This document shows positions 1 to 52,204 of a stretch of 52,204 nt of DNA, in pieces. Every line of letters starts with the position of its first letter. Position 1 is the first letter of the stretch. The notes below the pieces were generated by a model. It was not told where the DNA came from. It saw only the letters and a list, made by a program, of their open reading frames with translations, and searched no databases. This stretch comes from Saprospiraceae bacterium. GTDB lineage: Bacteria > Bacteroidota > Bacteroidia > Chitinophagales > Saprospiraceae. The position numbers and the translations under genes are program-made. The stretch is from the NCBI GenBank assembly GCA_027486765.1, contig JAIXOO010000058.1, positions 1 to 52,204 on the forward strand, written 5' to 3'.

Positions 1-1166
1 ACCAGATTGTCTTCTCCGTTATTTTGCAGCTTTCCTACCATGATTATGTTCTGGCCGGAAACCGTAAAGTCTTCAAAGGTTACCCGCTGGCCTGGATTAC
101 TGGGGCTAATAACTTTGGCGAAAAGGATACGTCCAGTGGGGGTTGTACGCATAAGGAATTCGCGCGAAGTCCCATTGCTACCGGTTATCCGCCCCAGCAA
201 CAACACCGATTCATCGCCGGGTATTAATCGGCTGTATCTACAAATGATTTTATCATCAGCAACACTGGTCCTAAAGCGTACAGCAGAGATAGGATTACCG
301 ACCGAATCTACCACAAACAAGCCTATCCCAAATGGTGCATCAGCGCACTCGTCTGGCGAAAAGCGGACATTACACACCATTCGATTGGGATTTGAGGGAA
401 AAGGATGCGCTTGATACAATACACCATTTAGGTCGAAACCCACCCCAGCATAGGTCCACCAACGACGGGTTCCCAAATTGGCATCAAAAAAGCCCAAGCC
501 AGGGCGTTGAAGATTACCGCCACCACAAGGCGCTTGGGTGCTGAACCCGCCAAAATAAAAACGGGTTTGGTGCGGTTGCAGAAAAAACATGCCATCGGTT
601 GAGGGGCCATTTTGGGGAATAAAAGAAATTTGTGAGACAATGTTTCCCTGAAGGTTTGATTTCACGGCACTAAAGTCCATATCTGGCGAACCACAGGCCG
701 TATTCCTGGAGCTACCAATTGAATAAATAAAGGAATCGCGTAAGGCTATTCCTGAAATAAAGCCAACGTTCGTAAAATCGTCACAAATTCCGACCCCCTT
801 TGCCCATTGTAAGCGTTCGTTGGTTAGTCGGACTAAGGATTGTGTAAAATTCCCCGTCCTGGCATAGCTTGCCCCATGCAAAAGGAAATCGTTAGGCCTA
901 ATTTCCAATAAGCCCAAGGGTAGCTCCTGACCATCGGAACGCAAGTTCACCGCGCTGTTGTTTAAAATAGCACCATTGCGATAAGTTAACAGGCCTTGAC
1001 TGTTGATTCCGGAGTACAGGATCAGAAAATCACCTGCTGTGGTTTTACTTTCAGTTATTCGAGCAGGGTTGATGCCAATATTCGTTCCTTTAAAAACAGA
1101 GACTTGGGAGTGAGCCCCAATTGTCAAGACAGTAAACCATAAGAAAAGGTATAGTTTAGTTTTCAT
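1..1166 (-). CDS. Secreted hypothetical protein, 3' part outside window
   Basis: An open frame of 388 codons runs from the ATG at 1166-1164 to the window edge without a stop, so the gene is cut at its 3' end. It begins MKTKLYLFLWFTVLTIGAHS, a clear signal peptide. The rest is closely similar along its length to the neighbouring gene at 1196-2662: shared blocks include NVGFxxG, RRWWTY, PSNPNR, VCNVR, GLFVVDS and VRFRT. The repeated short beta-rich segments suggest a propeller-like fold, but I recognise no named family. The gap to the upstream paralogue is 29 nt, so the two are probably co-transcribed. Function unknown; an exported or surface role is inferred from the signal peptide. Confidence 0.85.
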   Translation of the reverse strand, partial: MKTKLYLFLWFTVLTIGAHSQVSVFKGTNIGINPARITESKTTAGDFLILYSGINSQGLLTYRNGAILNNSAVNLRSDGQELPLGLLEIRPNDFLLHGASYARTGNFTQSLVRLTNERLQWAKGVGICDDFTNVGFISGIALRDSFIYSIGSSRNTACGSPDMDFSAVKSNLQGNIVSQISFIPQNGPSTDGMFFLQPHQTRFYFGGFSTQAPCGGGNLQRPGLGFFDANLGTRRWWTYAGVGFDLNGVLYQAHPFPSNPNRMVCNVRFSPDECADAPFGIGLFVVDSVGNPISAVRFRTSVADDKIICRYSRLIPGDESVLLLGRITGSNGTSREFLMRTTPTGRILFAKVISPSNPGQRVTFEDFTVSGQNIIMVGKLQNNGEDNL

Positions 1167-1195
1167 GGAATTTGATTGTTTGTTATACGGCTGTA

Positions 1196-2662
1196 TTATC
1201 TTGTAACCTCCTTTGCAAAAAAATTAGTCCGACTATGACCAAGCTCGGGCCTGAATGCGATGGGTGATTTAGGTTTAGATGATTTTTCTTCGGGGCAAAT
1301 TTTTATTGTCACCTTGGAAATGGGGTTTCGGGATAGTTGGTAGTTTGTCTTGACTGAAAGCATTGATTGCGTATCATAAAGCTCATATTCACTTTTACGA
1401 ATGGCTAATGGCTCTACCTTTAAGGCCAAATCTTTAGCCTCTATACAGTTACTACTTCTTGGTAAATCTCCTGAACTGTCAGTTTCCATTATCATGAGGC
1501 TTTCAGTTCCTTTCGATTTAATTCTTCCTACCATAACTACCTTTTGTCCCGAAATGGCTACATCTTCAATGCTGATCAGATATTTAGGGTTTTGGGCTTG
1601 GATGATTTTTGAAACCAACACTTTACCATTGGCATTCGTGCGGATAAACAACCCGTTTTGAGCCCCATTCGTTGATGTAATGCTTCCTACAAAAAGTAAA
1701 CTTTCGTCAGATGGCATGAGCTTACTGTAGCGACAGCTCATTATATCTTGCTTATTATTGGTTCGAAAACGAACTGCTTTGATTGGATTGCCCAATGAGT
1801 CAACAACAAAAAGTCCTACTCCACTTACTCGATCCGCACAAGCGTCATCCGGCGAAATCCGGACATTGCAAACCAATCGGTTGGGGTTACTGGGCAAAGG
1901 AAATACTTGATTTATTGCGCCATTCAGAGCTGTCTTCAGCCCCTTGTAAGTCCACCATCTGCGATGCTGCAAATTAAAATCAATTGTCCCTATGCCGGGG
2001 CTTTGAGGGTTTTTAACCCCACAAGGTTGCCTTGTACTAAAACCACAATAGTACAGGAGATTTTTATGTTGCTGTAAAAAAAACAAACCATCAGTGGAAG
2101 ATTCATAACCGGGTACAAATGAAGCCTGGCTTTTTACGTTTCCCTTTAAGTCCATTTTTACAACACAAAAATCTATGTTGGGAATACCACAACCTGAATT
2201 TCGAGCACTTCCTGCCGCATATAAAAAAGGGCCTCGGGCTACCAATCCCGCGAAAAAACCGACATTCGTGAGATTATTACAAATCGAGAACCCTTTTGAC
2301 CACAATAATTGTTCTTTCGCCAAACGAGCGATTGATGGAGTAAAATCTCCGGTTGTTTGCTTAGTGGTACCATAACAAATGAAATCATTAGGGGCTATTT
2401 CTAAAAAGCCTACGGGATTTTCTTCAGCCTTGGATTTCAGATGAAAGGCTGTATTGTTTACTATTTCACCCTTTCGATAGGTCAATAAGCCAAACCCGTT
2501 ATTACTGCTAAAACTGATTCTAAATTCACCTGAATTCTCCTTGCTTTCGGATATTCTGGCGGGTTTGAGGTTTATTTTTTTTTCATTGAAAAATGTAATC
2601 TGAGCATTCATTGACCCAATATCCCCAAGAAGAAAAAGTAACAGTAACAGTTTAGTTTTCAT
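1196..2662 (-). CDS. Secreted hypothetical protein, tandem paralogue
   Basis: A 488-residue protein starting MKTKLLLLLFLLGDIGSMNAQ, a signal peptide with an AQ cleavage-type end. An in-frame ATG three codons upstream (2671) is possible, but the 2662 start matches the start of the paralogue downstream. The protein aligns through its first ~390 residues with the partial gene at 1-1166. Its last ~100 residues (after about 395) hold several Cys, Lys and Ser residues, and I see no PNP-type T9SS sorting motif. Not a family I can name. Base composition is more AT-rich than most of the window. Likely first gene of a two-gene minus-strand operon. Confidence 0.85.
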   Translation of the reverse strand: MKTKLLLLLFLLGDIGSMNAQITFFNEKKINLKPARISESKENSGEFRISFSSNNGFGLLTYRKGEIVNNTAFHLKSKAEENPVGFLEIAPNDFICYGTTKQTTGDFTPSIARLAKEQLLWSKGFSICNNLTNVGFFAGLVARGPFLYAAGSARNSGCGIPNIDFCVVKMDLKGNVKSQASFVPGYESSTDGLFFLQQHKNLLYYCGFSTRQPCGVKNPQSPGIGTIDFNLQHRRWWTYKGLKTALNGAINQVFPLPSNPNRLVCNVRISPDDACADRVSGVGLFVVDSLGNPIKAVRFRTNNKQDIMSCRYSKLMPSDESLLFVGSITSTNGAQNGLFIRTNANGKVLVSKIIQAQNPKYLISIEDVAISGQKVVMVGRIKSKGTESLMIMETDSSGDLPRSSNCIEAKDLALKVEPLAIRKSEYELYDTQSMLSVKTNYQLSRNPISKVTIKICPEEKSSKPKSPIAFRPELGHSRTNFFAKEVTR

Positions 2663-2783
2663 AATTTCCATTTTAAACTAAAACTAAGAGTTCTCCTGCA
2701 AAATAACAAAAAACAGCCTAAATAATTAAACCCGAATCGTACGATTTAAAAACTGGCTGACAAATCTTCTTTGCACAAAGCCC

Positions 2784-2814
2784 TTTGGTGATCTGTACAA
2801 AAATTGTAGTTTTG
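2784..2814 (+). promoter_or_regulatory. Bacteroidota-type sigma promoter
   Basis: TTTG at 2784-2787 and TAGTTTTG at 2807-2814 are separated by 19 nt, matching the Bacteroidota consensus TTTG-N19-TAnnTTTG. The -7 element ends 16 nt before the ATG of the methyltransferase at 2831, implying a short leader. The match to both boxes and the spacing is seen directly; activity is inferred. Confidence 0.5.
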
Positions 2815-2830
2815 GGCAGGAAAAAATACC

Positions 2831-3568
2831 ATGCAAAACACCAGCGCCTGGCAGGCATCAAAGTTTGTACCTTCTGCTCGAAACCCTCGCCAATGGATCC
2901 CCAATCGCCAGCACGTTTATCCGGGTTCCTGGTTCATTATTGCCGTTTACATTGATTTGTACGTCAGTATTGTTCAAAAATATGCACACGGCAAGCTGCT
3001 TGACCTTGGCGCAGGAATGGTGCCTTTTTATGGCATCTACAAAGATCAGGTGGCTGAAAACGTGTGTATTGATTGGTCCAATTCCCTGCACAGCAATCCA
3101 CACTTGGACATCGTTGCAGATTTGAATCAGCCTTTTCCCATCCCCGATGATTCTTTCGATTCTATTTTATGTTCGGATGTGCTGGAACACATTGCCAACC
3201 CATTTGCATTTATGAACGAAACAGCACGGGTGCTCAAGCCGGGTGGCGATTTAATGTTGATGGTTCCTTTTTTTTACTGGTTACACGAAACTCCACATGA
3301 CTATTATCGGTATACCGAGTTTGCCTTACGCAAAATGTGTGCCGACAATCATTTGGAAGTCATCGAGTTGCAGGCTTATGGAGGATATACGGATGTACTT
3401 TTTGATTTGATCAACAAAGGTTTGGGGAAAAACAAGGCCTTGTCTAAAATATGCTTCGGCCTTACTTCCCGTTTGGTAAAATGGAAATTGTTCCAACGAA
3501 TCAGCACAAAAACTGCCGCTCGATTCCCATTGGGTTATTGCCTGGTGGCCCGCAAAAGAGTAGTCTAG
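2831..3568 (+). CDS. Class I SAM-dependent methyltransferase
   Basis: A 245-residue protein with a Methyltransf_11-type Rossmann core. Motif I LLDLGAG lies at about 56-62, an acidic motif II residue at D81 (IDWSN), and the post-motif DVLEH at 116-120 is followed by RVLKPGG near 133-139. The short aromatic stretch after it (FFYWLHETPHDYYRYT) is typical of methyltransferases in surface polysaccharide clusters. The stop lies 3 nt from the stop of the convergent glycosyltransferase, so it shares the glycan neighbourhood but is transcribed alone from its own promoter. Likely substrate is a sugar or lipid-linked glycan (inference); the acceptor cannot be read from sequence. Confidence 0.85.
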   Translation: MQNTSAWQASKFVPSARNPRQWIPNRQHVYPGSWFIIAVYIDLYVSIVQKYAHGKLLDLGAGMVPFYGIYKDQVAENVCIDWSNSLHSNPHLDIVADLNQPFPIPDDSFDSILCSDVLEHIANPFAFMNETARVLKPGGDLMLMVPFFYWLHETPHDYYRYTEFALRKMCADNHLEVIELQAYGGYTDVLFDLINKGLGKNKALSKICFGLTSRLVKWKLFQRISTKTAARFPLGYCLVARKRVV

Positions 3569-3571
3569 TTG

Positions 3572-4798
3572 CTATTTTTTCATTCGTTGTATGACTACGT
3601 ATATCCCCCTCAAGATTTTGTTGTACCAGTCTTTCCGGCGATCAGCATTCGCGAGATGAAATTTTACTGCGGGTAAATGGATTTTCGAGGGCAACACCGC
3701 TTGTGCAAATTTCGAGGAATTAACCATCAAGTTTTCCATTAGCGCCTGCCAACGTTGTACAACCGTGGGGAGAGAGAACTGTGCATCAAAATCCTGCTTA
3801 GTCTGTTTGGAAAAATGCTGCCAGTTTGATTCCATTCTCAACACTTGGAGTTTTGCCAAAAAGTCCTCGTTAGTGCCATCAAACAACAGTCCATTCTGGC
3901 CATCTTTGATCAAAAAATCGATCCCATAAATCTTCCTACACAGCGGCACCACCCCGCAAGACATCGCATCCATGACACTACCAGGAGTGCCTTCGAAGTC
4001 GGAGAAAAGCAATAAGGCCTGATGGCGGGCCAACATTTCCTTGTACCTTTCATCGTGCAAAACACCAGTAAAGGTCACTTTATGGTTCAGTCCGGCTTGC
4101 TGAATCCGCAACTCCAAATCAGGCCGAAGTGGCCCATCTCCAATGAAAGTCAACTCCAATTCTGGCATCGTTTCTTGCGCAAAAACGAATGCATCCCAAA
4201 GTTTAAGCAGGCGCTTGGGTTCATCTCTGAGCACACCTGCATAGACCAGTTTAAAAGGTGAATGTTGGTATGTTGCAATAAATGGCGAAATCGGGCCACC
4301 CGATGGGATGACTTTAATTAGTGCCGGTCTGGCATCAGGCAGTTTTGCAAGATTGTTGGCAATATTCTGGTTGACACATACCAGCGCATGCGCTCGATAG
4401 GCCGAGTTTTGAATAAAGAAAGTCCTGGCTATCTCGGTATTGTAGGCATCCACACTTCGAGCCATTACAATGGACGGAATCCCCCATTCATTCAAATATT
4501 TCAAAGCGTAACCTCCCGCTACGTGGGTATCACCAATAAAAACATCGGGTTTAAACGCTAGCACTTGTGCCAATATCCAGGCCACATAATCTTCAGTGGC
4601 AGCGGGCAAGGCAAAGAGTGGACATGAGATACCTTGTTCTTCCAAAAATCGCGCATTGGGCGCATCTTGACGATACCCGGTTGGTGCAAGAATGGTATAG
4701 CCTTCAGCTTTGAGCGCCGGGAGCAAGCGGCGGACGTTGATGATGGGGCCACCTGTCCAATTGGGTTGATCTTGAATGAGAAAAACGATCCGTTTCAT
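3572..4798 (-). CDS. GT4-family glycosyltransferase
   Basis: A 408-residue GT-B glycosyltransferase. The N-terminal acceptor domain opens MKRIVFLIQDQPNWTGGP with the glycine-rich loop; the C-terminal nucleotide-sugar domain carries LVYAGVLRDEPKRL and FIGDGPLRPDLE, then the family motif FEGTPGSVMDAMSCG. In the usual E-x7-E pair the second Glu is Asp here, a conservative change. The last ~60 residues are basic and could hold the enzyme at the membrane. It is last in the minus-strand operon methyltransferase-GT2-AsnB-GT4, 13 nt after asnB. Role: retaining sugar transfer in assembly of a surface polysaccharide (family knowledge plus context). Confidence 0.88.
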   Translation of the reverse strand: MKRIVFLIQDQPNWTGGPIINVRRLLPALKAEGYTILAPTGYRQDAPNARFLEEQGISCPLFALPAATEDYVAWILAQVLAFKPDVFIGDTHVAGGYALKYLNEWGIPSIVMARSVDAYNTEIARTFFIQNSAYRAHALVCVNQNIANNLAKLPDARPALIKVIPSGGPISPFIATYQHSPFKLVYAGVLRDEPKRLLKLWDAFVFAQETMPELELTFIGDGPLRPDLELRIQQAGLNHKVTFTGVLHDERYKEMLARHQALLLFSDFEGTPGSVMDAMSCGVVPLCRKIYGIDFLIKDGQNGLLFDGTNEDFLAKLQVLRMESNWQHFSKQTKQDFDAQFSLPTVVQRWQALMENLMVNSSKFAQAVLPSKIHLPAVKFHLANADRRKDWYNKILRGIYVVIQRMKK

Positions 4799-4811
4799 AC
4801 CGACAATAAGA

Positions 4812-6671
4812 TTATTGGTTTTGGCGAAGCCATTCTTCCAAAACCAAAAAAGACCAAATGGAATAAGAAAAATGGGGGTATCTCAACATTTTTTCGATGA
4901 CCTTTTGGTCAAAAATGCCTTTTAGCTTGGAATCCTGACTCAACAATTTTTCTTTGAGGTAATTTTGCTGATTGCCCCCTTTACCGAACCAGAACTCCAA
5001 TGGTACCGCAAAACCTCGTTTTGGCCGATACACAAAGTTGTGGTCAAAATGGCGGTTCAGGAGTTTTTTAAGCAGGATTTTTCCTTCATACTTACCCCCC
5101 ACTTTGGCCAGATTAAACGATGCAGGAATACGGGCAGCGAGTTCAGCCACTTTTACATCAATGATGGGTGGACGGACTTCTAGACTGTGCATCATACTCG
5201 CCACATCCACCTTAGTCAGGATGTCTAATGGCAAGTAGGTTTGAATGTCTACCTGTTGAAACAGATTGGTCAGAGGTAAGTCTTTTGCGGCTGCATATAC
5301 TTTTGAAAACAGAGGCGGAATAGATTGCAAATGCTCTTGATATGCAGGCAACCATAGTTTTTGGCGCAAAGCAAAAGGTACAATCCGCATGTATTCCAAA
5401 AGGTTGCGGAGGGACTTGCCCGCCCAAAGCGCCGCGTTACTGGGATATTTATAGGGATCCATAGCATGAGCCAGTGGATAAATCAAGGCCTTAATTTTGT
5501 TTGCATCCAGTGGCCACAACTGTTGCTGTGCTGCAAACCGGGCATAACGGGTGTATCCTGCAAACAGCTCATCTCCTCCATCGCCCGTTAAAGCCATGGT
5601 CACATGCCGTCGAGCCAGTTGGCTAACGTACCAGGTGGGTAAAGCAGAGCTATCAGCAAAGGGCTCTCCGTAGTGCTGCACCAGCTTGGGCAAAATGTCC
5701 AAGCCTTGGGGCTCAACAATTTCTACATGGTGTTCCGTACCCCATTTTTGGGCCACTTGTTGTGCATAAGCAGTCTCGTTGTATTTTTCTTCTTTGAATC
5801 CAATGGAGAAGGTTTTAACGGGTTGGCCCATAATTTGAGCCATGTAACTCACTACCAGGGAAGAATCGATGCCTCCCGATAAAAAAGCCCCAAAGGGAAC
5901 ATCTGCCACCAGATGAGCTTCAACAGAATTCCGCAAAGTCACATCTAACTCCTCCAACCAATCTGCTTCAGAGCGGCCATATTCAGGTGCAAAATTGAAA
6001 TGCCAGTAAGGCTGCGGTAGTCCTACTTTCCCAGCATATGTAACGGAAAGGGTATGCCCAGGAGGCAATTTTTTCAAACCCTTAAACGCTGTGAGTGGAT
6101 GGGGGACGTATTGTAGACAAAGGTATTGATCGATTGCGGACCAATCTACTTCGAGTTCAAAGCTTGGAAGTGCACGAATGGCTTGTATTTCCGAACCAAA
6201 TGCAAAACATTCTGGATCTTCATAGTAATACATTGGTTTGATCCCAAAATGATCCCTGGCAACAAACAATTCCTGCTTGTCCTCATCTGCGATGGCAAAA
6301 GCAAACATGCCACGCAGGTGTTTTACGCAGTCTTTACCCCACTGTTTGTAGGCATAGATGATCACTTCGGAGTCTGATTGGGTAGCGAAGGAATACCCAA
6401 ATTGTAACAACTCTTTTTTTAAGTCTCGATAGTTGTAAATTTCCCCATTAAAAACGAGCTCAATACGCCCACTCAGGTCAGACATGGGCTGGGCACCTCC
6501 AGTCAGGTCAATGATGGACAGTCGGCGATGCCCCAAGCCACAACGATGCTGACTTTCAAACCAGATTCCGGTGCCATCGGGTCCTCGGTGCTGGATAGCA
6601 TTGGTCATGGCCAGCAGTTCATCCTCCCGAATGGGCCGGTGTTTATGGATTAAGCCAGCGATTCCACACAT
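4812..6671 (-). CDS. asnB: Asparagine synthase (glutamine-hydrolysing) family
   Basis: A 619-residue AsnB-type amidotransferase. Catalytic Cys2 follows the initiator Met (MCGIAG), the glutaminase domain continues with HRGPDG near 28-33 and NGEIYNY at 75-81, and the synthetase domain has the ATP-pyrophosphatase loop SGGIDS at 265-270 and GDGGDE further on. Length fits the family. It converts Asp or another carboxylate plus Gln and ATP to an amide. Position between a GT2 and a GT4 gene is typical of AsnB homologues in capsule and exopolysaccharide loci, where they amidate uronic acids, so it may not be the housekeeping asparagine synthetase. The symbol marks the family, not the substrate. Confidence 0.92.
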   Translation of the reverse strand: MCGIAGLIHKHRPIREDELLAMTNAIQHRGPDGTGIWFESQHRCGLGHRRLSIIDLTGGAQPMSDLSGRIELVFNGEIYNYRDLKKELLQFGYSFATQSDSEVIIYAYKQWGKDCVKHLRGMFAFAIADEDKQELFVARDHFGIKPMYYYEDPECFAFGSEIQAIRALPSFELEVDWSAIDQYLCLQYVPHPLTAFKGLKKLPPGHTLSVTYAGKVGLPQPYWHFNFAPEYGRSEADWLEELDVTLRNSVEAHLVADVPFGAFLSGGIDSSLVVSYMAQIMGQPVKTFSIGFKEEKYNETAYAQQVAQKWGTEHHVEIVEPQGLDILPKLVQHYGEPFADSSALPTWYVSQLARRHVTMALTGDGGDELFAGYTRYARFAAQQQLWPLDANKIKALIYPLAHAMDPYKYPSNAALWAGKSLRNLLEYMRIVPFALRQKLWLPAYQEHLQSIPPLFSKVYAAAKDLPLTNLFQQVDIQTYLPLDILTKVDVASMMHSLEVRPPIIDVKVAELAARIPASFNLAKVGGKYEGKILLKKLLNRHFDHNFVYRPKRGFAVPLEFWFGKGGNQQNYLKEKLLSQDSKLKGIFDQKVIEKMLRYPHFSYSIWSFLVLEEWLRQNQ

Positions 6672-6695
6672 ACTGAATTTATTTCTACTGTTAAA

Positions 6696-7667
6696 CTAGT
6701 TTTTCGATCCGGCCTTTCTCCAACTGCGCCGGATTCGGCGGAAAAATTTACCAAAAAACTTGAACCAGGTTTCTCCGGATTCTTTGCTCAGTTTGTTCAA
6801 AACGAGGCGAAGGGCAGCGGTGTTTTTTTGTTTGCGCAACAATTGTATCGCCTCAATAAAAAAGTCGACATATTTAACCAGTATTTGTTCTTGACGCCAT
6901 TGGGCAATTGAATGCGCCGTTAACAAGTTTGGATGCTTTTGAAAATATTGGGTACAATCTTCTATCCAAGCCAAATTTTCAAACCTCTTGGCAAAAGCAG
7001 ATGAAGATGAAGCATTTGAGTCGTGTTGCCTCCACAAACCAAAGGCACTTTTGAGCAATAAAACTTTACCATGGACTGCCAATTTCAATAATGTATTCAT
7101 ATCTGACGAAAGGATGTCCAAACTGTACGCCCCCAAACGTCGAGCAACTTCTGCTTTATAAATGCTACTGAGGTGCGAAAAGTGCCGAATTTTAGCAAAT
7201 TGCAATACATAGTCGACTCCATTGAGCAAGGTCATCTCTTCGTCAATACTGGGCACTTGCAGGATTGCCACCTGCAAACTGGTGCCATACCAATGCCCTC
7301 CCTGGAGGAGAACGAGACTTTCGTCATTTTCCCCAATCAAAGTATGTGCTCGTTGCAAAAAATCTGGATCAGTGTAATAATCATCCCCATCACAAATGAC
7401 TATCCACGTGCCACAAGCATCCATATCCACCCCGGTTCGATAGTTTTTCACCCGACCTAAACGATCAAGTCGTTGAATGTACCGAACCCTTGAGTCGTTT
7501 AAATAAACCTGTACCACCTCTGCAGTATTATCTGCTGAGTGGTCATCCAAAATGACCAGTTCAAAGTCAGAAAAAGACTGTTTAAGCACCCCTTCAATCG
7601 CCTCTTTGAGGTAATGTGCCTGATTGTAGGTAGGAATTAAAACACTAAAAAACGGGCGCACGCTCAT
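6696..7667 (-). CDS. GT2-family glycosyltransferase
   Basis: A 323-residue GT-A enzyme. It opens with FFSVLIPTYNQAHYLKEAI, has LDDHSADNT as the nucleotide-binding loop, and CDGDDYY as the DxD-like metal site. The C-terminal ~70 residues are basic (FFGKFFRRIRRSWRK) and may bind membrane. Its ATG overlaps the TGA of the upstream methyltransferase in an ATGA, so the two are translationally coupled, and asnB follows after 24 nt. Role: inverting transfer of a sugar in surface glycan assembly; donor and acceptor cannot be read from the sequence. Confidence 0.88.
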   Translation of the reverse strand: MSVRPFFSVLIPTYNQAHYLKEAIEGVLKQSFSDFELVILDDHSADNTAEVVQVYLNDSRVRYIQRLDRLGRVKNYRTGVDMDACGTWIVICDGDDYYTDPDFLQRAHTLIGENDESLVLLQGGHWYGTSLQVAILQVPSIDEEMTLLNGVDYVLQFAKIRHFSHLSSIYKAEVARRLGAYSLDILSSDMNTLLKLAVHGKVLLLKSAFGLWRQHDSNASSSSAFAKRFENLAWIEDCTQYFQKHPNLLTAHSIAQWRQEQILVKYVDFFIEAIQLLRKQKNTAALRLVLNKLSKESGETWFKFFGKFFRRIRRSWRKAGSKN

Positions 7668-8272
7668 CGCTTTCTGATTTGAAAATCAAGTTCATAAGCA
7701 GGCAACACATAACACAGCAATTCTTCGTAGAACTCCTTGCGGTAGTTGTTCCGATTGACGATTTTTTGTACCCAGCGCTTGATGATGCTACGCTTTTTAA
7801 AATTAGAGCGAAAATTCAACTTGATGTAATCAATCTGAAAATCAATTGCATTGTAAAAACTGGGGACCTGACGTTTGAAATAGTTTTGTTCCTTGCAGTA
7901 GTAGTAAAAAGTATAAATTGAAAAAGGAGTATGATGCGTAGGGTCGCCATAGTAATAAGGATTGGAAAAATAGGGCACAACACCTCGAAAAGTGCCATTG
8001 GGCTTGAGCACCCGATGCACTTCTTTCATCATAAAATCGAACTGAGTCAGATGCTCAAGAAAGTGATATGAAAAAATATCATCCACTGACTGATCAGGCA
8101 AAAAGCCTAAGCCAGCATCCAAATCGGCCACGATGTCCACGCCAGGTAAATCCAGGCAATCCACTCCAATGGAATCGGCTACTCTTTTGTTGGGGCCGCA
8201 GCCCAACTCTACAAAAACCTTCTCTCCACTGCTTAGTTTTTTTTCCAGGTCAATTCTTTTGATTACTTCCAT
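7664..8272 (-). CDS. Class I SAM-dependent methyltransferase (glycan cluster)
   Basis: A 202-residue protein with motif I VFVELGCGPNKR, then VDCLDLPGVDIVADLD, a YHFLEHL post-motif and the RVLKPNG strand. The segment GDPTHHTPFSIYTF is characteristic of small methyltransferases in LPS and exopolysaccharide loci. First gene of the minus-strand glycan operon, coupled by a 4-nt ATGA overlap to the GT2 gene. Divergent from the flippase gene with a 185-nt shared upstream region. Substrate unknown; a glycan or carrier-linked sugar is inferred from neighbours. Confidence 0.85.
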   Translation of the reverse strand: MEVIKRIDLEKKLSSGEKVFVELGCGPNKRVADSIGVDCLDLPGVDIVADLDAGLGFLPDQSVDDIFSYHFLEHLTQFDFMMKEVHRVLKPNGTFRGVVPYFSNPYYYGDPTHHTPFSIYTFYYYCKEQNYFKRQVPSFYNAIDFQIDYIKLNFRSNFKKRSIIKRWVQKIVNRNNYRKEFYEELLCYVLPAYELDFQIRKR

Positions 8273-8415
8273 AACTGCTTGATAAAATAGTGTTTTTAGC
8301 GGTTAAACTTTTGACAAGTCAATATTTGTGGCTTTGTACCGCAATACCGTGCACAAAAATAAGTTTCTATTCCAAAACTACACGGATTTACATCGCTTGT
8401 CCTCTGTTTTGTTGT

Positions 8416-8423
8416 TAGTTTTG
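8416..8423 (+). promoter_or_regulatory. Possible -7 promoter box of flippase gene
   Basis: TAGTTTTG matches the Bacteroidota -7 consensus TAnnTTTG and ends 34 nt before the chosen flippase start. No good -33 TTTG is present at 19-21 nt upstream (a TTG at 8397-8399 is 16 nt away), so the call is weak. Confidence 0.3.
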
Positions 8424-8457
8424 CTTGCAATTTTTACAAACCACATTTAATCCAAAC

Positions 8458-9966
8458 ATGGGCATCATCGGCAGACAGGCTGCAAAATTGACCATTGCAA
8501 ACCTCTTGAGCGTTATCATTGGTTTTTTCAATACCATTTACATCTATCCGCTCGATAAAGGGATTTATGGTTTGGCCATGTTTGTGCTTTCCGTAGGTAC
8601 CCTTTTGGAAATGTTTACCAGTTTGGGGCTACATTCCCTAACCCTGCGCTTTTTCCCAAAGTTTAAGAACCCACACAATGGCAATAGTGGCTTTTTGTTG
8701 TTTGCGCTGACGTACATGGTCATTGGGCTTATTTTTTTTTCTACTTTATTTTGGCTTTTTTCCGGCTTTTTCTTTCAAATGTTGCAGGACAATCGCCCCG
8801 AAAATGCCTACTACCTCAACCTTTTTTTTGATTTCATTCCCCTGATTGTGGGGCTGATTACCTTACAAACTTTTCTCATCAATTACCTTAGTCAATTCCA
8901 AAGGGTCGTTATCCCTGGAATCATTTTTGGCATTCTACCCAAAATATGGATCCCCTGCGCCTTTTTGTTGACCTACCATCATATTTTCTCTGATCAAATG
9001 TTGGTCAATAGCATCATTGGGATGCTGGGTGTTTCATTGACTATACTGATTTATTATTTAAAGGTTTTGGGGCAGCTCAATCTCCGCCCACAGTGGTCCA
9101 ATTACCCAGCGATACAAGTCAAAGAAATGGTGACTTATGCCTTGTTTTCCTTGCTGGGCACAGCTGGAGCACAAATGGCTTACCGCATTGATCAAAGTAT
9201 GCTTGGTTCGATAGTGAGTATGGAAGCATTAGGCCTGTTTTCTTTAGCACTCACATTTACTGCCACCGTCGAAATGCCTGCAAAATCGGTGCTCAACATT
9301 ACCGGGCCGATCATCAGCGATTTGATCAAAAAAGAGCAATTCACTGCAATCAATCAACTGTATCAGCGCTCTGCCTTAAACATGTTTGCGGCAGGACTAT
9401 TTTTATTTTTGGGTCTGTACCTGGTCGCTGACGATATTTTCAGGATGACTAAAAATGCCGAGACCTTGTTGATTGCGCAACAAATTGCACTTATTTTGGC
9501 CCTCGGTAAATTGTTTGATATGGTTACTGGCCCCAATGACCTGATCATTGGTTTATCCAGGTACTATAAATTCAATTTGATTTGTATTTTTTTATTGAGC
9601 TTGGGGAATGTTTTGCTCAACTTCAAATTCATCACCTTATACGATGTCTATGGTCCCGCCTTCGCTTCGCTCATTTTCCTCTTTTTATTCAACATCATCA
9701 AGGTCATTTTTTTAAAGATAAAGTTCAACATGTTGCCCTTTTCCTCGAACATGCTTTATTTAATCGGGCTCGCCCTAGTATGTATTGGGCTAGATTTTTT
9801 GATACCAGACTCAACATCTGTTTTTATCAATTTCCTCGTTGGAGGGCTAATTCTATTGATTGTCTATGTTTGCCCTTTTGTCTACTGGAAAATCGCCCCG
9901 GATTTAGTCAATATGCTTTATGGAGGCTTGGGAAGTTTAGGCATAAAAACACCATTCAAAAAATAG
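8458..9966 (+). CDS. Polysaccharide flippase, Wzx/MATE-like
   Basis: A 502-residue, very hydrophobic protein with about 12-14 predicted membrane segments. It begins MGIIGRQAAKLTIANLLSVI, the usual start of Bacteroidota oligosaccharide flippases. An 11-codon longer frame would need a TTG at 8425; I chose the ATG at 8458 for that reason. Family knowledge: Wzx-type proteins move undecaprenyl-linked oligosaccharide across the inner membrane. It is divergent from the glycosyltransferase operon, giving that cluster its export step. No Wzy polymerase or Wzc chain-length protein lies in the window. Confidence 0.85.
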   Translation: MGIIGRQAAKLTIANLLSVIIGFFNTIYIYPLDKGIYGLAMFVLSVGTLLEMFTSLGLHSLTLRFFPKFKNPHNGNSGFLLFALTYMVIGLIFFSTLFWLFSGFFFQMLQDNRPENAYYLNLFFDFIPLIVGLITLQTFLINYLSQFQRVVIPGIIFGILPKIWIPCAFLLTYHHIFSDQMLVNSIIGMLGVSLTILIYYLKVLGQLNLRPQWSNYPAIQVKEMVTYALFSLLGTAGAQMAYRIDQSMLGSIVSMEALGLFSLALTFTATVEMPAKSVLNITGPIISDLIKKEQFTAINQLYQRSALNMFAAGLFLFLGLYLVADDIFRMTKNAETLLIAQQIALILALGKLFDMVTGPNDLIIGLSRYYKFNLICIFLLSLGNVLLNFKFITLYDVYGPAFASLIFLFLFNIIKVIFLKIKFNMLPFSSNMLYLIGLALVCIGLDFLIPDSTSVFINFLVGGLILLIVYVCPFVYWKIAPDLVNMLYGGLGSLGIKTPFKK

Positions 9967-10004
9967 TGGCATACCCAGGAACACCAGGATATGCCACCAT
10001 TTTT
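9958..10004. terminator. Bidirectional intrinsic terminator
   Basis: An 8-bp stem GTGGCATA/TATGCCAC (9966-9973 with 9990-9997) starts on the last base of the flippase stop codon. It is preceded by a run of A and followed by a run of T, so it reads as hairpin plus U-tract from both strands. It sits between the convergent flippase and 10024-10965 genes. Confidence 0.65.
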
Positions 10005-10023
10005 ATGTTGATTCTTGGCTCCT

Positions 10024-10965
10024 TTATTGAGGACAAGTGATTTTAGTCAGCACAGGTGCGCCAGCATTGCTGACCGTCATCCGCCAGCAACTGCCATCAG
10101 GAGATTTCATGATCACTCCCTTATTTACATCCTGAATGTAAACGTCACCAGCGGCCACTTGTAATTTTGCAGCTGGGGCTGGGGCTCCAATACCGATATT
10201 TCCTGAAGGCGTGATGATCATTCGCTCAGAAGCCGCGCTAGCAAATCCTCCCGTGTGAAAACGTAAAGATCCAGTAGCAGCCGTAAATTGAATACCTCGA
10301 TTGGTATTTGGGCTATAGAGCATGCTATACCCCCTTAGGTAGCTATTGAATTCAGGAAAATCAGGATAGCCGTAAAACAGCAAGCCTGTTGAAGTTCCGC
10401 CATAATTGCGATTAAAAACAGAAATCAAGTTATTATTTACATCAGTGGTAGGTTGTGCAACCACAAAACTGGAACCTACGGTAAAACCGCCTCTTTGCCC
10501 AACAACTACTGGACCATTGTAATAGATTTGTTTGCTGTCGTAAGTCGTATCCCGCCACTGGCTGCTTCCGCCGCCACCAGCATTGCCAGCCTTCTCCGCA
10601 TACAACGCGTAAGGCACACTCATCAATTGAGTCGTATTGCTCAACAAGCCATCAATTTCCACTTTGAGGAATTTGGGGCCCGCCCAGTCGATGCTGGCAA
10701 AAGTACCCGTAATGACGCTACCCTTGCCGATGGTTAGGTTGAACAAACCGAAGTTGTTGGTTTGGGCTTGATGCGTTTCGGCGTAAATGGCCGTGCCTTG
10801 AGCAGAACCACTCAGGATGCTGAACTTGACAGCTACGCCAGTATTCGCTTTGGGATTGCCTGCATTGTCCCGGGCAATGGCTTGGTAACTAAATCCTTGT
10901 GGGGCTTGAGCGAAGCTGAGTTGAGCGTAGATCGCCACTACGATTAGTGTTAGAAGCTTTTTCAT
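10024..10965 (-). CDS. Secreted tail-fibre-like hypothetical protein
   Basis: A 313-residue protein with signal peptide MKKLLTLIVVAIYAQLSFAQ followed by APQGFSYQAIARDNAGNP, an N-terminal module common in large Bacteroidota surface proteins. That module (to ~residue 125) ends SVPYALYAEKAG, then a GGGG linker leads to a region with GNIGIGAPAPAAKLQV, the pattern seen in tail-fibre and collagen-like adhesin stalks. The C-terminus (SPDGSCWRMTVSNAG) is also a recurring Bacteroidota ending. It overlaps the T9SS protein gene upstream by ATGA, so they form one operon. Function is probably surface structure; no enzymatic motif seen. Confidence 0.75.
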   Translation of the reverse strand: MKKLLTLIVVAIYAQLSFAQAPQGFSYQAIARDNAGNPKANTGVAVKFSILSGSAQGTAIYAETHQAQTNNFGLFNLTIGKGSVITGTFASIDWAGPKFLKVEIDGLLSNTTQLMSVPYALYAEKAGNAGGGGSSQWRDTTYDSKQIYYNGPVVVGQRGGFTVGSSFVVAQPTTDVNNNLISVFNRNYGGTSTGLLFYGYPDFPEFNSYLRGYSMLYSPNTNRGIQFTAATGSLRFHTGGFASAASERMIITPSGNIGIGAPAPAAKLQVAAGDVYIQDVNKGVIMKSPDGSCWRMTVSNAGAPVLTKITCPQ

Positions 10966-11420
10966 ATTTTAATGAACTTGATGATTCTGGAAAATTGGGT
11001 TTGTTTGCCGATCAGGTGCAGAAAGTAAATGCCAGGAGTAAGCCCACTGACGTCGATGGGAGAACCGTCGAAAGTGCCCGATTTCACAGCTTGACCTCCA
11101 CGCAGGATGCTATACTGAATGAAGCAGTTGAACTGGCCTTGCAAATTGATCACGTCTTTCACCGGGTTGGGAAAAAGCACGAGCACATTGATGGCCCCGG
11201 GCAAACATTCATCGACAGGCTTGGTGAAGGTGGGCTGCTGGAAACCCTGGGTGTAGGCGTCTTCGAAATCACTGAGGGTTGTGATCGCGATTTCGCCGAT
11301 GGAGTAGGACACACTCATGGAAGCGTTGGCAACGGTGGCACCGCCGGGGCTGATGAGCGTTTGTGCATGGCATAGTCCTACTGCCCCTAGCAAAAGCAGG
11401 GTCAATACATTTTTTACCAT
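10962..11420 (-). CDS. T9SS type A sorting-domain protein, small
   Basis: A 152-residue exported protein. Signal peptide MVKNVLTLLLLGAVGLCHAQ, a short middle (VSYSIGEIAITT, QGFQQPTF) common in small Bacteroidota secreted proteins, then a C-terminal sorting domain from about residue 80: VLFPNPVKDVINLQ, GLTPGIYFLHL and a final basic RIIKFIKI. This is the Por secretion signal that sends cargo through the outer membrane by T9SS. With so little sequence before the sorting domain it may be a surface filament or a partner of the following gene, to which it is coupled by a 4-nt overlap. Confidence 0.85.
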   Translation of the reverse strand: MVKNVLTLLLLGAVGLCHAQTLISPGGATVANASMSVSYSIGEIAITTLSDFEDAYTQGFQQPTFTKPVDECLPGAINVLVLFPNPVKDVINLQGQFNCFIQYSILRGGQAVKSGTFDGSPIDVSGLTPGIYFLHLIGKQTQFSRIIKFIKI

Positions 11421-11809
11421 ATTTAATGTTTTGAAAAGAAATTACTTAATGAAATAATACACGGTAGCAACTCGATTCTTATAGCAACGCTCAAACACCA
11501 CAAATGTAGTTCATTTTGTTTAATTAGCAACAGTTTAACGAACTATTATTTGTCACTTAGGAACGGAAATGAAAAAAAGTAAACGAGTTGACTGAGCTAT
11601 ATTTTGATTTGGCAAGGCGCGAGGAAAGCGCATAGTGTACTACGCAACTGACGAGCAACGCAGCAAAATCAAAAAAGAGCCAGTCAAGTGTTTACTTTAT
11701 TTTATTTCCGTTCCTTAACATCCTTTTTTCGTCTAAATGCGTAGTACTTAAACAAACATTTAGGTACAACCAAAACCGGGGTTCACCCGTTCATTACAAA
11801 AACCAATCC
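11421..11809. other. Divergent intergenic region holding a large imperfect palindrome
   Basis: 389 nt between divergent genes for the T9SS protein and the DUF547 protein. Apart from the palindrome at 11559-11715 I see no coding potential, no clean -33/-7 promoter pair and no RNA gene. Both promoters must lie here, one on each side of the palindrome. Confidence 0.6.
11559..11715. repeat. Long imperfect palindrome (family E)
   Basis: The outer arms TAGGAACGGAAAT (from 11558) and ATTTCCGTTCCT (to 11715) match, and pairing continues inward with a few mismatches through AGTAAAC, TTGACTG(A/G) and ATTTTGATTT, giving roughly 45-50 paired bases around a GC-richer centre (GCGCGAGGAAAGCGC and neighbours). 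It lies between divergent genes, so it cannot be a shared terminator. Could be a MITE-like element, a cruciform-forming site or a remnant insertion; no target duplication is obvious. Confidence 0.75.
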
Positions 11810-12526
11810 ATGTACAAATCACTGCTTTATTTCTGTTTTACACTGGGCTTGATGTTTTCTACCATCAATTGGGTATCCGCCAATCCGCCCAGCCATGAAG
11901 CCTGGGATGCCCTGCTCAAAAAATACGTATCCGCTACTGGTAAGGTCAACTACAAAGGCCTCAAAACCGATAAAACCAAACTGGAAGACTACCTCAAAAG
12001 CCTGAGTAGCAATGCCCCGGAAGAATCCTGGAGTAAAGCGGAACAAATGGCCTTCTGGATCAATGCCTACAATGCTTTCACCATCAAACTGATTGTGGAC
12101 AACTATCCCCTGAGTAGCATCAGCAAACTGCATGGTGGCAAACCCTGGGATCACAAATGGATTAAAATCGGGGCAAAAACCTATTCGCTCAACAACCTCG
12201 AAAACGATATCCTGCGCCCACAGTTCAAGGATGCGCGCATCCACTTTGCGGTCAACTGCGCCGCCAAATCTTGCCCTCCCCTACTCAACGCCGCCTGGAC
12301 TGCCACTAATCTCAACAGCAACCTCGACGCCCAGGCCAAAAAATTCATCAACAATACGGCTTTCAATAAGCTGACTGAGAAAAAAGTGGAAGTGTCCAAA
12401 ATTTTTGAGTGGTACGCGGAGGATTTTGGCAATCTGGTCACTTTTATCAACAAATACGCTAGTACCAAGGTGGGTGCAAAGGCGAAGGTGGTGTATCAGG
12501 AGTACGATTGGAGTTTGAATGAGTAG
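11810..12526 (+). CDS. DUF547 domain protein, exported
   Basis: A 238-residue protein. Signal peptide MYKSLLYFCFTLGLMFSTINWVSA; DUF547 core from about 40 to 205 with VNYKGLK, FWINAYNAFTIKLIVDNYP and the Cys-containing stretch IHFAVNCAAKSCPPLL. These blocks are the hallmark of the family, which is found in plants and many bacteria and whose biochemical activity is not established. A divergent promoter region precedes it and a 15-bp hairpin follows. Single-gene unit. Confidence 0.85.
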   Translation: MYKSLLYFCFTLGLMFSTINWVSANPPSHEAWDALLKKYVSATGKVNYKGLKTDKTKLEDYLKSLSSNAPEESWSKAEQMAFWINAYNAFTIKLIVDNYPLSSISKLHGGKPWDHKWIKIGAKTYSLNNLENDILRPQFKDARIHFAVNCAAKSCPPLLNAAWTATNLNSNLDAQAKKFINNTAFNKLTEKKVEVSKIFEWYAEDFGNLVTFINKYASTKVGAKAKVVYQEYDWSLNE

Positions 12527-12545
12527 GTGTTTGCGGAGATTAGGA

Positions 12546-12580
12546 GGTTTATTCTCCGCAAAATATGCGGAGAATAAACC
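12546..12580. terminator. 15-bp perfect hairpin between convergent genes
   Basis: GGTTTATTCTCCGCA at 12546-12560 pairs perfectly with 12566-12580 around a 5-nt AAATA loop. It lies between the 3' ends of the DUF547 gene and the minus-strand VOC gene. No strong T-run follows on either strand, so termination is likely but not certain. GCGGAGA occurs once more just before the left arm (12533), a possible alternative pairing. Confidence 0.5.
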
Positions 12581-12607
12581 CAAAACTGGCCTCGTCGATT
12601 ATTCCAT

Positions 12608-13252
12608 CTACCGCGAGTCCAAAATACAAATTCCTTTTGGGGTCTGCAGGTGCGCCACCAAGTAAGGGCTTGCTGAAGCCGCAATAGGATGCACCTGAAA
12701 AGCCCCGTCAAAATTGATCTGGTCCAATACTTCCTGCAATTTTTCCGCCTTGGGGTGATAGCCCTCCAATCGAATCAAACTACACCCCGCATCGCTCAAC
12801 ATTGATGCCGGATGTGGCTCACTTTGCCACTGAATCAAGGTTGGACAAACGCCACTCATCGGCAAACTGCCATCGGGTGGAATGCTGATCAACCAATTCA
12901 AATGACTCCGGCTCATGGATTCGATGGCTCCAAACCATCCCTTTTGTAGTCCCTGAGCGGATTGGATGTCAGTGGTACGCGCTACCCAATGCCGCAGCCG
13001 GGGCTGCCCATAACGCCCCAAACCATCCAATTCAAACCAACGGGCACAATTCGGCGCGGGTAATTCGGGGTTGATGGCAATGACTTCCAGGTAGCAGCTT
13101 TCGCCGAGTTTGAGTAAGGCATTGTGGGTGCCCATGCGGGCATGAGTACCACCGGGTTGGAGGGAGACGCCGAGGGTTTCTTCTGCGTAGGTTATGCCTG
13201 CGGGTAGGTTGGGGGCGGTGATGACTAGGTGGTCGAGGTGGGTCTTGAGCAT
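12608..13252 (-). CDS. VOC family protein (Glyoxalase_3-like)
   Basis: A 214-residue protein opening LDHLVITAPNLPAGITYAEETLGV, the first beta-alpha-beta unit of the vicinal-oxygen-chelate fold with a metal-type His in LDHLV. GGTHARMGTHNALLKLGESCYLEVIAI follows, a pattern of the Glyoxalase_3 (PF13468) group. The second half is less conserved and ends ICILDSR. Substrate unknown; members are often annotated as glyoxalase-like. Transcribed alone, divergent from the M28 peptidase gene. Confidence 0.82.
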   Translation of the reverse strand: MLKTHLDHLVITAPNLPAGITYAEETLGVSLQPGGTHARMGTHNALLKLGESCYLEVIAINPELPAPNCARWFELDGLGRYGQPRLRHWVARTTDIQSAQGLQKGWFGAIESMSRSHLNWLISIPPDGSLPMSGVCPTLIQWQSEPHPASMLSDAGCSLIRLEGYHPKAEKLQEVLDQINFDGAFQVHPIAASASPYLVAHLQTPKGICILDSR

Positions 13253-13297
13253 GAATTTTTTTGAATCAAAGATAAAATTTTACTTGCCACTACGTGG

Positions 13298-13347
13298 GCG
13301 ACCGTCGATCTTTAACTGCCGCCTGCAGCGTCAAGCTCGACGGTCGC
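13298..13347. repeat. 11-bp inverted repeat in divergent gap
   Basis: GCGACCGTCGA at 13298-13308 is repeated inverted at 13337-13347, separated by 28 nt that contain CTGCCGCCTGCAG. It lies in the 271-nt gap between the minus-strand VOC gene and the plus-strand M28 peptidase gene. It could be a regulator site or a small palindromic element; nothing else is recognisable in this gap. Confidence 0.45.
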
Positions 13348-13523
13348 AGATACCAGATTAGCGCCTGGCTTCAGATTGTTTACCAATGCCCTGCAAGTGG
13401 GTTTCAACTAATCACCCCCTCCACCCAGTCAAATCCGTCATTTCTCCCCCCCATTGGTCTACAAGCCGAACCCAAAGCCAGCAATTTTTCCTACATTTCC
13501 CTTTCATCAACCATTAAAGCCAC

Positions 13524-14897
13524 ATGAATTGGAAATCTAGCATAGTTTGTGTCTTGTTCTTGAGCGCGAGTCATTTGTTGAGTGCGCAAACCGCACTCCC
13601 GCCCCAGTCCGATCCAAAATTGTACACCATTGCCAATGCCGCTTCGCCCCAACGCCTGGAAGCCGACATCCGCAAGCTGGTCAATTTTGGCACCCGCAAT
13701 ACCTTTTCCGACACCGTGTCGACCACCCGGGGCATCGGTGCTGCGCGGCGTTGGATCAAATCCGAATTTGAAAAAATCTCCTCCGCCTGCAACTCCTGCC
13801 TGGAAATCAAAACCCAGAGCGAGTTCCTCAAAGGCGGCAGCAATCCCCGCATTACCAAGGATGTAACCGTAGTCAACATTCTGGCCATCCAGCGCGGCAC
13901 CCGCTATCCCAATCGCTACGTGATCATGAGTGGCGACATCGACTCCCGGGTTAGCGATGCTTCCGATGCCACCAAAGACTCACCCGGTGCGAACGATAAC
14001 GGTACGGGGATGGCAGGAGCGATTGAGGCTGCACGGGTTCTGAGCAAGTACAAATTCCCGGTCAGCATCATTTATGTAGGCTTGTCCGGTGAGGAACAAG
14101 GCCTCTGGGGCGGCCAACACATGGCCAAAATCGCCAAAGCCGAAGGTTGGGACATCATCGGGGTGCTCAACAACGATATGATCGGCAACATCGAGGGCAT
14201 CAACGGCGAGATCGACAACACTACCTTCCGCGTATTTTCCGAGCCTACGCCCCCACAAGAGGGCGAACGCGAGCGCACTTGGCGGCGGGTTTACGGTGGT
14301 GAAGTGGATGGCCCATCGCGTCAATTGGCCCGCTACATCGATCGCCTGACCGATCAGTATTGTACCAACCTGGACGCCATCATGATTTATCGTTTGGATC
14401 GTTTTGGGCGCGGCGGCCACCATCGGCCTTTCAATGACGAAGGTTTTGCTGGGGTACGCATCATGGAAACCCATGAGCAGTACCAGCGCCAGCACCAGGA
14501 TTTGCGCACCGAGGACGGCATCAAGTATGGGGACGTGATTGAGGGCGTAAACTTCCCTTATGCGGCCAAACTCACCGGAGTAAACATGATGGTTATGGCT
14601 GCCCTGGCTTCAGCCCCACCCGAGCCCAAAAATGTGCAGATTGGAGGCATTGTCCTACCTTCAACCCGCCTGAAATGGGATGCAGTCAACGATCCTGACA
14701 TCATTGGCTACAAACTCTACTGGCGTGAAACGACTGCTGCGCAATGGCAACATTCTCGCTTTGTGGATAAATCGGTGACGGATTTTACGCTGGAAAATGT
14801 TATCATTGATAATTATTTGTTCGGGGTCGCCTCGGTGGGGAAAGATGGGCATGAAAGCCTGGTAGTGTACCCGACAACCTTGATTGCGCGGCGCTAG
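13524..14897 (+). CDS. M28-family zinc aminopeptidase with FN3-like tail
   Basis: A 457-residue exported peptidase, signal peptide ending SASHLLSAQ. Expected M28 metal ligands are recognisable at D158 (PGANDNGTG), E190/E191 (SGEEQGLWG), D218 (NNDMIGN) and H299/H300 (GGHHRPFNDEGF). The position that normally reads GHxDS is GDIDS (D138), so the first ligand His is replaced by Asp. Residues ~370-457 form a fibronectin-III-like module (PEPKNVQIGG, LKWDAVNDPDIIGYKLYWR). No T9SS domain. Probably periplasmic or surface peptide hydrolysis; followed by another peptidase gene across a palindrome. Confidence 0.88.
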   Translation: MNWKSSIVCVLFLSASHLLSAQTALPPQSDPKLYTIANAASPQRLEADIRKLVNFGTRNTFSDTVSTTRGIGAARRWIKSEFEKISSACNSCLEIKTQSEFLKGGSNPRITKDVTVVNILAIQRGTRYPNRYVIMSGDIDSRVSDASDATKDSPGANDNGTGMAGAIEAARVLSKYKFPVSIIYVGLSGEEQGLWGGQHMAKIAKAEGWDIIGVLNNDMIGNIEGINGEIDNTTFRVFSEPTPPQEGERERTWRRVYGGEVDGPSRQLARYIDRLTDQYCTNLDAIMIYRLDRFGRGGHHRPFNDEGFAGVRIMETHEQYQRQHQDLRTEDGIKYGDVIEGVNFPYAAKLTGVNMMVMAALASAPPEPKNVQIGGIVLPSTRLKWDAVNDPDIIGYKLYWRETTAAQWQHSRFVDKSVTDFTLENVIIDNYLFGVASVGKDGHESLVVYPTTLIARR

Positions 14898-14916
14898 TTT
14901 TTATTTTACCGTACCC

Positions 14917-15035
14917 TTTCTTCGGTGCCCCTATAGTGCCTTAGGTTTCTTAGGTGGTGAAAAAATGAAACCTGCGTAGCAGGATAATCTTTCACCACCT
15001 AAGAAACCTAAGGCACTATAGGGGCACCGAAGAAA
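14917..15035. repeat. Palindrome, family A, 46-bp perfect arms
   Basis: Arms 14917-14962 and 14990-15035 are exact reverse complements over 46 bp with a 27-nt loop. The arm contains degenerate 9-bp units CTTAGGTNN (for example CCTTAGGTTTCTTAGGTGG). The loop carries a second small hairpin, CCTGC-GTA-GCAGG (14971-14983). It separates two co-directional peptidase genes and ends 42 nt before the M14 start. The absence of any mismatch implies recent formation or active correction. Confidence 0.95.
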
Positions 15036-15076
15036 CAATGAGCACATTGCATCAAAAACCTCCAAAACTTCACAAA

Positions 15077-17710
15077 ATGAAGCCAACTTTTACCCTGTTT
15101 TTTTTCCTCCTCCTCAGTTTCCAGCTCCTTGCCCAAGGCCCCGTGCTGGTTGATGAAAAACGATTCCCCCTCGATCCCCAACTCACTTACGACGCCAACA
15201 TCCCCTCCCCCGAGCAGTACTTTGGCTACAAACTCGGCGCAGAGTTCACCCTTTATGCCAATACGGTCAATTACGTCAAAGAACTGGATCGGCTTTCCGA
15301 CAAGGTCACCCTGCACCAATACGGTAGCACCTACGAAGGTCGCCCGCTAATCCGTCTGGTGATCACCTCACCGGAAAACCACAAAAACCTGGAAAACATC
15401 CGCCAGCGCCACCTCAAACTCCTCGATGGCAGCGCTTCAGAAGTAGCCAATCTAATCAAGACTGAACCCATTTTTATCACCTACAGCTACAACATCCACG
15501 GCAACGAAGCCTCTTCGACCGAAGCGGTAGCGCAGGTAGCCTATCGCCTGGCCGCCGCGCAAGATGAAGAGACCAAAAATATCCTCAACAACTCCGTGAT
15601 TGTGCTCTACATCTGTGTCAACCCCGATGGGCGCGACCGTTTCGTTTATTGGTACAAATCCACCCAGCGCAGCGTATTGGGTTATGAACCCCGTGATCTG
15701 GAGCACTACGAGCCCTGGCCCGGTGGCCGCGGCAACCACTACTGGTTCGACGTCAACCGAGACTGGGTATGGGGCGTCCACCCGGAAACGCGCACCCTGA
15801 CCATGGATTACCAACAGTGGATGTCACAAGTGCACGTCGACTTCCACGAACAAGGCTACAACAACAACTACTTCACTGCACCTGGCACCACGCCCCGCAA
15901 TAAACTCTTGCCAGATACCTACGAGGCCTTAAGTGATACCTTTGGCCGTGCCAACATCAAAGAATTTGACAAACACCGCATCAGCTATTTTACCCGTGAT
16001 GCTTTCGACTTCTTTTATCCTGGCTACGGCTCCAGTTACCCTTCGGTGATGGGTGGCATCGCCATGCTGGTAGAACAAGGGGGCATCGGAGGTGGCCGGG
16101 CAGTACAAACCGACGATGGCGGCTACAACGTACTGCGTGTGCGCATTTTTGACCACTACACCACCTCCATGGCGACCATCAAAAAATCGGTGGAGCGCAA
16201 GGAAACCCTGCTGAAATACAGCGTCGACGCCTGGAATCCTGGCACTAGTAAAAGCTCCACCAAAACCTATTACCTTTCTGCGGAATCCCCCTACACTATT
16301 GATGTGGTCAACATGTTGCTGCGGCAACAGGTAAAGGTGGAAAAAGCGAGCAAAGCTTTTACCGTGAGTGATGCACTGGACTACCGCACTGGCCAAACTG
16401 GCGCCAAAAACCTGCCAGCAGGCACTTACATCGTGAGCACCAATCAGGCCCGGCACTTGTTCATCAGCAGTGTTTTGGAGCGTCGCCTGGCCATTGAAGA
16501 TTCGGTGATGTACGACATGGCCACCTGGTCGGCCATCCTCGCCTACAACATTGAGGGCTATTCCAGCAACAGCAAACACAGCGTGGCTACAGATGTGGTC
16601 ACCCAGGCACTTACTGCCAGTTCTGGAGTGATCAATCCCAATGCCCAATACGCCTATGTCATCGAATGGAAGCAGCGCAATGCCCCGCAGGCTCTGGCAC
16701 AATTGTGGGCCAAAGGCTACAAAGTCCGGGCTTGCCATGAGCCATTCAGTGATGGCAAAACGACCTGGGGCTACGGTTCCTTGATTGTGCTGATTGAGCG
16801 CAATGAAGATAAGCTGACGCGGATTCATCAGGATATGGTGGAGATTGCCCAAAAAGCCGGGGTCACTATCCATGGATTGGGTTCCGGGCGGGTTAAAGAT
16901 GGCATGGACCTGGCTTCTGGCCGCAACCGGCCGCTGAAGGTACCTCGGGTGGCCCTGTTGGTTGATCCCCCGTTTTCTTCACTGACCGCCGGACAAATCA
17001 CCTTTTTGTTCGACTACGAAACGGGCCTGCCCATTCAGCGGGTGCGGGGTTCGGTATTGCAACAAACGGCATTGCCCAAATTTGGCGAACGCTACGGGGC
17101 TGCCGATTTGAACCAGTTTGATGTCTTGATTCTGCCCGACGGTGGAGCTGGACTCGGCGAACTCTTCAAACCAGAGCAACAAGCCCAATTGCGCGATTGG
17201 ATCAGCCGAGGCGGTACACTCATCGCCACCGAAAGTGCCGTAGGCTTTTTCACTGCCCAACGCTCTCGTTTCACCAACGTCAAGTTGATCGAGCCTGCCC
17301 GGGATTCGAGCATGGCAGCCCGCACCGTTGCTTATGAAGATCGGGAAGATTATTATGGCAAAAAACGTACTCCGGGCACGGCTTTGAATGGCTTGATCGA
17401 CAATAGCCACCCCCTGGCATTTGGCTTGGGTAAGGAACTGTACAGCATCAAGCAGGACAATTCGGCCCTGGCTCCCAGCCCCGAATTACAAAGTGTAGGC
17501 CGTTATGCCAGCGCAGACAAAGCTTTTGTGGCGGGCTACATTTCGGAAGACAATAAAAAATCCTTGGCGGGCAACACCTTCGCGGGGGTGCTGCCACTCG
17601 GGCAAGGCAAAATTGTATTTTTGCAGGACAATACGCAGTTCCGCATGTTTTGGCGCGGACCGAGCCGGATGATGCAAAACGCAGTGATGATGGTGCCGAG
17701 TTTTAATTAA
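15077..17710 (+). CDS. M14-family zinc carboxypeptidase with GATase-like domain
   Basis: An 877-residue exported enzyme. I start at the ATG 15077 (MKPTFTLFFFLLLSFQLLAQ, a signal peptide); an ATG at 15038 sits against the palindrome and adds a non-signal leader. Zinc site: H141-G-N-E144 and H257 (VDFHEQG), with NPDGRDR and DVNRDW between; MLVEQGG is a candidate for the catalytic Glu. The second half has RVALLVDPPF and VLILPDGGAG, a class-I glutamine-amidotransferase-like fold seen in Bacteroidota M14 fusions. Likely trims peptides in the periplasm or at the surface. No sorting domain. Confidence 0.88.
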   Translation: MKPTFTLFFFLLLSFQLLAQGPVLVDEKRFPLDPQLTYDANIPSPEQYFGYKLGAEFTLYANTVNYVKELDRLSDKVTLHQYGSTYEGRPLIRLVITSPENHKNLENIRQRHLKLLDGSASEVANLIKTEPIFITYSYNIHGNEASSTEAVAQVAYRLAAAQDEETKNILNNSVIVLYICVNPDGRDRFVYWYKSTQRSVLGYEPRDLEHYEPWPGGRGNHYWFDVNRDWVWGVHPETRTLTMDYQQWMSQVHVDFHEQGYNNNYFTAPGTTPRNKLLPDTYEALSDTFGRANIKEFDKHRISYFTRDAFDFFYPGYGSSYPSVMGGIAMLVEQGGIGGGRAVQTDDGGYNVLRVRIFDHYTTSMATIKKSVERKETLLKYSVDAWNPGTSKSSTKTYYLSAESPYTIDVVNMLLRQQVKVEKASKAFTVSDALDYRTGQTGAKNLPAGTYIVSTNQARHLFISSVLERRLAIEDSVMYDMATWSAILAYNIEGYSSNSKHSVATDVVTQALTASSGVINPNAQYAYVIEWKQRNAPQALAQLWAKGYKVRACHEPFSDGKTTWGYGSLIVLIERNEDKLTRIHQDMVEIAQKAGVTIHGLGSGRVKDGMDLASGRNRPLKVPRVALLVDPPFSSLTAGQITFLFDYETGLPIQRVRGSVLQQTALPKFGERYGAADLNQFDVLILPDGGAGLGELFKPEQQAQLRDWISRGGTLIATESAVGFFTAQRSRFTNVKLIEPARDSSMAARTVAYEDREDYYGKKRTPGTALNGLIDNSHPLAFGLGKELYSIKQDNSALAPSPELQSVGRYASADKAFVAGYISEDNKKSLAGNTFAGVLPLGQGKIVFLQDNTQFRMFWRGPSRMMQNAVMMVPSFN

Positions 17711-17719
17711 AAGGATTTG

Positions 17720-17761
17720 TGCAGGGTTTGGAGCAATAGTCATTAAACCCTGCATATTTTT
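17720..17761 (+). terminator. Intrinsic terminator of M14 gene
   Basis: A 10-bp stem TGCAGGGTTT/AAACCCTGCA (17720-17729 with 17745-17754) is followed by TATTTTTA, nine bases after the stop codon of the M14 peptidase gene. Confidence 0.75.
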
Positions 17762-17836
17762 ACTTCAGTTTTTTGTTAAAACAATACTTTAACCAAAGCT
17801 TTTACGTCTTATTGCTGAACTCAACACAGTAAGACC

Positions 17837-18532
17837 ATGAAAATTTGCCGACTACTCGCCTTGGTTATTTGTTTTTTACCCAGCTGGGTCGCTGCTCAAA
17901 ATCGGGCTGCTTTGGACTTTCAATTTGGTGCACATCAATCCGGATTGATTGTAAAAAATCCAATACTTCAAGGGGAGTATATTGAAAATTTGGGTTATTC
18001 TGCCGGGCTGCATTTCAACTACCGGATTGGTGACAAAACTTGGTTGCGCAGTGGTGTCCGCTATTCGGTTCTTGGTTACAAAACCCCAAAAAAAGTGCTG
18101 CGTTGGGGAACTGATTTTGATCCCATTACTGGTTTACCGAGAGAAGATTCAATTCAAATTCTTTCTCAATTTATTCATAATCATCGCTATTTTGAAATTC
18201 CTATATTGGGGCATTTTAATTTCACCGCCAGTAAGTTGGCAGTCTATACAGAATTTGGCTTTTCTTCCAACTTTTACCTGAACACCGAAAATGTGTACAA
18301 AAAAGGGAGCGCAGTTGAAAATCGTTCAATTCAGAAAGATCCTATAGCCAATCCCCTTCATTTTGCCGTATTAGGTGCCCTGGGAATTAACTACCAACTT
18401 GGAAATCAGAACAGTTTATTTTTCCAAACCAATATCCGGCGCGATATTAGTCCTGGAAATGATGGTAAAAGAAGTTCGAGTTACTTGTATAGCTACGGCC
18501 TTGATCTTGGTACTCGTTTCCTTTTGAATTAA
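17837..18532 (+). CDS. Outer-membrane beta-barrel protein (PorT-like)
   Basis: A 231-residue protein with signal peptide MKICRLLALVICFLPSWVAAQ, then alternating beta strands with a regular Gly/aromatic pattern (FQFGAHQSG, LRSGVRYSVLGYKT, YFEIPILGHFNF, YTEFGFSSNFYL, FAVLGALGINYQLG) and a C-terminal LDLGTRFLLN strand ending in Asn. The EIPILG strand is typical of the OMP_b-brl_2 (PorT-like) group. Probably an eight-strand outer-membrane barrel of unknown role. It is followed by a hydrolase gene 90 nt on. Confidence 0.8.
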   Translation: MKICRLLALVICFLPSWVAAQNRAALDFQFGAHQSGLIVKNPILQGEYIENLGYSAGLHFNYRIGDKTWLRSGVRYSVLGYKTPKKVLRWGTDFDPITGLPREDSIQILSQFIHNHRYFEIPILGHFNFTASKLAVYTEFGFSSNFYLNTENVYKKGSAVENRSIQKDPIANPLHFAVLGALGINYQLGNQNSLFFQTNIRRDISPGNDGKRSSSYLYSYGLDLGTRFLLN

Positions 18533-18622
18533 AAGAGTAAACCCTTGCTTTCATTTGTTTTCCCAAAAAGAGAATGATAAATTTGCGGCAGTCAACCCAC
18601 TGCTGCAAAATCATTTTAACCG

Positions 18623-19597
18623 ATGCCACTCGTCCCCCATTCTTCCTACCCCGGGCCCCCACGTTACCAGCTCAACGGCCATTTTCAGACCATTTTGCCC
18701 GCTTTGACCCGCAAAATCCAGTCCCTGCATTACCAGCGTGAACGCCTGGAATTACCCGACGGCGATTTTGTAGATTTGGATTGGTTGGAGGCCAATAGCC
18801 AGGAGTTGGTCATTTTGTCTCACGGCCTCGAGGGCAGCACTGATCGGGTGTACATGAAAGCGGCAGCGCATTTTTTCCATCAAAAAGGTATGGACGTGCT
18901 GGGTTGGAATTGCCGTTCTTGCAGTGGGGAGATGAACCGCAATTTGCGCTTGTACAACCACGGCGAAATTGAAGATTTAGGGCAAGTCATCGCTCATGCG
19001 CTGCAGCGCAAAGCCTACCAAAAAATCCACCTGATTGGCTACAGCATGGGGGGCAGCATTTTGCTCAAATACCTGGGCGTACATGGCAAAAACATCCCTG
19101 AAGCCATCAAAACGGGCATTGCTTTTTCTTCGCCTTGCGACCTGCAGGGCAGCATCCAGACTTTGGAAAAACGCAGCAACTGGTTTTACCGCCGTAAGTT
19201 TTTTAGCAGTTTAAGCAAAAAAATCATGGCCAAAGCGGAGCAATTCCCGGGGCAGATCGACTTGAGCAAATTTGATCAAATCAAAACCTGGCGGGATTTT
19301 GACGAGTTTTATTCTGCGCCCATCAATGGATATCGGGATGCGGAGGACTTCTATTTTCAGGCTTCAGCGCAAAATTTTGTGGAGGGGATAACGGTACCAG
19401 CGCTCTTGTGCAATGCCATGAATGATCCCATTTTGACGCCCTCTTGTTCACCAAAACATCTGGCAAAAAACCATCCTTATTTTTATGTGGAAACGCCGCG
19501 GAAGGGTGGGCATGTCGGGTTTGCAATTCGGAATTATACGGGGCCGGATTATTGGTTGGAGCATCGGGCACTGGAATTTATTGAGGCGCATAACTAA
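18623..19597 (+). CDS. yheT: YheT-type alpha/beta hydrolase
   Basis: A 324-residue hydrolase. The N-terminal YQLNGHFQTILPALTRK, then LVILSHGLEGSTDRVYMKAAAHFF and WNCRSCSGEMNR, are diagnostic of the AB-hydrolase-4/YheT family. The nucleophile elbow is GYSMGGSILLKYLG; the Asp is in the NAMNDPIL stretch and the His in RKGGHVGF. Family members are carboxylesterases of poorly known substrate, related to eukaryotic ABHD1-3. The stop codon itself falls inside the left arm of the family A palindrome at 19594. No signal peptide, so cytosolic. Confidence 0.88.
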   Translation: MPLVPHSSYPGPPRYQLNGHFQTILPALTRKIQSLHYQRERLELPDGDFVDLDWLEANSQELVILSHGLEGSTDRVYMKAAAHFFHQKGMDVLGWNCRSCSGEMNRNLRLYNHGEIEDLGQVIAHALQRKAYQKIHLIGYSMGGSILLKYLGVHGKNIPEAIKTGIAFSSPCDLQGSIQTLEKRSNWFYRRKFFSSLSKKIMAKAEQFPGQIDLSKFDQIKTWRDFDEFYSAPINGYRDAEDFYFQASAQNFVEGITVPALLCNAMNDPILTPSCSPKHLAKNHPYFYVETPRKGGHVGFAIRNYTGPDYWLEHRALEFIEAHN

Positions 19598-19687
19598 GGT
19601 GTCTCTTAGGTGCCTTAGGTTTCTTAGGTGTTGAAAGAAGTTTTTTTACCACCTAAGAAACCTAAGGCACTTAAGGAATCACCTTAG
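19594..19687. repeat. Palindrome, family A, arms cover both flanking stops
   Basis: Left arm 19594-19632 and right arm 19648-19687 pair with a few mismatches over about 39 bp; the CCTTAGGTTTCTTAGGTG block is shared with the elements at 14917 and 30302. The loop is short and T-rich with no inner mini-hairpin. The TAA of the YheT gene (19595-19597) and the TGA of the minus-strand gene (19679-19681) both lie inside the arms, so the element supplies the last codons of both convergent genes. Confidence 0.9.
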
Positions 19688-20581
19688 ATGCGAACTTGAA
19701 AAACGGAATTTGCTCCCTAATTCAAAAGAATCGTACAACAAATCTCCCAATCCAGTTTGCAGCGTACCAAACAACTGCCAACGAGGGTTTAAATCCAACT
19801 GCCCGGACAAACTCAACGCCATAGGTCGATCCCCATTATTAAGGTATCCTGAATAGCCTCGGAAAACAGGCGACAATGCCCAGTTTTTTCCTTCCAAATT
19901 CAGCCCCAGTCCAAACAAAGGCGCATCGTTTTGATTCTGGCGATTTTGGTTGATTTGCCACACAAAAATCCCGCCCATCCCTTGGACGCTCAAATCCAGG
20001 CTGCCATCGATCAGTTTTTTGCCAAAAGACAAATCGAGGTAGTAGCCCGGCGCATCCGTATAACGCGCCATGCCCAACATGGTAGAAGACGGGAAGCGAT
20101 ACCCAATGCGCAGCGCCAAATCCAGTGGATGGGTTTCGGCCTTCAATAGCTGGATCAGCGTATGCAGGTAAATATCTCCACTTGCCAAATGTTCATTGTA
20201 AAAAATGTGGAAGGTTTTGCGCTCGGTTTTGATCGCATGAGAAAGGTTGAAATACTCGATAGGCACCCAGTACAATTCGAAACTGATCACATCGGGCACC
20301 AAATTGTAGGTGCCGTAAAGTGCCAGGTTTTGAGTAGCATCACCAGTTGTGAAGTGACTGTTCGCAGATAGCGCAAAAGAACGTTCATTGGGCACCCGCC
20401 CATTGCCCAAACGGGGAATGGGCAGTGCATTTGGCCCCAAAAACCGCGGCGAACGGATGATGTAATCACCCCAAAAGCGTTGACCATCCCAACCTACGTT
20501 GTTGGCCCACCAGTAGTGGTCTTGGGTGAAAACAGTAGTTGAAAGAAGGATAAAAAAGGGGATAAACAATAGCTTTTGCAC
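19679..20581 (-). CDS. Outer-membrane beta-rich hypothetical protein
   Basis: A 300-residue protein with signal peptide MQKLLFIPFFILLSTTVFTQ. The body is a series of amphipathic strands (FTTGDATQNLALYGTYNLV, YYLDLSFGKKLIDGSLDLSVQGMG, ALSLSGQLDLNPRWQLFGTLQTGLG) ending FELGSKFRFSSSHLR. This suggests an outer-membrane barrel. I cannot name the family. The gene is 3 nt after the zinc-ribbon methyltransferase gene, so co-transcribed. The final codons lie in a family A palindrome, so the HLR ending may be element-derived. Confidence 0.75.
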   Translation of the reverse strand: MQKLLFIPFFILLSTTVFTQDHYWWANNVGWDGQRFWGDYIIRSPRFLGPNALPIPRLGNGRVPNERSFALSANSHFTTGDATQNLALYGTYNLVPDVISFELYWVPIEYFNLSHAIKTERKTFHIFYNEHLASGDIYLHTLIQLLKAETHPLDLALRIGYRFPSSTMLGMARYTDAPGYYLDLSFGKKLIDGSLDLSVQGMGGIFVWQINQNRQNQNDAPLFGLGLNLEGKNWALSPVFRGYSGYLNNGDRPMALSLSGQLDLNPRWQLFGTLQTGLGDLLYDSFELGSKFRFSSSHLR

Positions 20582-20584
20582 CCA

Positions 20585-21481
20585 TTAACCTTTACGCAAC
20601 ACGTAAATAATCGAGCTCGCCCGTTCTACTTTTCTCCAACTCTTTAACAATGAACGCAAGCCAGTGATCGCCCCTAAAGGTAGTGCCAGAATGCCCTTAC
20701 CCCGGTATTTTTCACTCAACAGCGACACGTAAAAAGGATCAAGCGGCATGCCTTTTTTGTCAACCACTTTAAAACCCATTTCGGCAGCCATATTGCTCAA
20801 GGTTTTAGGCGAAAAATGCCAAAGGTGGCGAGGCACATCGTAGGCGGCCCAATGAGCGCCGTATTTTTGGCCATCCAGAGATTGGTAGTTGGGCACTGCG
20901 ATCATCAACACACCTTCATCGTCCAGCAGTTCGTGCAGGCGTTGCAGGTAGAGTTTGGGATCGTATACGTGTTCCAACACATGCCACATGCTGATGATTC
21001 CGAATTTGCCAGGCAGGGTTCCCGCTTCCAGTTCAGCGGGTGGGCGTACATCCAGGCCAAATTGTTGAATGCCAAAGTTGCGGGCGCCTTCATCCACTTC
21101 TACACCCAGGACTTCGTAGCCTTGGCCGCGCATGTGGTTCATGAAATAGCCCGTGCCGCAGCCCACATCCAAAAGTCGGCGTTGGCCACTCAGGCTTTGC
21201 ACCAGTCGCTGTTTGCTGCGCAACATGTAGTCACGCGCTGCATGGTACAAGCGGTTGATCAAGCCTTTCTTGGTATCGCTGTGCGAAATGTAATTTTCAC
21301 TTTGGTAATACGCCCCAATCTTGTCAGGCCCAGGAATATTTTGGGTAAAACGCAGGCCACAACCATGACAATCGTACAGGTCGAAAGCCTCTCCAGAAAT
21401 GGAATGGTCGCGGGTGGCTACGGTTTTTTCAATGTCGTAGCTGCCACAAAGTGGACAGTGTTGGTAAAGGATAGTGCTCAT
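20585..21481 (-). CDS. Zinc-ribbon class I methyltransferase
   Basis: A 298-residue protein. The first 45 residues form a zinc ribbon with CPLCGS and CHGCGLRF; then comes a Methyltransf_23 domain with motif I LLDVGCGTGYF, VLGVEVDEGARNFG, MWHVLEHVYDP and DEGVLMIAVPN, followed by WAAYDVPRHLWHFS. Zinc-ribbon methyltransferases of this form are often tied to deoxysugar or cell-surface modification (family knowledge), but the substrate here is unknown. Upstream gene of a two-gene operon with an outer-membrane protein. Confidence 0.86.
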   Translation of the reverse strand: MSTILYQHCPLCGSYDIEKTVATRDHSISGEAFDLYDCHGCGLRFTQNIPGPDKIGAYYQSENYISHSDTKKGLINRLYHAARDYMLRSKQRLVQSLSGQRRLLDVGCGTGYFMNHMRGQGYEVLGVEVDEGARNFGIQQFGLDVRPPAELEAGTLPGKFGIISMWHVLEHVYDPKLYLQRLHELLDDEGVLMIAVPNYQSLDGQKYGAHWAAYDVPRHLWHFSPKTLSNMAAEMGFKVVDKKGMPLDPFYVSLLSEKYRGKGILALPLGAITGLRSLLKSWRKVERASSIIYVLRKG

Positions 21482-21602
21482 GTTATTGCATAAAAAAAGA
21501 CATCAGTTCAAAAAAAACTGATGCCTGCAAGCTTAAGATCACAACAAAAAAAAGTATTCTAAATACTGGGTGTGAAGTTAGGGAGAATTATTGAAAAAAA
21601 AA

Positions 21603-21687
21603 AGGTTCCAAGGCTCCAAAGTTCCTGAGTTCCAGGGTTGAAGCCCCCTTAACCCTGGAACTCAGGAACTTTGGAACCTGGAACCCT
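21603..21687. repeat. Palindrome, family B
   Basis: Arms 21603-21639 and 21651-21687 (37 bp each, about 3 mismatches) flank an 11-nt C-rich loop. The arms are four degenerate 8-bp units of GTTCCAAA type (TTCCAAGG, CTCCAAAG, TTCCTGAG, TTCCAGGG). The element starts 1 nt after the stop codon of the lipoprotein gene (minus strand) and is preceded by a ten-base A run (21594-21603). It is in a co-directional gap. Confidence 0.92.
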
Positions 21688-21688
21688 C

Positions 21689-22885
21689 TTAAATTTTCAC
21701 CTGCCGCAACTGATCCACCACCACTGGTCTCAGTCTACGGGCAGCGTCCAAAATCATCAGGGCGTCGTCGGGGAAATTACCAGGGCGATTGCCAATGCGG
21801 CTACGGGTTTCCTTACTGAGGGCCCGTTCATCGCCTCGGAAAGTAGCAGCATAATTTTCCCAAAACGCTTCTGCACCAAGGGGACGAGAATCGATCACAG
21901 AACCGGAGTGTAAGTCAAAGAGTTCCAATTGGGCGTTCAGGCGGGCACCTTTGTGTTGGTACACTTCGGTGACCAAGGCTTTGACATTGATTTTGTTGGG
22001 GTATTTGATGTCGTTGCCAGCCGTGTCTTTTTTAACGTTGCCACGGGTATCGTACTCGTATACCCAGCCATCCTGGATTTGGGTTTGCTCTTCGTACTGG
22101 CGCTCGCGGTAGGTGCCGGGGCTTACCTGCACGTCGCGCAGCATGAGGGTGGCTTTAATGTCGTAGTCAATGCCCGATTGACGGTTGTTGTGGAAGACCC
22201 GCCAGCGGTCGTTGAGGTCGCGGAAACTGAGCTCAGTCAGTTCGCGGTCAAAACCAATAGGAAGAATAACTGGGGCGCGGTTTTCCACATTCACCAATAC
22301 GAATGTGGTGCCGAGGTGTTGAGCTTCACGTTGTAGGGCTTCGCGGTCGCGGTAAGTGGAGTAGTATTCGCGGATGCGTTCCAACTCATCATAGGCGCGG
22401 CGAGCAGGTGTTTTATCGTTGTTGTTGCGGCGAGCCTGACTGAGTAGGTCGCTTGCATAGTTGTAGTGGTATTCGGCAGCTTTTTCGCGGGCTTCAGTGA
22501 TCAGACCTTCCACGCGTACAAATTGGAAGGAGGCTTTATATCCCCGACGATCCACCAAGGGGATCAAGGGCTCCACGAGGCGCTGGCGGCGTTGGATACG
22601 CTGAAGAACGTCGTAGATGCGAGGCCAGGCTTCGGCGCGGTTTTCGTTGCGCAGGGCTGCGGCCTGATCCATGTCGCGGGTGGTAGCTTTTTCAAAAGCG
22701 AATTCAACCGTACGGACGAGTTCTTCGTTCTTGCGGTCTTTCCCTACCAGGCGGTTTACACTGCGTTCGATGGCTTGGTCGTAATCGCCTATTTCGGCTA
22801 GTTTAACTGGAGAAGCACAGGCGGCGGCCAAGAGGGCCAATATGGCAGTAGTCGTGATGCTGGAAATAAAGTGCTTCGGTGTCAT
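21689..22885 (-). CDS. Hypothetical lipoprotein
   Basis: A 398-residue exported protein whose leader MTPKHFISSITTTAILALLAAACAS ends in a lipobox (LAAAC), so it is probably lipid-anchored. Residues ~30-180 are charged and helical, with repeated Arg/Glu-rich segments (YDQAIERSVNRLVGKDRKNEELV, YASDLLSQARRNN) resembling TPR-like helices. The second half is beta-rich (VRTVHNNRQ-like stretches, YRERQYEEQTQIQDGWVYEY). I do not recognise the family. Followed by a family B palindrome, which lies 1 nt past the stop codon. Transcribed alone. Confidence 0.75.
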   Translation of the reverse strand: MTPKHFISSITTTAILALLAAACASPVKLAEIGDYDQAIERSVNRLVGKDRKNEELVRTVEFAFEKATTRDMDQAAALRNENRAEAWPRIYDVLQRIQRRQRLVEPLIPLVDRRGYKASFQFVRVEGLITEAREKAAEYHYNYASDLLSQARRNNNDKTPARRAYDELERIREYYSTYRDREALQREAQHLGTTFVLVNVENRAPVILPIGFDRELTELSFRDLNDRWRVFHNNRQSGIDYDIKATLMLRDVQVSPGTYRERQYEEQTQIQDGWVYEYDTRGNVKKDTAGNDIKYPNKINVKALVTEVYQHKGARLNAQLELFDLHSGSVIDSRPLGAEAFWENYAATFRGDERALSKETRSRIGNRPGNFPDDALMILDAARRLRPVVVDQLRQVKI

Positions 22886-23007
22886 GGCAGTGTGTTTTGA
22901 GCTTGTAATAGGTCAAAGTTACTACCGCAATGAATACCAAATCATTATGGGGAAGTTAAGATAGATTTGTTAAAAAGTTAAATTGTAAGGGGAGGTGTTA
23001 AGGTGTG

Positions 23008-23553
23008 TTAAAAACCTGGATACCCCTCACTCCCCTTAATCCTCCTCACCTGCTCCTGATGTCTCCGTGCATGAAAGCGCAAAAACTCCAGCCTTTGCCG
23101 AGCATCCATTGGGCCAGAAATGGGGTGTGGAAAAATGATCAGTTCCAAATCCAGACCTTCCATTTCTTGCACCAAATCCTGGAGCATATGACGTTGAGCT
23201 CTGCACATGGCCAGCCAAAAATTGAGGGAGCCACCCCATTGTGGTGCCGCAATGGGCGGCACTTTTTCTTTGGTTTGCCAGGTCCGCTCGACAATTTCTT
23301 CAACGGACAGGCCTCGATGAATGGGGTCACCTTGCCAAATGGGCTCAGCCCGTTTGAACCCGTCCAGGGCTTTCCACAAGCCACTGATGCCGCTTTGTTC
23401 AGCGCGCACGATGTGCTCCACATTGTCGAGAATTGACCAAGATTCGGGATCTGGTTTGAAATTCACCTGTGTAGGGGATAGCCCTTCGCATTCTGCGATA
23501 AAGTCACGGCGAGCGGATTCAACACTTTCTAGCAGGATTTGTAAACTTGTCAT
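23008..23553 (-). CDS. DinB-family protein
   Basis: A 181-residue four-helix-bundle protein of the DinB/YfiT type. Metal-type His residues are visible in LDNVEHIV and at the end FHARRHQEQVRRI, with the middle segment FWLAMCRAQRHMLQDLV. Family members bind a divalent metal; some are thiol-dependent transferases. Function here unknown. No signal peptide. The nearest minus-strand gene upstream is the alpha/beta hydrolase (139 nt away) with a hairpin between. Confidence 0.8.
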   Translation of the reverse strand: MTSLQILLESVESARRDFIAECEGLSPTQVNFKPDPESWSILDNVEHIVRAEQSGISGLWKALDGFKRAEPIWQGDPIHRGLSVEEIVERTWQTKEKVPPIAAPQWGGSLNFWLAMCRAQRHMLQDLVQEMEGLDLELIIFPHPISGPMDARQRLEFLRFHARRHQEQVRRIKGSEGYPGF

Positions 23554-23637
23554 TCGGTGGGCAGTTTGAGTTTTGGTGATTTTTATTCAAAAATAAGCAA
23601 TTACTTTTATTTGCCAGGCTTGTAGACTCTTTCAAAT

Positions 23638-23682
23638 GGGTAGTGTCGATTGACGGTATCCCTGCGCCAATTGGCACTACCC
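23638..23682 (-). terminator. 15-bp hairpin downstream of hydrolase gene
   Basis: GGGTAGTG at 23638 pairs with CACTACCC ending at 23682, and the stem extends to 15 bp if G-U pairs are allowed (GTGTCGATTG with CAATTGGCAC). It lies 11 nt past the stop of the minus-strand alpha/beta hydrolase gene. There is no clear T-run, so it may instead stabilise the 3' end. Confidence 0.4.
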
Positions 23683-23692
23683 CCACACCGCT

Positions 23693-24463
23693 TCATTGCT
23701 GCTTTTCCAGCCAGCCCAAAATATAATCCGCGATTTCCTCCCAGCCTTCTTCCCCACACAAAAAGTGGCTTCTTCCAGCAAAGGCTTTAAAATCGGTGAC
23801 ACTGTTTTTATCCTGATACGAGCCCGCTATTTTTTGGGTGAATTGGGCTGAAAAAATGTTGTCATTTTCACCCCCAATAAAGAGCAGGGGTTGGTGTGGC
23901 TTTTTAAAATCAATCTTAGCAAAAGTGGACAACAGTGGATCTCGGGCGACTTTCCTGCTTTCCGGCACGGCGATGGTTTCATAAAGTTTATCACTTTCCG
24001 CTTTGGAATAGTTGTTAAAAAATGCGTGATGGTACCAGTCTTTACTGCCTAAAAAAGGTTTACTACCTTTGAAAAAATTCACCACGGGTAATACAACTTT
24101 TATGGTGGCAAGTGGAGCAAACACGTTTTTGGGGGGCGCGCCGTCGATGCTGATGCCAGCAACAGCTTTGTCTAGTTCAATGAGTTTTTGCACCACCAAA
24201 CCGGCGAGTGAATGCCCAATCACAATGGGTTTTTCGGGCAGGGTATCGATCAACTTGACGATGTTCTCCACTACGTCCTTAAACCCAGTCTGGGTCAATT
24301 GGGGATGAGTATTGGCTCTGAGCTGAACAGGATCACCTTCATGTCCAGGGTTGGCGGGTGCATAAACGGTGTAGCCTTGGGCTTCAAAATGGGCTTTCCA
24401 CTGTTTCCAGCTGGTATTGTTCACGAACAAGCCATGAATCAATACAATTGTCTTTGTTTTCAT
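23693..24463 (-). CDS. Alpha/beta hydrolase
   Basis: A 256-residue cytosolic hydrolase. IVLIHGLFVNNTSWKQW forms the oxyanion-hole region, GHSLAG near 103-108 carries the nucleophile Ser, GGENDNIF holds the acid and GRSHFL the catalytic His. It resembles EstA/RsbQ-like esterases of unassigned substrate. The downstream side carries a 15-bp hairpin. The Crp/Fnr gene is 70 nt upstream on the same strand, which could put the hydrolase under that transcript or regulator (inference). Confidence 0.85.
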   Translation of the reverse strand: MKTKTIVLIHGLFVNNTSWKQWKAHFEAQGYTVYAPANPGHEGDPVQLRANTHPQLTQTGFKDVVENIVKLIDTLPEKPIVIGHSLAGLVVQKLIELDKAVAGISIDGAPPKNVFAPLATIKVVLPVVNFFKGSKPFLGSKDWYHHAFFNNYSKAESDKLYETIAVPESRKVARDPLLSTFAKIDFKKPHQPLLFIGGENDNIFSAQFTQKIAGSYQDKNSVTDFKAFAGRSHFLCGEEGWEEIADYILGWLEKQQ

Positions 24464-24533
24464 CAGTTTGAAATTTATGAAACAAAGTTGCTGGTGCTGA
24501 GGGACAATAATTTTAACCCAAGTTAAAATCGAA

Positions 24534-25121
24534 TTATTTTTCTGAAATTCTTTTGCGGATTCGACTCAAAGACGGCCCCTGAATGCCCAAATACGAAGAA
24601 ATATGGTAAAGCGGGACGCTGTTAAAAATATCCGGGTGTTGCTGGATCAAATCCAGGTAGCGCTCTTCCGGCGTTTTGAACATAAAGCCTTCAATCCGAG
24701 TCATGGTCACATTAAAGGCTTCCTGGGCAAGGAGCCTGCCAAATTTTTCCCACTGGTGAGAGCCTTGATAAAGCGACAGTAAATCAATAATGTTGATAAA
24801 AATAACCGATGAGTCCGTCAAGGCCTGGGTATAATAATCACAAGGAACTTGATTGATAAAACTTTTAAAGGAGACCACAAATCCATTCGTGGAGTACAAA
24901 AAAACGTTTTTCTCTTCCCCCGTTTTTTCATCAATGATATAGGATCGAAAAACGCCTTTGGTGATGAATCCCAGGTTTTTACAAATGTTCCGGTGCTCAT
25001 TGTAAAATTCCCCCTTTTGGTAATTTTTGGTTTGCCAAAAGGGGGCGGATAGCTGGAAGTCATTGGCCTTGAGGCCAGCGAAGGCTTCTAAGGCAGCAGC
25101 AAGCTTTTCTATTTCACTCAT
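24534..25121 (-). CDS. Crp/Fnr family transcriptional regulator
   Basis: A 195-residue regulator of the short Bacteroidota Crp/Fnr type. Residues ~15-120 form the cyclic-nucleotide-binding-like beta roll (GEFYNEHRNICKNLGFITKGVFRSY), and a C-terminal helix-turn-helix reads HISSYLGIQGPSLSRIRKRISEK. No Fe-S Cys cluster is present, so it is not a true FNR. Ligand unknown. Peptidase T lies 29 nt upstream and an alpha/beta hydrolase 70 nt downstream on the same strand, making both neighbours possible targets. Confidence 0.88.
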   Translation of the reverse strand: MSEIEKLAAALEAFAGLKANDFQLSAPFWQTKNYQKGEFYNEHRNICKNLGFITKGVFRSYIIDEKTGEEKNVFLYSTNGFVVSFKSFINQVPCDYYTQALTDSSVIFINIIDLLSLYQGSHQWEKFGRLLAQEAFNVTMTRIEGFMFKTPEERYLDLIQQHPDIFNSVPLYHISSYLGIQGPSLSRIRKRISEK

Positions 25122-25150
25122 TGAGGGAATACTTTATATTAGGTTTGGCC

Positions 25151-26392
25151 CTACTCCGCCCAAATCATCGCTAAATGCACAATCGTCTCCACGGCCTTCT
25201 GCATGTCCTGCACTGAAACCCATTCCTGCTTGGAGTGAAAAGCATGTTCTCCCGCAAAAATATTTGGGCACGGCAAGCCCATAAAAGACAAGCGTGAACC
25301 ATCCGTACCTCCGCGAATGCTGGAATGAATCGGCTCCAAACCTGCCCGGCGAATGGCAGCCAGCGCATTGGTGCTCACTTGTGGATGTTGATCAAGGATC
25401 TTTTTCATGTTGCGGTACTGCTCGTGTACGCGCAATTCGTAACGAGAGTTGGGGTAGTTTTGCATCACTTCCTCCACCACAGTTTTCAAAAAAGCCTCAT
25501 GCTCGACCAGTTTTTCGTCGGTAAAATCGCGGATGATGAAATGCACTGCTGCTTTTTCTGCCATACCTTCTACCGTCACGGGGTGAATGAACCCATCCCG
25601 GCCATCAGCCGCTTCAGGGGTAAGGTGATCCTTGGGCAGTTTGGCAATGATGTCGCATACAATTTTGACCGCACTTTCCATTTTACCCTTGGCAAAACCT
25701 GGGTGTGCGCTCACGCCATCAATGATCAGGGTAACGGCATCGGCACTGAAGGTTTCGTCTTCAAAAGAGCCTCGGCGTTCACCGTCGATGGTGTACCCAA
25801 AATCTGCGCCCAGCTTTTGCAGGTCAACTTTTTCTACACCCCGACCTACTTCTTCATCGGGGGTGAAGAGGATTTTGATGGCACCGTGGGGCACTTCCGG
25901 GTGACGCATGAAATACTGCGCGGCGTCCATGATTTCGGCAACGCCTGCTTTGTTGTCCGCGCCTAGCAAGGTGAGGCCACTGGCCGTGACGATGTCGTTG
26001 CCCATTTGTTCGCCCAGGTTGGGATGGTCTTGCAAGCGGATGACCACATTGAGGTCGTCGGGCAACACCAGATCGCGACCGTCATAATTGTGGTGGATCA
26101 TAGGCTTCACATTGGTACCACTGCTATCCGGCGAGGTATCCATGTGCGAGCAAAAACAAATGACGGGGACGGCTTTGTCCACCGTGGCGGGGATGGTAGC
26201 GTATACGTAGCCGTGCTCGTCCATGTGGGCGTCGCTAATGCCCAAATCTTGGAGCTCTTGGGCCAACACCCGAGCAAGGTCTTTTTGCTTTTCCGTGGTG
26301 GGGAAAGTTTGGGAAAAAGGGTTGGATTGGGTATCGATTTGCACGTAGCGCAAAAAACGTTCCAGTACGCTGTGTTGGATGGGTGGTAGCAT
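25151..26392 (-). CDS. pepT: Peptidase T (tripeptide aminopeptidase)
   Basis: A 413-residue M20B peptidase of normal length. Zinc and catalytic residues: H83 and D85 in CSHMDTSPDSSG, D146 in LLGADNKAGV, E180/E181 in FTPDEEVGRG, and GGTDGSRLSFMGLPCPN toward the C-terminus with the final ligand His in NIFAGEHAFH. It removes the N-terminal residue of tripeptides in the cytosol. Its gene is 14 nt after the Fic gene and 29 nt before the Crp/Fnr gene, suggesting one minus-strand operon fic-pepT-crp. Confidence 0.95.
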   Translation of the reverse strand: MLPPIQHSVLERFLRYVQIDTQSNPFSQTFPTTEKQKDLARVLAQELQDLGISDAHMDEHGYVYATIPATVDKAVPVICFCSHMDTSPDSSGTNVKPMIHHNYDGRDLVLPDDLNVVIRLQDHPNLGEQMGNDIVTASGLTLLGADNKAGVAEIMDAAQYFMRHPEVPHGAIKILFTPDEEVGRGVEKVDLQKLGADFGYTIDGERRGSFEDETFSADAVTLIIDGVSAHPGFAKGKMESAVKIVCDIIAKLPKDHLTPEAADGRDGFIHPVTVEGMAEKAAVHFIIRDFTDEKLVEHEAFLKTVVEEVMQNYPNSRYELRVHEQYRNMKKILDQHPQVSTNALAAIRRAGLEPIHSSIRGGTDGSRLSFMGLPCPNIFAGEHAFHSKQEWVSVQDMQKAVETIVHLAMIWAE

Positions 26393-26406
26393 GTCTTTTA
26401 GTAAGT

Positions 26407-27201
26407 TTAGGATTGATGTTGGATGGCCTGTGGCAACATAAGCAAAAAAGGCAAACTACGCTGATAGTCTACAGTTTCGTAGTCAAAGCCAATGTGTACA
26501 TTGCGGTAATAGGCGCTTAGGTTTTGATAGTAATATTGTTCGCTGGGAATGTTCCAGGCTTCTGGGCCTAGCTGGCTCGCTAAAAACCATTTTTCAAGCA
26601 AACGGGCCATTCGCCCATTGCCATCTTCAAAAGGGTGGATTTTGAGCAAAGCCAAATGCAGCATAGCGGCATAGTACAAGGTTTCAGCAAAGGATAGTTT
26701 CATTTTTACCAGTCGCTTCAAATCCTTAAAAAACTTTTCCATCTCTAGAACCACAATTCCGGCATCAGCAGCCACGTATTCAATTTGCCCCTGACTGTTG
26801 ATGATGAATTCTTGTTTGTTGCGAATTTTACCTCTCCCACTGCTGCGCAAAATGTGTTTGGTCAAGATGGCATGGGCTTTGAGCAAATTTGCAGGATTCA
26901 GTACCTGATCTTTTGCGAAGGTATACGCTTCAAAAAGATCATCTATTTTGCGGGTATAATCGGGTTGGTAGTTTCCATTAAAAAACTTGTGGTTCAAAAA
27001 ACTGTTGAGGTCAATGTCTTCGCCCTCAATTTTTGAAGAATATACGGAGGAAACCGAGGCATAAAAGCTAAAATTATCGCTGGTAAAGCTTATCTTAGGG
27101 AAGTTTTTAGCATACTCAGGCCAGTCAATACCGGGCAACTGCTCCTTAAAATCGGGCAGTAGCGCAGCATTAATTAGAAACAATGAGTTACTTTTGGCCA
27201 T
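26407..27201 (-). CDS. Fic-domain protein (AMP transferase type)
   Basis: A 264-residue Fic protein. The active-site loop HPFEDGNGR spans 189-197, with the catalytic His189 and the anion-binding GNGR. An N-terminal inhibitory motif SSKIEG at 55-60 fits [S/T]xxxE[G/N], so it is a class II Fic protein that can hold itself off without a separate antitoxin. It would AMPylate a target protein Ser, Thr or Tyr; target unknown. Followed 14 nt later by pepT. No signal peptide. Divergent from the DUF6340-like operon. Confidence 0.92.
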   Translation of the reverse strand: MAKSNSLFLINAALLPDFKEQLPGIDWPEYAKNFPKISFTSDNFSFYASVSSVYSSKIEGEDIDLNSFLNHKFFNGNYQPDYTRKIDDLFEAYTFAKDQVLNPANLLKAHAILTKHILRSSGRGKIRNKQEFIINSQGQIEYVAADAGIVVLEMEKFFKDLKRLVKMKLSFAETLYYAAMLHLALLKIHPFEDGNGRMARLLEKWFLASQLGPEAWNIPSEQYYYQNLSAYYRNVHIGFDYETVDYQRSLPFLLMLPQAIQHQS

Positions 27202-27389
27202 GAGTACATTTCTGAATTCCCAAAAGTCGGAAAATTCCTGATTCCGATACTACCTAAAAAATGACCTAAATCGAAATAGCCCTAATTTTCCACCCTGTTT
27301 TTCACATCACCCATCGAAAAAATGCATCTTGGACCTGACTTTTTTGGTCTGAGATACACATTTATTACAACCACCAAAACCTGACACAA

Positions 27390-28451
27390 GTGATGAAAAA
27401 TCAATCCCTATTGCTACTTGCCTTGGTAGCGCTTATTTCCTGGAGTTGTGGCACCAGTTCTACCTTGCTGGAAGTACTGCAACCTTCTCAAATTGTCTTG
27501 CCAGATGACATCAAAGTCGTAGCCCTGATCGACCGCAGCAAACCGGAAAAAGGTTTTGCCAACTTCCTGGAAGGTGCCATTTCCGGGGAAGATGTTGGGC
27601 AAGACCGCGAAGGGCGTCGTTTGGCCCTGCAAAACCTCACTACCACCCTGACCCGCACCCCTACCCTACAGGTAAAAGGAACCGGGCTGGAATACAACGG
27701 CTTAAAAAATGGCAAACAAATGTTGCCGCCGATGAATTGGAATGAGGTGCAATCCATTTGCAGCAAATACGGCGCGGATGCCATGATTGCGTTGGAGTCT
27801 TTTGATTCTTCCTCCGACATTTCGTACAGCCAATCCAGCTACAAATCCAAACAAAAGGACGGCACCGAAGTCATCAAGTACACCCACACCGCCCGCCGCA
27901 ACCTACGCGTATACATGGGCTGGCGCGTTTACGACGCCAAAAAGCGAGTGGTTGTGGATGAAAATACGGTTAGTGAATATGATGAGGATTCTGCCACAGG
28001 GGACACCCAGGATAGATCCCGCAACAATTTGCGTTCTCAATTGACCGCAGTACGAGAACTGGCTTCCAAAGCTGGCGACGCTTACGGCAAACGAATTGCC
28101 CCGGTTTGGGTCAATGTAAGCCGCACCTATTACAACACCGCCAAAGGTGCAGACAAGAGTGCCATGGAGGAAGCGCACCGCCTCACCCAAGCCAACAAAT
28201 GGGAAGCCGCCGCCGAAGTTTGGCACGACCTGCTCAGCTCGGCCCGCGATCCCAAAACCAAAGGTAAGGCCGCTCACAACCTCGCCCTCGCCCTGGAACG
28301 CAACGGCAACCTGAAAGAAGCCGAAGACTGGGCCAGCAAAGCCTTCACCCAGTACGGCAACAAAACATCACAGAGCTACGTCTACGTGATTCAGCAACGC
28401 ATTTCAGACCAGGAGCGCCTGGATTATCAACTTAAAAAGGTTAAACCTTAG
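27390..28451 (+). CDS. DUF6340-like lipoprotein with TPR tail
   Basis: A 353-residue protein with leader MMKNQSLLLLALVALISWSCG, ending in a lipobox Cys, so a probable lipoprotein. The segment LLEVLQPSQIVLPDDIKVVALIDRS and GADAMIALESFDSS match my memory of the Bacteroidota DUF6340 family (assignment moderate). Residues ~255-350 carry TPR-like helices (AMEEAHRLTQANKWEAAAEVWHDLL, KGKAAHNLALALERNGNLKEAEDWASKAF). First gene of a plus-strand set with the DUF4407 gene 54 nt on. Function unknown; envelope role inferred. Confidence 0.78.
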   Translation: MMKNQSLLLLALVALISWSCGTSSTLLEVLQPSQIVLPDDIKVVALIDRSKPEKGFANFLEGAISGEDVGQDREGRRLALQNLTTTLTRTPTLQVKGTGLEYNGLKNGKQMLPPMNWNEVQSICSKYGADAMIALESFDSSSDISYSQSSYKSKQKDGTEVIKYTHTARRNLRVYMGWRVYDAKKRVVVDENTVSEYDEDSATGDTQDRSRNNLRSQLTAVRELASKAGDAYGKRIAPVWVNVSRTYYNTAKGADKSAMEEAHRLTQANKWEAAAEVWHDLLSSARDPKTKGKAAHNLALALERNGNLKEAEDWASKAFTQYGNKTSQSYVYVIQQRISDQERLDYQLKKVKP

Positions 28452-28505
28452 AATTTGTCCCTTTTTTGCCCGGGTTCGTCCCAAATTGTGACATAGGAGC
28501 TTAAA

Positions 28506-29888
28506 ATGCCTGTTATTTGGGGCTTATTCATCCGACTGTTTATGAAGGGATTATTCTACGATTTTTTTGTGTGGAGCGCAGGTTCGGACCGGGAAATCCT
28601 GGACCGAACCGGGCGCTCTGAGCACGTCAAACACGCCGGATATGGCGGTTTGGTGCTGGTGCCGGCAGTACTCGGGCTGTTTTCGATGATGTACGCCGTT
28701 TCTACCTTGACCGACAAACCATTCGTTTACATCGGTGCCGGGATCGTTTGGGCTTGCATCGTTTTTACCTTTGACCGCTTTATTGTTTCCACTTTCCGCA
28801 AGTCCGATAGTGCCCGCAAAGACTTGTTTTCCTTCTTATTTCTAAGCCGTTTGTTGTTTTCGATTGGCATCGGAGTGCTGGTTTCGCACCCGATTGTACT
28901 GCTCGTTTTCGACGATAGTTTGGAACAGGAGCTTTTTGCCATGAAAGAAGAAGGGGAAAAAGCCATTTATGCCCAGTACGAAAATACCATCGACGTGGTG
29001 CGCAACCGCGACTCCACGCTCAAGGGAGAGGTAGAACTCAAATTGGCTGAACGCGCCTGCAAGGAAAAACTGTTGCTGTTTGAAATGAGTGGTAAAGATA
29101 CCACCATGAATTGTGGTACTACCTCGGGCATGAAGCAATACGGCCCTCGTGCCAATGAAATCAAGGAAGAAATTGGTTACCTCAATGAGGAAATTGCCGC
29201 CTTGCGCAATAAGAATGATGTAAAAATTGGCGACAACACCAAAGAAATCGGCAAACTGCAAGCCGAACGGGAAGCAAAACTCAAGGGTTTCCAGGATCAA
29301 TTCAGCTACAATTACCTGGCCCGTGAAGTTGCCCTTGAACGATTGGAAGCCAAGCCAGTCGGAGGAACATCGGTAAAGTGGACCAAGTGGTTTTTGATCG
29401 TCTTTTTTGTACTGGTCGACATTTTACCCGTCTTTTTCAAAGCTTCTACCAAGCAGGGGGAATACGACCGTTTGATGGACAAAGAAAGCGAAAGCACCGC
29501 CAATTCCTTCCCGTCCTACGAACGCGCTCAGGAAGATTTGGTGCGCAAGGCCTACGTGGATCAATTGGCCAAACACCGCCTGGACGAAGTCACCCGTACC
29601 ATCAAAGACAATACCGCTCCTTTTCCCGCTCTAAAAAGTGAACTCAGCCAATACATTAATGTCAATACCCCCTTCGATTATGGCAAAACTGCCGATGGCC
29701 AGCCCGATCCCGTGCAAAAACTCTGGACGCGCAATGGGCTGGACTGGTTGCGCTATAGCTTCTACTCGATCGGGCAATCGGGCTTTCTAGTTGCTTTCAC
29801 GCGAGATTGGGCGTACCTTACGGGTGGAATTTGGGTGTTCTTTTTGCTCAATCTGTTGATTGGGTATGTCGTTAAACGTACTGTGTAA
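28506..29888 (+). CDS. DUF4407 membrane protein
   Basis: A 460-residue integral membrane protein. The N-terminus FFVWSAGSDREILDR is the DUF4407 signature. Membrane segments lie near residues 44-66, 72-92 and 110-135, a long charged coiled-coil region of about 150 residues (EKAIYAQYEN to AREVALERLE) follows, then segments near 297-315 and at the C-terminus (GGIWVFFLLNLLIGYVV). The large charged domain between helices probably extends into the periplasm or cytosol. Family function unknown. Middle gene of the set DUF6340-DUF4407-small protein. Confidence 0.88.
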   Translation: MPVIWGLFIRLFMKGLFYDFFVWSAGSDREILDRTGRSEHVKHAGYGGLVLVPAVLGLFSMMYAVSTLTDKPFVYIGAGIVWACIVFTFDRFIVSTFRKSDSARKDLFSFLFLSRLLFSIGIGVLVSHPIVLLVFDDSLEQELFAMKEEGEKAIYAQYENTIDVVRNRDSTLKGEVELKLAERACKEKLLLFEMSGKDTTMNCGTTSGMKQYGPRANEIKEEIGYLNEEIAALRNKNDVKIGDNTKEIGKLQAEREAKLKGFQDQFSYNYLAREVALERLEAKPVGGTSVKWTKWFLIVFFVLVDILPVFFKASTKQGEYDRLMDKESESTANSFPSYERAQEDLVRKAYVDQLAKHRLDEVTRTIKDNTAPFPALKSELSQYINVNTPFDYGKTADGQPDPVQKLWTRNGLDWLRYSFYSIGQSGFLVAFTRDWAYLTGGIWVFFLLNLLIGYVVKRTV

Positions 29889-29890
29889 TA

Positions 29891-30008
29891 GTTGAGAAAG
29901 TTTAAGGAGGTTGAGAAGGTTGAGGCTCCGCGAGCGACTTAGACAAGGATATTGTCAAAATCGCTCGCGGAGCCTCAACCTTCTCAACTTCCCTAAACTT
30001 CCCTCAAC
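29891..30008. repeat. Palindrome, family C
   Basis: Arms 29891-29937 and 29961-30008 (~47 bp, several mismatches and one indel) are built of GTTGAGRAG-like 9-bp units and end at a GC-rich core CTCCGCGAGCGA. The loop CTTAGACAAGGATATTGTC contains a small GACAA/TTGTC stem. It separates the DUF4407 gene from the small membrane protein gene, only 15 nt before the latter's ATG, so it is transcribed in the operon unless it terminates. Confidence 0.92.
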
Positions 30009-30023
30009 CCTAAATAAAAAATC

Positions 30024-30287
30024 ATGTCGGAAAACCAGCCTAATCAAACGTATACTTTTGCCAAGCAGTTTCTCATTTTTTTAGTCGTACTAAACCTTGG
30101 GGTACTCTTTGCCCTTGGTTCACTCTACCTCAAAGTGGACAAACAAAGAATTGCGCTGGACGAACGCCAGACCAAGATGATTCGGGACTCGATCATTTAC
30201 CGGGATTCGCTGCGGAGGGATACGAACTTTTTGAAGACTTTGCAGGTGGCTCCGTTGGCGGGAATCAAACCGGATACACTTCCCTAG
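30024..30287 (+). CDS. Small single-pass membrane protein
   Basis: An 87-residue protein. Residues ~12-36 (AKQFLIFLVVLNLGVLFALGSLYL) form one membrane helix, followed by a charged region (KVDKQRIALDERQTKMIRDSIIYRDSLRRD) likely to be a short coiled coil, then PLAGIKPDTLP. No family recognised. It follows the DUF4407 gene across a palindrome, so it may be a subunit of the same complex, or a separate unit (inference). A good open frame with a standard ATG, flanked on both sides by palindromes. Confidence 0.6.
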   Translation: MSENQPNQTYTFAKQFLIFLVVLNLGVLFALGSLYLKVDKQRIALDERQTKMIRDSIIYRDSLRRDTNFLKTLQVAPLAGIKPDTLP

Positions 30288-30301
30288 ACGATATGAATAC
30301 C

Positions 30302-30419
30302 TACTGAGGTGTCCCTTAGGTGCCTTTGGTTTCTTAGGTGGTGAAAAAAGAAAAACCAGCGAAGCTGGGTATTATTCACCACCTAAGAAACTGAAGGCAC
30401 TTAAGGATTCACCTCAGTA
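30302..30419. repeat. Palindrome, family A, with GCGAAGC loop hairpin
   Basis: Arms 30302-30345 and 30375-30419 pair over about 44 bp with roughly 7 differences. Left arm CCCTTAGGTGCCTTTGG and TTTCTTAGGTGGTGAA match the elements at 14917 and 19594. The loop has CCAGC-GAA-GCTGG (30356-30368), the same inner hairpin as at 14971 but with one base pair flipped (T-A to A-T) and triloop GTA to GAA. Convergent gap between the small membrane protein and LysM genes. Confidence 0.93.
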
Positions 30420-30438
30420 CTACATTTTTTTAAGCTTA

Positions 30439-32004
30439 TTATACCAAAACCACTGGCACCCCGATCTCCAGGATTTTCCGCGCCCGCTCAATCGTCAGCG
30501 CACTCTTCCGCCGGGATTGATCCGGCCGAGGCACCGTTTCAAAGGCGATTAAATGGCTGCAAATGTCGCGCCAGGAGGTGCTGGCCAGAAAATTTGTATC
30601 GGTAATGCTGCGGTTTTGCGCCAGATCACTCAGGGCTTCACTGAGCACCATGGCCATGTAGTTTGGGCCAAGGTTCACACCCATGGCAACCGCCAAGGCC
30701 TGGGTTTCTAGGTCACGTAAAACGTTTGATACGGGCGTTTGTATCCTGGCCCCATTTGCCAAATTCAAATTCAGCATCGCACCCAGCGAAGGTACCGCAT
30801 ACAAGGCGTTGGCCACCCGGTATTGCTCCACCACCAATTCCTGCACAAAACCTGCCTGAATAAAAGGCACAAACAAATCTGACTGGGATTTGATGTATTC
30901 CCATAGCTGCACCTGATTGACAATCGATGGTGCTGAGGCTACACTGACCTGCCCGTTTCTGACCGTAATTCCGGCTCTTTCAAAGATTTGTTGGAATTGT
31001 AGCGGGGCATTGGTTTTCATGCTTTGCAGCAGCGGGTTCAGACTAAATTTGGCGGCAAACTGAATGAAACCGTAGGAAAAAATGCCCACGTCATAGGTGT
31101 TGATGGCGTCATAATGCCCTTCTACTTTTTTACAAAATTGCAAGGCATTGAAGATTTGTGGGGTCAATCCAGCGGCAGCAATGGCGGCATGGGTGGGTAC
31201 AGCACGGGCCTGGCCCGAAAGGCTGTAGCCATTCAGTTTTCGGATGAGTTTAAAAGTGCGGATTTCATTACTAAGTAGGCGGATTTCCAAGTAGAGGTTG
31301 TAACTGGTGTCCTCCCGGCGGCTCAACAGGGCTGAATTGCTGGAGGGGTTTACTGGTGGATTCGGCGTTGGTGTAGGCGGCGGCGTAGGTACTGGAGGAT
31401 TGACCACTGGCGGCCTAACCACCACTGGCGGTGGACTGGGTGGCAATGGTGTAACGGGCGGGAAGGTATTCCCCCCAACACTGATACTGACCTTGAGTAC
31501 CTGGCCAATGCTCAGTGCGTCGCTCTTCAGGTTGTTGAGGCTGCGCAAGGCGACGATTGTCGTATTATTTTCCCGGGCAATTTTGCTCAAGGTGTCACCC
31601 TTGACCACCTTGTAGTTTTTAAAATTCTGGGGACTCACTGGGGTAGTGATTGGCTGGTTGCTGCCGATGCGCAGCACTGTTCCTACACTCAGGGCATCTG
31701 ATTTGAGGTTGTTGTCTTTTTTGATTTGATCGACTGTCACTTTGTAATTGATGGCGATGCGGTAGAGGGTGTCGCCAGCTTTGACGACGTGCTGGGAGGA
31801 GGAGGTGTCAACCAAACTGCGGGATTTGGCGATCACGGGGCTGTCGTCTTCCTCGTCTACTCGAATCAGGAGGCTCTGCCCCAGGAACAATTGGCTGGAT
31901 TGCAGGCCATTGAGGGCTTTGAGCTGGCGGATTTTGACGTCGTATTGACGGGCGATGCTGGTGAGGGTGTCGCCGGGGGCGACGGGGTGGAACAGAGTAG
32001 TCAT
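30439..32004 (-). CDS. LysM protein with lysozyme-like C-terminal domain
   Basis: A 521-residue protein without a signal peptide. I start at ATG 32004 (MTTLFHPVAPGDTL); the longer 559-codon frame begins within palindromic repeats that encode two THEFIRG copies and is unlikely to be translated. Three LysM domains at about 5-48, 72-113 and 131-173, a Pro-rich linker 182-220, then ~300 residues of unnamed sequence. In that part LQFCKKVEGHYDAINTYDVG and FSYGFIQFA put E295, D305 and Q315 where a lysozyme-like fold would (inference). Cytosolic unless exported by another route; peptidoglycan binding is probable. Confidence 0.78.
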   Translation of the reverse strand: MTTLFHPVAPGDTLTSIARQYDVKIRQLKALNGLQSSQLFLGQSLLIRVDEEDDSPVIAKSRSLVDTSSSQHVVKAGDTLYRIAINYKVTVDQIKKDNNLKSDALSVGTVLRIGSNQPITTPVSPQNFKNYKVVKGDTLSKIARENNTTIVALRSLNNLKSDALSIGQVLKVSISVGGNTFPPVTPLPPSPPPVVVRPPVVNPPVPTPPPTPTPNPPVNPSSNSALLSRREDTSYNLYLEIRLLSNEIRTFKLIRKLNGYSLSGQARAVPTHAAIAAAGLTPQIFNALQFCKKVEGHYDAINTYDVGIFSYGFIQFAAKFSLNPLLQSMKTNAPLQFQQIFERAGITVRNGQVSVASAPSIVNQVQLWEYIKSQSDLFVPFIQAGFVQELVVEQYRVANALYAVPSLGAMLNLNLANGARIQTPVSNVLRDLETQALAVAMGVNLGPNYMAMVLSEALSDLAQNRSITDTNFLASTSWRDICSHLIAFETVPRPDQSRRKSALTIERARKILEIGVPVVLV

Positions 32005-32019
32005 GGTCGTGGTTTTAGT

Positions 32020-32160
32020 CCCACGAATAAATTCATGGGTTAGGTTCTTTTGTAGCCTCCCACGGATAAATTCGTGGGTTGGCGGGGTGTCTCGGGCGGT
32101 GAAAGACCACACACCCACACTTTCACAGCCACACCCACACCCATTCTTGTGGGTTGGCGG
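32020..32160. repeat. Short palindromes (THEFIRG-type), three copies
   Basis: CCCACGAATAAATTCATGGG (from 32020) and CCCACGGATAAATTCGTGGG (from 32059) are two near-perfect 20-bp palindromes; a third, related copy CCCACACCCATTCTTGTGGG starts at 32134. Two are followed by GGTTGGCGGGG. They lie upstream of the LysM gene start and just after fmt (both minus strand). Read as protein they give THEFIRG, explaining the false extension of the LysM frame. Likely a small mobile or terminator-type palindrome. Confidence 0.85.
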
Positions 32161-32180
32161 GGATACTAAGGGAACAGGGA

Positions 32181-33104
32181 TTATTGAGCTTTTATTTTAT
32201 ACCCATTCAAAAAATCCTTCACCCCCATCCTTTTCCGTCCCTGCAATTGCAATTCCAACACTTTTACATAGCCATCCCTGGTGCTGTATTTCAAATACGA
32301 GCGCCCATCCGAAAACAAGTGCCCAGTCGGATGTTCATGCTCGACCATTTCTTTTTCCGTCCGCAGCACCTTCAATTCCAGCTCATCCAGCATTGTCCAG
32401 GCCGCAGGGAAAGGGCTCAGGCCACGTACAAAATTGTGTACTTGAGCAGTATTTTGATCAAAGTTAATCTGGCAGGTTTCGTGGAAAATTTTGGGAGCAT
32501 GGCTCACTTGGGAATCGTCTTGTGCTTGCCGTGGCACCGTACTGTCTTCAATAGCTTGTACCGTTTTGAGCACTGTGCCTGCACCCAGTTGCATCATGCG
32601 ATCGTGTATGTCGCCAGCCGTTTCGTTTTCGCCAATGGGGAGTTTATCTTGAAAAATGATGTTGCCGGTGTCGATTTCGTGTTGCAGGAAAAAGGTGGTT
32701 ACGCCCGTTTCAGTGTCGCCATTGATGACGGCCCAATTGATGGGGGCTGCACCGCGATAGCGAGGCAATAAGGAGCCATGAAGGTTAAAAGTGCCCAATG
32801 CTGGCATGTTCCACACGATTTCGGGGAGCATGCGGAAAGCGACTACGATGAATAAATTGGCTTCCAATGCCCGCAACTGGGCCAAAAACTCTGGGTTGCG
32901 CAATTTTTCCGGTTGCAGGACCGGAATGCCATGTTCAACCGCATATTTTTTTACGGGAGATTCCAAAACCTGTTTCATGCCCCGGCCACCCATTTTATCT
33001 GCTACCGTCACCACGCCTACTACTTCGTAGCCATTTTTCACCAGAACATCCAGTGAAGGAACCGCAAAATCCGGGGTTCCCATAAAAACGATTTTTAATT
33101 TCAT
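32181..33104 (-). CDS. fmt: Methionyl-tRNA formyltransferase
   Basis: A 307-residue Fmt of normal length. MKLKIVFMGTPDFAVPSL starts the N-terminal formyl-THF domain; FNLHGSLLPRYRGAAPINWAVINGD carries the catalytic Asn-His-type site. The C-terminal tRNA-binding domain follows APKIFHETCQINFD. It formylates Met-tRNAfMet for initiation. The divergent hydrolase gene lies across a family B palindrome. The short LysM-side repeats begin 20 nt past its stop. Confidence 0.95.
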   Translation of the reverse strand: MKLKIVFMGTPDFAVPSLDVLVKNGYEVVGVVTVADKMGGRGMKQVLESPVKKYAVEHGIPVLQPEKLRNPEFLAQLRALEANLFIVVAFRMLPEIVWNMPALGTFNLHGSLLPRYRGAAPINWAVINGDTETGVTTFFLQHEIDTGNIIFQDKLPIGENETAGDIHDRMMQLGAGTVLKTVQAIEDSTVPRQAQDDSQVSHAPKIFHETCQINFDQNTAQVHNFVRGLSPFPAAWTMLDELELKVLRTEKEMVEHEHPTGHLFSDGRSYLKYSTRDGYVKVLELQLQGRKRMGVKDFLNGYKIKAQ

Positions 33105-33133
33105 GCTTAATTGCTAATTTGGCGTAAAGATAC

Positions 33134-33215
33134 AAGGTTCCAGAGTTCCTAGGTTCCAAAGTTCCAGGGTTGGTGCTTAACCTTGGAACTTTGGAACCTA
33201 GGAACCTGGGAACTT
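33134..33215. repeat. Palindrome, family B, in a divergent promoter gap
   Basis: Arms 33134-33171 and 33179-33215 (38 and 37 bp, few mismatches) flank a 7-nt loop, GGTGCTT. The arms are degenerate 8-bp units (GTTCCAGA, GTTCCTAG, GTTCCAAA, GTTCCAGG). It fills most of the gap between the divergent fmt and hydrolase genes, ending 14 nt before the hydrolase ATG. Read through, it encodes LEPRNLGT and creates a false upstream start at 33170. Confidence 0.93.
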
Positions 33216-33229
33216 ATAAACAGAAATCC

Positions 33230-34060
33230 ATGCCAGCACCACGCACCCTCTATCTCACTACCTCTGATGGCTTAAATCTCCGTTGTTTAAGTTGGGATCA
33301 TGTTGAACCCAAAGCAGTGATTGCCCTGGTGCACGGGATGGGCGAGCATTGTGGTCGGTATGGACATGTGGCCGATTATTTTAACCAGCAAGGATATGCT
33401 TTGATGGCCTATGACCAAAGGGGGCATGGAGAATCGGGAGGCCCAAGGGGGCACAGCCCTAGTTTGGAAGCCTTGTTGGATGACCTGGCTTTATTCCTAC
33501 GGAAAGTGGAAAAAGAATATCCGGGAACCCCCATTGTGCTGTACGGACACAGCATGGGAGGGAATGTGGTTTTGAATTATACCCTAAAAAGAAAGGCTGC
33601 CATTGCAGGGCTGATTGTTTCTTCGCCCTGGATTGATCTGGCTTTTGCACCAGCTGCTTGGAAGGTGAGTGCGGCGCGCTGGTTGAAGCTCTTTTTACCT
33701 AAGCTATCGATGCCAAATGATCTGGATGTAAACCATTTGTCTCGCGATCCACAAGTGGTTTCAGCGTACCAAAAAGATCCCTTGGTGCACAATAAAATTA
33801 CACCGAGTATGGGCTATGAGCTGATGGAAGGGGCTAAGGTTTTACAAACTTTTGCCGGCGAAATGCCGGTCCCCACCTTGTTGTTCCATGGCACTGCGGA
33901 TAAAATCACTTCCCATCCCGCTAGTAAAGCTTTTGCGGAGCGAGTGAGTGGGCCTTTGAGTTTTACGGAATTTGAGGGGTTTTACCATGAAACGCACAAT
34001 GAGCCGGAGAAGGCGCAGGTGTTTGAGCGGATTGGGGCGTGGTTAAAAGAATTGCAATAG
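33230..34060 (+). CDS. Alpha/beta hydrolase, monoacylglycerol-lipase-like
   Basis: A 276-residue hydrolase. I use ATG 33230 (MPAPRTLYLTTSDGLNLRCLSWD); an upstream frame from 33170 begins inside a palindrome and carries the LEPRNLGT artefact. Active site: LVHGMGEHCGRYGHVA, nucleophile Ser in GHSMGGNVVLNY, acid in FHGTADKITS and His in YHETHNEPEK. The pattern matches Hydrolase_4 / MGL. No signal peptide. Its promoter must lie in or beyond the family B palindrome. A family C palindrome follows its 3' end. Confidence 0.88.
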   Translation: MPAPRTLYLTTSDGLNLRCLSWDHVEPKAVIALVHGMGEHCGRYGHVADYFNQQGYALMAYDQRGHGESGGPRGHSPSLEALLDDLALFLRKVEKEYPGTPIVLYGHSMGGNVVLNYTLKRKAAIAGLIVSSPWIDLAFAPAAWKVSAARWLKLFLPKLSMPNDLDVNHLSRDPQVVSAYQKDPLVHNKITPSMGYELMEGAKVLQTFAGEMPVPTLLFHGTADKITSHPASKAFAERVSGPLSFTEFEGFYHETHNEPEKAQVFERIGAWLKELQ

Positions 34061-34096
34061 ACTTTAGATGTTTGATTATTAGGGAATTGATACTTT

Positions 34097-34239
34097 TTTT
34101 GAGTTACGAGTTAAGAATACATGAGTTTAGAGTTTTGAAGTGAGCTACCGCAGCGACTTAGAACAAGGTTGTGTCAAAGAGGCTGCGGTAGCTCACTTCA
34201 AAACTCTAAACTCATGTATTCGGAACTCTCAACTCAAAA
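34097..34239. repeat. Palindrome, family C core with different arms, 58 bp
   Basis: Arms 34097-34154 and 34182-34239 pair over 58 bp with about 5 mismatches, the longest stem in the window. Outer arms use GAGTT/GAATACAT/GAGTTTAGAG units unlike other family C arms, but the centre GCTACCGCAGC and the loop GACTTAGAACAAGG with TGTCAAAG match family C at 29938. Convergent gap between hydrolase and GNAT genes. Confidence 0.93.
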
Positions 34240-34298
34240 GGGCCTTATGCCAAAATCACCAACCATTAAGGATAATCAACTTACCTCAAGCCTAACGA

Positions 34299-34835
34299 CT
34301 ATTTCCTCAACCTAACCTCCTCCGTACTCCGCCAAATGTACCGACACACCATCGCCGTCCCGCCATCCGGGTTTTCGTGAGGCACGGTTTCGTGATTGGT
34401 GGCCCCCATCAAAGCGTAAAATTTCCGGGCTTGGTGATTTTCCTCCAGCACCCACAAGTAATAGCCCAGTCTAGGTTGTTTGGATTCGGCCAATTGGGCG
34501 GTACGTTCCATCAATTGGGCACCAATGCCCTGGCCTTGTGCCTCGCGGCTGACGTGAAGATTATCCAATAAAGTGCCAAAAACTGGACTTTCATTGATTT
34601 CAATACAGGCAAAACCAACCAAGTGCCCATTTTTTTCCGCCAATAAAATCTCCCGATTGGGAATGGGCTGGGCAAAACGTCCGGCCCACAAATCGGCGCG
34701 TTCCTGCACCACTTGTTCATCCAGATAAGCATCACTAAAAATGCCCCGGTAGTGTTTTTGCCAACTTTGGGCATGAAGTCGGGCGATGGCTGCTTCGTCT
34801 TCTGGTTTGGCCAAACGATAACTGATCATGATCAT
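34299..34835 (-). CDS. GNAT-family N-acetyltransferase
   Basis: A 178-residue GNAT protein: RLAKPEDEAAIARLHAQSW at the N-terminus and the CoA-binding V/A-site with REAQGQGIGAQLMERT (Q/R-x-x-G-x-G/A). The final strand runs GYYLWVLEENHQARKFYALMGA. It is coupled by a 4-nt ATGA overlap to a second GNAT gene upstream. Acetyl-CoA donor known from the family; acceptor unknown. ATG chosen for the overlap; a second ATG two codons on is possible. Confidence 0.88.
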   Translation of the reverse strand: MIMISYRLAKPEDEAAIARLHAQSWQKHYRGIFSDAYLDEQVVQERADLWAGRFAQPIPNREILLAEKNGHLVGFACIEINESPVFGTLLDNLHVSREAQGQGIGAQLMERTAQLAESKQPRLGYYLWVLEENHQARKFYALMGATNHETVPHENPDGGTAMVCRYIWRSTEEVRLRK

Positions 34836-35326
34836 ATTTCCTTGGTCAAGTCTTTGAAAAAAATGTAGGTGTCCACATAACCCAATTCATGGTGGTAAAA
34901 GCCGCCGGGGGTGGTGCCAATGATCTCAAAACCATTGGCTTTCCAGGCACGCACCGCCGATTCATTGGTGCTAACCACCAGGTTGAATTGCATGCCTCGG
35001 TAACCCAGGTGTTTGGCCGCTTGAATGGAATGGGCACAGAGTTGAGTACCAATTTTTTGGCCCCGAATTTGCGCATCGACCATGTAGGCTGCATTGGCAA
35101 TGTGTTTGCCGTAGCCTGGTTGGTTGGGGCGCAGGATGTAGGCCCCGGCAATTTGCCCGTCCAGGTCAGCTATAAAGACTGCATTGTCGAGGTTGATCCA
35201 GGTTGCTTCCATTTGTGCACGCGAGTAGGTCTCGTCGTAAGGGAAGTAGATTTTTTGGTCAACTACGGCTTTCCAGAGGTGCCATACGGCGTCGAGGTCG
35301 GCCGGGGTTGCTGGGCGAATATCCAT
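34832..35326 (-). CDS. GNAT-family N-acetyltransferase
   Basis: A 164-residue GNAT protein opening MDIRPATPADLDAVWHLWKAV; I use ATG 35326, since the frame extended to 35398 runs into the family C palindrome. Acetyl-CoA site QIRGQKIGTQLCAHSIQ; the last helix-strand has NLVVSTNESAVRAWKANGFEIIG. Different from the downstream GNAT in sequence, but co-translated with it (ATGA at 34832-34835). Acceptor unknown; the length and layout resemble RimI/PA4866-like aminoacid or small-molecule acetyltransferases. Confidence 0.88.
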   Translation of the reverse strand: MDIRPATPADLDAVWHLWKAVVDQKIYFPYDETYSRAQMEATWINLDNAVFIADLDGQIAGAYILRPNQPGYGKHIANAAYMVDAQIRGQKIGTQLCAHSIQAAKHLGYRGMQFNLVVSTNESAVRAWKANGFEIIGTTPGGFYHHELGYVDTYIFFKDLTKEI

Positions 35327-35338
35327 TGCGTTTTTTTT

Positions 35339-35476
35339 GGTTGAGGAAAGTTGAGGAGGTTTAGGAAGGTTTAGGCTGCCGCGAGCGATTTTGAACAAGG
35401 ATTCATTCTAGAATTTAACTGTCAATGTCGCTCGCGGCAGCCTCAACCTCACTCAACCATCTCAACCTTCCTCAAC
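35339..35476. repeat. Palindrome, family C
   Basis: Arms 35339-35388 and 35428-35476 (~49 bp) share GTTGAGGAAG-type units and the core GGCTGCCGCGAGCGA. The 39-nt loop holds TTTTGAACAAGGATTCATTC and TGTCAATG, related to the loops at 29938 and 34155. It lies between the GNAT gene (start 35326) and the pyc stop (35481), both on the minus strand. The right arm ends 4 nt from the pyc stop codon. Confidence 0.93.
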
Positions 35477-35480
35477 TTTT

Positions 35481-38400
35481 TTATTCCAGTTCAATAATCA
35501 AATCATCCTGTTCCACCAGCGTCTTTTCCTTCAAATGGATCTTCTTCACCGTTCCCGCTTCGTGGGCGATAATGGTGCTTTCCATTTTCATGGCTTCGAT
35601 GATAAAGAGTGGCGAGTTGGCTTGTACGGCATCACCTTCTTTAACCAAGATTTTGGCGAGACTACCTTGCAGAGGTGCGCCTACATCCTTGGCGGTACTT
35701 ACTTTTTGGTGGACAATCGATTCCGTTTTTGCCGTTTTATCCCGCACCGAAAGCATCCGTGATTGGCCGTTCAATTGGAAGAACACCACCCGGTTGCCGA
35801 GTTCATCAGGCTGGGTTTTGTTGAGGTATTTGACCACAATGTTTTTGCCCTTGTCCAGTTCGATGATGATTTCTTGCATGGGCTCCATGCCAAAGAAAAA
35901 GACTTTGGAAGAAAGGTGGCTCAGATCACCGTACTTACTTCTGGATTCGTGGTATTCCTCATATACCTTGGGATACATCTGGTAAGAAAGGAAATCCCGA
36001 AATTTGGTGTTGAGACCAAACTTTTCTTGGAAATCCGCGAAAGCAGCGTCAAGATCCAAGGGCTGCATGTTGGCATTGGGAGCCATGGTGTAGGGTTTCT
36101 CCCCTTTCAAGACCACGTCCTGGATGTCTTTGGGAAATCCACCTTCCACCTGACCCAAATCGCCCCGCATTAGTGCCTTCACACTATCGGGAAAAGCCAG
36201 CGCATTGCCCCGCTTGATGACATCCTCGGCGGTAAGGTTGTTGGAAGTCATGAACAGAGCCATATCACCCACTACTTTGGAAGAAGGTGTCACTTTGACG
36301 ATGTCGCCAAAAAGGTCGTTGGCTACGCGGTAATTGTGTTTGACGAGTTCAAATTTGTCTTCGAGGCCCAGCGCCCGTGCTTGCGGCCGCAAGTTGGAGT
36401 ACTGCCCCCCGGGGATTTCGTGCTCGTAGACATCCGCTGATCCTGCTCGCAATTCCGATTCAAAGGGATGATAAACCCGGCGCACCAATTCCCAATAATT
36501 CGAAAATTCATTGAGGCTGTGCAAAGAGATGGGGTTTTCACGTTCATTGCCCTCCATCATGGCCACAAAGGAGTTGAAATTGGGCTGCGAGGTCAGTCCA
36601 CTCATGGAGGCCAGCGCCAAGTCCACAACGTCAACTCCAGCCTCGACGGCTTTGAGGTAAGAAACGGCCTGGATCGAAGAAGTATCGTGGGTATGCAGGT
36701 GAATCGGCAGGTCGACCGCTTTTTTCAACTCTTTCACCAATAGATCGGCAGCATAAGGTTTGAGCAATCCCGCCATGTCTTTGATGCAGAGGATATGAGC
36801 CCCTTCGTCTTCCAATCTACGCGCCAAATCGAGGTAATATTGCAGGCTGAACTTGGTACGGGTAGGGTCACTTATGTCTCCGGTATAACAGATACAGGCT
36901 TCCGCAAGCGAATCCGTACGCTCCCTGACGGTACGAATACTGGTACGCATGGAGTCTACAAAGTTGAGCGAGTCAAAAATGCGGAAAATGTCGATGCCGG
37001 TTTTAGCTGCTTCTTCGATGAATTTGACAATCACATTGTCGGGATAAGCGGTATAGCCTACGGCGTTAGAACCCCGAATCAACATCTGTAAAAGTACATT
37101 GGGGATTGCCTGCCGAATTTGTTCCAAACGCTCCCAGGGGCATTCGTGCAAAAAGCGCAGGGCTACATCAAAGGTTGCACCACCCCATACTTCCATCGAA
37201 AACACCTGATCCCCGTGATGGCGGGCATAACTTTCGGCAATTTTCATCAGGTCGTAGGTACGTACCCGCGTGGCCAATAGCGATTGGTGGGCGTCGCGGA
37301 AGGTTGTATCGGTATATTGGATGCGGGGTTCGTCCTTCAACCATTGGACAAAACCTTCCCGCCCGAGTTCTTTCAGGCGGTCTTTGCTACCTTTGGGGAA
37401 AGCTTCTTCGGTATTGTATTGGGGCACCACTGGATTCAACAAGACCACATTTGGGTCTTTAAATAATACATCCGGGTTTTTGTTGACAATGACTTCCGCT
37501 ACGTAGCGTAAAATCCGGGTACCACTGTCCTGCCAGTTGCGCGACTTGAGCAGTTGCGGATTTTCTTTGATGAAATTAACGGTGAAGTTCCGGTTTTGGA
37601 AGTCCTCGTTTTCCAGCAAATTCAACAAAAAGCCGATGTTGGTTTTGACGCCTCTCACCCGAAACTCGCGTAGTGCCCGGTGCAATTTGCGCGCAGCTGA
37701 AGGCATATCGCGCCCCCAGGCGGTCACTTTCACCAACAAACTGTCAAAAAAGGGCGAAATGCGGGCGCCTGCAAAAGCACTCCCTGCATCCAGACGAATG
37801 CCCATACCACCCGGACTGCGGTAGGCGATCAGGGTACCGTAATCGGGTTTGAATTCATTGGTGGGGTCTTCCGTAGTGATCCGGCACTGGATGGCACAAC
37901 CGGAACATTCAATGGATTCCTGGCTCGGGATACCCACTTCCTCACCAGTCAAGGGCAGGCCTTGGGCAATCAGGATTTGGGAACGCACCAGGTCAATGCC
38001 CGTCACTTCTTCCGTAACGGTATGCTCCACCTGGATACGGGGGTTCACTTCAATGAAATAGACGTTTTCTTCTTCGTCCAGCAGAAATTCCACGGTTCCT
38101 GCATTGTTGTAGCCTACTGCCCGGGCTAGTTTGAGGGCGTATTCGTAAAGTTTTTCTTTGGTGCCTTCTTTGCGGATGCTCACCCCGGGTGCAATTTCGA
38201 CTACTTTTTGGAAGCGACGCTGAATCGAACAGTCGCGTTCGTACAAGTGAACGATGTTGCCGTGGCGGTCACCCAGGATTTGTACTTCGATGTGTTTAGG
38301 GCGTTCGATGAATTTTTCCAAAAAGAGGGTTCCGTCCCCAAAAGCTGTCAAAGCCTCACTACCAGCTTCTTTGTATTCCTTGAGCAATGAATCATCGTCG

Positions 38401-38942
38401 CGTACCACCCGCATACCCCGGCCACCGCCGCCCGACGCAGCCTTGATGATCACAGGATAACCAATACGTCGCGCCTCAGCAAGGGCGATTTCAGCAGTAC
38501 TGAGGTCGAGTTCACTATCAGGGATGAGGGGAATGCCCGTTTTGCGCGCGATGTTCTTGGCGGCAATTTTATCCCCCAACTGATCCATAATTTCGGGGTC
38601 TGGGCCGATAAAGGTGATTCCAGCATCGCGGCAGGCCCGGGCAAAGTCTACATTTTCGGACAAAAAGCCATAACCCGGGTGAATGGCGTCCACCTGATTC
38701 TCTTTGGCTACCCGAATGATCTCCTTTATGTTAAGGTAAGGTTTGAGTGGGTCATCATCCGCTCCAATTTGGAAGGCCTGGTCAGCTTTGAAGCGGTGCA
38801 AGGAGTAACGATCTTCAAAAGTGTAGATCGCAACAGTAGAAATTTTCAGCTCAGCAGCCGCGCGTAATACCCGTATGGCTATTTCCCCGCGATTGGCTAC
38901 CAAAATCTTCCGGAATTGCTGGTTTAAACTTGTCATGTACAT
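35481..38942 (-). CDS. pyc: Pyruvate carboxylase
   Basis: An 1153-residue single-chain enzyme. Order: biotin carboxylase from ILVANRGEIAIRVLRAA through the ATP-grasp GGGGRGMRVV to ~460; carboxyltransferase from ~560 (TDTTFRDAHQSLLATRVRTYDLM, QTHDT-type site HLHTHDTSSIQ); biotinyl domain at the C-terminus with EAMKMES, Lys1119 being the biotin site. It makes oxaloacetate from pyruvate, bicarbonate and ATP. Start ATG 38942, with an alternative two codons on. No neighbour on its own transcript; the 3' side carries a family C palindrome. Bicarbonate demand links it to the CA/SulP pair further along (inference). Confidence 0.96.
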   Translation of the reverse strand: MYMTSLNQQFRKILVANRGEIAIRVLRAAAELKISTVAIYTFEDRYSLHRFKADQAFQIGADDDPLKPYLNIKEIIRVAKENQVDAIHPGYGFLSENVDFARACRDAGITFIGPDPEIMDQLGDKIAAKNIARKTGIPLIPDSELDLSTAEIALAEARRIGYPVIIKAASGGGGRGMRVVRDDDSLLKEYKEAGSEALTAFGDGTLFLEKFIERPKHIEVQILGDRHGNIVHLYERDCSIQRRFQKVVEIAPGVSIRKEGTKEKLYEYALKLARAVGYNNAGTVEFLLDEEENVYFIEVNPRIQVEHTVTEEVTGIDLVRSQILIAQGLPLTGEEVGIPSQESIECSGCAIQCRITTEDPTNEFKPDYGTLIAYRSPGGMGIRLDAGSAFAGARISPFFDSLLVKVTAWGRDMPSAARKLHRALREFRVRGVKTNIGFLLNLLENEDFQNRNFTVNFIKENPQLLKSRNWQDSGTRILRYVAEVIVNKNPDVLFKDPNVVLLNPVVPQYNTEEAFPKGSKDRLKELGREGFVQWLKDEPRIQYTDTTFRDAHQSLLATRVRTYDLMKIAESYARHHGDQVFSMEVWGGATFDVALRFLHECPWERLEQIRQAIPNVLLQMLIRGSNAVGYTAYPDNVIVKFIEEAAKTGIDIFRIFDSLNFVDSMRTSIRTVRERTDSLAEACICYTGDISDPTRTKFSLQYYLDLARRLEDEGAHILCIKDMAGLLKPYAADLLVKELKKAVDLPIHLHTHDTSSIQAVSYLKAVEAGVDVVDLALASMSGLTSQPNFNSFVAMMEGNERENPISLHSLNEFSNYWELVRRVYHPFESELRAGSADVYEHEIPGGQYSNLRPQARALGLEDKFELVKHNYRVANDLFGDIVKVTPSSKVVGDMALFMTSNNLTAEDVIKRGNALAFPDSVKALMRGDLGQVEGGFPKDIQDVVLKGEKPYTMAPNANMQPLDLDAAFADFQEKFGLNTKFRDFLSYQMYPKVYEEYHESRSKYGDLSHLSSKVFFFGMEPMQEIIIELDKGKNIVVKYLNKTQPDELGNRVVFFQLNGQSRMLSVRDKTAKTESIVHQKVSTAKDVGAPLQGSLAKILVKEGDAVQANSPLFIIEAMKMESTIIAHEAGTVKKIHLKEKTLVEQDDLIIELE

Positions 38943-39587
38943 GTCAGTTTACAAAAGAATATGAATGAGTAGTTTTGTGTTTTGAATCTAACTCACTGTC
39001 AGAGACTAAGCTTAATTTGGTTTACTTTTCGGACTAAAAAGGACTGTGGATTGGGGTCAAAAACAGGTTGAAAATTCCGGTAGGGCTGCATTTTTACAAA
39101 AAAAATGACATTAATATGAAAAAAGTCGCCTCAATATAAGGATGTTTCAAAAAATGATTGTAATATTACTGTCGAAATATCACGTCCCCCCCTTGTGATA
39201 GTTCACATTTATAACCGGTTTCAGGTACTTCACATTTCCATCAGGTTTAATCAACATCACTTACACAACGTTTAGTTGGTTGCAATTGGTCTGTCTTCAT
39301 GATTTTGCGCTTGAGTCGCATCATCGGGAGATTAGTACCTCGTCCTTGCACCCAATGCCTTCTTTGCACCAAAACAACTTGTTTGCGCCCAAAAACGAAC
39401 AATGAGACGATCATGATGGCCTCTCTTTGCTAGAGAGTAGTATGTCTCATTGTTGGAATTGTGTTCATCTTCCTATTCAACGGAGCACAACCAAAATCAC
39501 GCCATCGCGACGCTAATATTTAGGGGTAAATAAGTGCCAAAGGGTTAATATTTATTGATTTTTTGGACACTGTAATCGAAACAAATC
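38943..39587. other. 645-nt gap with two hairpins, no gene recognised
   Basis: Between divergent pyc and the M43 protease gene. No ORF with plausible coding signal is visible. It contains ATCAC/GTGAT dyads around 39179-39199 (C-run loop) and the nested hairpin at 39398-39454. An ncRNA or long regulatory leader is possible; promoters of both flanking genes must be here, but no clean TTTG/TAnnTTTG pair was found. Confidence 0.5.
39398..39454. other. Nested hairpin, possible structured RNA or operator
   Basis: AACAATGAGAC (39398-39408) pairs perfectly with GTCTCATTGTT (39444-39454), enclosing CTCTCT/AGAGAG (39421-39426 with 39432-39437), giving stem, internal loop and stem. The outer stem is 11 bp and lies about 135-190 nt upstream of the M43 gene. 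Could be an ncRNA end, regulator site or part of the leader; no terminator T-run follows. Confidence 0.45.
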
Positions 39588-41225
39588 ATGACTGCCAGAA
39601 CACTCTCATGCTTCCTGTTCCCAATTCTATTGGTTTCAGCTGCCACTGCGCAGCGCAATTGTGCCACTTTAGATCATTGGGAATACGTATTGACCAAGCA
39701 CACCAACACCGCACAAAACCGGGCGCTCATTGAGCGACATACTCAGCTTTTTACTCAAACGCCACAATTGCGTGACGGAAATAACATTTTAATTCCGGTT
39801 GTAGTCAACATTGTACACAACAACCCTACAGAAAACATTTCCGACGAGCAAATACTGGAACAAATTCGTGTTTTGAACGAAGATTTTGGTCGGCTAAATC
39901 CAGATGCGGATGCAGCCTGGCCACAAGCAGCACATACGGGCATCCAATTTCAATTGGCAAAACAGGCTCCTGATGGAACACCTACCAATGGCATTCGCCG
40001 CAGGTACACTTCTTATTCTAATTTTTCTACTTACGACGATGTCAAATTCAGCAAATCGGGTGGCATTGATGCCTGGCCAACCGGGCACTACCTCAACATT
40101 TGGGTCTGTAACCTGGAAGGCGACATCATGGGCTACGGCCAGCTTCCGGGCGGTCCGGCGGCGAGTGACGGCGTAGTGATTGACTACCAATTTTTTGGCC
40201 GCTATGGCCATACCAAGGCGCCTTTTGACCGGGGCCGTACCACCACCCACGAAGTTGGGCACTGGCTCAACCTCTTTCACATCTGGGGTGACGGCGACTG
40301 TAGCATTGATGACATGGTGCCGGATACGCCTGATTCTGACGAAGCGAATCACGGTTGTCCCAAGGATGCTTATTCCTGTGGAGGTAAATTGATGGTTCAA
40401 AATTTCATGGACTACACCGATGATGGGTGTATGAATTTGTTCACTCAAGGGCAAGCTCGCCGCATGCAAGCACTTTTTGCTAAGGGCGGGTTTCGGAACA
40501 GCTTCCTCAGCTCTCAAGGCTTACAGGCTTTAACCGAGATCAAACCAGGCGAAACCTGTGGAGATGGCCTCCAAAATGGCGATGAGACTGGCATTGATTG
40601 TGGCGGCTCATGTATTCCTTGCGGTAGCAAAATAAATTGCCCGGTACCACTGGGCATCAATCAGGTGCATGTGATCAGCAAAGTCACTTTGCGCTGGGAG
40701 GCAGCTGGCGCCGCCTCTTATCTGGCTGAAATCCGTCAACTCAAGCCTAGTGTAACCAAATGGGCCAGTGTAGTGACGGCCAATACCAGCGCCAGTGTAA
40801 GTGGAGTTCGCGTTGGTCGTACTTATGAGTGGCGGGTGCGTTCCATTTGCCAAAGCGGAGATACCAGTGCCGCAGCGGGAGTAGTATTTGTCACCCGTAG
40901 CAATGAGCGATCCCTTACCGACGGCTTGCCAGCCATCTATCCCAATCCAACTCGCGGGCAGTTCTATTTCAATGCCCAGGCAGAGGAGGGTTTAGATCAA
41001 GCGCTACAAATTGGGGCTCATGACAAAGCTGATCCAGCTACCGCGTCAACATTATTGATCAAAAACATTCAGGGGCAACTGGTTCAATCTCAAAACTTGT
41101 CTACGGAAACCAGCAGTGGCATACAAGTAGACGTGACGAACCTGACAGCGGGCATGTACTTTGTACATTGGACAGATGCCAGTGGCAAACCACTGAGCCA
41201 GGTTCACAAATTGATCATTCATTAA
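39588..41225 (+). CDS. M43-family secreted zinc metalloprotease, T9SS cargo
   Basis: A 545-residue exported protease. Signal peptide MTARTLSCFLFPILLVSAATAQ. Zinc motif HEVGHWLNLFH at 221-231 plus downstream NFMDYTDDGCMNLFT, the pappalysin/cytophagalysin Met-turn. After the catalytic domain a Cys-rich C-G-D-G-x-x-N motif (CGDGLQNGDETGIDCGG near 325), then an FN3-like module and a C-terminal T9SS sorting domain opening YPNPTRGQFYF near residue 455 and containing LTAGMYFVHW. It digests extracellular protein and is probably retained on or released from the surface. Own transcript with a terminator at 41328. Confidence 0.93.
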   Translation: MTARTLSCFLFPILLVSAATAQRNCATLDHWEYVLTKHTNTAQNRALIERHTQLFTQTPQLRDGNNILIPVVVNIVHNNPTENISDEQILEQIRVLNEDFGRLNPDADAAWPQAAHTGIQFQLAKQAPDGTPTNGIRRRYTSYSNFSTYDDVKFSKSGGIDAWPTGHYLNIWVCNLEGDIMGYGQLPGGPAASDGVVIDYQFFGRYGHTKAPFDRGRTTTHEVGHWLNLFHIWGDGDCSIDDMVPDTPDSDEANHGCPKDAYSCGGKLMVQNFMDYTDDGCMNLFTQGQARRMQALFAKGGFRNSFLSSQGLQALTEIKPGETCGDGLQNGDETGIDCGGSCIPCGSKINCPVPLGINQVHVISKVTLRWEAAGAASYLAEIRQLKPSVTKWASVVTANTSASVSGVRVGRTYEWRVRSICQSGDTSAAAGVVFVTRSNERSLTDGLPAIYPNPTRGQFYFNAQAEEGLDQALQIGAHDKADPATASTLLIKNIQGQLVQSQNLSTETSSGIQVDVTNLTAGMYFVHWTDASGKPLSQVHKLIIH

Positions 41226-41327
41226 CCTTTTTTTCTACAATAGCATACTGTGAGAAAAGCACCTGTGCATCCCAAATAGGTGTACTTGATTTATTCCTGT
41301 TACGTTATCGTTTGACACTATTCCCGG

Positions 41328-41370
41328 AATGGCTCGCAACCAACTCAGGTTGATGAGCCATTTCTTTTTT
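41328..41370 (+). terminator. Intrinsic terminator overlapping opposing gene end
   Basis: AATGGCTC (41328-41335) pairs with GAGCCATT (41355-41362), with an inner AACC/GGTT, and TCTTTTTT follows. It terminates the plus-strand M43 gene 103 nt past its stop. The 3' arm and T-run overlap the last codons of the minus-strand methyltransferase gene (stop at 41345-41347). Confidence 0.7.
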
Positions 41371-42013
41371 GGGCCTTTATGGCTGCATAATTAAAAATCC
41401 AGCCTTGTTTTAGCACCAGTTTTTTTTCTAGGTCTAAACCTAATTTTTCCAGTAAGTGAACATAATCCCTTAGATCATCTTGCTGTGGATGGAGCACATC
41501 GCCAGGTAAAATGCGGAAAATAAACTTGAGCAGCGCAAACCGGTGCACATCTATACTAATTAGCAGCGTACCGCCCGGTTTAAGACTGTGTATCAAGCGC
41601 TGCGTTGCTTTTTCCAGATCAGCTACGTGATTGATGGCGTTGAGGCAAAATACGTGGTCATACACTTCCTGCCGGTCCAATTGCTCCAGCATCATGGCCC
41701 GAAAATGCACATATGGGAATTGATTTAGCCGAAAATCTGGCAACTTTTTTTCATAAGCCTCCAATAAAGGGTCAATCGCGTCTACTTTTTGTGCTTCCAA
41801 AATGGTGAAAATACCGGCAGGTCCACAGCCTGCGTCCAAAACCCGCTCACCCGGCAGTAGTTCTAATTCCATTTGAGTCAAGACCTTACGCCAATGGACT
41901 CGTTTGGCCTCCACATAGTCGGGCCAGTTCAGTTGTTGCAAATACCGTCGCCACCAGCGCAACTCCAGGAATTGTGCCAGTCTCCAGCGCCAGGAATATG
42001 TTTGATTTTCCAA
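41345..42013 (-). CDS. Class I SAM-dependent methyltransferase
   Basis: A 222-residue protein. After a charged, aromatic N-terminal ~55 residues, motif I VLDAGCGPAGIFTI, then KVDAIDPLLEAYEKK (motif II Asp), VFCLNAINHVADLE and HSLKPGGTLLISIDVHR. It fits the Methyltransf_11/25 layout. Substrate unknown. The C-terminus is encoded in the terminator of the opposing M43 gene. Divergent from the DUF2027-Smr gene across a family B palindrome. Transcribed alone. Confidence 0.85.
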   Translation of the reverse strand: MENQTYSWRWRLAQFLELRWWRRYLQQLNWPDYVEAKRVHWRKVLTQMELELLPGERVLDAGCGPAGIFTILEAQKVDAIDPLLEAYEKKLPDFRLNQFPYVHFRAMMLEQLDRQEVYDHVFCLNAINHVADLEKATQRLIHSLKPGGTLLISIDVHRFALLKFIFRILPGDVLHPQQDDLRDYVHLLEKLGLDLEKKLVLKQGWIFNYAAIKAQKRNGSST

Positions 42014-42025
42014 AAGAAGTAATAA

Positions 42026-42127
42026 TTTTGAGTGTTCCAGGGTTCCAAAGTTCCAAAGTTCCTGTGTTCAAGAGCTCAACATTAAGCCTTCGAACCCAGG
42101 AACTTTGGAGCGTTGGAACCCTCAAAC
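42026..42127. repeat. Palindrome, family B, unequal arms
   Basis: Left arm 42026-42069 and right arm 42092-42127 (with the GTTCCAAAG-type 8-bp units) pair, but the left arm has one extra 7-8 bp unit (GTTCCAAAGTTCCAAAG against a single copy). It lies between divergent methyltransferase and DUF2027-Smr genes, so must overlap at least one promoter or leader; the right arm ends 9 nt before the ATG at 42136. Confidence 0.92.
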
Positions 42128-42135
42128 TCTAACTT

Positions 42136-43224
42136 ATGCGTTTTCCAATAGGTACAAAGGTAAAATTTATTCATACTGGCGACGAAGGTACAGTGGTTTC
42201 TTTGCTTGATGCTGAGACTGTGAATGTACGACTCAGTGGTGAAGACATGGAAATTCCGGTGAACATTGAAAACATCGTGATGGCCGATCAATACGTGGCG
42301 GCGGCACCCGTCATGAAGGGCAAACCCAAAGCTCAGCCTCAAATGAACGTTCCACCGCCACGGCCCAAGATTGTGCCGCCAGCCTTAGGTGTACCCGTCA
42401 AAGGAGGCAATGCCCAATACGCCATCTTGAAAAGTATGGGCATCCAGCTGGCTTTTGACCCCATTTACAAAGAAGACAGCTCACCCGAAAAATACCTGAT
42501 TTATGTGATCAATGATACCCGCATGGACGTGGTGTACAATTTCACTTTGTTTTTGGGAAAAAGAGCCGCTATAGAGCACAGCAGCAAATTGAACAGCCTG
42601 CACTATGAGCGGATTGGAGAATTGCTGTTCGACCAACTCAACGATAGTCCGTCCGTAGAAATGGAGTGCTGGCGCTTGTTGACCGATGGCGATGGCAAAA
42701 AACTGCGCAAGGAGATCAACATCAAGCCCAAGACTTTTTTCACCAAAATCATCACGGCCCCGTTTTTGGATCGCCCAGTTCACCATTTCCGCGTTTTTGA
42801 AAAACATGAGTTGGACGCGAGCGAAGAGAAGGAAACGGGTACGGAAGACCTCAAATCCTACACCGAGCGAAATGTACAGCCACACGCCACAGTGATTCAC
42901 CATTCCAGTGACCCCAAACACGAGGTCAGACAATTGGCGGAGTTTAAAATTGAGTTGGACCTTCACATCGAAAATCTGGTGAAGGATCAACGAAAAATGA
43001 GCAATTCGGATATTATCAACTTACAAATCCGCCGTTTTGAGCAATACCTCGACGAAGCAGTCAGAACGGGGGTAGACCGGGTGTTTATCATCCATGGCGT
43101 AGGAGAAGGCAAACTGAAAAATGCCATCGCTACCCTCCTCTTCCAACACCCGCATGTCAAAACCTTTAAAAACGAATACCATCCGCGGTATGGCTATGGA
43201 GCTACGGAGGTAGAATTCAATTGA
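42136..43224 (+). CDS. DUF2027 and Smr-domain protein
   Basis: A 362-residue protein. The N-terminal FPIGTKVKFIHTGDEGTVVSLLDAETV is the DUF2027 beta-barrel start; a middle domain follows to ~260, and a C-terminal Smr domain carries ELDLHIENLVKD (LDLHG-like, Gly replaced by Ile) and VFIIHGVGEGKLKNAI. Smr domains bind or nick nucleic acid (as in MutS2). This architecture is widespread in Bacteroidota; role not established. The Smr LDLHG motif lacks its Gly, so nuclease activity is uncertain. Start is only 9 nt from the family B palindrome. Confidence 0.86.
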   Translation: MRFPIGTKVKFIHTGDEGTVVSLLDAETVNVRLSGEDMEIPVNIENIVMADQYVAAAPVMKGKPKAQPQMNVPPPRPKIVPPALGVPVKGGNAQYAILKSMGIQLAFDPIYKEDSSPEKYLIYVINDTRMDVVYNFTLFLGKRAAIEHSSKLNSLHYERIGELLFDQLNDSPSVEMECWRLLTDGDGKKLRKEINIKPKTFFTKIITAPFLDRPVHHFRVFEKHELDASEEKETGTEDLKSYTERNVQPHATVIHHSSDPKHEVRQLAEFKIELDLHIENLVKDQRKMSNSDIINLQIRRFEQYLDEAVRTGVDRVFIIHGVGEGKLKNAIATLLFQHPHVKTFKNEYHPRYGYGATEVEFN

Positions 43225-43258
43225 TTGTTGAAGGAGCTTAAGGCTGTCGCGAGCGACA
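43225..43258. repeat. Decayed half of a family C element
   Basis: TTGTTGAAGGAGCTTAAGG (43226-43243) runs into CTGTCGCGAGCGACA, whose centre TGTCGC-GA-GCGACA (43245-43258) is a short hairpin. The core resembles CCGCGAGCGA of family C, but there is no matching second arm. It lies in the 37-nt convergent gap between the Smr and GmhB-like genes and borders the stop codon at 43262. Confidence 0.6.
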
Positions 43259-43261
43259 CAA

Positions 43262-43834
43262 CTACAAGTTAAGGTTTGAAGAGTGGCAATACTCAGCAAA
43301 TTCCCACAATGAAGCAAAGCGTTGATGGACCTGTAGGCCATTGGCCAAGGCTCGTTCCAATTTATCCAGTTCGTCGCTTTTGCCTTCGATGAGCACGGTG
43401 TACATGCCCAGGTTTTGGCCAAATTCCAGGTCAGAAACCGAATCGCCCACCATGATTGAAGTTTGAAAATCAATGGCCGGGAAATTCGCTTGGGCTTTGA
43501 GCGCCATGGCCGGTGCGGGTTTGCGGCAATTGTTGGGGACACTGGATAAGTCCGGGCAATAGTATACTGCGTCGATGCGCCCACCGACTACTGCAATTTC
43601 ATGGATCATTTTTTGGTGAATCTCAGCCAGTTGGGCCTCACTCATTTTCCCTTTGCCGATGCCTTGCTGGTTGGTCACCACGATGATGTGTTCAAAATGG
43701 GTGGCGAAAAAAGCCAGTGCTTCGAGGGCACGCGGGGTGAATTGAAAATCAGACCATTGGGCTACATAGTCGCCGGGGAGGCGCTCGTTGATGACGCCAT
43801 CGCGGTCGAGGAAGAGGGTGTGGTAGGGAATCAT
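43262..43834 (-). CDS. gmhB: HAD-IIIA phosphatase, GmhB-like
   Basis: A 190-residue phosphatase. FLDRDGVINERLPGDYV carries the nucleophile D10 and D12; VTNQQGIGKGKM is motif II, and MVGDSVSDLEFGQNLGM the Asp-containing motif IV. Cys-containing segment CPDLSSVPNNCRKPAPAM agrees with the zinc-loop of D-glycero-D-manno-heptose-1,7-bisphosphate 7-phosphatases, though only part of the usual CxH...C set is seen. Such enzymes make the heptose of LPS. It overlaps the RelE-type toxin gene by ATGA, an unusual operon. Confidence 0.82.
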   Translation of the reverse strand: MIPYHTLFLDRDGVINERLPGDYVAQWSDFQFTPRALEALAFFATHFEHIIVVTNQQGIGKGKMSEAQLAEIHQKMIHEIAVVGGRIDAVYYCPDLSSVPNNCRKPAPAMALKAQANFPAIDFQTSIMVGDSVSDLEFGQNLGMYTVLIEGKSDELDKLERALANGLQVHQRFASLWEFAEYCHSSNLNL

Positions 43835-44214
43835 TCCTCTTCCGATGAATTCCTCTCTGAAATAATAGCCTCAACTTCTCGAATCAAAAAATTTAAAATA
43901 GAATCATCAATAGAACTATGTTCAGCCTTATCATAGATTGTTAGCAGGAAAAGTTCGGAGGTATCTTGTATTTCTGCCTCTTCAAAATAGTAAGTGATGA
44001 CTCTTGCTCCTCCACTCTTTCCTCGGTTCTTGCTTTTTATTGCCAGTCGGATTTTATACGTATTCTCTTTTATAAGCACACCCATTTTAGGGTTCATCAA
44101 AAGTTCACTTTGCAACTTTATCAAATCCTCTTTCAATGACGCATGCTTCTTAGATAGTTTTTTTACTTCTGATCGGAATTTATCCGTAGCAGAGATAATA
44201 ACTTTATAACTCAT
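43831..44214 (-). CDS. RelE/HigB-type toxin
   Basis: A 127-residue protein starting MSYKVIISATDKFRSEVKKLSKKH, with LKEDLIKLQSELLMNP, YKIRLAIKSKNRGKSGGARVITYYF and a C-terminal LFLLTIYDKAEHSSID, the RelE/ParE fold of mRNA-cleaving toxins. The acidic tail (VEAIISERNSSEEE) makes it longer than the usual ~90 residues. It overlaps the antitoxin gene by 11 nt and gmhB-like by 4 nt. The region is AT-rich compared with its neighbours, a hint of transfer. Confidence 0.8.
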   Translation of the reverse strand: MSYKVIISATDKFRSEVKKLSKKHASLKEDLIKLQSELLMNPKMGVLIKENTYKIRLAIKSKNRGKSGGARVITYYFEEAEIQDTSELFLLTIYDKAEHSSIDDSILNFLIREVEAIISERNSSEEE

Positions 44215-44434
44215 TGATCACATCATTAAGACTAAGTCTTGGTTTTAAGCCTTTTCTCATCTCATTCATCTCCTGAAAGGCCTGCAAAAGGCTATCTTTC
44301 AATAAACTATATTCAATCATTTTTTTTATTTCTTCCCAATCTTCAATGGGTATTAAAACACCCGTTTTTTTACCCTCTTCATCAGTTAGGTAATTCAAGT
44401 TGACCGTGTCCATAGAAAATGCAGTAGCTGTCAT
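44204..44434 (-). CDS. Antitoxin of RelE-type pair
   Basis: A 76-residue protein. The first 45 residues (NLNYLTDEEGKKTGVLIPIEDWEEIKKMI) resemble the antitoxin N-terminus with a VLIPIEDWE strand-helix as in Phd/YefM-like proteins; the C-terminus is helical and charged. Gene order antitoxin-toxin, with an 11-nt overlap, is the standard arrangement. It likely represses its own promoter in 44435-44475. Confidence lower than for the toxin, since short antitoxins diverge quickly. Confidence 0.72.
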   Translation of the reverse strand: MTATAFSMDTVNLNYLTDEEGKKTGVLIPIEDWEEIKKMIEYSLLKDSLLQAFQEMNEMRKGLKPRLSLNDVINEL

Positions 44435-44474
44435 CTTTCATAATTTTCATCACAAAAATATCAGTTTTACAAAT

Positions 44475-44528
44475 CAAAAACAAGGACTTTGTTTGTTCTA
44501 GTTTGAAAATCAGAACAAACAAAGCCCT
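44475..44528 (-). terminator. Terminator of sugar porter gene
   Basis: A 17-bp stem (44483-44499 with 44512-44528, AGG.CTTTGTTTGTTCT and its complement, one mismatch) lies 13 nt past the porter stop. On the minus strand it is followed by TGTTTTTGATTT. It isolates the antitoxin operon from the porter. Confidence 0.75.
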
Positions 44529-44541
44529 GCTTTTCCCCCTC

Positions 44542-45864
44542 TCAATGCCCCATAATCTGCTTCTCCAAATCCTCCAGCGTTGCCCCTTTTGTTTCCGGCA
44601 TCAAAAATGCCACAAACAACAATTGCAGCACCATCATAGCTGTAAAAAACAGGAACACCGAACCCGTACCAAAGTTATTGGCAAAATAAGGGAATACATT
44701 GGCGATCAGCGCCGCAAAAATCCAGTGGGTAAAACTGCCAAAAGATTGACCAGCCGCCCGCACCTGATTGGGGAAAATTTCGGAGATGAATACCCAAATC
44801 ACCGCACCTTGTCCAAGCGCGTGCGCCGCAATGAACATGAACAGGAACAAGGTGATGCCCGCATAAGACTCAGTAATAAAGGCATAGGCAATCAGCGACA
44901 AAGAGATGATGTAGCCAATCGAACCAATGTACATCAATAACTTGCGTCCATAGCGATCAATCAAGGTAATGCCCAACATGGTAAAGATCAAATTGACCAC
45001 GCCAATCCCCATCGACGACAACAAGGCCGTACTCGCCCCCTGGCCCGCCAGTTCAAAAATCCGGGGTGAATAATAAATCACCGCGTTGATGCCCGAAACC
45101 TGGTTGAACAAGGCAAACAAAAAGGCCAACAAAATCGGCCAGGAATATTTTTTGGAAAAAAATGGCTCTACCCGTTTGCCCACTTCCTGATGCATGGAAT
45201 CCCGGATGGCTTTTATCGAAACATCGACCGCACCGGGGTTGATGATTTCGAGGGTTCCCCTTGCTCCTGCTTCATCGTTGCGTTTGATGATCAACCAACG
45301 CGGGCTTTCCGGCACAAAAAGCACAAAAATGATGAAGGCCAGGGATGGCAAAGCCACAATACCCAACATCCAGCGCCAGGATTCTTCCCCTCCCACACCT
45401 TGCAAAGCGTAATTGCTCACGTAGGCGATGAGGATACCCAAAACGATATTGAACTGAAAAATAGCGACCAATTGCCCCCGCGATTTGGCGGGAGAGATTT
45501 CAGAAATGTACAGCGGCGCAGCTACGGACGAGGCCCCTACCCCTAATCCACCGATAAAACGGAAAACCATGAAGGTATTGACATCCTGTGCCAACGCAGA
45601 ACCCAAGGCCGAAACGAGGTAGAGAATCCCGATCCAAAACAAGGTCTTTTTGCGCCCCAAGGCATCACTCGGCCAGCCCCCTAAAGCTGCGCCAAATACA
45701 GTGCCATAAAGCGCCATAGCGACTGCCAGACCGTGCCAAAAATCATTCAGCGACCAGAGTTTTTGAATGGCTTGCTCTGCCCCCGAAATCACGGCGGTAT
45801 CCAAACCAAATAAAAAACCACCCAGCGCTACTGTAATGGACCAAAGTATAATTTTGCGATTCAT
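44542..45864 (-). CDS. Sugar porter family MFS transporter
   Basis: A 440-residue, 12-helix transporter. I start at ATG 45864 (MNRKIILWSITVALGGFLFGLDTAVISGA); the longer frame to 45966 starts in the family D palindrome and reads HHSS-type artefact. Signatures: GGLGVGASSVAAPLYISEISPAKSRGQ (PESPR near SPRWL follows) and VSEIFPNQVRAAGQ. It resembles XylE/GalP-type H+-symporters for monosaccharides; the exact sugar is unknown. Own transcript, with the terminator at 44475 and a palindrome upstream. Confidence 0.92.
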   Translation of the reverse strand: MNRKIILWSITVALGGFLFGLDTAVISGAEQAIQKLWSLNDFWHGLAVAMALYGTVFGAALGGWPSDALGRKKTLFWIGILYLVSALGSALAQDVNTFMVFRFIGGLGVGASSVAAPLYISEISPAKSRGQLVAIFQFNIVLGILIAYVSNYALQGVGGEESWRWMLGIVALPSLAFIIFVLFVPESPRWLIIKRNDEAGARGTLEIINPGAVDVSIKAIRDSMHQEVGKRVEPFFSKKYSWPILLAFLFALFNQVSGINAVIYYSPRIFELAGQGASTALLSSMGIGVVNLIFTMLGITLIDRYGRKLLMYIGSIGYIISLSLIAYAFITESYAGITLFLFMFIAAHALGQGAVIWVFISEIFPNQVRAAGQSFGSFTHWIFAALIANVFPYFANNFGTGSVFLFFTAMMVLQLLFVAFLMPETKGATLEDLEKQIMGH

Positions 45865-45910
45865 GTGTAGAGTTGATTTACACACGAAACTACGAAAAAA
45901 GTGATGGTAT

Positions 45911-45988
45911 AATGATGAGTGATGAATGATAAGTGATGAATCTCGCAATAAGCTTGAATTCATCACTTATCATTCATTACTCATCATT
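45911..45988. repeat. Palindrome, family D
   Basis: Arms 45911-45941 and 45958-45988 pair over 31 bp with one mismatch, with weaker pairing out to ~45899 and 45997. The units are 7 bp (GATGAAT, GATGAGT, GATAAGT). The loop is CTCGCAATAAGCTTGA. It lies between co-directional sugar porter and FtsX permease genes; the right flank covers the permease stop codon (45990-45992). Frames read through it give HHSS-like runs. Confidence 0.92.
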
Positions 45989-45989
45989 G

Positions 45990-48365
45990 TCATTCACTTC
46001 TTAAAGCCGTCACCGGATTTTTCAAGGCCGCACGGATACTTTGGAAACTCACGGTAAGTAAAGCAATGCCCAGGGCGATGCCACCTGCTGCTGCAAAAGC
46101 CCACCAGGGCATATCGATCCGGTAGGCAAAATCCTGTAACCAGCGCTGTAGCAACCAATAGGCGACGGGTGCCGCCAACAATACAGCGATCAAAACCAGT
46201 TTCAGGAAGTCAAAAGCCAGCAAACGCACCACAGTACCCACTCCTGCGCCCAAAACTTTGCGTACGCCAATTTCCTTGGTGCGCCGAGCCACCATGTAGT
46301 AAGCCAGTCCAAACAAACCCAAACCGGCGATGAACAAAGCAAGCACTGAAAAGAGGAAAAATACCCGCCCGAGGCGTTGTTCCGCCTCATAAAATTTCTG
46401 ATAATCGTCCTCCATAAAGCTGTATCCGAAGGGCGCAGTAGGGGCTAATTCATTCCAAAGTTCTTTTACACTATTGATTTGAGCCGCCAAATCCCCCGCC
46501 TTTAAACGAACAGCTAAATAGGACGGCGTCCAAATGCTAGGCATAAAAAGCAATGGTTCAACCTGATGGTGCAAGGAGAGGTAATGAAAATCTTCCATCA
46601 CGCCAATAACCTGATAGGCGGTATTGTTCCCACCAGTAATGTGTTTGCCAAGGGGATCAGCCCAGCCCAGTTTTTTGGCCATGGCCCGATTGATGATGCA
46701 GCTGAGTGAATCAGCGCGGGAGTTTTGGCGAAAATCACGGCCAGCCTCCAGTTTTACTTCCAAGGTGCTCAGGTAAGCAGGATCAGCAAAGACATAATTG
46801 AAGGAGCTTTCTTTAAAATTGGCAGGTTGTTCTGGTGTAAAAATGGTAGAGTCAAATAATTTTCCTGGGAGCGCACCTGCGCCAGCCGCCTTTTCGACAA
46901 TGGGTAGTTTGCTCAATTTTTCCAAAAATACCGCATAGTTCTGATCCAAAGCATATGCCCGGTCAATGACCAGGACTCGATCCTTGTTAAAACCCAAATC
47001 CGAATTCAGTAAAAATCGAAATTGCGTGCCAACCACCATCGTTCCAATGATCAAAGCCGTGGAAATGGAAAATTGACCCACCACCAGGGATTCGCGCAAA
47101 CGGCTACGCCCCAAGTGGCTCCCCAATTGTCCTTTTAGCGTAGCAATGGTTTTGAAACCTGAAAGCACCACGGCTGGAAATACCCCGGCTAACAGGCTCG
47201 TAAATAGGGTAATTGCCGCCAACAAAGCGAGCAAAAAGGGCAGGTTCAGCCATTGCAACTGCATGTTTTTCCCAGCCAATACATTAAAATAGGGCAAGCT
47301 AAATCCCAAAATGGCCAGCGCCAATAACAAAGCGCCAAATACTGCCAAAAAAGATTCGCCAAAAAACTGCAACATCAATTGGCCCCGTCCTGAGCCCAGG
47401 GCCTTGCGTACACCAACCTCTTTCGCCCGTGTAATCGAGCGCGCGGTACTCAGATTGATGAAATTGATACAAGCCAAAACCAAAATAAACAAAGCGACAA
47501 CGGAAAAAATGTAGAGGTAAGCCCTACGGCCATTTACCCCTAGTTCCATTTCCAAATTGGAATCGAGGTGGATCGAATTCAGGCTTTGAAAAGGGAAGCG
47601 GGAGAAATTGCCCTTGGAGCGAAACTCTTCCTCCAGAATATCTTGCTCCACATAAGTCTGGAATTTCTTTTGCAGTGCGATGGGATCAGCCCCTGGCTTG
47701 AGGCTAAAATAATTGTATACCGTGGCAAAACCCCACAAATCTTTGCGTTCCTTGACAAATTGCAATTGGTTCAGTGCGCCCAAAAACTGAAATTGAAAAT
47801 GGGATTGGGTGGGCATATTTTGCACCAGCGCGCTGACCTTGAGTGCCGTACCATCGTTCCTCAAGAGGGTTTGTCCAATGGGATTCTGATTGGGGAAATA
47901 TTTTTCAGCGGCACTTTGGCTCAATGCGATGGTGTTGGGTTCGCGGAGGGCTGGAGTCAGATCACCTTCCAATACTTTGATGTCGAACACTTTGGAGAAA
48001 TTTTCATCAACGTACAAAAGCTCCGTTTCCCGCACGTATTCAGTACCTTTTTTGAGCGTAAGTCCCGTTTGGTACATCTGAGTCGCGTATTCAACCTCGG
48101 GGAAATTTTCTTCCAGTGCACGTTTGATGGGCACTGGGCCGACCGGGATTTTCCATTCATTGTCTCCAAAACGGCCATTCCAGATCACGCGCTGAATTCG
48201 ATCGGCCTTTTGGTGAAATTGATCGTATTGTAATTCATCGTTCACCCAAAGGGCGATCAACAAACAAACTGCGATACCGATCGCTAAACCTGCAATGTTG
48301 ATGGCAGTATAACCCTGGTGTTTCCAAAGCTGCCGGAAAGTCGTGAGTACGTAATTTTTGAGCAT
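45990..48365 (-). CDS. ABC-type permease, FtsX/MacB family
   Basis: A 791-residue permease with two MacB_PCD-FtsX units. It begins MLKNYVLTTFRQLWKHQGYTAINIAGLAIGIAVCLLI; the core has NFINLSTARSITRAKEVGVRKALGSGRGQLMLQF and, near the end, RRTKEIGVRKVLGAG, the FtsX signature repeats, with four main membrane segments per unit set. Such single-chain permeases in Bacteroidota usually pair with a separate ATPase, absent here. Substrate unknown (lipid, macrolide or peptide export). The stop lies in the family D palindrome. Confidence 0.9.
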   Translation of the reverse strand: MLKNYVLTTFRQLWKHQGYTAINIAGLAIGIAVCLLIALWVNDELQYDQFHQKADRIQRVIWNGRFGDNEWKIPVGPVPIKRALEENFPEVEYATQMYQTGLTLKKGTEYVRETELLYVDENFSKVFDIKVLEGDLTPALREPNTIALSQSAAEKYFPNQNPIGQTLLRNDGTALKVSALVQNMPTQSHFQFQFLGALNQLQFVKERKDLWGFATVYNYFSLKPGADPIALQKKFQTYVEQDILEEEFRSKGNFSRFPFQSLNSIHLDSNLEMELGVNGRRAYLYIFSVVALFILVLACINFINLSTARSITRAKEVGVRKALGSGRGQLMLQFFGESFLAVFGALLLALAILGFSLPYFNVLAGKNMQLQWLNLPFLLALLAAITLFTSLLAGVFPAVVLSGFKTIATLKGQLGSHLGRSRLRESLVVGQFSISTALIIGTMVVGTQFRFLLNSDLGFNKDRVLVIDRAYALDQNYAVFLEKLSKLPIVEKAAGAGALPGKLFDSTIFTPEQPANFKESSFNYVFADPAYLSTLEVKLEAGRDFRQNSRADSLSCIINRAMAKKLGWADPLGKHITGGNNTAYQVIGVMEDFHYLSLHHQVEPLLFMPSIWTPSYLAVRLKAGDLAAQINSVKELWNELAPTAPFGYSFMEDDYQKFYEAEQRLGRVFFLFSVLALFIAGLGLFGLAYYMVARRTKEIGVRKVLGAGVGTVVRLLAFDFLKLVLIAVLLAAPVAYWLLQRWLQDFAYRIDMPWWAFAAAGGIALGIALLTVSFQSIRAALKNPVTALRSE

Positions 48366-48534
48366 GTGGACCCTATTGAATTTAATTCACAAAGGGTAGG
48401 ACAAGTTTTGTGCCAATGATTTACTTAGCTTACGATCAATTTTAAACACAATTATTCAGAATTAAATATGTCCATTTTCGTACAGCAACTGTTCGTTTTA
48501 TTCCACATTGATTCCAATGGCAGTGAAAGGGCGT

Positions 48535-48606
48535 AAAGCTTCGTCAACGTCTAACTTTGTGCCCTTTGTGCTGCCTTTGTGTCCTTTGTGCAACTACGTC
48601 GCTTTA
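48535..48606. repeat. Single-arm CTTTGTG tandem repeat
   Basis: Four CTTTGTG units at 48555, 48564, 48575 and 48584 (spacing 9-11 bp) lie in a short closing stem TAAAGC/GCTTTA (48537-48542 with 48601-48606). It sits in the 254-nt gap between the minus-strand FtsX permease and carbonic anhydrase genes. No second arm is present, so it is a half-element or a different arrangement of the same kind of repeat. The rest of the gap holds nothing recognised. Confidence 0.6.
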
Positions 48607-48619
48607 GTCTGAACTCCCC

Positions 48620-49252
48620 TCACAAATCATCATACTCATAAATGTGATCCAGCTTAGTCCCCGGTGCCATCTCCTTCAAAGGTTTGATCAAGCCATTGTT
48701 CAGACCGTACACCCAACCATGTAGATAAGGGGCATCGCGTTCTTTCCAGGCTTTTTGGATGATTGAAGTTTTGGCCAAGTTCAGTACCTGTTCTTCTACA
48801 TTGAGTTCAATCAGGCGATTGACCCGCTCTTCCTCTCCTTCTATGGCTGTAAGTTCAGTTTCATGGATGCGGTAAACATCCTTGATGCTGCGAATCCACT
48901 TGTTGATGATGCCAAAATTGTTGTGGCTCATTGCTGCTTTTACCCCGCCACAACCATAATGCCCACATACAATGATGTGCCGCACTTTGAGGTACATTAC
49001 CGCATATTCCAATACGCTCAGTAAGTTGAGGTCGGTGTGGATGACCATATTGGCGATGTTGCGCTGGACAAAGATTTCGCCTGGTTCGGTCCCGGTAATT
49101 TCGTTGGCAGGTACGCGGCTATCGCTGCATCCGATCCACAAAAATTCGGGGGTTTGAATTTGGGCCAAACGGTGGAAATAGTCGGGATCTTCTTCGACTT
49201 TTTCCCGTGCCCAAGCTTTGTTTTCCAAGAGTAATCGTTCGTATGCTTTCAT
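48620..49252 (-). CDS. can: Beta-class carbonic anhydrase
   Basis: A 210-residue carbonic anhydrase. Zinc ligands C42 and D44-R46 dyad in GCSDSRVPANE, H98 and C101 in CGHYGCGGVKAA. It interconverts CO2 and bicarbonate in the cytosol. The gene follows the SulP transporter with only a 2-nt gap, so they are co-transcribed, a known pairing for bicarbonate uptake and hydration balance. It would also feed pyruvate carboxylase. Confidence 0.95.
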   Translation of the reverse strand: MKAYERLLLENKAWAREKVEEDPDYFHRLAQIQTPEFLWIGCSDSRVPANEITGTEPGEIFVQRNIANMVIHTDLNLLSVLEYAVMYLKVRHIIVCGHYGCGGVKAAMSHNNFGIINKWIRSIKDVYRIHETELTAIEGEEERVNRLIELNVEEQVLNLAKTSIIQKAWKERDAPYLHGWVYGLNNGLIKPLKEMAPGTKLDHIYEYDDL

Positions 49253-49254
49253 GC

Positions 49255-50820
49255 TTAGATCATTTCCCGCTTGTGCGGATCATTAAAAATTTCTTTGGTT
49301 TCTCCCGCTTTGCGCTTGATGTAAACGCGAATGTTGCGCGACTCCGAATTGACGATAAAGTCGTTGACTACTTCTACCACATCCTGATCCACAAAAGAAG
49401 ATTTTGAGGCATCAATCAGTACTGCCCGGTCGTCGGGAATGTTCTCCAGCGCCGTTTTCAGGTAACCTTTGTTGAGGTAAGATACTTCTTTGGCAAAGCG
49501 AATCAGATAGCGGTGTTCATCTTTGAGGATAGTGACAGACTTGTGGAAATTGCTGCGGAAAATGAAATAAAAACCTGCAATCATCCCCACACAGATGCCG
49601 ATCAACAAATCTGTAAACAAAATGGCGACGATGGTGATGACAAAAGGGAAAAACTGGTTGTAGCCCTTTTGCCAAGCCTCTTTAAAAATGGAGATTTTCG
49701 CCAGTTTGTATCCGGTAAAAATCAAAATAGCCGCCAATGCTGCCTTGGGAATCAGATTGAGCAAACCCGGAATAAACAACACCGCCGCCAAGAGCATTGT
49801 GCCGTGCAAGATGGTCGACAATTTACTTTTTGCTCCAGAGCTGACGTTGGCGCTACTGCGCACAATCACCGAGGTAAGTGGTAAGCCGCCCAGCAGCCCA
49901 GAAACGATGTTTCCTACACCCTGGGCTTTTAATTCGCGGTTCGTGGGAGAAAATCCTTTTTCGGGATCCAATTTATCGATGGCTTCCAAACTGAGTAGGG
50001 TTTCCAAACTGGCTACAATGGCTAGGGTTCCCCCGGTAATCCAAACCTGAACATTGCCAATTCCACTCCAGTCGGGGCGATTGAGCTGCGCATAAAATTC
50101 GAGCGGATTGGCCGTCAATGGGAGTGCAACCAAATGATCCCCATCCAGGTACAATCTGGAGCCCTGACTTTGAAAATAAAAATTCAATAAAACGCCCGCC
50201 AAAACTACAATTAGTGGCCCGGGGATCAACTGAAAAATGCGCTTGTGTTTGAAAAAATTGAACTCGTACAACACTAAAATCAGCAGGGAAACAACTCCGA
50301 TGATGATGGCGGCTGGCGCAAAGTGATTCAGCGAAAGCAAAATTTCTGAAAAAGTATTCTCGCCATCGATTTGAAAAAAGGACTCATCTCCCTCTGGGTC
50401 AGCGTCGTACCCTACGAGGTGGGGCAATTGTTTCAGGATCAAAATCAGGCCAATCGCTGCCAACATTCCTTTGATTACTGCATTGGGAATGTAATCGCCA
50501 ATGATGCCCGCTTTGATGTAACCCAAGATGATTTGCAAAACCCCGGCGATGATCACACAAAGTAAAAACACCTCGTACGAAGGCAGCTCCTCCAAAGCCC
50601 CTGCTACAATGGCGGTCAAACCTGCCGCTGGGCCACTCACACTGAGTTGAGAGCCACTCAGTGCGCCAATGACGATCCCACCCACAATTCCAGCAATGAT
50701 CCCACTCAAAAGCGGTGCTCCCGAAGCCAATGCCACACCCAAACAGAGTGGTAAAGCGACCAAAAAGACGACAATAGAAGCAGGGATATCCTTTCCAACA
50801 TGGGAGAACATTCGATTCAT
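49255..50820 (-). CDS. SulP-family anion transporter (bicarbonate type)
   Basis: A 521-residue transporter. Opening IPASIVVFLVALPLCLGVALASGAPLLSGIIAGIVGG is the SulP start; about 11-14 membrane helices, then a short STAS-like C-terminal domain (KEVSYLNKGYLKTAL to RNIRVYIKRK). Pairing with carbonic anhydrase suggests bicarbonate rather than sulphate as substrate (inference). The last residues precede the carbonic anhydrase ATG by a 2-nt gap. A 15-bp dyad lies just upstream of its start. Confidence 0.92.
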   Translation of the reverse strand: MNRMFSHVGKDIPASIVVFLVALPLCLGVALASGAPLLSGIIAGIVGGIVIGALSGSQLSVSGPAAGLTAIVAGALEELPSYEVFLLCVIIAGVLQIILGYIKAGIIGDYIPNAVIKGMLAAIGLILILKQLPHLVGYDADPEGDESFFQIDGENTFSEILLSLNHFAPAAIIIGVVSLLILVLYEFNFFKHKRIFQLIPGPLIVVLAGVLLNFYFQSQGSRLYLDGDHLVALPLTANPLEFYAQLNRPDWSGIGNVQVWITGGTLAIVASLETLLSLEAIDKLDPEKGFSPTNRELKAQGVGNIVSGLLGGLPLTSVIVRSSANVSSGAKSKLSTILHGTMLLAAVLFIPGLLNLIPKAALAAILIFTGYKLAKISIFKEAWQKGYNQFFPFVITIVAILFTDLLIGICVGMIAGFYFIFRSNFHKSVTILKDEHRYLIRFAKEVSYLNKGYLKTALENIPDDRAVLIDASKSSFVDQDVVEVVNDFIVNSESRNIRVYIKRKAGETKEIFNDPHKREMI

Positions 50821-50838
50821 GCACTTGTTTGTTTACAT

Positions 50839-50853
50839 ACTTGCGCCGCAAGT
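50839..50853 (-). promoter_or_regulatory. 15-bp dyad upstream of SulP start
   Basis: ACTTGCG-C-CGCAAGT is a perfect dyad, 19-33 nt before the ATG of the SulP gene. It may be an operator for a CO2- or bicarbonate-linked regulator, or a hairpin near the translation start. No regulator gene is adjacent. Confidence 0.4.
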
Positions 50854-50960
50854 TTGGCACAAGTACTCAATTGGGTGAAAGCAATATTCAATGCACAAGT
50901 TAACGATTCAACAACAAGAATTAAACTGGTATTGGCTCAAAATGGTATTGGCCTCAAATT

Positions 50961-52112
50961 TCAATTGACTTTCCTCAAAACAATCACACAAAAAACGGCC
51001 TGTACCACCGTTGCACTCAGCAAGGCCGGGGAAAACACCCCAATGCCCCAGGATTTTGCCAAAAACCCCATCAGGTAATTGGTCAACAAATTGCCGAACA
51101 GGGACAACACCAAAATGATTCCAATCGCGGTACCACTCATGTTAGGATACAGCGAGCTACTGAGTCCAAACATGACCGGAAACCCTAGCGCCAATCCAAA
51201 GCCAAGCAGGATCAAACCAACAAACACCCAAGTCAAACCCGACATCCAGCCCAGAACAATGGCCCCAAGCATCAAAAAAACCATGCTGATTTGGAGAATC
51301 TTGGGGGCTGGAATTTTACTCAGCACACTCCCCGTCAAGATCCGCATGAGGCTGAGTCCGGCGACGTAAGAGGACAAGGCATACAGGGTCCAACGCCCAT
51401 CGAGGTGCTGTTTTTCCAACAAGTATGTGGTCGTCCAATTGTTGATCAAGGCTTCGCAACAATTTTGCCAAAAAAGGAAAAAACCAATCAGGAGTAAAAG
51501 CGGGTTTTTGAGCATTTGCCCGACATGCGCCAGAGAAACGCCCTCCGAATGTTTGGCTTCCGGGAATGTTAAAGCCAAATAGACCAGCGTAAGCAAAAAG
51601 GTAAACCCGGCGATAATGAGCACAATCGTTTCAAAACTCACCAAACCTTTTAATAAACCCAACACAAATGGCATGGCTAGAGCACCTAGTCCAAAAAATG
51701 ACCCAAACAGGGCCAGGCTAGCCCCCTTGTTCTCCGTACTGATATCGGCCACCAGGGCGCTCGTTGCCCCATTGATGGCACCACCGCCGATGCCAATCAA
51801 AACAATGCTGACCTGCACCATCCAAAGCGCAGTAGCCAGGCCAATGCCCGCAAAACCCAACGCCAACATCGCACTACAGGCGCCCAGCAAGAGCCTATAC
51901 CCTGAACGATCAGTAATGGGCCCAAAACTCAGAGATCCCACCAGAATCCCCAGGGGAAACATCGAGAACAATCCACCGATCTCCAGCTCATCAAGCGAAA
52001 ACTTGGCTTTTAAATCGGGCGCTATGGAGCCAAAAGTGATGACTCCTACTCCAAAAAGGAAAAGTCCGGCACAGGCTGCTGCAAAGATGAGTTGGCGATT
52101 GTATGTTTTCAT
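50961..52112 (-). CDS. MFS transporter
   Basis: A 383-residue, 12-helix MFS protein. I start at ATG 52112 (MKTYNRQLIFAAACAGLFLFGVG), since it overlaps the upstream stop in ATGA; an 11-codon longer frame overlaps the preceding gene further. Segments include FSLDELEIGGLFSMFPLGILVGSLSFGPITDRSGYR, the MFS A-motif. It resembles sugar or drug:H+ antiporters; the neighbouring deiminase suggests an amine, amino acid or agmatine-linked substrate (inference). Confidence 0.88.
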   Translation of the reverse strand: MKTYNRQLIFAAACAGLFLFGVGVITFGSIAPDLKAKFSLDELEIGGLFSMFPLGILVGSLSFGPITDRSGYRLLLGACSAMLALGFAGIGLATALWMVQVSIVLIGIGGGAINGATSALVADISTENKGASLALFGSFFGLGALAMPFVLGLLKGLVSFETIVLIIAGFTFLLTLVYLALTFPEAKHSEGVSLAHVGQMLKNPLLLLIGFFLFWQNCCEALINNWTTTYLLEKQHLDGRWTLYALSSYVAGLSLMRILTGSVLSKIPAPKILQISMVFLMLGAIVLGWMSGLTWVFVGLILLGFGLALGFPVMFGLSSSLYPNMSGTAIGIILVLSLFGNLLTNYLMGFLAKSWGIGVFSPALLSATVVQAVFCVIVLRKVN

Positions 52113-52204
52113 TGTTTCGATTTCGGTTCGTTGATGGTGATGCAATGTATGCCTCCACCGCCGAAATTTACAGCCAGGGCATCAATTGGAATGATTTTTT
52201 TCTG
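52109..52204 (-). CDS. Agmatine deiminase-like protein, 3' end only
   Basis: The window's last 96 nt hold the final 31 codons and stop of a minus-strand gene whose 5' part lies beyond the edge. The residues end VNFGGGGIHCITINEPKSKQ, matching the catalytic-Cys motif GGGxIHC(I/M)T of agmatine/peptidylarginine deiminases. It would turn agmatine to N-carbamoylputrescine. Coupled to the MFS gene by ATGA (52109-52112). Assignment rests on a short tail. Confidence 0.7.
   Translation of the reverse strand, partial: QKKIIPIDALAVNFGGGGIHCITINEPKSKQ

Follow-up and report, generated by a model that had tools for sequence, protein, structure and literature searches.

Long gene-gap palindromes with tandem-word arms in a Saprospiraceae genome and its relatives: a candidate class of mobile DNA repeats

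The window, a 52,204-nucleotide stretch of a Saprospiraceae bacterium genome (contig JAIXOO010000058.1), holds 43 called genes and one more open reading frame, with a series of long inverted repeats between genes (Table 1). An inverted-repeat scan confirmed all eleven features listed in a preliminary description of this DNA, and gene calls agreed with the gap classes given there. Ten of the eleven pass a stricter score (at least 22) that Markov-1 random sequence built from ten stretches of the same genome does not reach once in 156,239 bases, so the palindromes of the window are not products of chance. The feature that fell short, at 11559, had been listed with the others; it is present, but it is of a different sort, a dispersed element with fixed ends. 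The statement that no copy lies in a gene body holds within the window, although several copies extend to the ends of neighbouring genes, with the stop codons at 19597 and 19679 as examples. As had been claimed, no transposase is encoded in the window, according to a Pfam scan of the 44 reading frames, nine of which lack any Pfam match. Curated Rfam covariance models gave no match at gathering scores between positions 11000 and 46500.

Table 1. Inverted-repeat features of the window, with their arms, gap class and counterparts in relatives G001, G002 and G003.
Feature	Positions	Strand	Arms (start, length, complementarity)	Gap	Composition and placement	Relatives
157-bp dispersed element, not of the palindrome class	11559..11715	.	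11559, 26 nt, 92%, 105 nt between arms	divergent	26-bp terminal inverted repeats	copies at 84-98% identity in G001, G002 and G003
Family A palindrome	14917..15035	.	14917, 46 nt, 100%	co-directional	CTTAGGTG-type word arms, loop with mini-hairpin CCTGCGTAGCAGG; stops 2 bp short of an ATG	further members in own genome; same family in G001 and G003
Family A palindrome	19594..19690	.	19605, 35 nt, 89%	convergent	overlaps both stop codons	same family in G003; variant in G001; no palindrome in G002
Family B palindrome	21600..21690	.	21600, 40 nt, 88%	co-directional	GTTCCARR words; behind stop codon	G002 GTTCG words
Family C palindrome	29889..30008	.	29898, 49 nt, 92%	co-directional	GTTGAGRAG words and core CCGCGAGCGACTTAGACAA	G002 empty site (gap 135 bp here, 23 in G002); G003 variant
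Family A palindrome	30302..30420	.	30314, 35 nt, 89%	convergent		G003 variant with CTAAGGTG words
Family B palindrome	33134..33216	.	33137, 35 nt, 89%	divergent		G003 empty (37-bp gap); GTTGAG words in G001; G002 with two arms that differ in their words
Family D palindrome	34097..34239	.	34097, 66 nt, 89%	convergent	GAGTTACG-type words and core CTACCGCAGCGACTTAGA	
Family C palindrome	35340..35476	.	35340, 55 nt, 84%	co-directional	directly behind stop of gene 35481-38942	G001 same family; G002 CACAAAG words
Family B palindrome	42026..42130	.	42031, 49 nt, 80%	divergent		TCAGC words in G001 and G003; GTTCG words in G002
Family E palindrome	45911..45988	.	45911, 31 nt, 97%	co-directional	TGATGAR 7-mer words; directly behind stop	

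Genome searches by family bore out the view that these palindromes form a dispersed class of several families that extends beyond this locus. The genome itself and a complete relative have about one strong palindrome every 8-9 kb (93 in 748 kb and 44 in 400 kb). Extrapolated from the sampled stretches, this amounts to roughly 900-1000 per genome, about three quarters of them with arms made of short words. Such words (GTTGAGRAG, GTTCCARR, CTTAGGTG, TGATGAR and others) were recognized in the arms of 110 of 147 palindromes. They point inward in every cluster that has the word on both strands (105/105); 60 further clusters have a match to the strict pattern on one strand only, and a looser count gave 120 inward matches versus 2 outward. 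A single-lag tandem test was passed by 36 of 147 arms, compared to 4 of 147 after shuffling, at lags of 7 (17 arms), 8 (13), 10 (5) and 9 (1). The core CTACCGC..AGCGACTTAGAC is common to copies with four arm families. A conserved loop had been anticipated in other copies, and a loop or core does recur in some families, to which it is limited. By eye, members of a word family have similar outer ends and variable loops. STRR sequences of cyanobacteria are intergenic tandem heptanucleotide words in arrays that run in one direction. In contrast, the palindromes described here consist of two facing arrays with a core or loop, as seen in the 105 clusters with inward-facing words on both strands.

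Of 349 arm pairs, 9 carry mirrored double changes, against an estimate of about one by chance. Single-sided changes are more frequent (29), indicating that correction of one arm by the other is not strict. In one gap of G003 (L203:1944), the word array has expanded on one side. The short tandem words, the mirrored changes and this one-sided expansion speak for an origin in place, through replication slippage and quasi-palindrome correction, with no mobility involved. Counter to this, a single genome has many copies with the same word and core, and one word occurs in many phyla (see below), both of which would be hard to bring about in place. We therefore view in-place origin as highly improbable and largely excluded by copy number. 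Slippage and correction could nevertheless be the part of the process that corrects the arms.

Over approximately 1.2 Mb, 138 palindromes could be classified by the genes that flank them: 48 lie in convergent, 81 in co-directional and only 9 in divergent gaps. The preliminary description had argued from copies in divergent gaps that the palindromes are not terminators. Given so strong a depletion, that argument is not supported; the spread over all gene orientations is fortuitous in this window, whose divergent copies are untypical. The co-directional copies are found directly behind stop codons, at a median of 8 bp from the upstream stop (70 nearer the stop, 9 nearer the start and 2 ties). 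In this respect, and in serving both directions in convergent gaps, they resemble intrinsic terminators. They differ from terminators in that they are much longer, belong to dispersed families, are missing from orthologous gaps of relatives, and lack a U-tract and a G-U excess. Specifically, the T fraction in the 12 nt after the hairpin of co-directional copies is 0.31, compared to 0.304 in intergenic DNA, and the 81 co-directional copies have 58 G-T and 64 A-C mismatches on the sense strand. The missing U-tract and G-U bias weaken the terminator idea. Together with the balanced loop orientation in co-directional copies of family A (6 loops with the genes and 5 against), they led us to reject strand-specific selection on RNA. 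Strict canonical terminators are absent from the co-directional palindrome gaps of G000 (0/65 ends versus 16/190). No such deficit was detected in convergent gaps of the same genome (12/80 versus 8/72) or in co-directional gaps of G002 (1/35 versus 3/107). Substitution of palindromes for canonical terminators was rejected, as the pattern is confined to the co-directional gaps of G000.

Presence or absence at orthologous gaps had been put forward as a check, and empty sites were indeed found in relatives. Counted by words, gaps occupied in the genome itself are shared more often than those that are empty: 9/13 versus 3/35 in G003 (P 7e-5), 7/11 versus 3/25 in G001 (P 0.003) and 8/13 versus 3/22 in G002 (P 0.007). 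The words differ in 3 of 9 shared gaps in G003, 4 of 7 in G001 and 6 of 8 in G002, so that nine of the 53 gaps compared with relatives contain a palindrome of other words. Four of the six in G002 pair GTTCG with GTTCC and may represent one family respelled. When any inverted repeat was counted, including those made of non-word sequence, sharing with G002 was not significant (7/14 versus 6/21, P 0.29). Read by eye, the empty-site junctions show a possible 3-4 bp target duplication at two sites and none that is clear at the others; this reading revealed neither an insertion event nor an enzyme, nor a target duplication of constant length. Mosaic palindromes were considered as steps of replacement and rejected, as one was seen by eye (G002, 33104 gap) and strict patterns found none in 61 stretches. 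A fifth species of the genus, G004, has few palindromes, with inward word pairs at 2 of 22 loci. Facing ACGGATT-like words were seen by eye in its 14897 gap. Samples of 84-100 kb from four other genera contain next to no such palindromes.

The sharing of gaps could reflect selection for a hairpin at these places. Functional 3'-end hairpins, acting as bidirectional terminators or mRNA stabilizers, would be held in their slots by selection while their sequences were free to change. Consistent with this are the positions behind stops and in convergent gaps, the finding that gaps occupied here tend to hold palindromes in relatives too, in part with different words, and the lack of strict terminators in co-directional palindrome gaps of G000. 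Arguing against it are the missing U-tract and sense-strand G-U excess, the two gap sets without a terminator deficit, the clean empty sites, the scarcity of palindromes in G004 and their near absence from the other genera sampled, and the copies in divergent gaps. Overall, we regard this explanation as unlikely, albeit one that deserves serious consideration.

The palindromes are reminiscent of REP, BIME and REPIN elements in being extragenic, numerous per genome and divided into several families. In PMC3733652, REPs of the GTAG type are described as 20-40 bp palindromes with this tetranucleotide at the foot, and CGTC REPs as having no dedicated transposase, which is a further point of likeness. 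The palindromes described here are distinguished from REPs and REPINs by tandem-word arms of 31-66 nt, which exceed the length given there for whole REPs, by inward words and modular cores, by gaps that hold different words in a sister species, and by an arm word found in many phyla. GTAG, CTAC, CGTC and GACG do not occur within 12 nt of either outer end in ten window copies. A Y1 (RAYT) transposase elsewhere in the genome had been named as a potential partner, and the genome has six Y1 genes. However, these loci and roughly 1.5 kb of DNA to either side contain no word of families A to E. In one of them (L122), GTTCG matches once, on one strand, and five of the six show other hairpins. Y1 genes are as numerous in palindrome-poor G004 (9) as in rich genomes (3, 6, 7 and 13), and Y1 transposases were rejected as the driver for want of a correlation with palindrome richness. 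The window also contains a REPIN-like element near 32020-32084 that is related to the flanks of one Y1 gene. Even with this element and the six Y1 genes taken into account, mobilization of the palindromes as REP or REPIN elements by resident Y1 transposases is disfavoured, and we give it very little credence.

Alternatively, the palindromes could be MITEs of a DDE transposon that lost nearly all of its interior, leaving the two terminal inverted repeats. MITEs likewise have inverted repeats, no coding capacity and empty sites, and the similar outer ends and variable loops within word families would fit such a descent. Counter to this, the palindromes have almost no interior, their arms are tandem words that differ in number, and a core is common to several word families. 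Furthermore, no constant target duplication was seen, no partner was found among the window proteins and the Y1 genes, and the window is without a transposase. We consider a MITE origin improbable.

Looking beyond the relatives, the word CACRAAGRCACRAAGRCACRAAG, which is not among the words of the window, was found in no fewer than 119 genome and 76 viral stretches; its reversed control occurred in one viral stretch. This word arms palindromes in at least ten named phyla, on phage contigs, and in the genome studied here outside the window. One word, as found in other genomes, points inward at 41 of 46 palindromic loci. Some of the cross-phylum sites fall inside open reading frames defined by a crude longest-ORF caller (33/122 in genomes and 24/82 in viruses). 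Based on the same crude caller, on which we do not lean, distances on the stop side are only somewhat shorter (median 40 versus 95 bp in genomes and 18 versus 24 bp in viruses). Regarding the window's own words, TGATGAR of family E forms inward palindromes at 10 of 113 viral-contig loci, the family A word forms none in viral stretches, and none of nine viral matches to the family C word lies within an inverted repeat. The family B word is in inverted repeats at 15 of 21 viral matches, which we do not take as support, as 10 of the 15 are occurrences of a single long-looped sequence that looks different. Single queries of plasmid records with the family C word and of phage records with the family A word returned no match.

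Taken together, the palindromes are probably a large class of non-autonomous repeats that are mobile at the DNA level, are tolerated downstream of genes and can be replaced where they lie. As had been suggested, they correspond to no element class that we found described, in a literature search that had most subscription journals outside its reach. Another parallel is offered by the hairpin and palindromic repeats of organelles (sponge, Volvox), intergenic elements believed to propagate with no enzyme known for it; those described here differ in residing in bacterial chromosomes and phages and in having tandem-word arms. We infer both mobility and a copying mechanism. The palindromes would spread as a hairpin-forming unit and settle mainly where they do the least harm, behind stop codons and off promoters. 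A resident copy could be swapped in place for one of another family, either by conversion or by an insertion nested at the palindrome. Occasional copying of one arm onto the other, resembling template switching at a replication hairpin, may preserve the match between them. An enzyme, if there is one, would act in trans, and any activity as a host 3'-end hairpin would be a by-product. More tentatively, and with somewhat less confidence than we place in the reading above, the palindromes may belong to one horizontally travelling class of hairpin DNA that is distributed across many phyla and partly phage-borne. Such a class would draw on a limited common vocabulary of arm words, with each lineage amplifying its own. 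A copy arriving at an occupied slot would displace the palindrome already there, and slots would thus last longer than the sequences that fill them. Mobile DNA of this kind would be defined by its symmetry and the polarity of its words rather than by a transposase end.

Long palindromes are generally considered unstable in bacteria. Loss of SbcCD was rejected as the cause of their persistence, as 12 of 13 genomes have SbcD above the cut-off whether they are rich in palindromes or poor, including that of the palindrome-poor species of the same genus; the single miss is G001, a genome only 86% complete. Many hundreds of long palindromes per genome nevertheless persist in species that have SbcD. 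REP/RAYT or MITE models do not readily explain why a gap holds palindromes of different words in sister species, or why one arm word recurs in palindromes of at least ten phyla. If our interpretation is true, many intergenic hairpins that would be taken for terminators in such genomes are spreading repeats, and the slots would allow the turnover of palindromes to be measured directly.

The long palindromes of this genome form a dispersed and modular class whose words point inwards, which lies close to stop codons and which turns over fast between species. The preliminary description had listed eleven intergenic repeats of the window. On extraction of the sequences all were found at their positions, and ten pass a strict score of at least 22, reached by none in 156,239 bases of random sequence. 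The eleventh is a separate MITE-like element that is unrelated to the word-armed palindromes, with copies at 84-98% identity in three palindrome-bearing relatives (G001, G002 and G003). That the repeats extend beyond this locus was borne out by a family-free scan of our genome (7.72 Mb, 514 contigs), which gave 93 strong palindromes in 748 kb, or 12.4 per 100 kb, a density that may be somewhat high as the stretches came mostly from contigs already with hits. Evenly spaced stretches of G002 (chromosome of 8,371,686 bp) gave 44 in 400 kb, or 11.0 per 100 kb. First-look searches of our genome with one query copy per family returned unconfirmed counts of 191 (A), 176 (B), 222 (C) and 133 (D) candidates, the best 40 of each family being scored.

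The arms are composed of words of 7-10 letters: GTTGAGRAG, GTTCCARR, CTTAGGTG, GAGTTACG, TGATGAR, TGAAAAR, CACAAAGGA, ATTTCGG, CACAGATT, CACGACGA, TGACGAR, TCAGCNR, GTTGAAG and GTTCGGG. A listed word occurs in 110 of 147 strong palindromes; the other 37 include other repeats, for example GTAG-type hairpins. A single-lag tandem test was passed by 36/147 arms, compared with 4/147 shuffled arms, and word spacing is variable in the arms that fail. Under strict patterns, a word is matched on both strands in 105 clusters, every one of which points inwards, and on one strand only in 60 clusters; a less strict count put 120 matches inward and 2 outward. Copies with GTTGAG, GAGTTACG, TGAAAAR and TGATGAR arms have in common the core CTACCGC(G)AGCGACTTAGACAA (33, 2, 6 and 1 copies, respectively, counted by its first seven letters). 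Because one core occurs with four arm families, arms and core behave as modules. Most family A copies displayed carry a small loop hairpin of type CCTGCGNAGCAGG.

Position relative to genes, called with a custom hexamer script, could be classified for 138 palindromes from our stretches, those of G002 and the window: 81 are in co-directional, 48 in convergent and 9 in divergent gaps. Outside this set, two are centred within a called gene and seven lie at stretch ends. Occupancy of gaps of at least 60 bp is 81/371, 48/112 and 9/159, respectively, ratios that are rough because palindromes themselves lengthen gaps. Co-directional copies lie a median of 8 bp from the stop codon and 51 bp from the next start (the stop is the closer of the two in 70, the start in 9). 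Three measures speak against a strand-specific RNA role, but not against every role. Among these 81 copies, wobble pairs are not favoured, since sense-strand mismatches comprise 58 G-T and 64 A-C, and no U-tract is apparent, T having a share of 0.31 in the 12 nt that follow the hairpin versus 0.304 in intergenic DNA. The loop could be read in 26 family A copies, of which 15 are convergent; in the co-directional ones it runs with the genes in six cases and against them in five.

We compared 53 gaps, from the window and two further 20-kb stretches picked for palindrome richness, with G001, G002 and G003, and with the palindrome-poor congener G004 where alignable. The presence/absence comparison proposed in the preliminary description yielded clean absences in both directions (examples in the table). 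When any inverted repeat is counted, which takes in some without word arms, sharing in gaps occupied versus empty in our genome is 14/17 versus 6/31 for G003 (P 3.6e-5), 8/13 versus 4/23 for G001 (P 0.011) and 7/14 versus 6/21 for G002 (P 0.29), with odds ratios stratified by gap type of 12.5, 4.9 and 2.6. Counted by words, the values are 9/13 versus 3/35 (P 7e-5), 7/11 versus 3/25 (P 0.003) and 8/13 versus 3/22 (P 0.007). Shared gaps hold different words in 3/9 (G003), 4/7 (G001) and 6/8 (G002) cases, at nine distinct gaps. GTTCG versus GTTCC, which may be one family respelled, is involved in 4/6 of the G002 cases and is the sole difference in 2/9 of the gaps. Nine same-family comparisons comprised 349 arm pairs, defined on our palindrome and so biased towards pairing: no change is seen in 276, a double change that preserves pairing in 9, a one-sided change in 29 and a double change that leaves one species unpaired in 4; a further 5 lack pairing but show no change, and 26 fall in gaps.

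Coordinates of features in the window and in individual stretches (L handles); "own" is the genome of the window
Location	Feature	Particulars
Window 11559-11715	157-bp dispersed element	Fixed ends, 26-bp inverted ends
Window 29888 gap	Clean absence	G002 23 bp, own 135 bp
Window 33104 gap	Clean absence	G003 37 bp, own 125 bp
L203:6792 gap	Clean absence	In G003 and G002
L205:17630 gap	Clean absence; clear word difference	G002 15 bp, own 143 bp; own GTTCC, G003 GTTGAG
L205:16603 gap	Reverse case	G001 147 bp, own 13, G003 14
Window 28451 gap	Reverse case	G002 193 bp, own 54, G003 53
Window 41941 gap	Clear word difference	Own GTTCC; G001 and G003 TCAGC
L203:8293 gap	Clear word difference	Own CTTAGGTG; G001 and G003 GTTGAG with core
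L203:19048 gap	Clear word difference	Own TGAAAAR; G001 TGATGAR; G003 third spelling AGATGAA
L205:9239 gap	Clear word difference	Own ATTTCGG; G002 TCAGC
L203 1944-2009	GTAG-type REP hairpin (own)	G003: TGAAAAG-word palindrome, left array strongly expanded
Window ~32020-32084	Paired CCCACGAATAAATTC hairpins, REPIN-like	Overlap called start of LysM-domain gene
L122 1167-2123	Y1 (RAYT-like) gene	Between CTAC...GTAG palindromes, classical REP pair
L492 (viral contig) 5279-5372, 6074-6147	Palindromes	Between genes of phage tail-gene cluster
Window 1196-2671	491-aa ORF	Missed by genome's own hexamer model; no Pfam match
Window 43831-44413	Two small neighbouring ORFs	One RelB-like antitoxin match; possible toxin-antitoxin pair

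Among 60 genomes including our own, a family C query matched our own, G001, G002 and G003. In 400 kb of G004, a member of the same genus, there are 5 strong palindromes, none with evident word arms, and 84-100 kb each of G005, G007, G018 and G033 gave 0, 1, 0 and 0. Under less stringent word matching, inward pairs of words turned up in 2/22 loci of G004 (GTTGAG, GTTGAA) and in 0/20 loci of the latter four; because of those two loci, we regard G004 as poor in word-armed palindromes, not empty. SbcD is found in palindrome-rich and palindrome-poor genomes alike. Counts of Y1 transposase genes, for which the preliminary description proposed a search, do not follow this divide: 9 in G004 versus 6 in our genome and 3, 7 and 13 in G001, G002 and G003. 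A Y1 gene of our genome (stretch L118) is bordered on either side by relatives of the CCCACGAATAAATTC hairpins, and the CTAC...GTAG palindromes of L122 are a family distinct from the word-armed ones.

In the literature searched, we found no description of word-armed palindromes. GTAG and CGTC REPs are treated in PMC3733652, and inverted repeats were surveyed in 118,019 genomes in PMC13155455, in whose main text the terms bacteroid and Haliscomenobacter are absent.

One word is common to several phyla. Absent from the window, CACRAAGRCACRAAGRCACRAAG arms one palindrome each in stretches of our genome (L197) and G002 (L215), and occurs in at least 119 stretches of a species collection; among the matches listed, 80 titles represent about 14 phyla, as read from names. 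Also among the matches listed, 62/154 sites (some overlapping) lie in an inverted-repeat arm, compared with 7/462 random positions, and 46/119 loci are palindromic, with inward words in 41 and outward words in 5. The 31 titled palindromic loci among these matches span ten phyla: Spirochaetes, Deltaproteobacteria/Desulfobacterota, Planctomycetes, other Proteobacteria, Acidobacteria, Bacteroidetes, Chloroflexi, Sumerlaeota, Verrucomicrobia and Cyanobacteria. In viral contigs the word occurs in 76 stretches, 24 of them palindromic, and its reverse in one; phage head or tail genes flank the palindrome on both sides in stretches L459 and L492. For the window word TGATGAR there are 113 viral stretches, of which 10 are palindromic (control positions, 2/339), each with inward orientation; a scan of viral contigs for the words of families A, B and C found no such palindromes. 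Ten viral contigs (L378, L380, L381, L382, L385, L386, L388, L389, L397 and L398) share a recurring sequence in which GTTCCAAAG words lie within a long-looped inverted repeat, and which is probably unrelated to the word-armed palindromes.

For the class as a whole, we infer that palindromes may be mobile at the level of DNA, that one palindrome may be replaced by another in place and that an arm may be copied.
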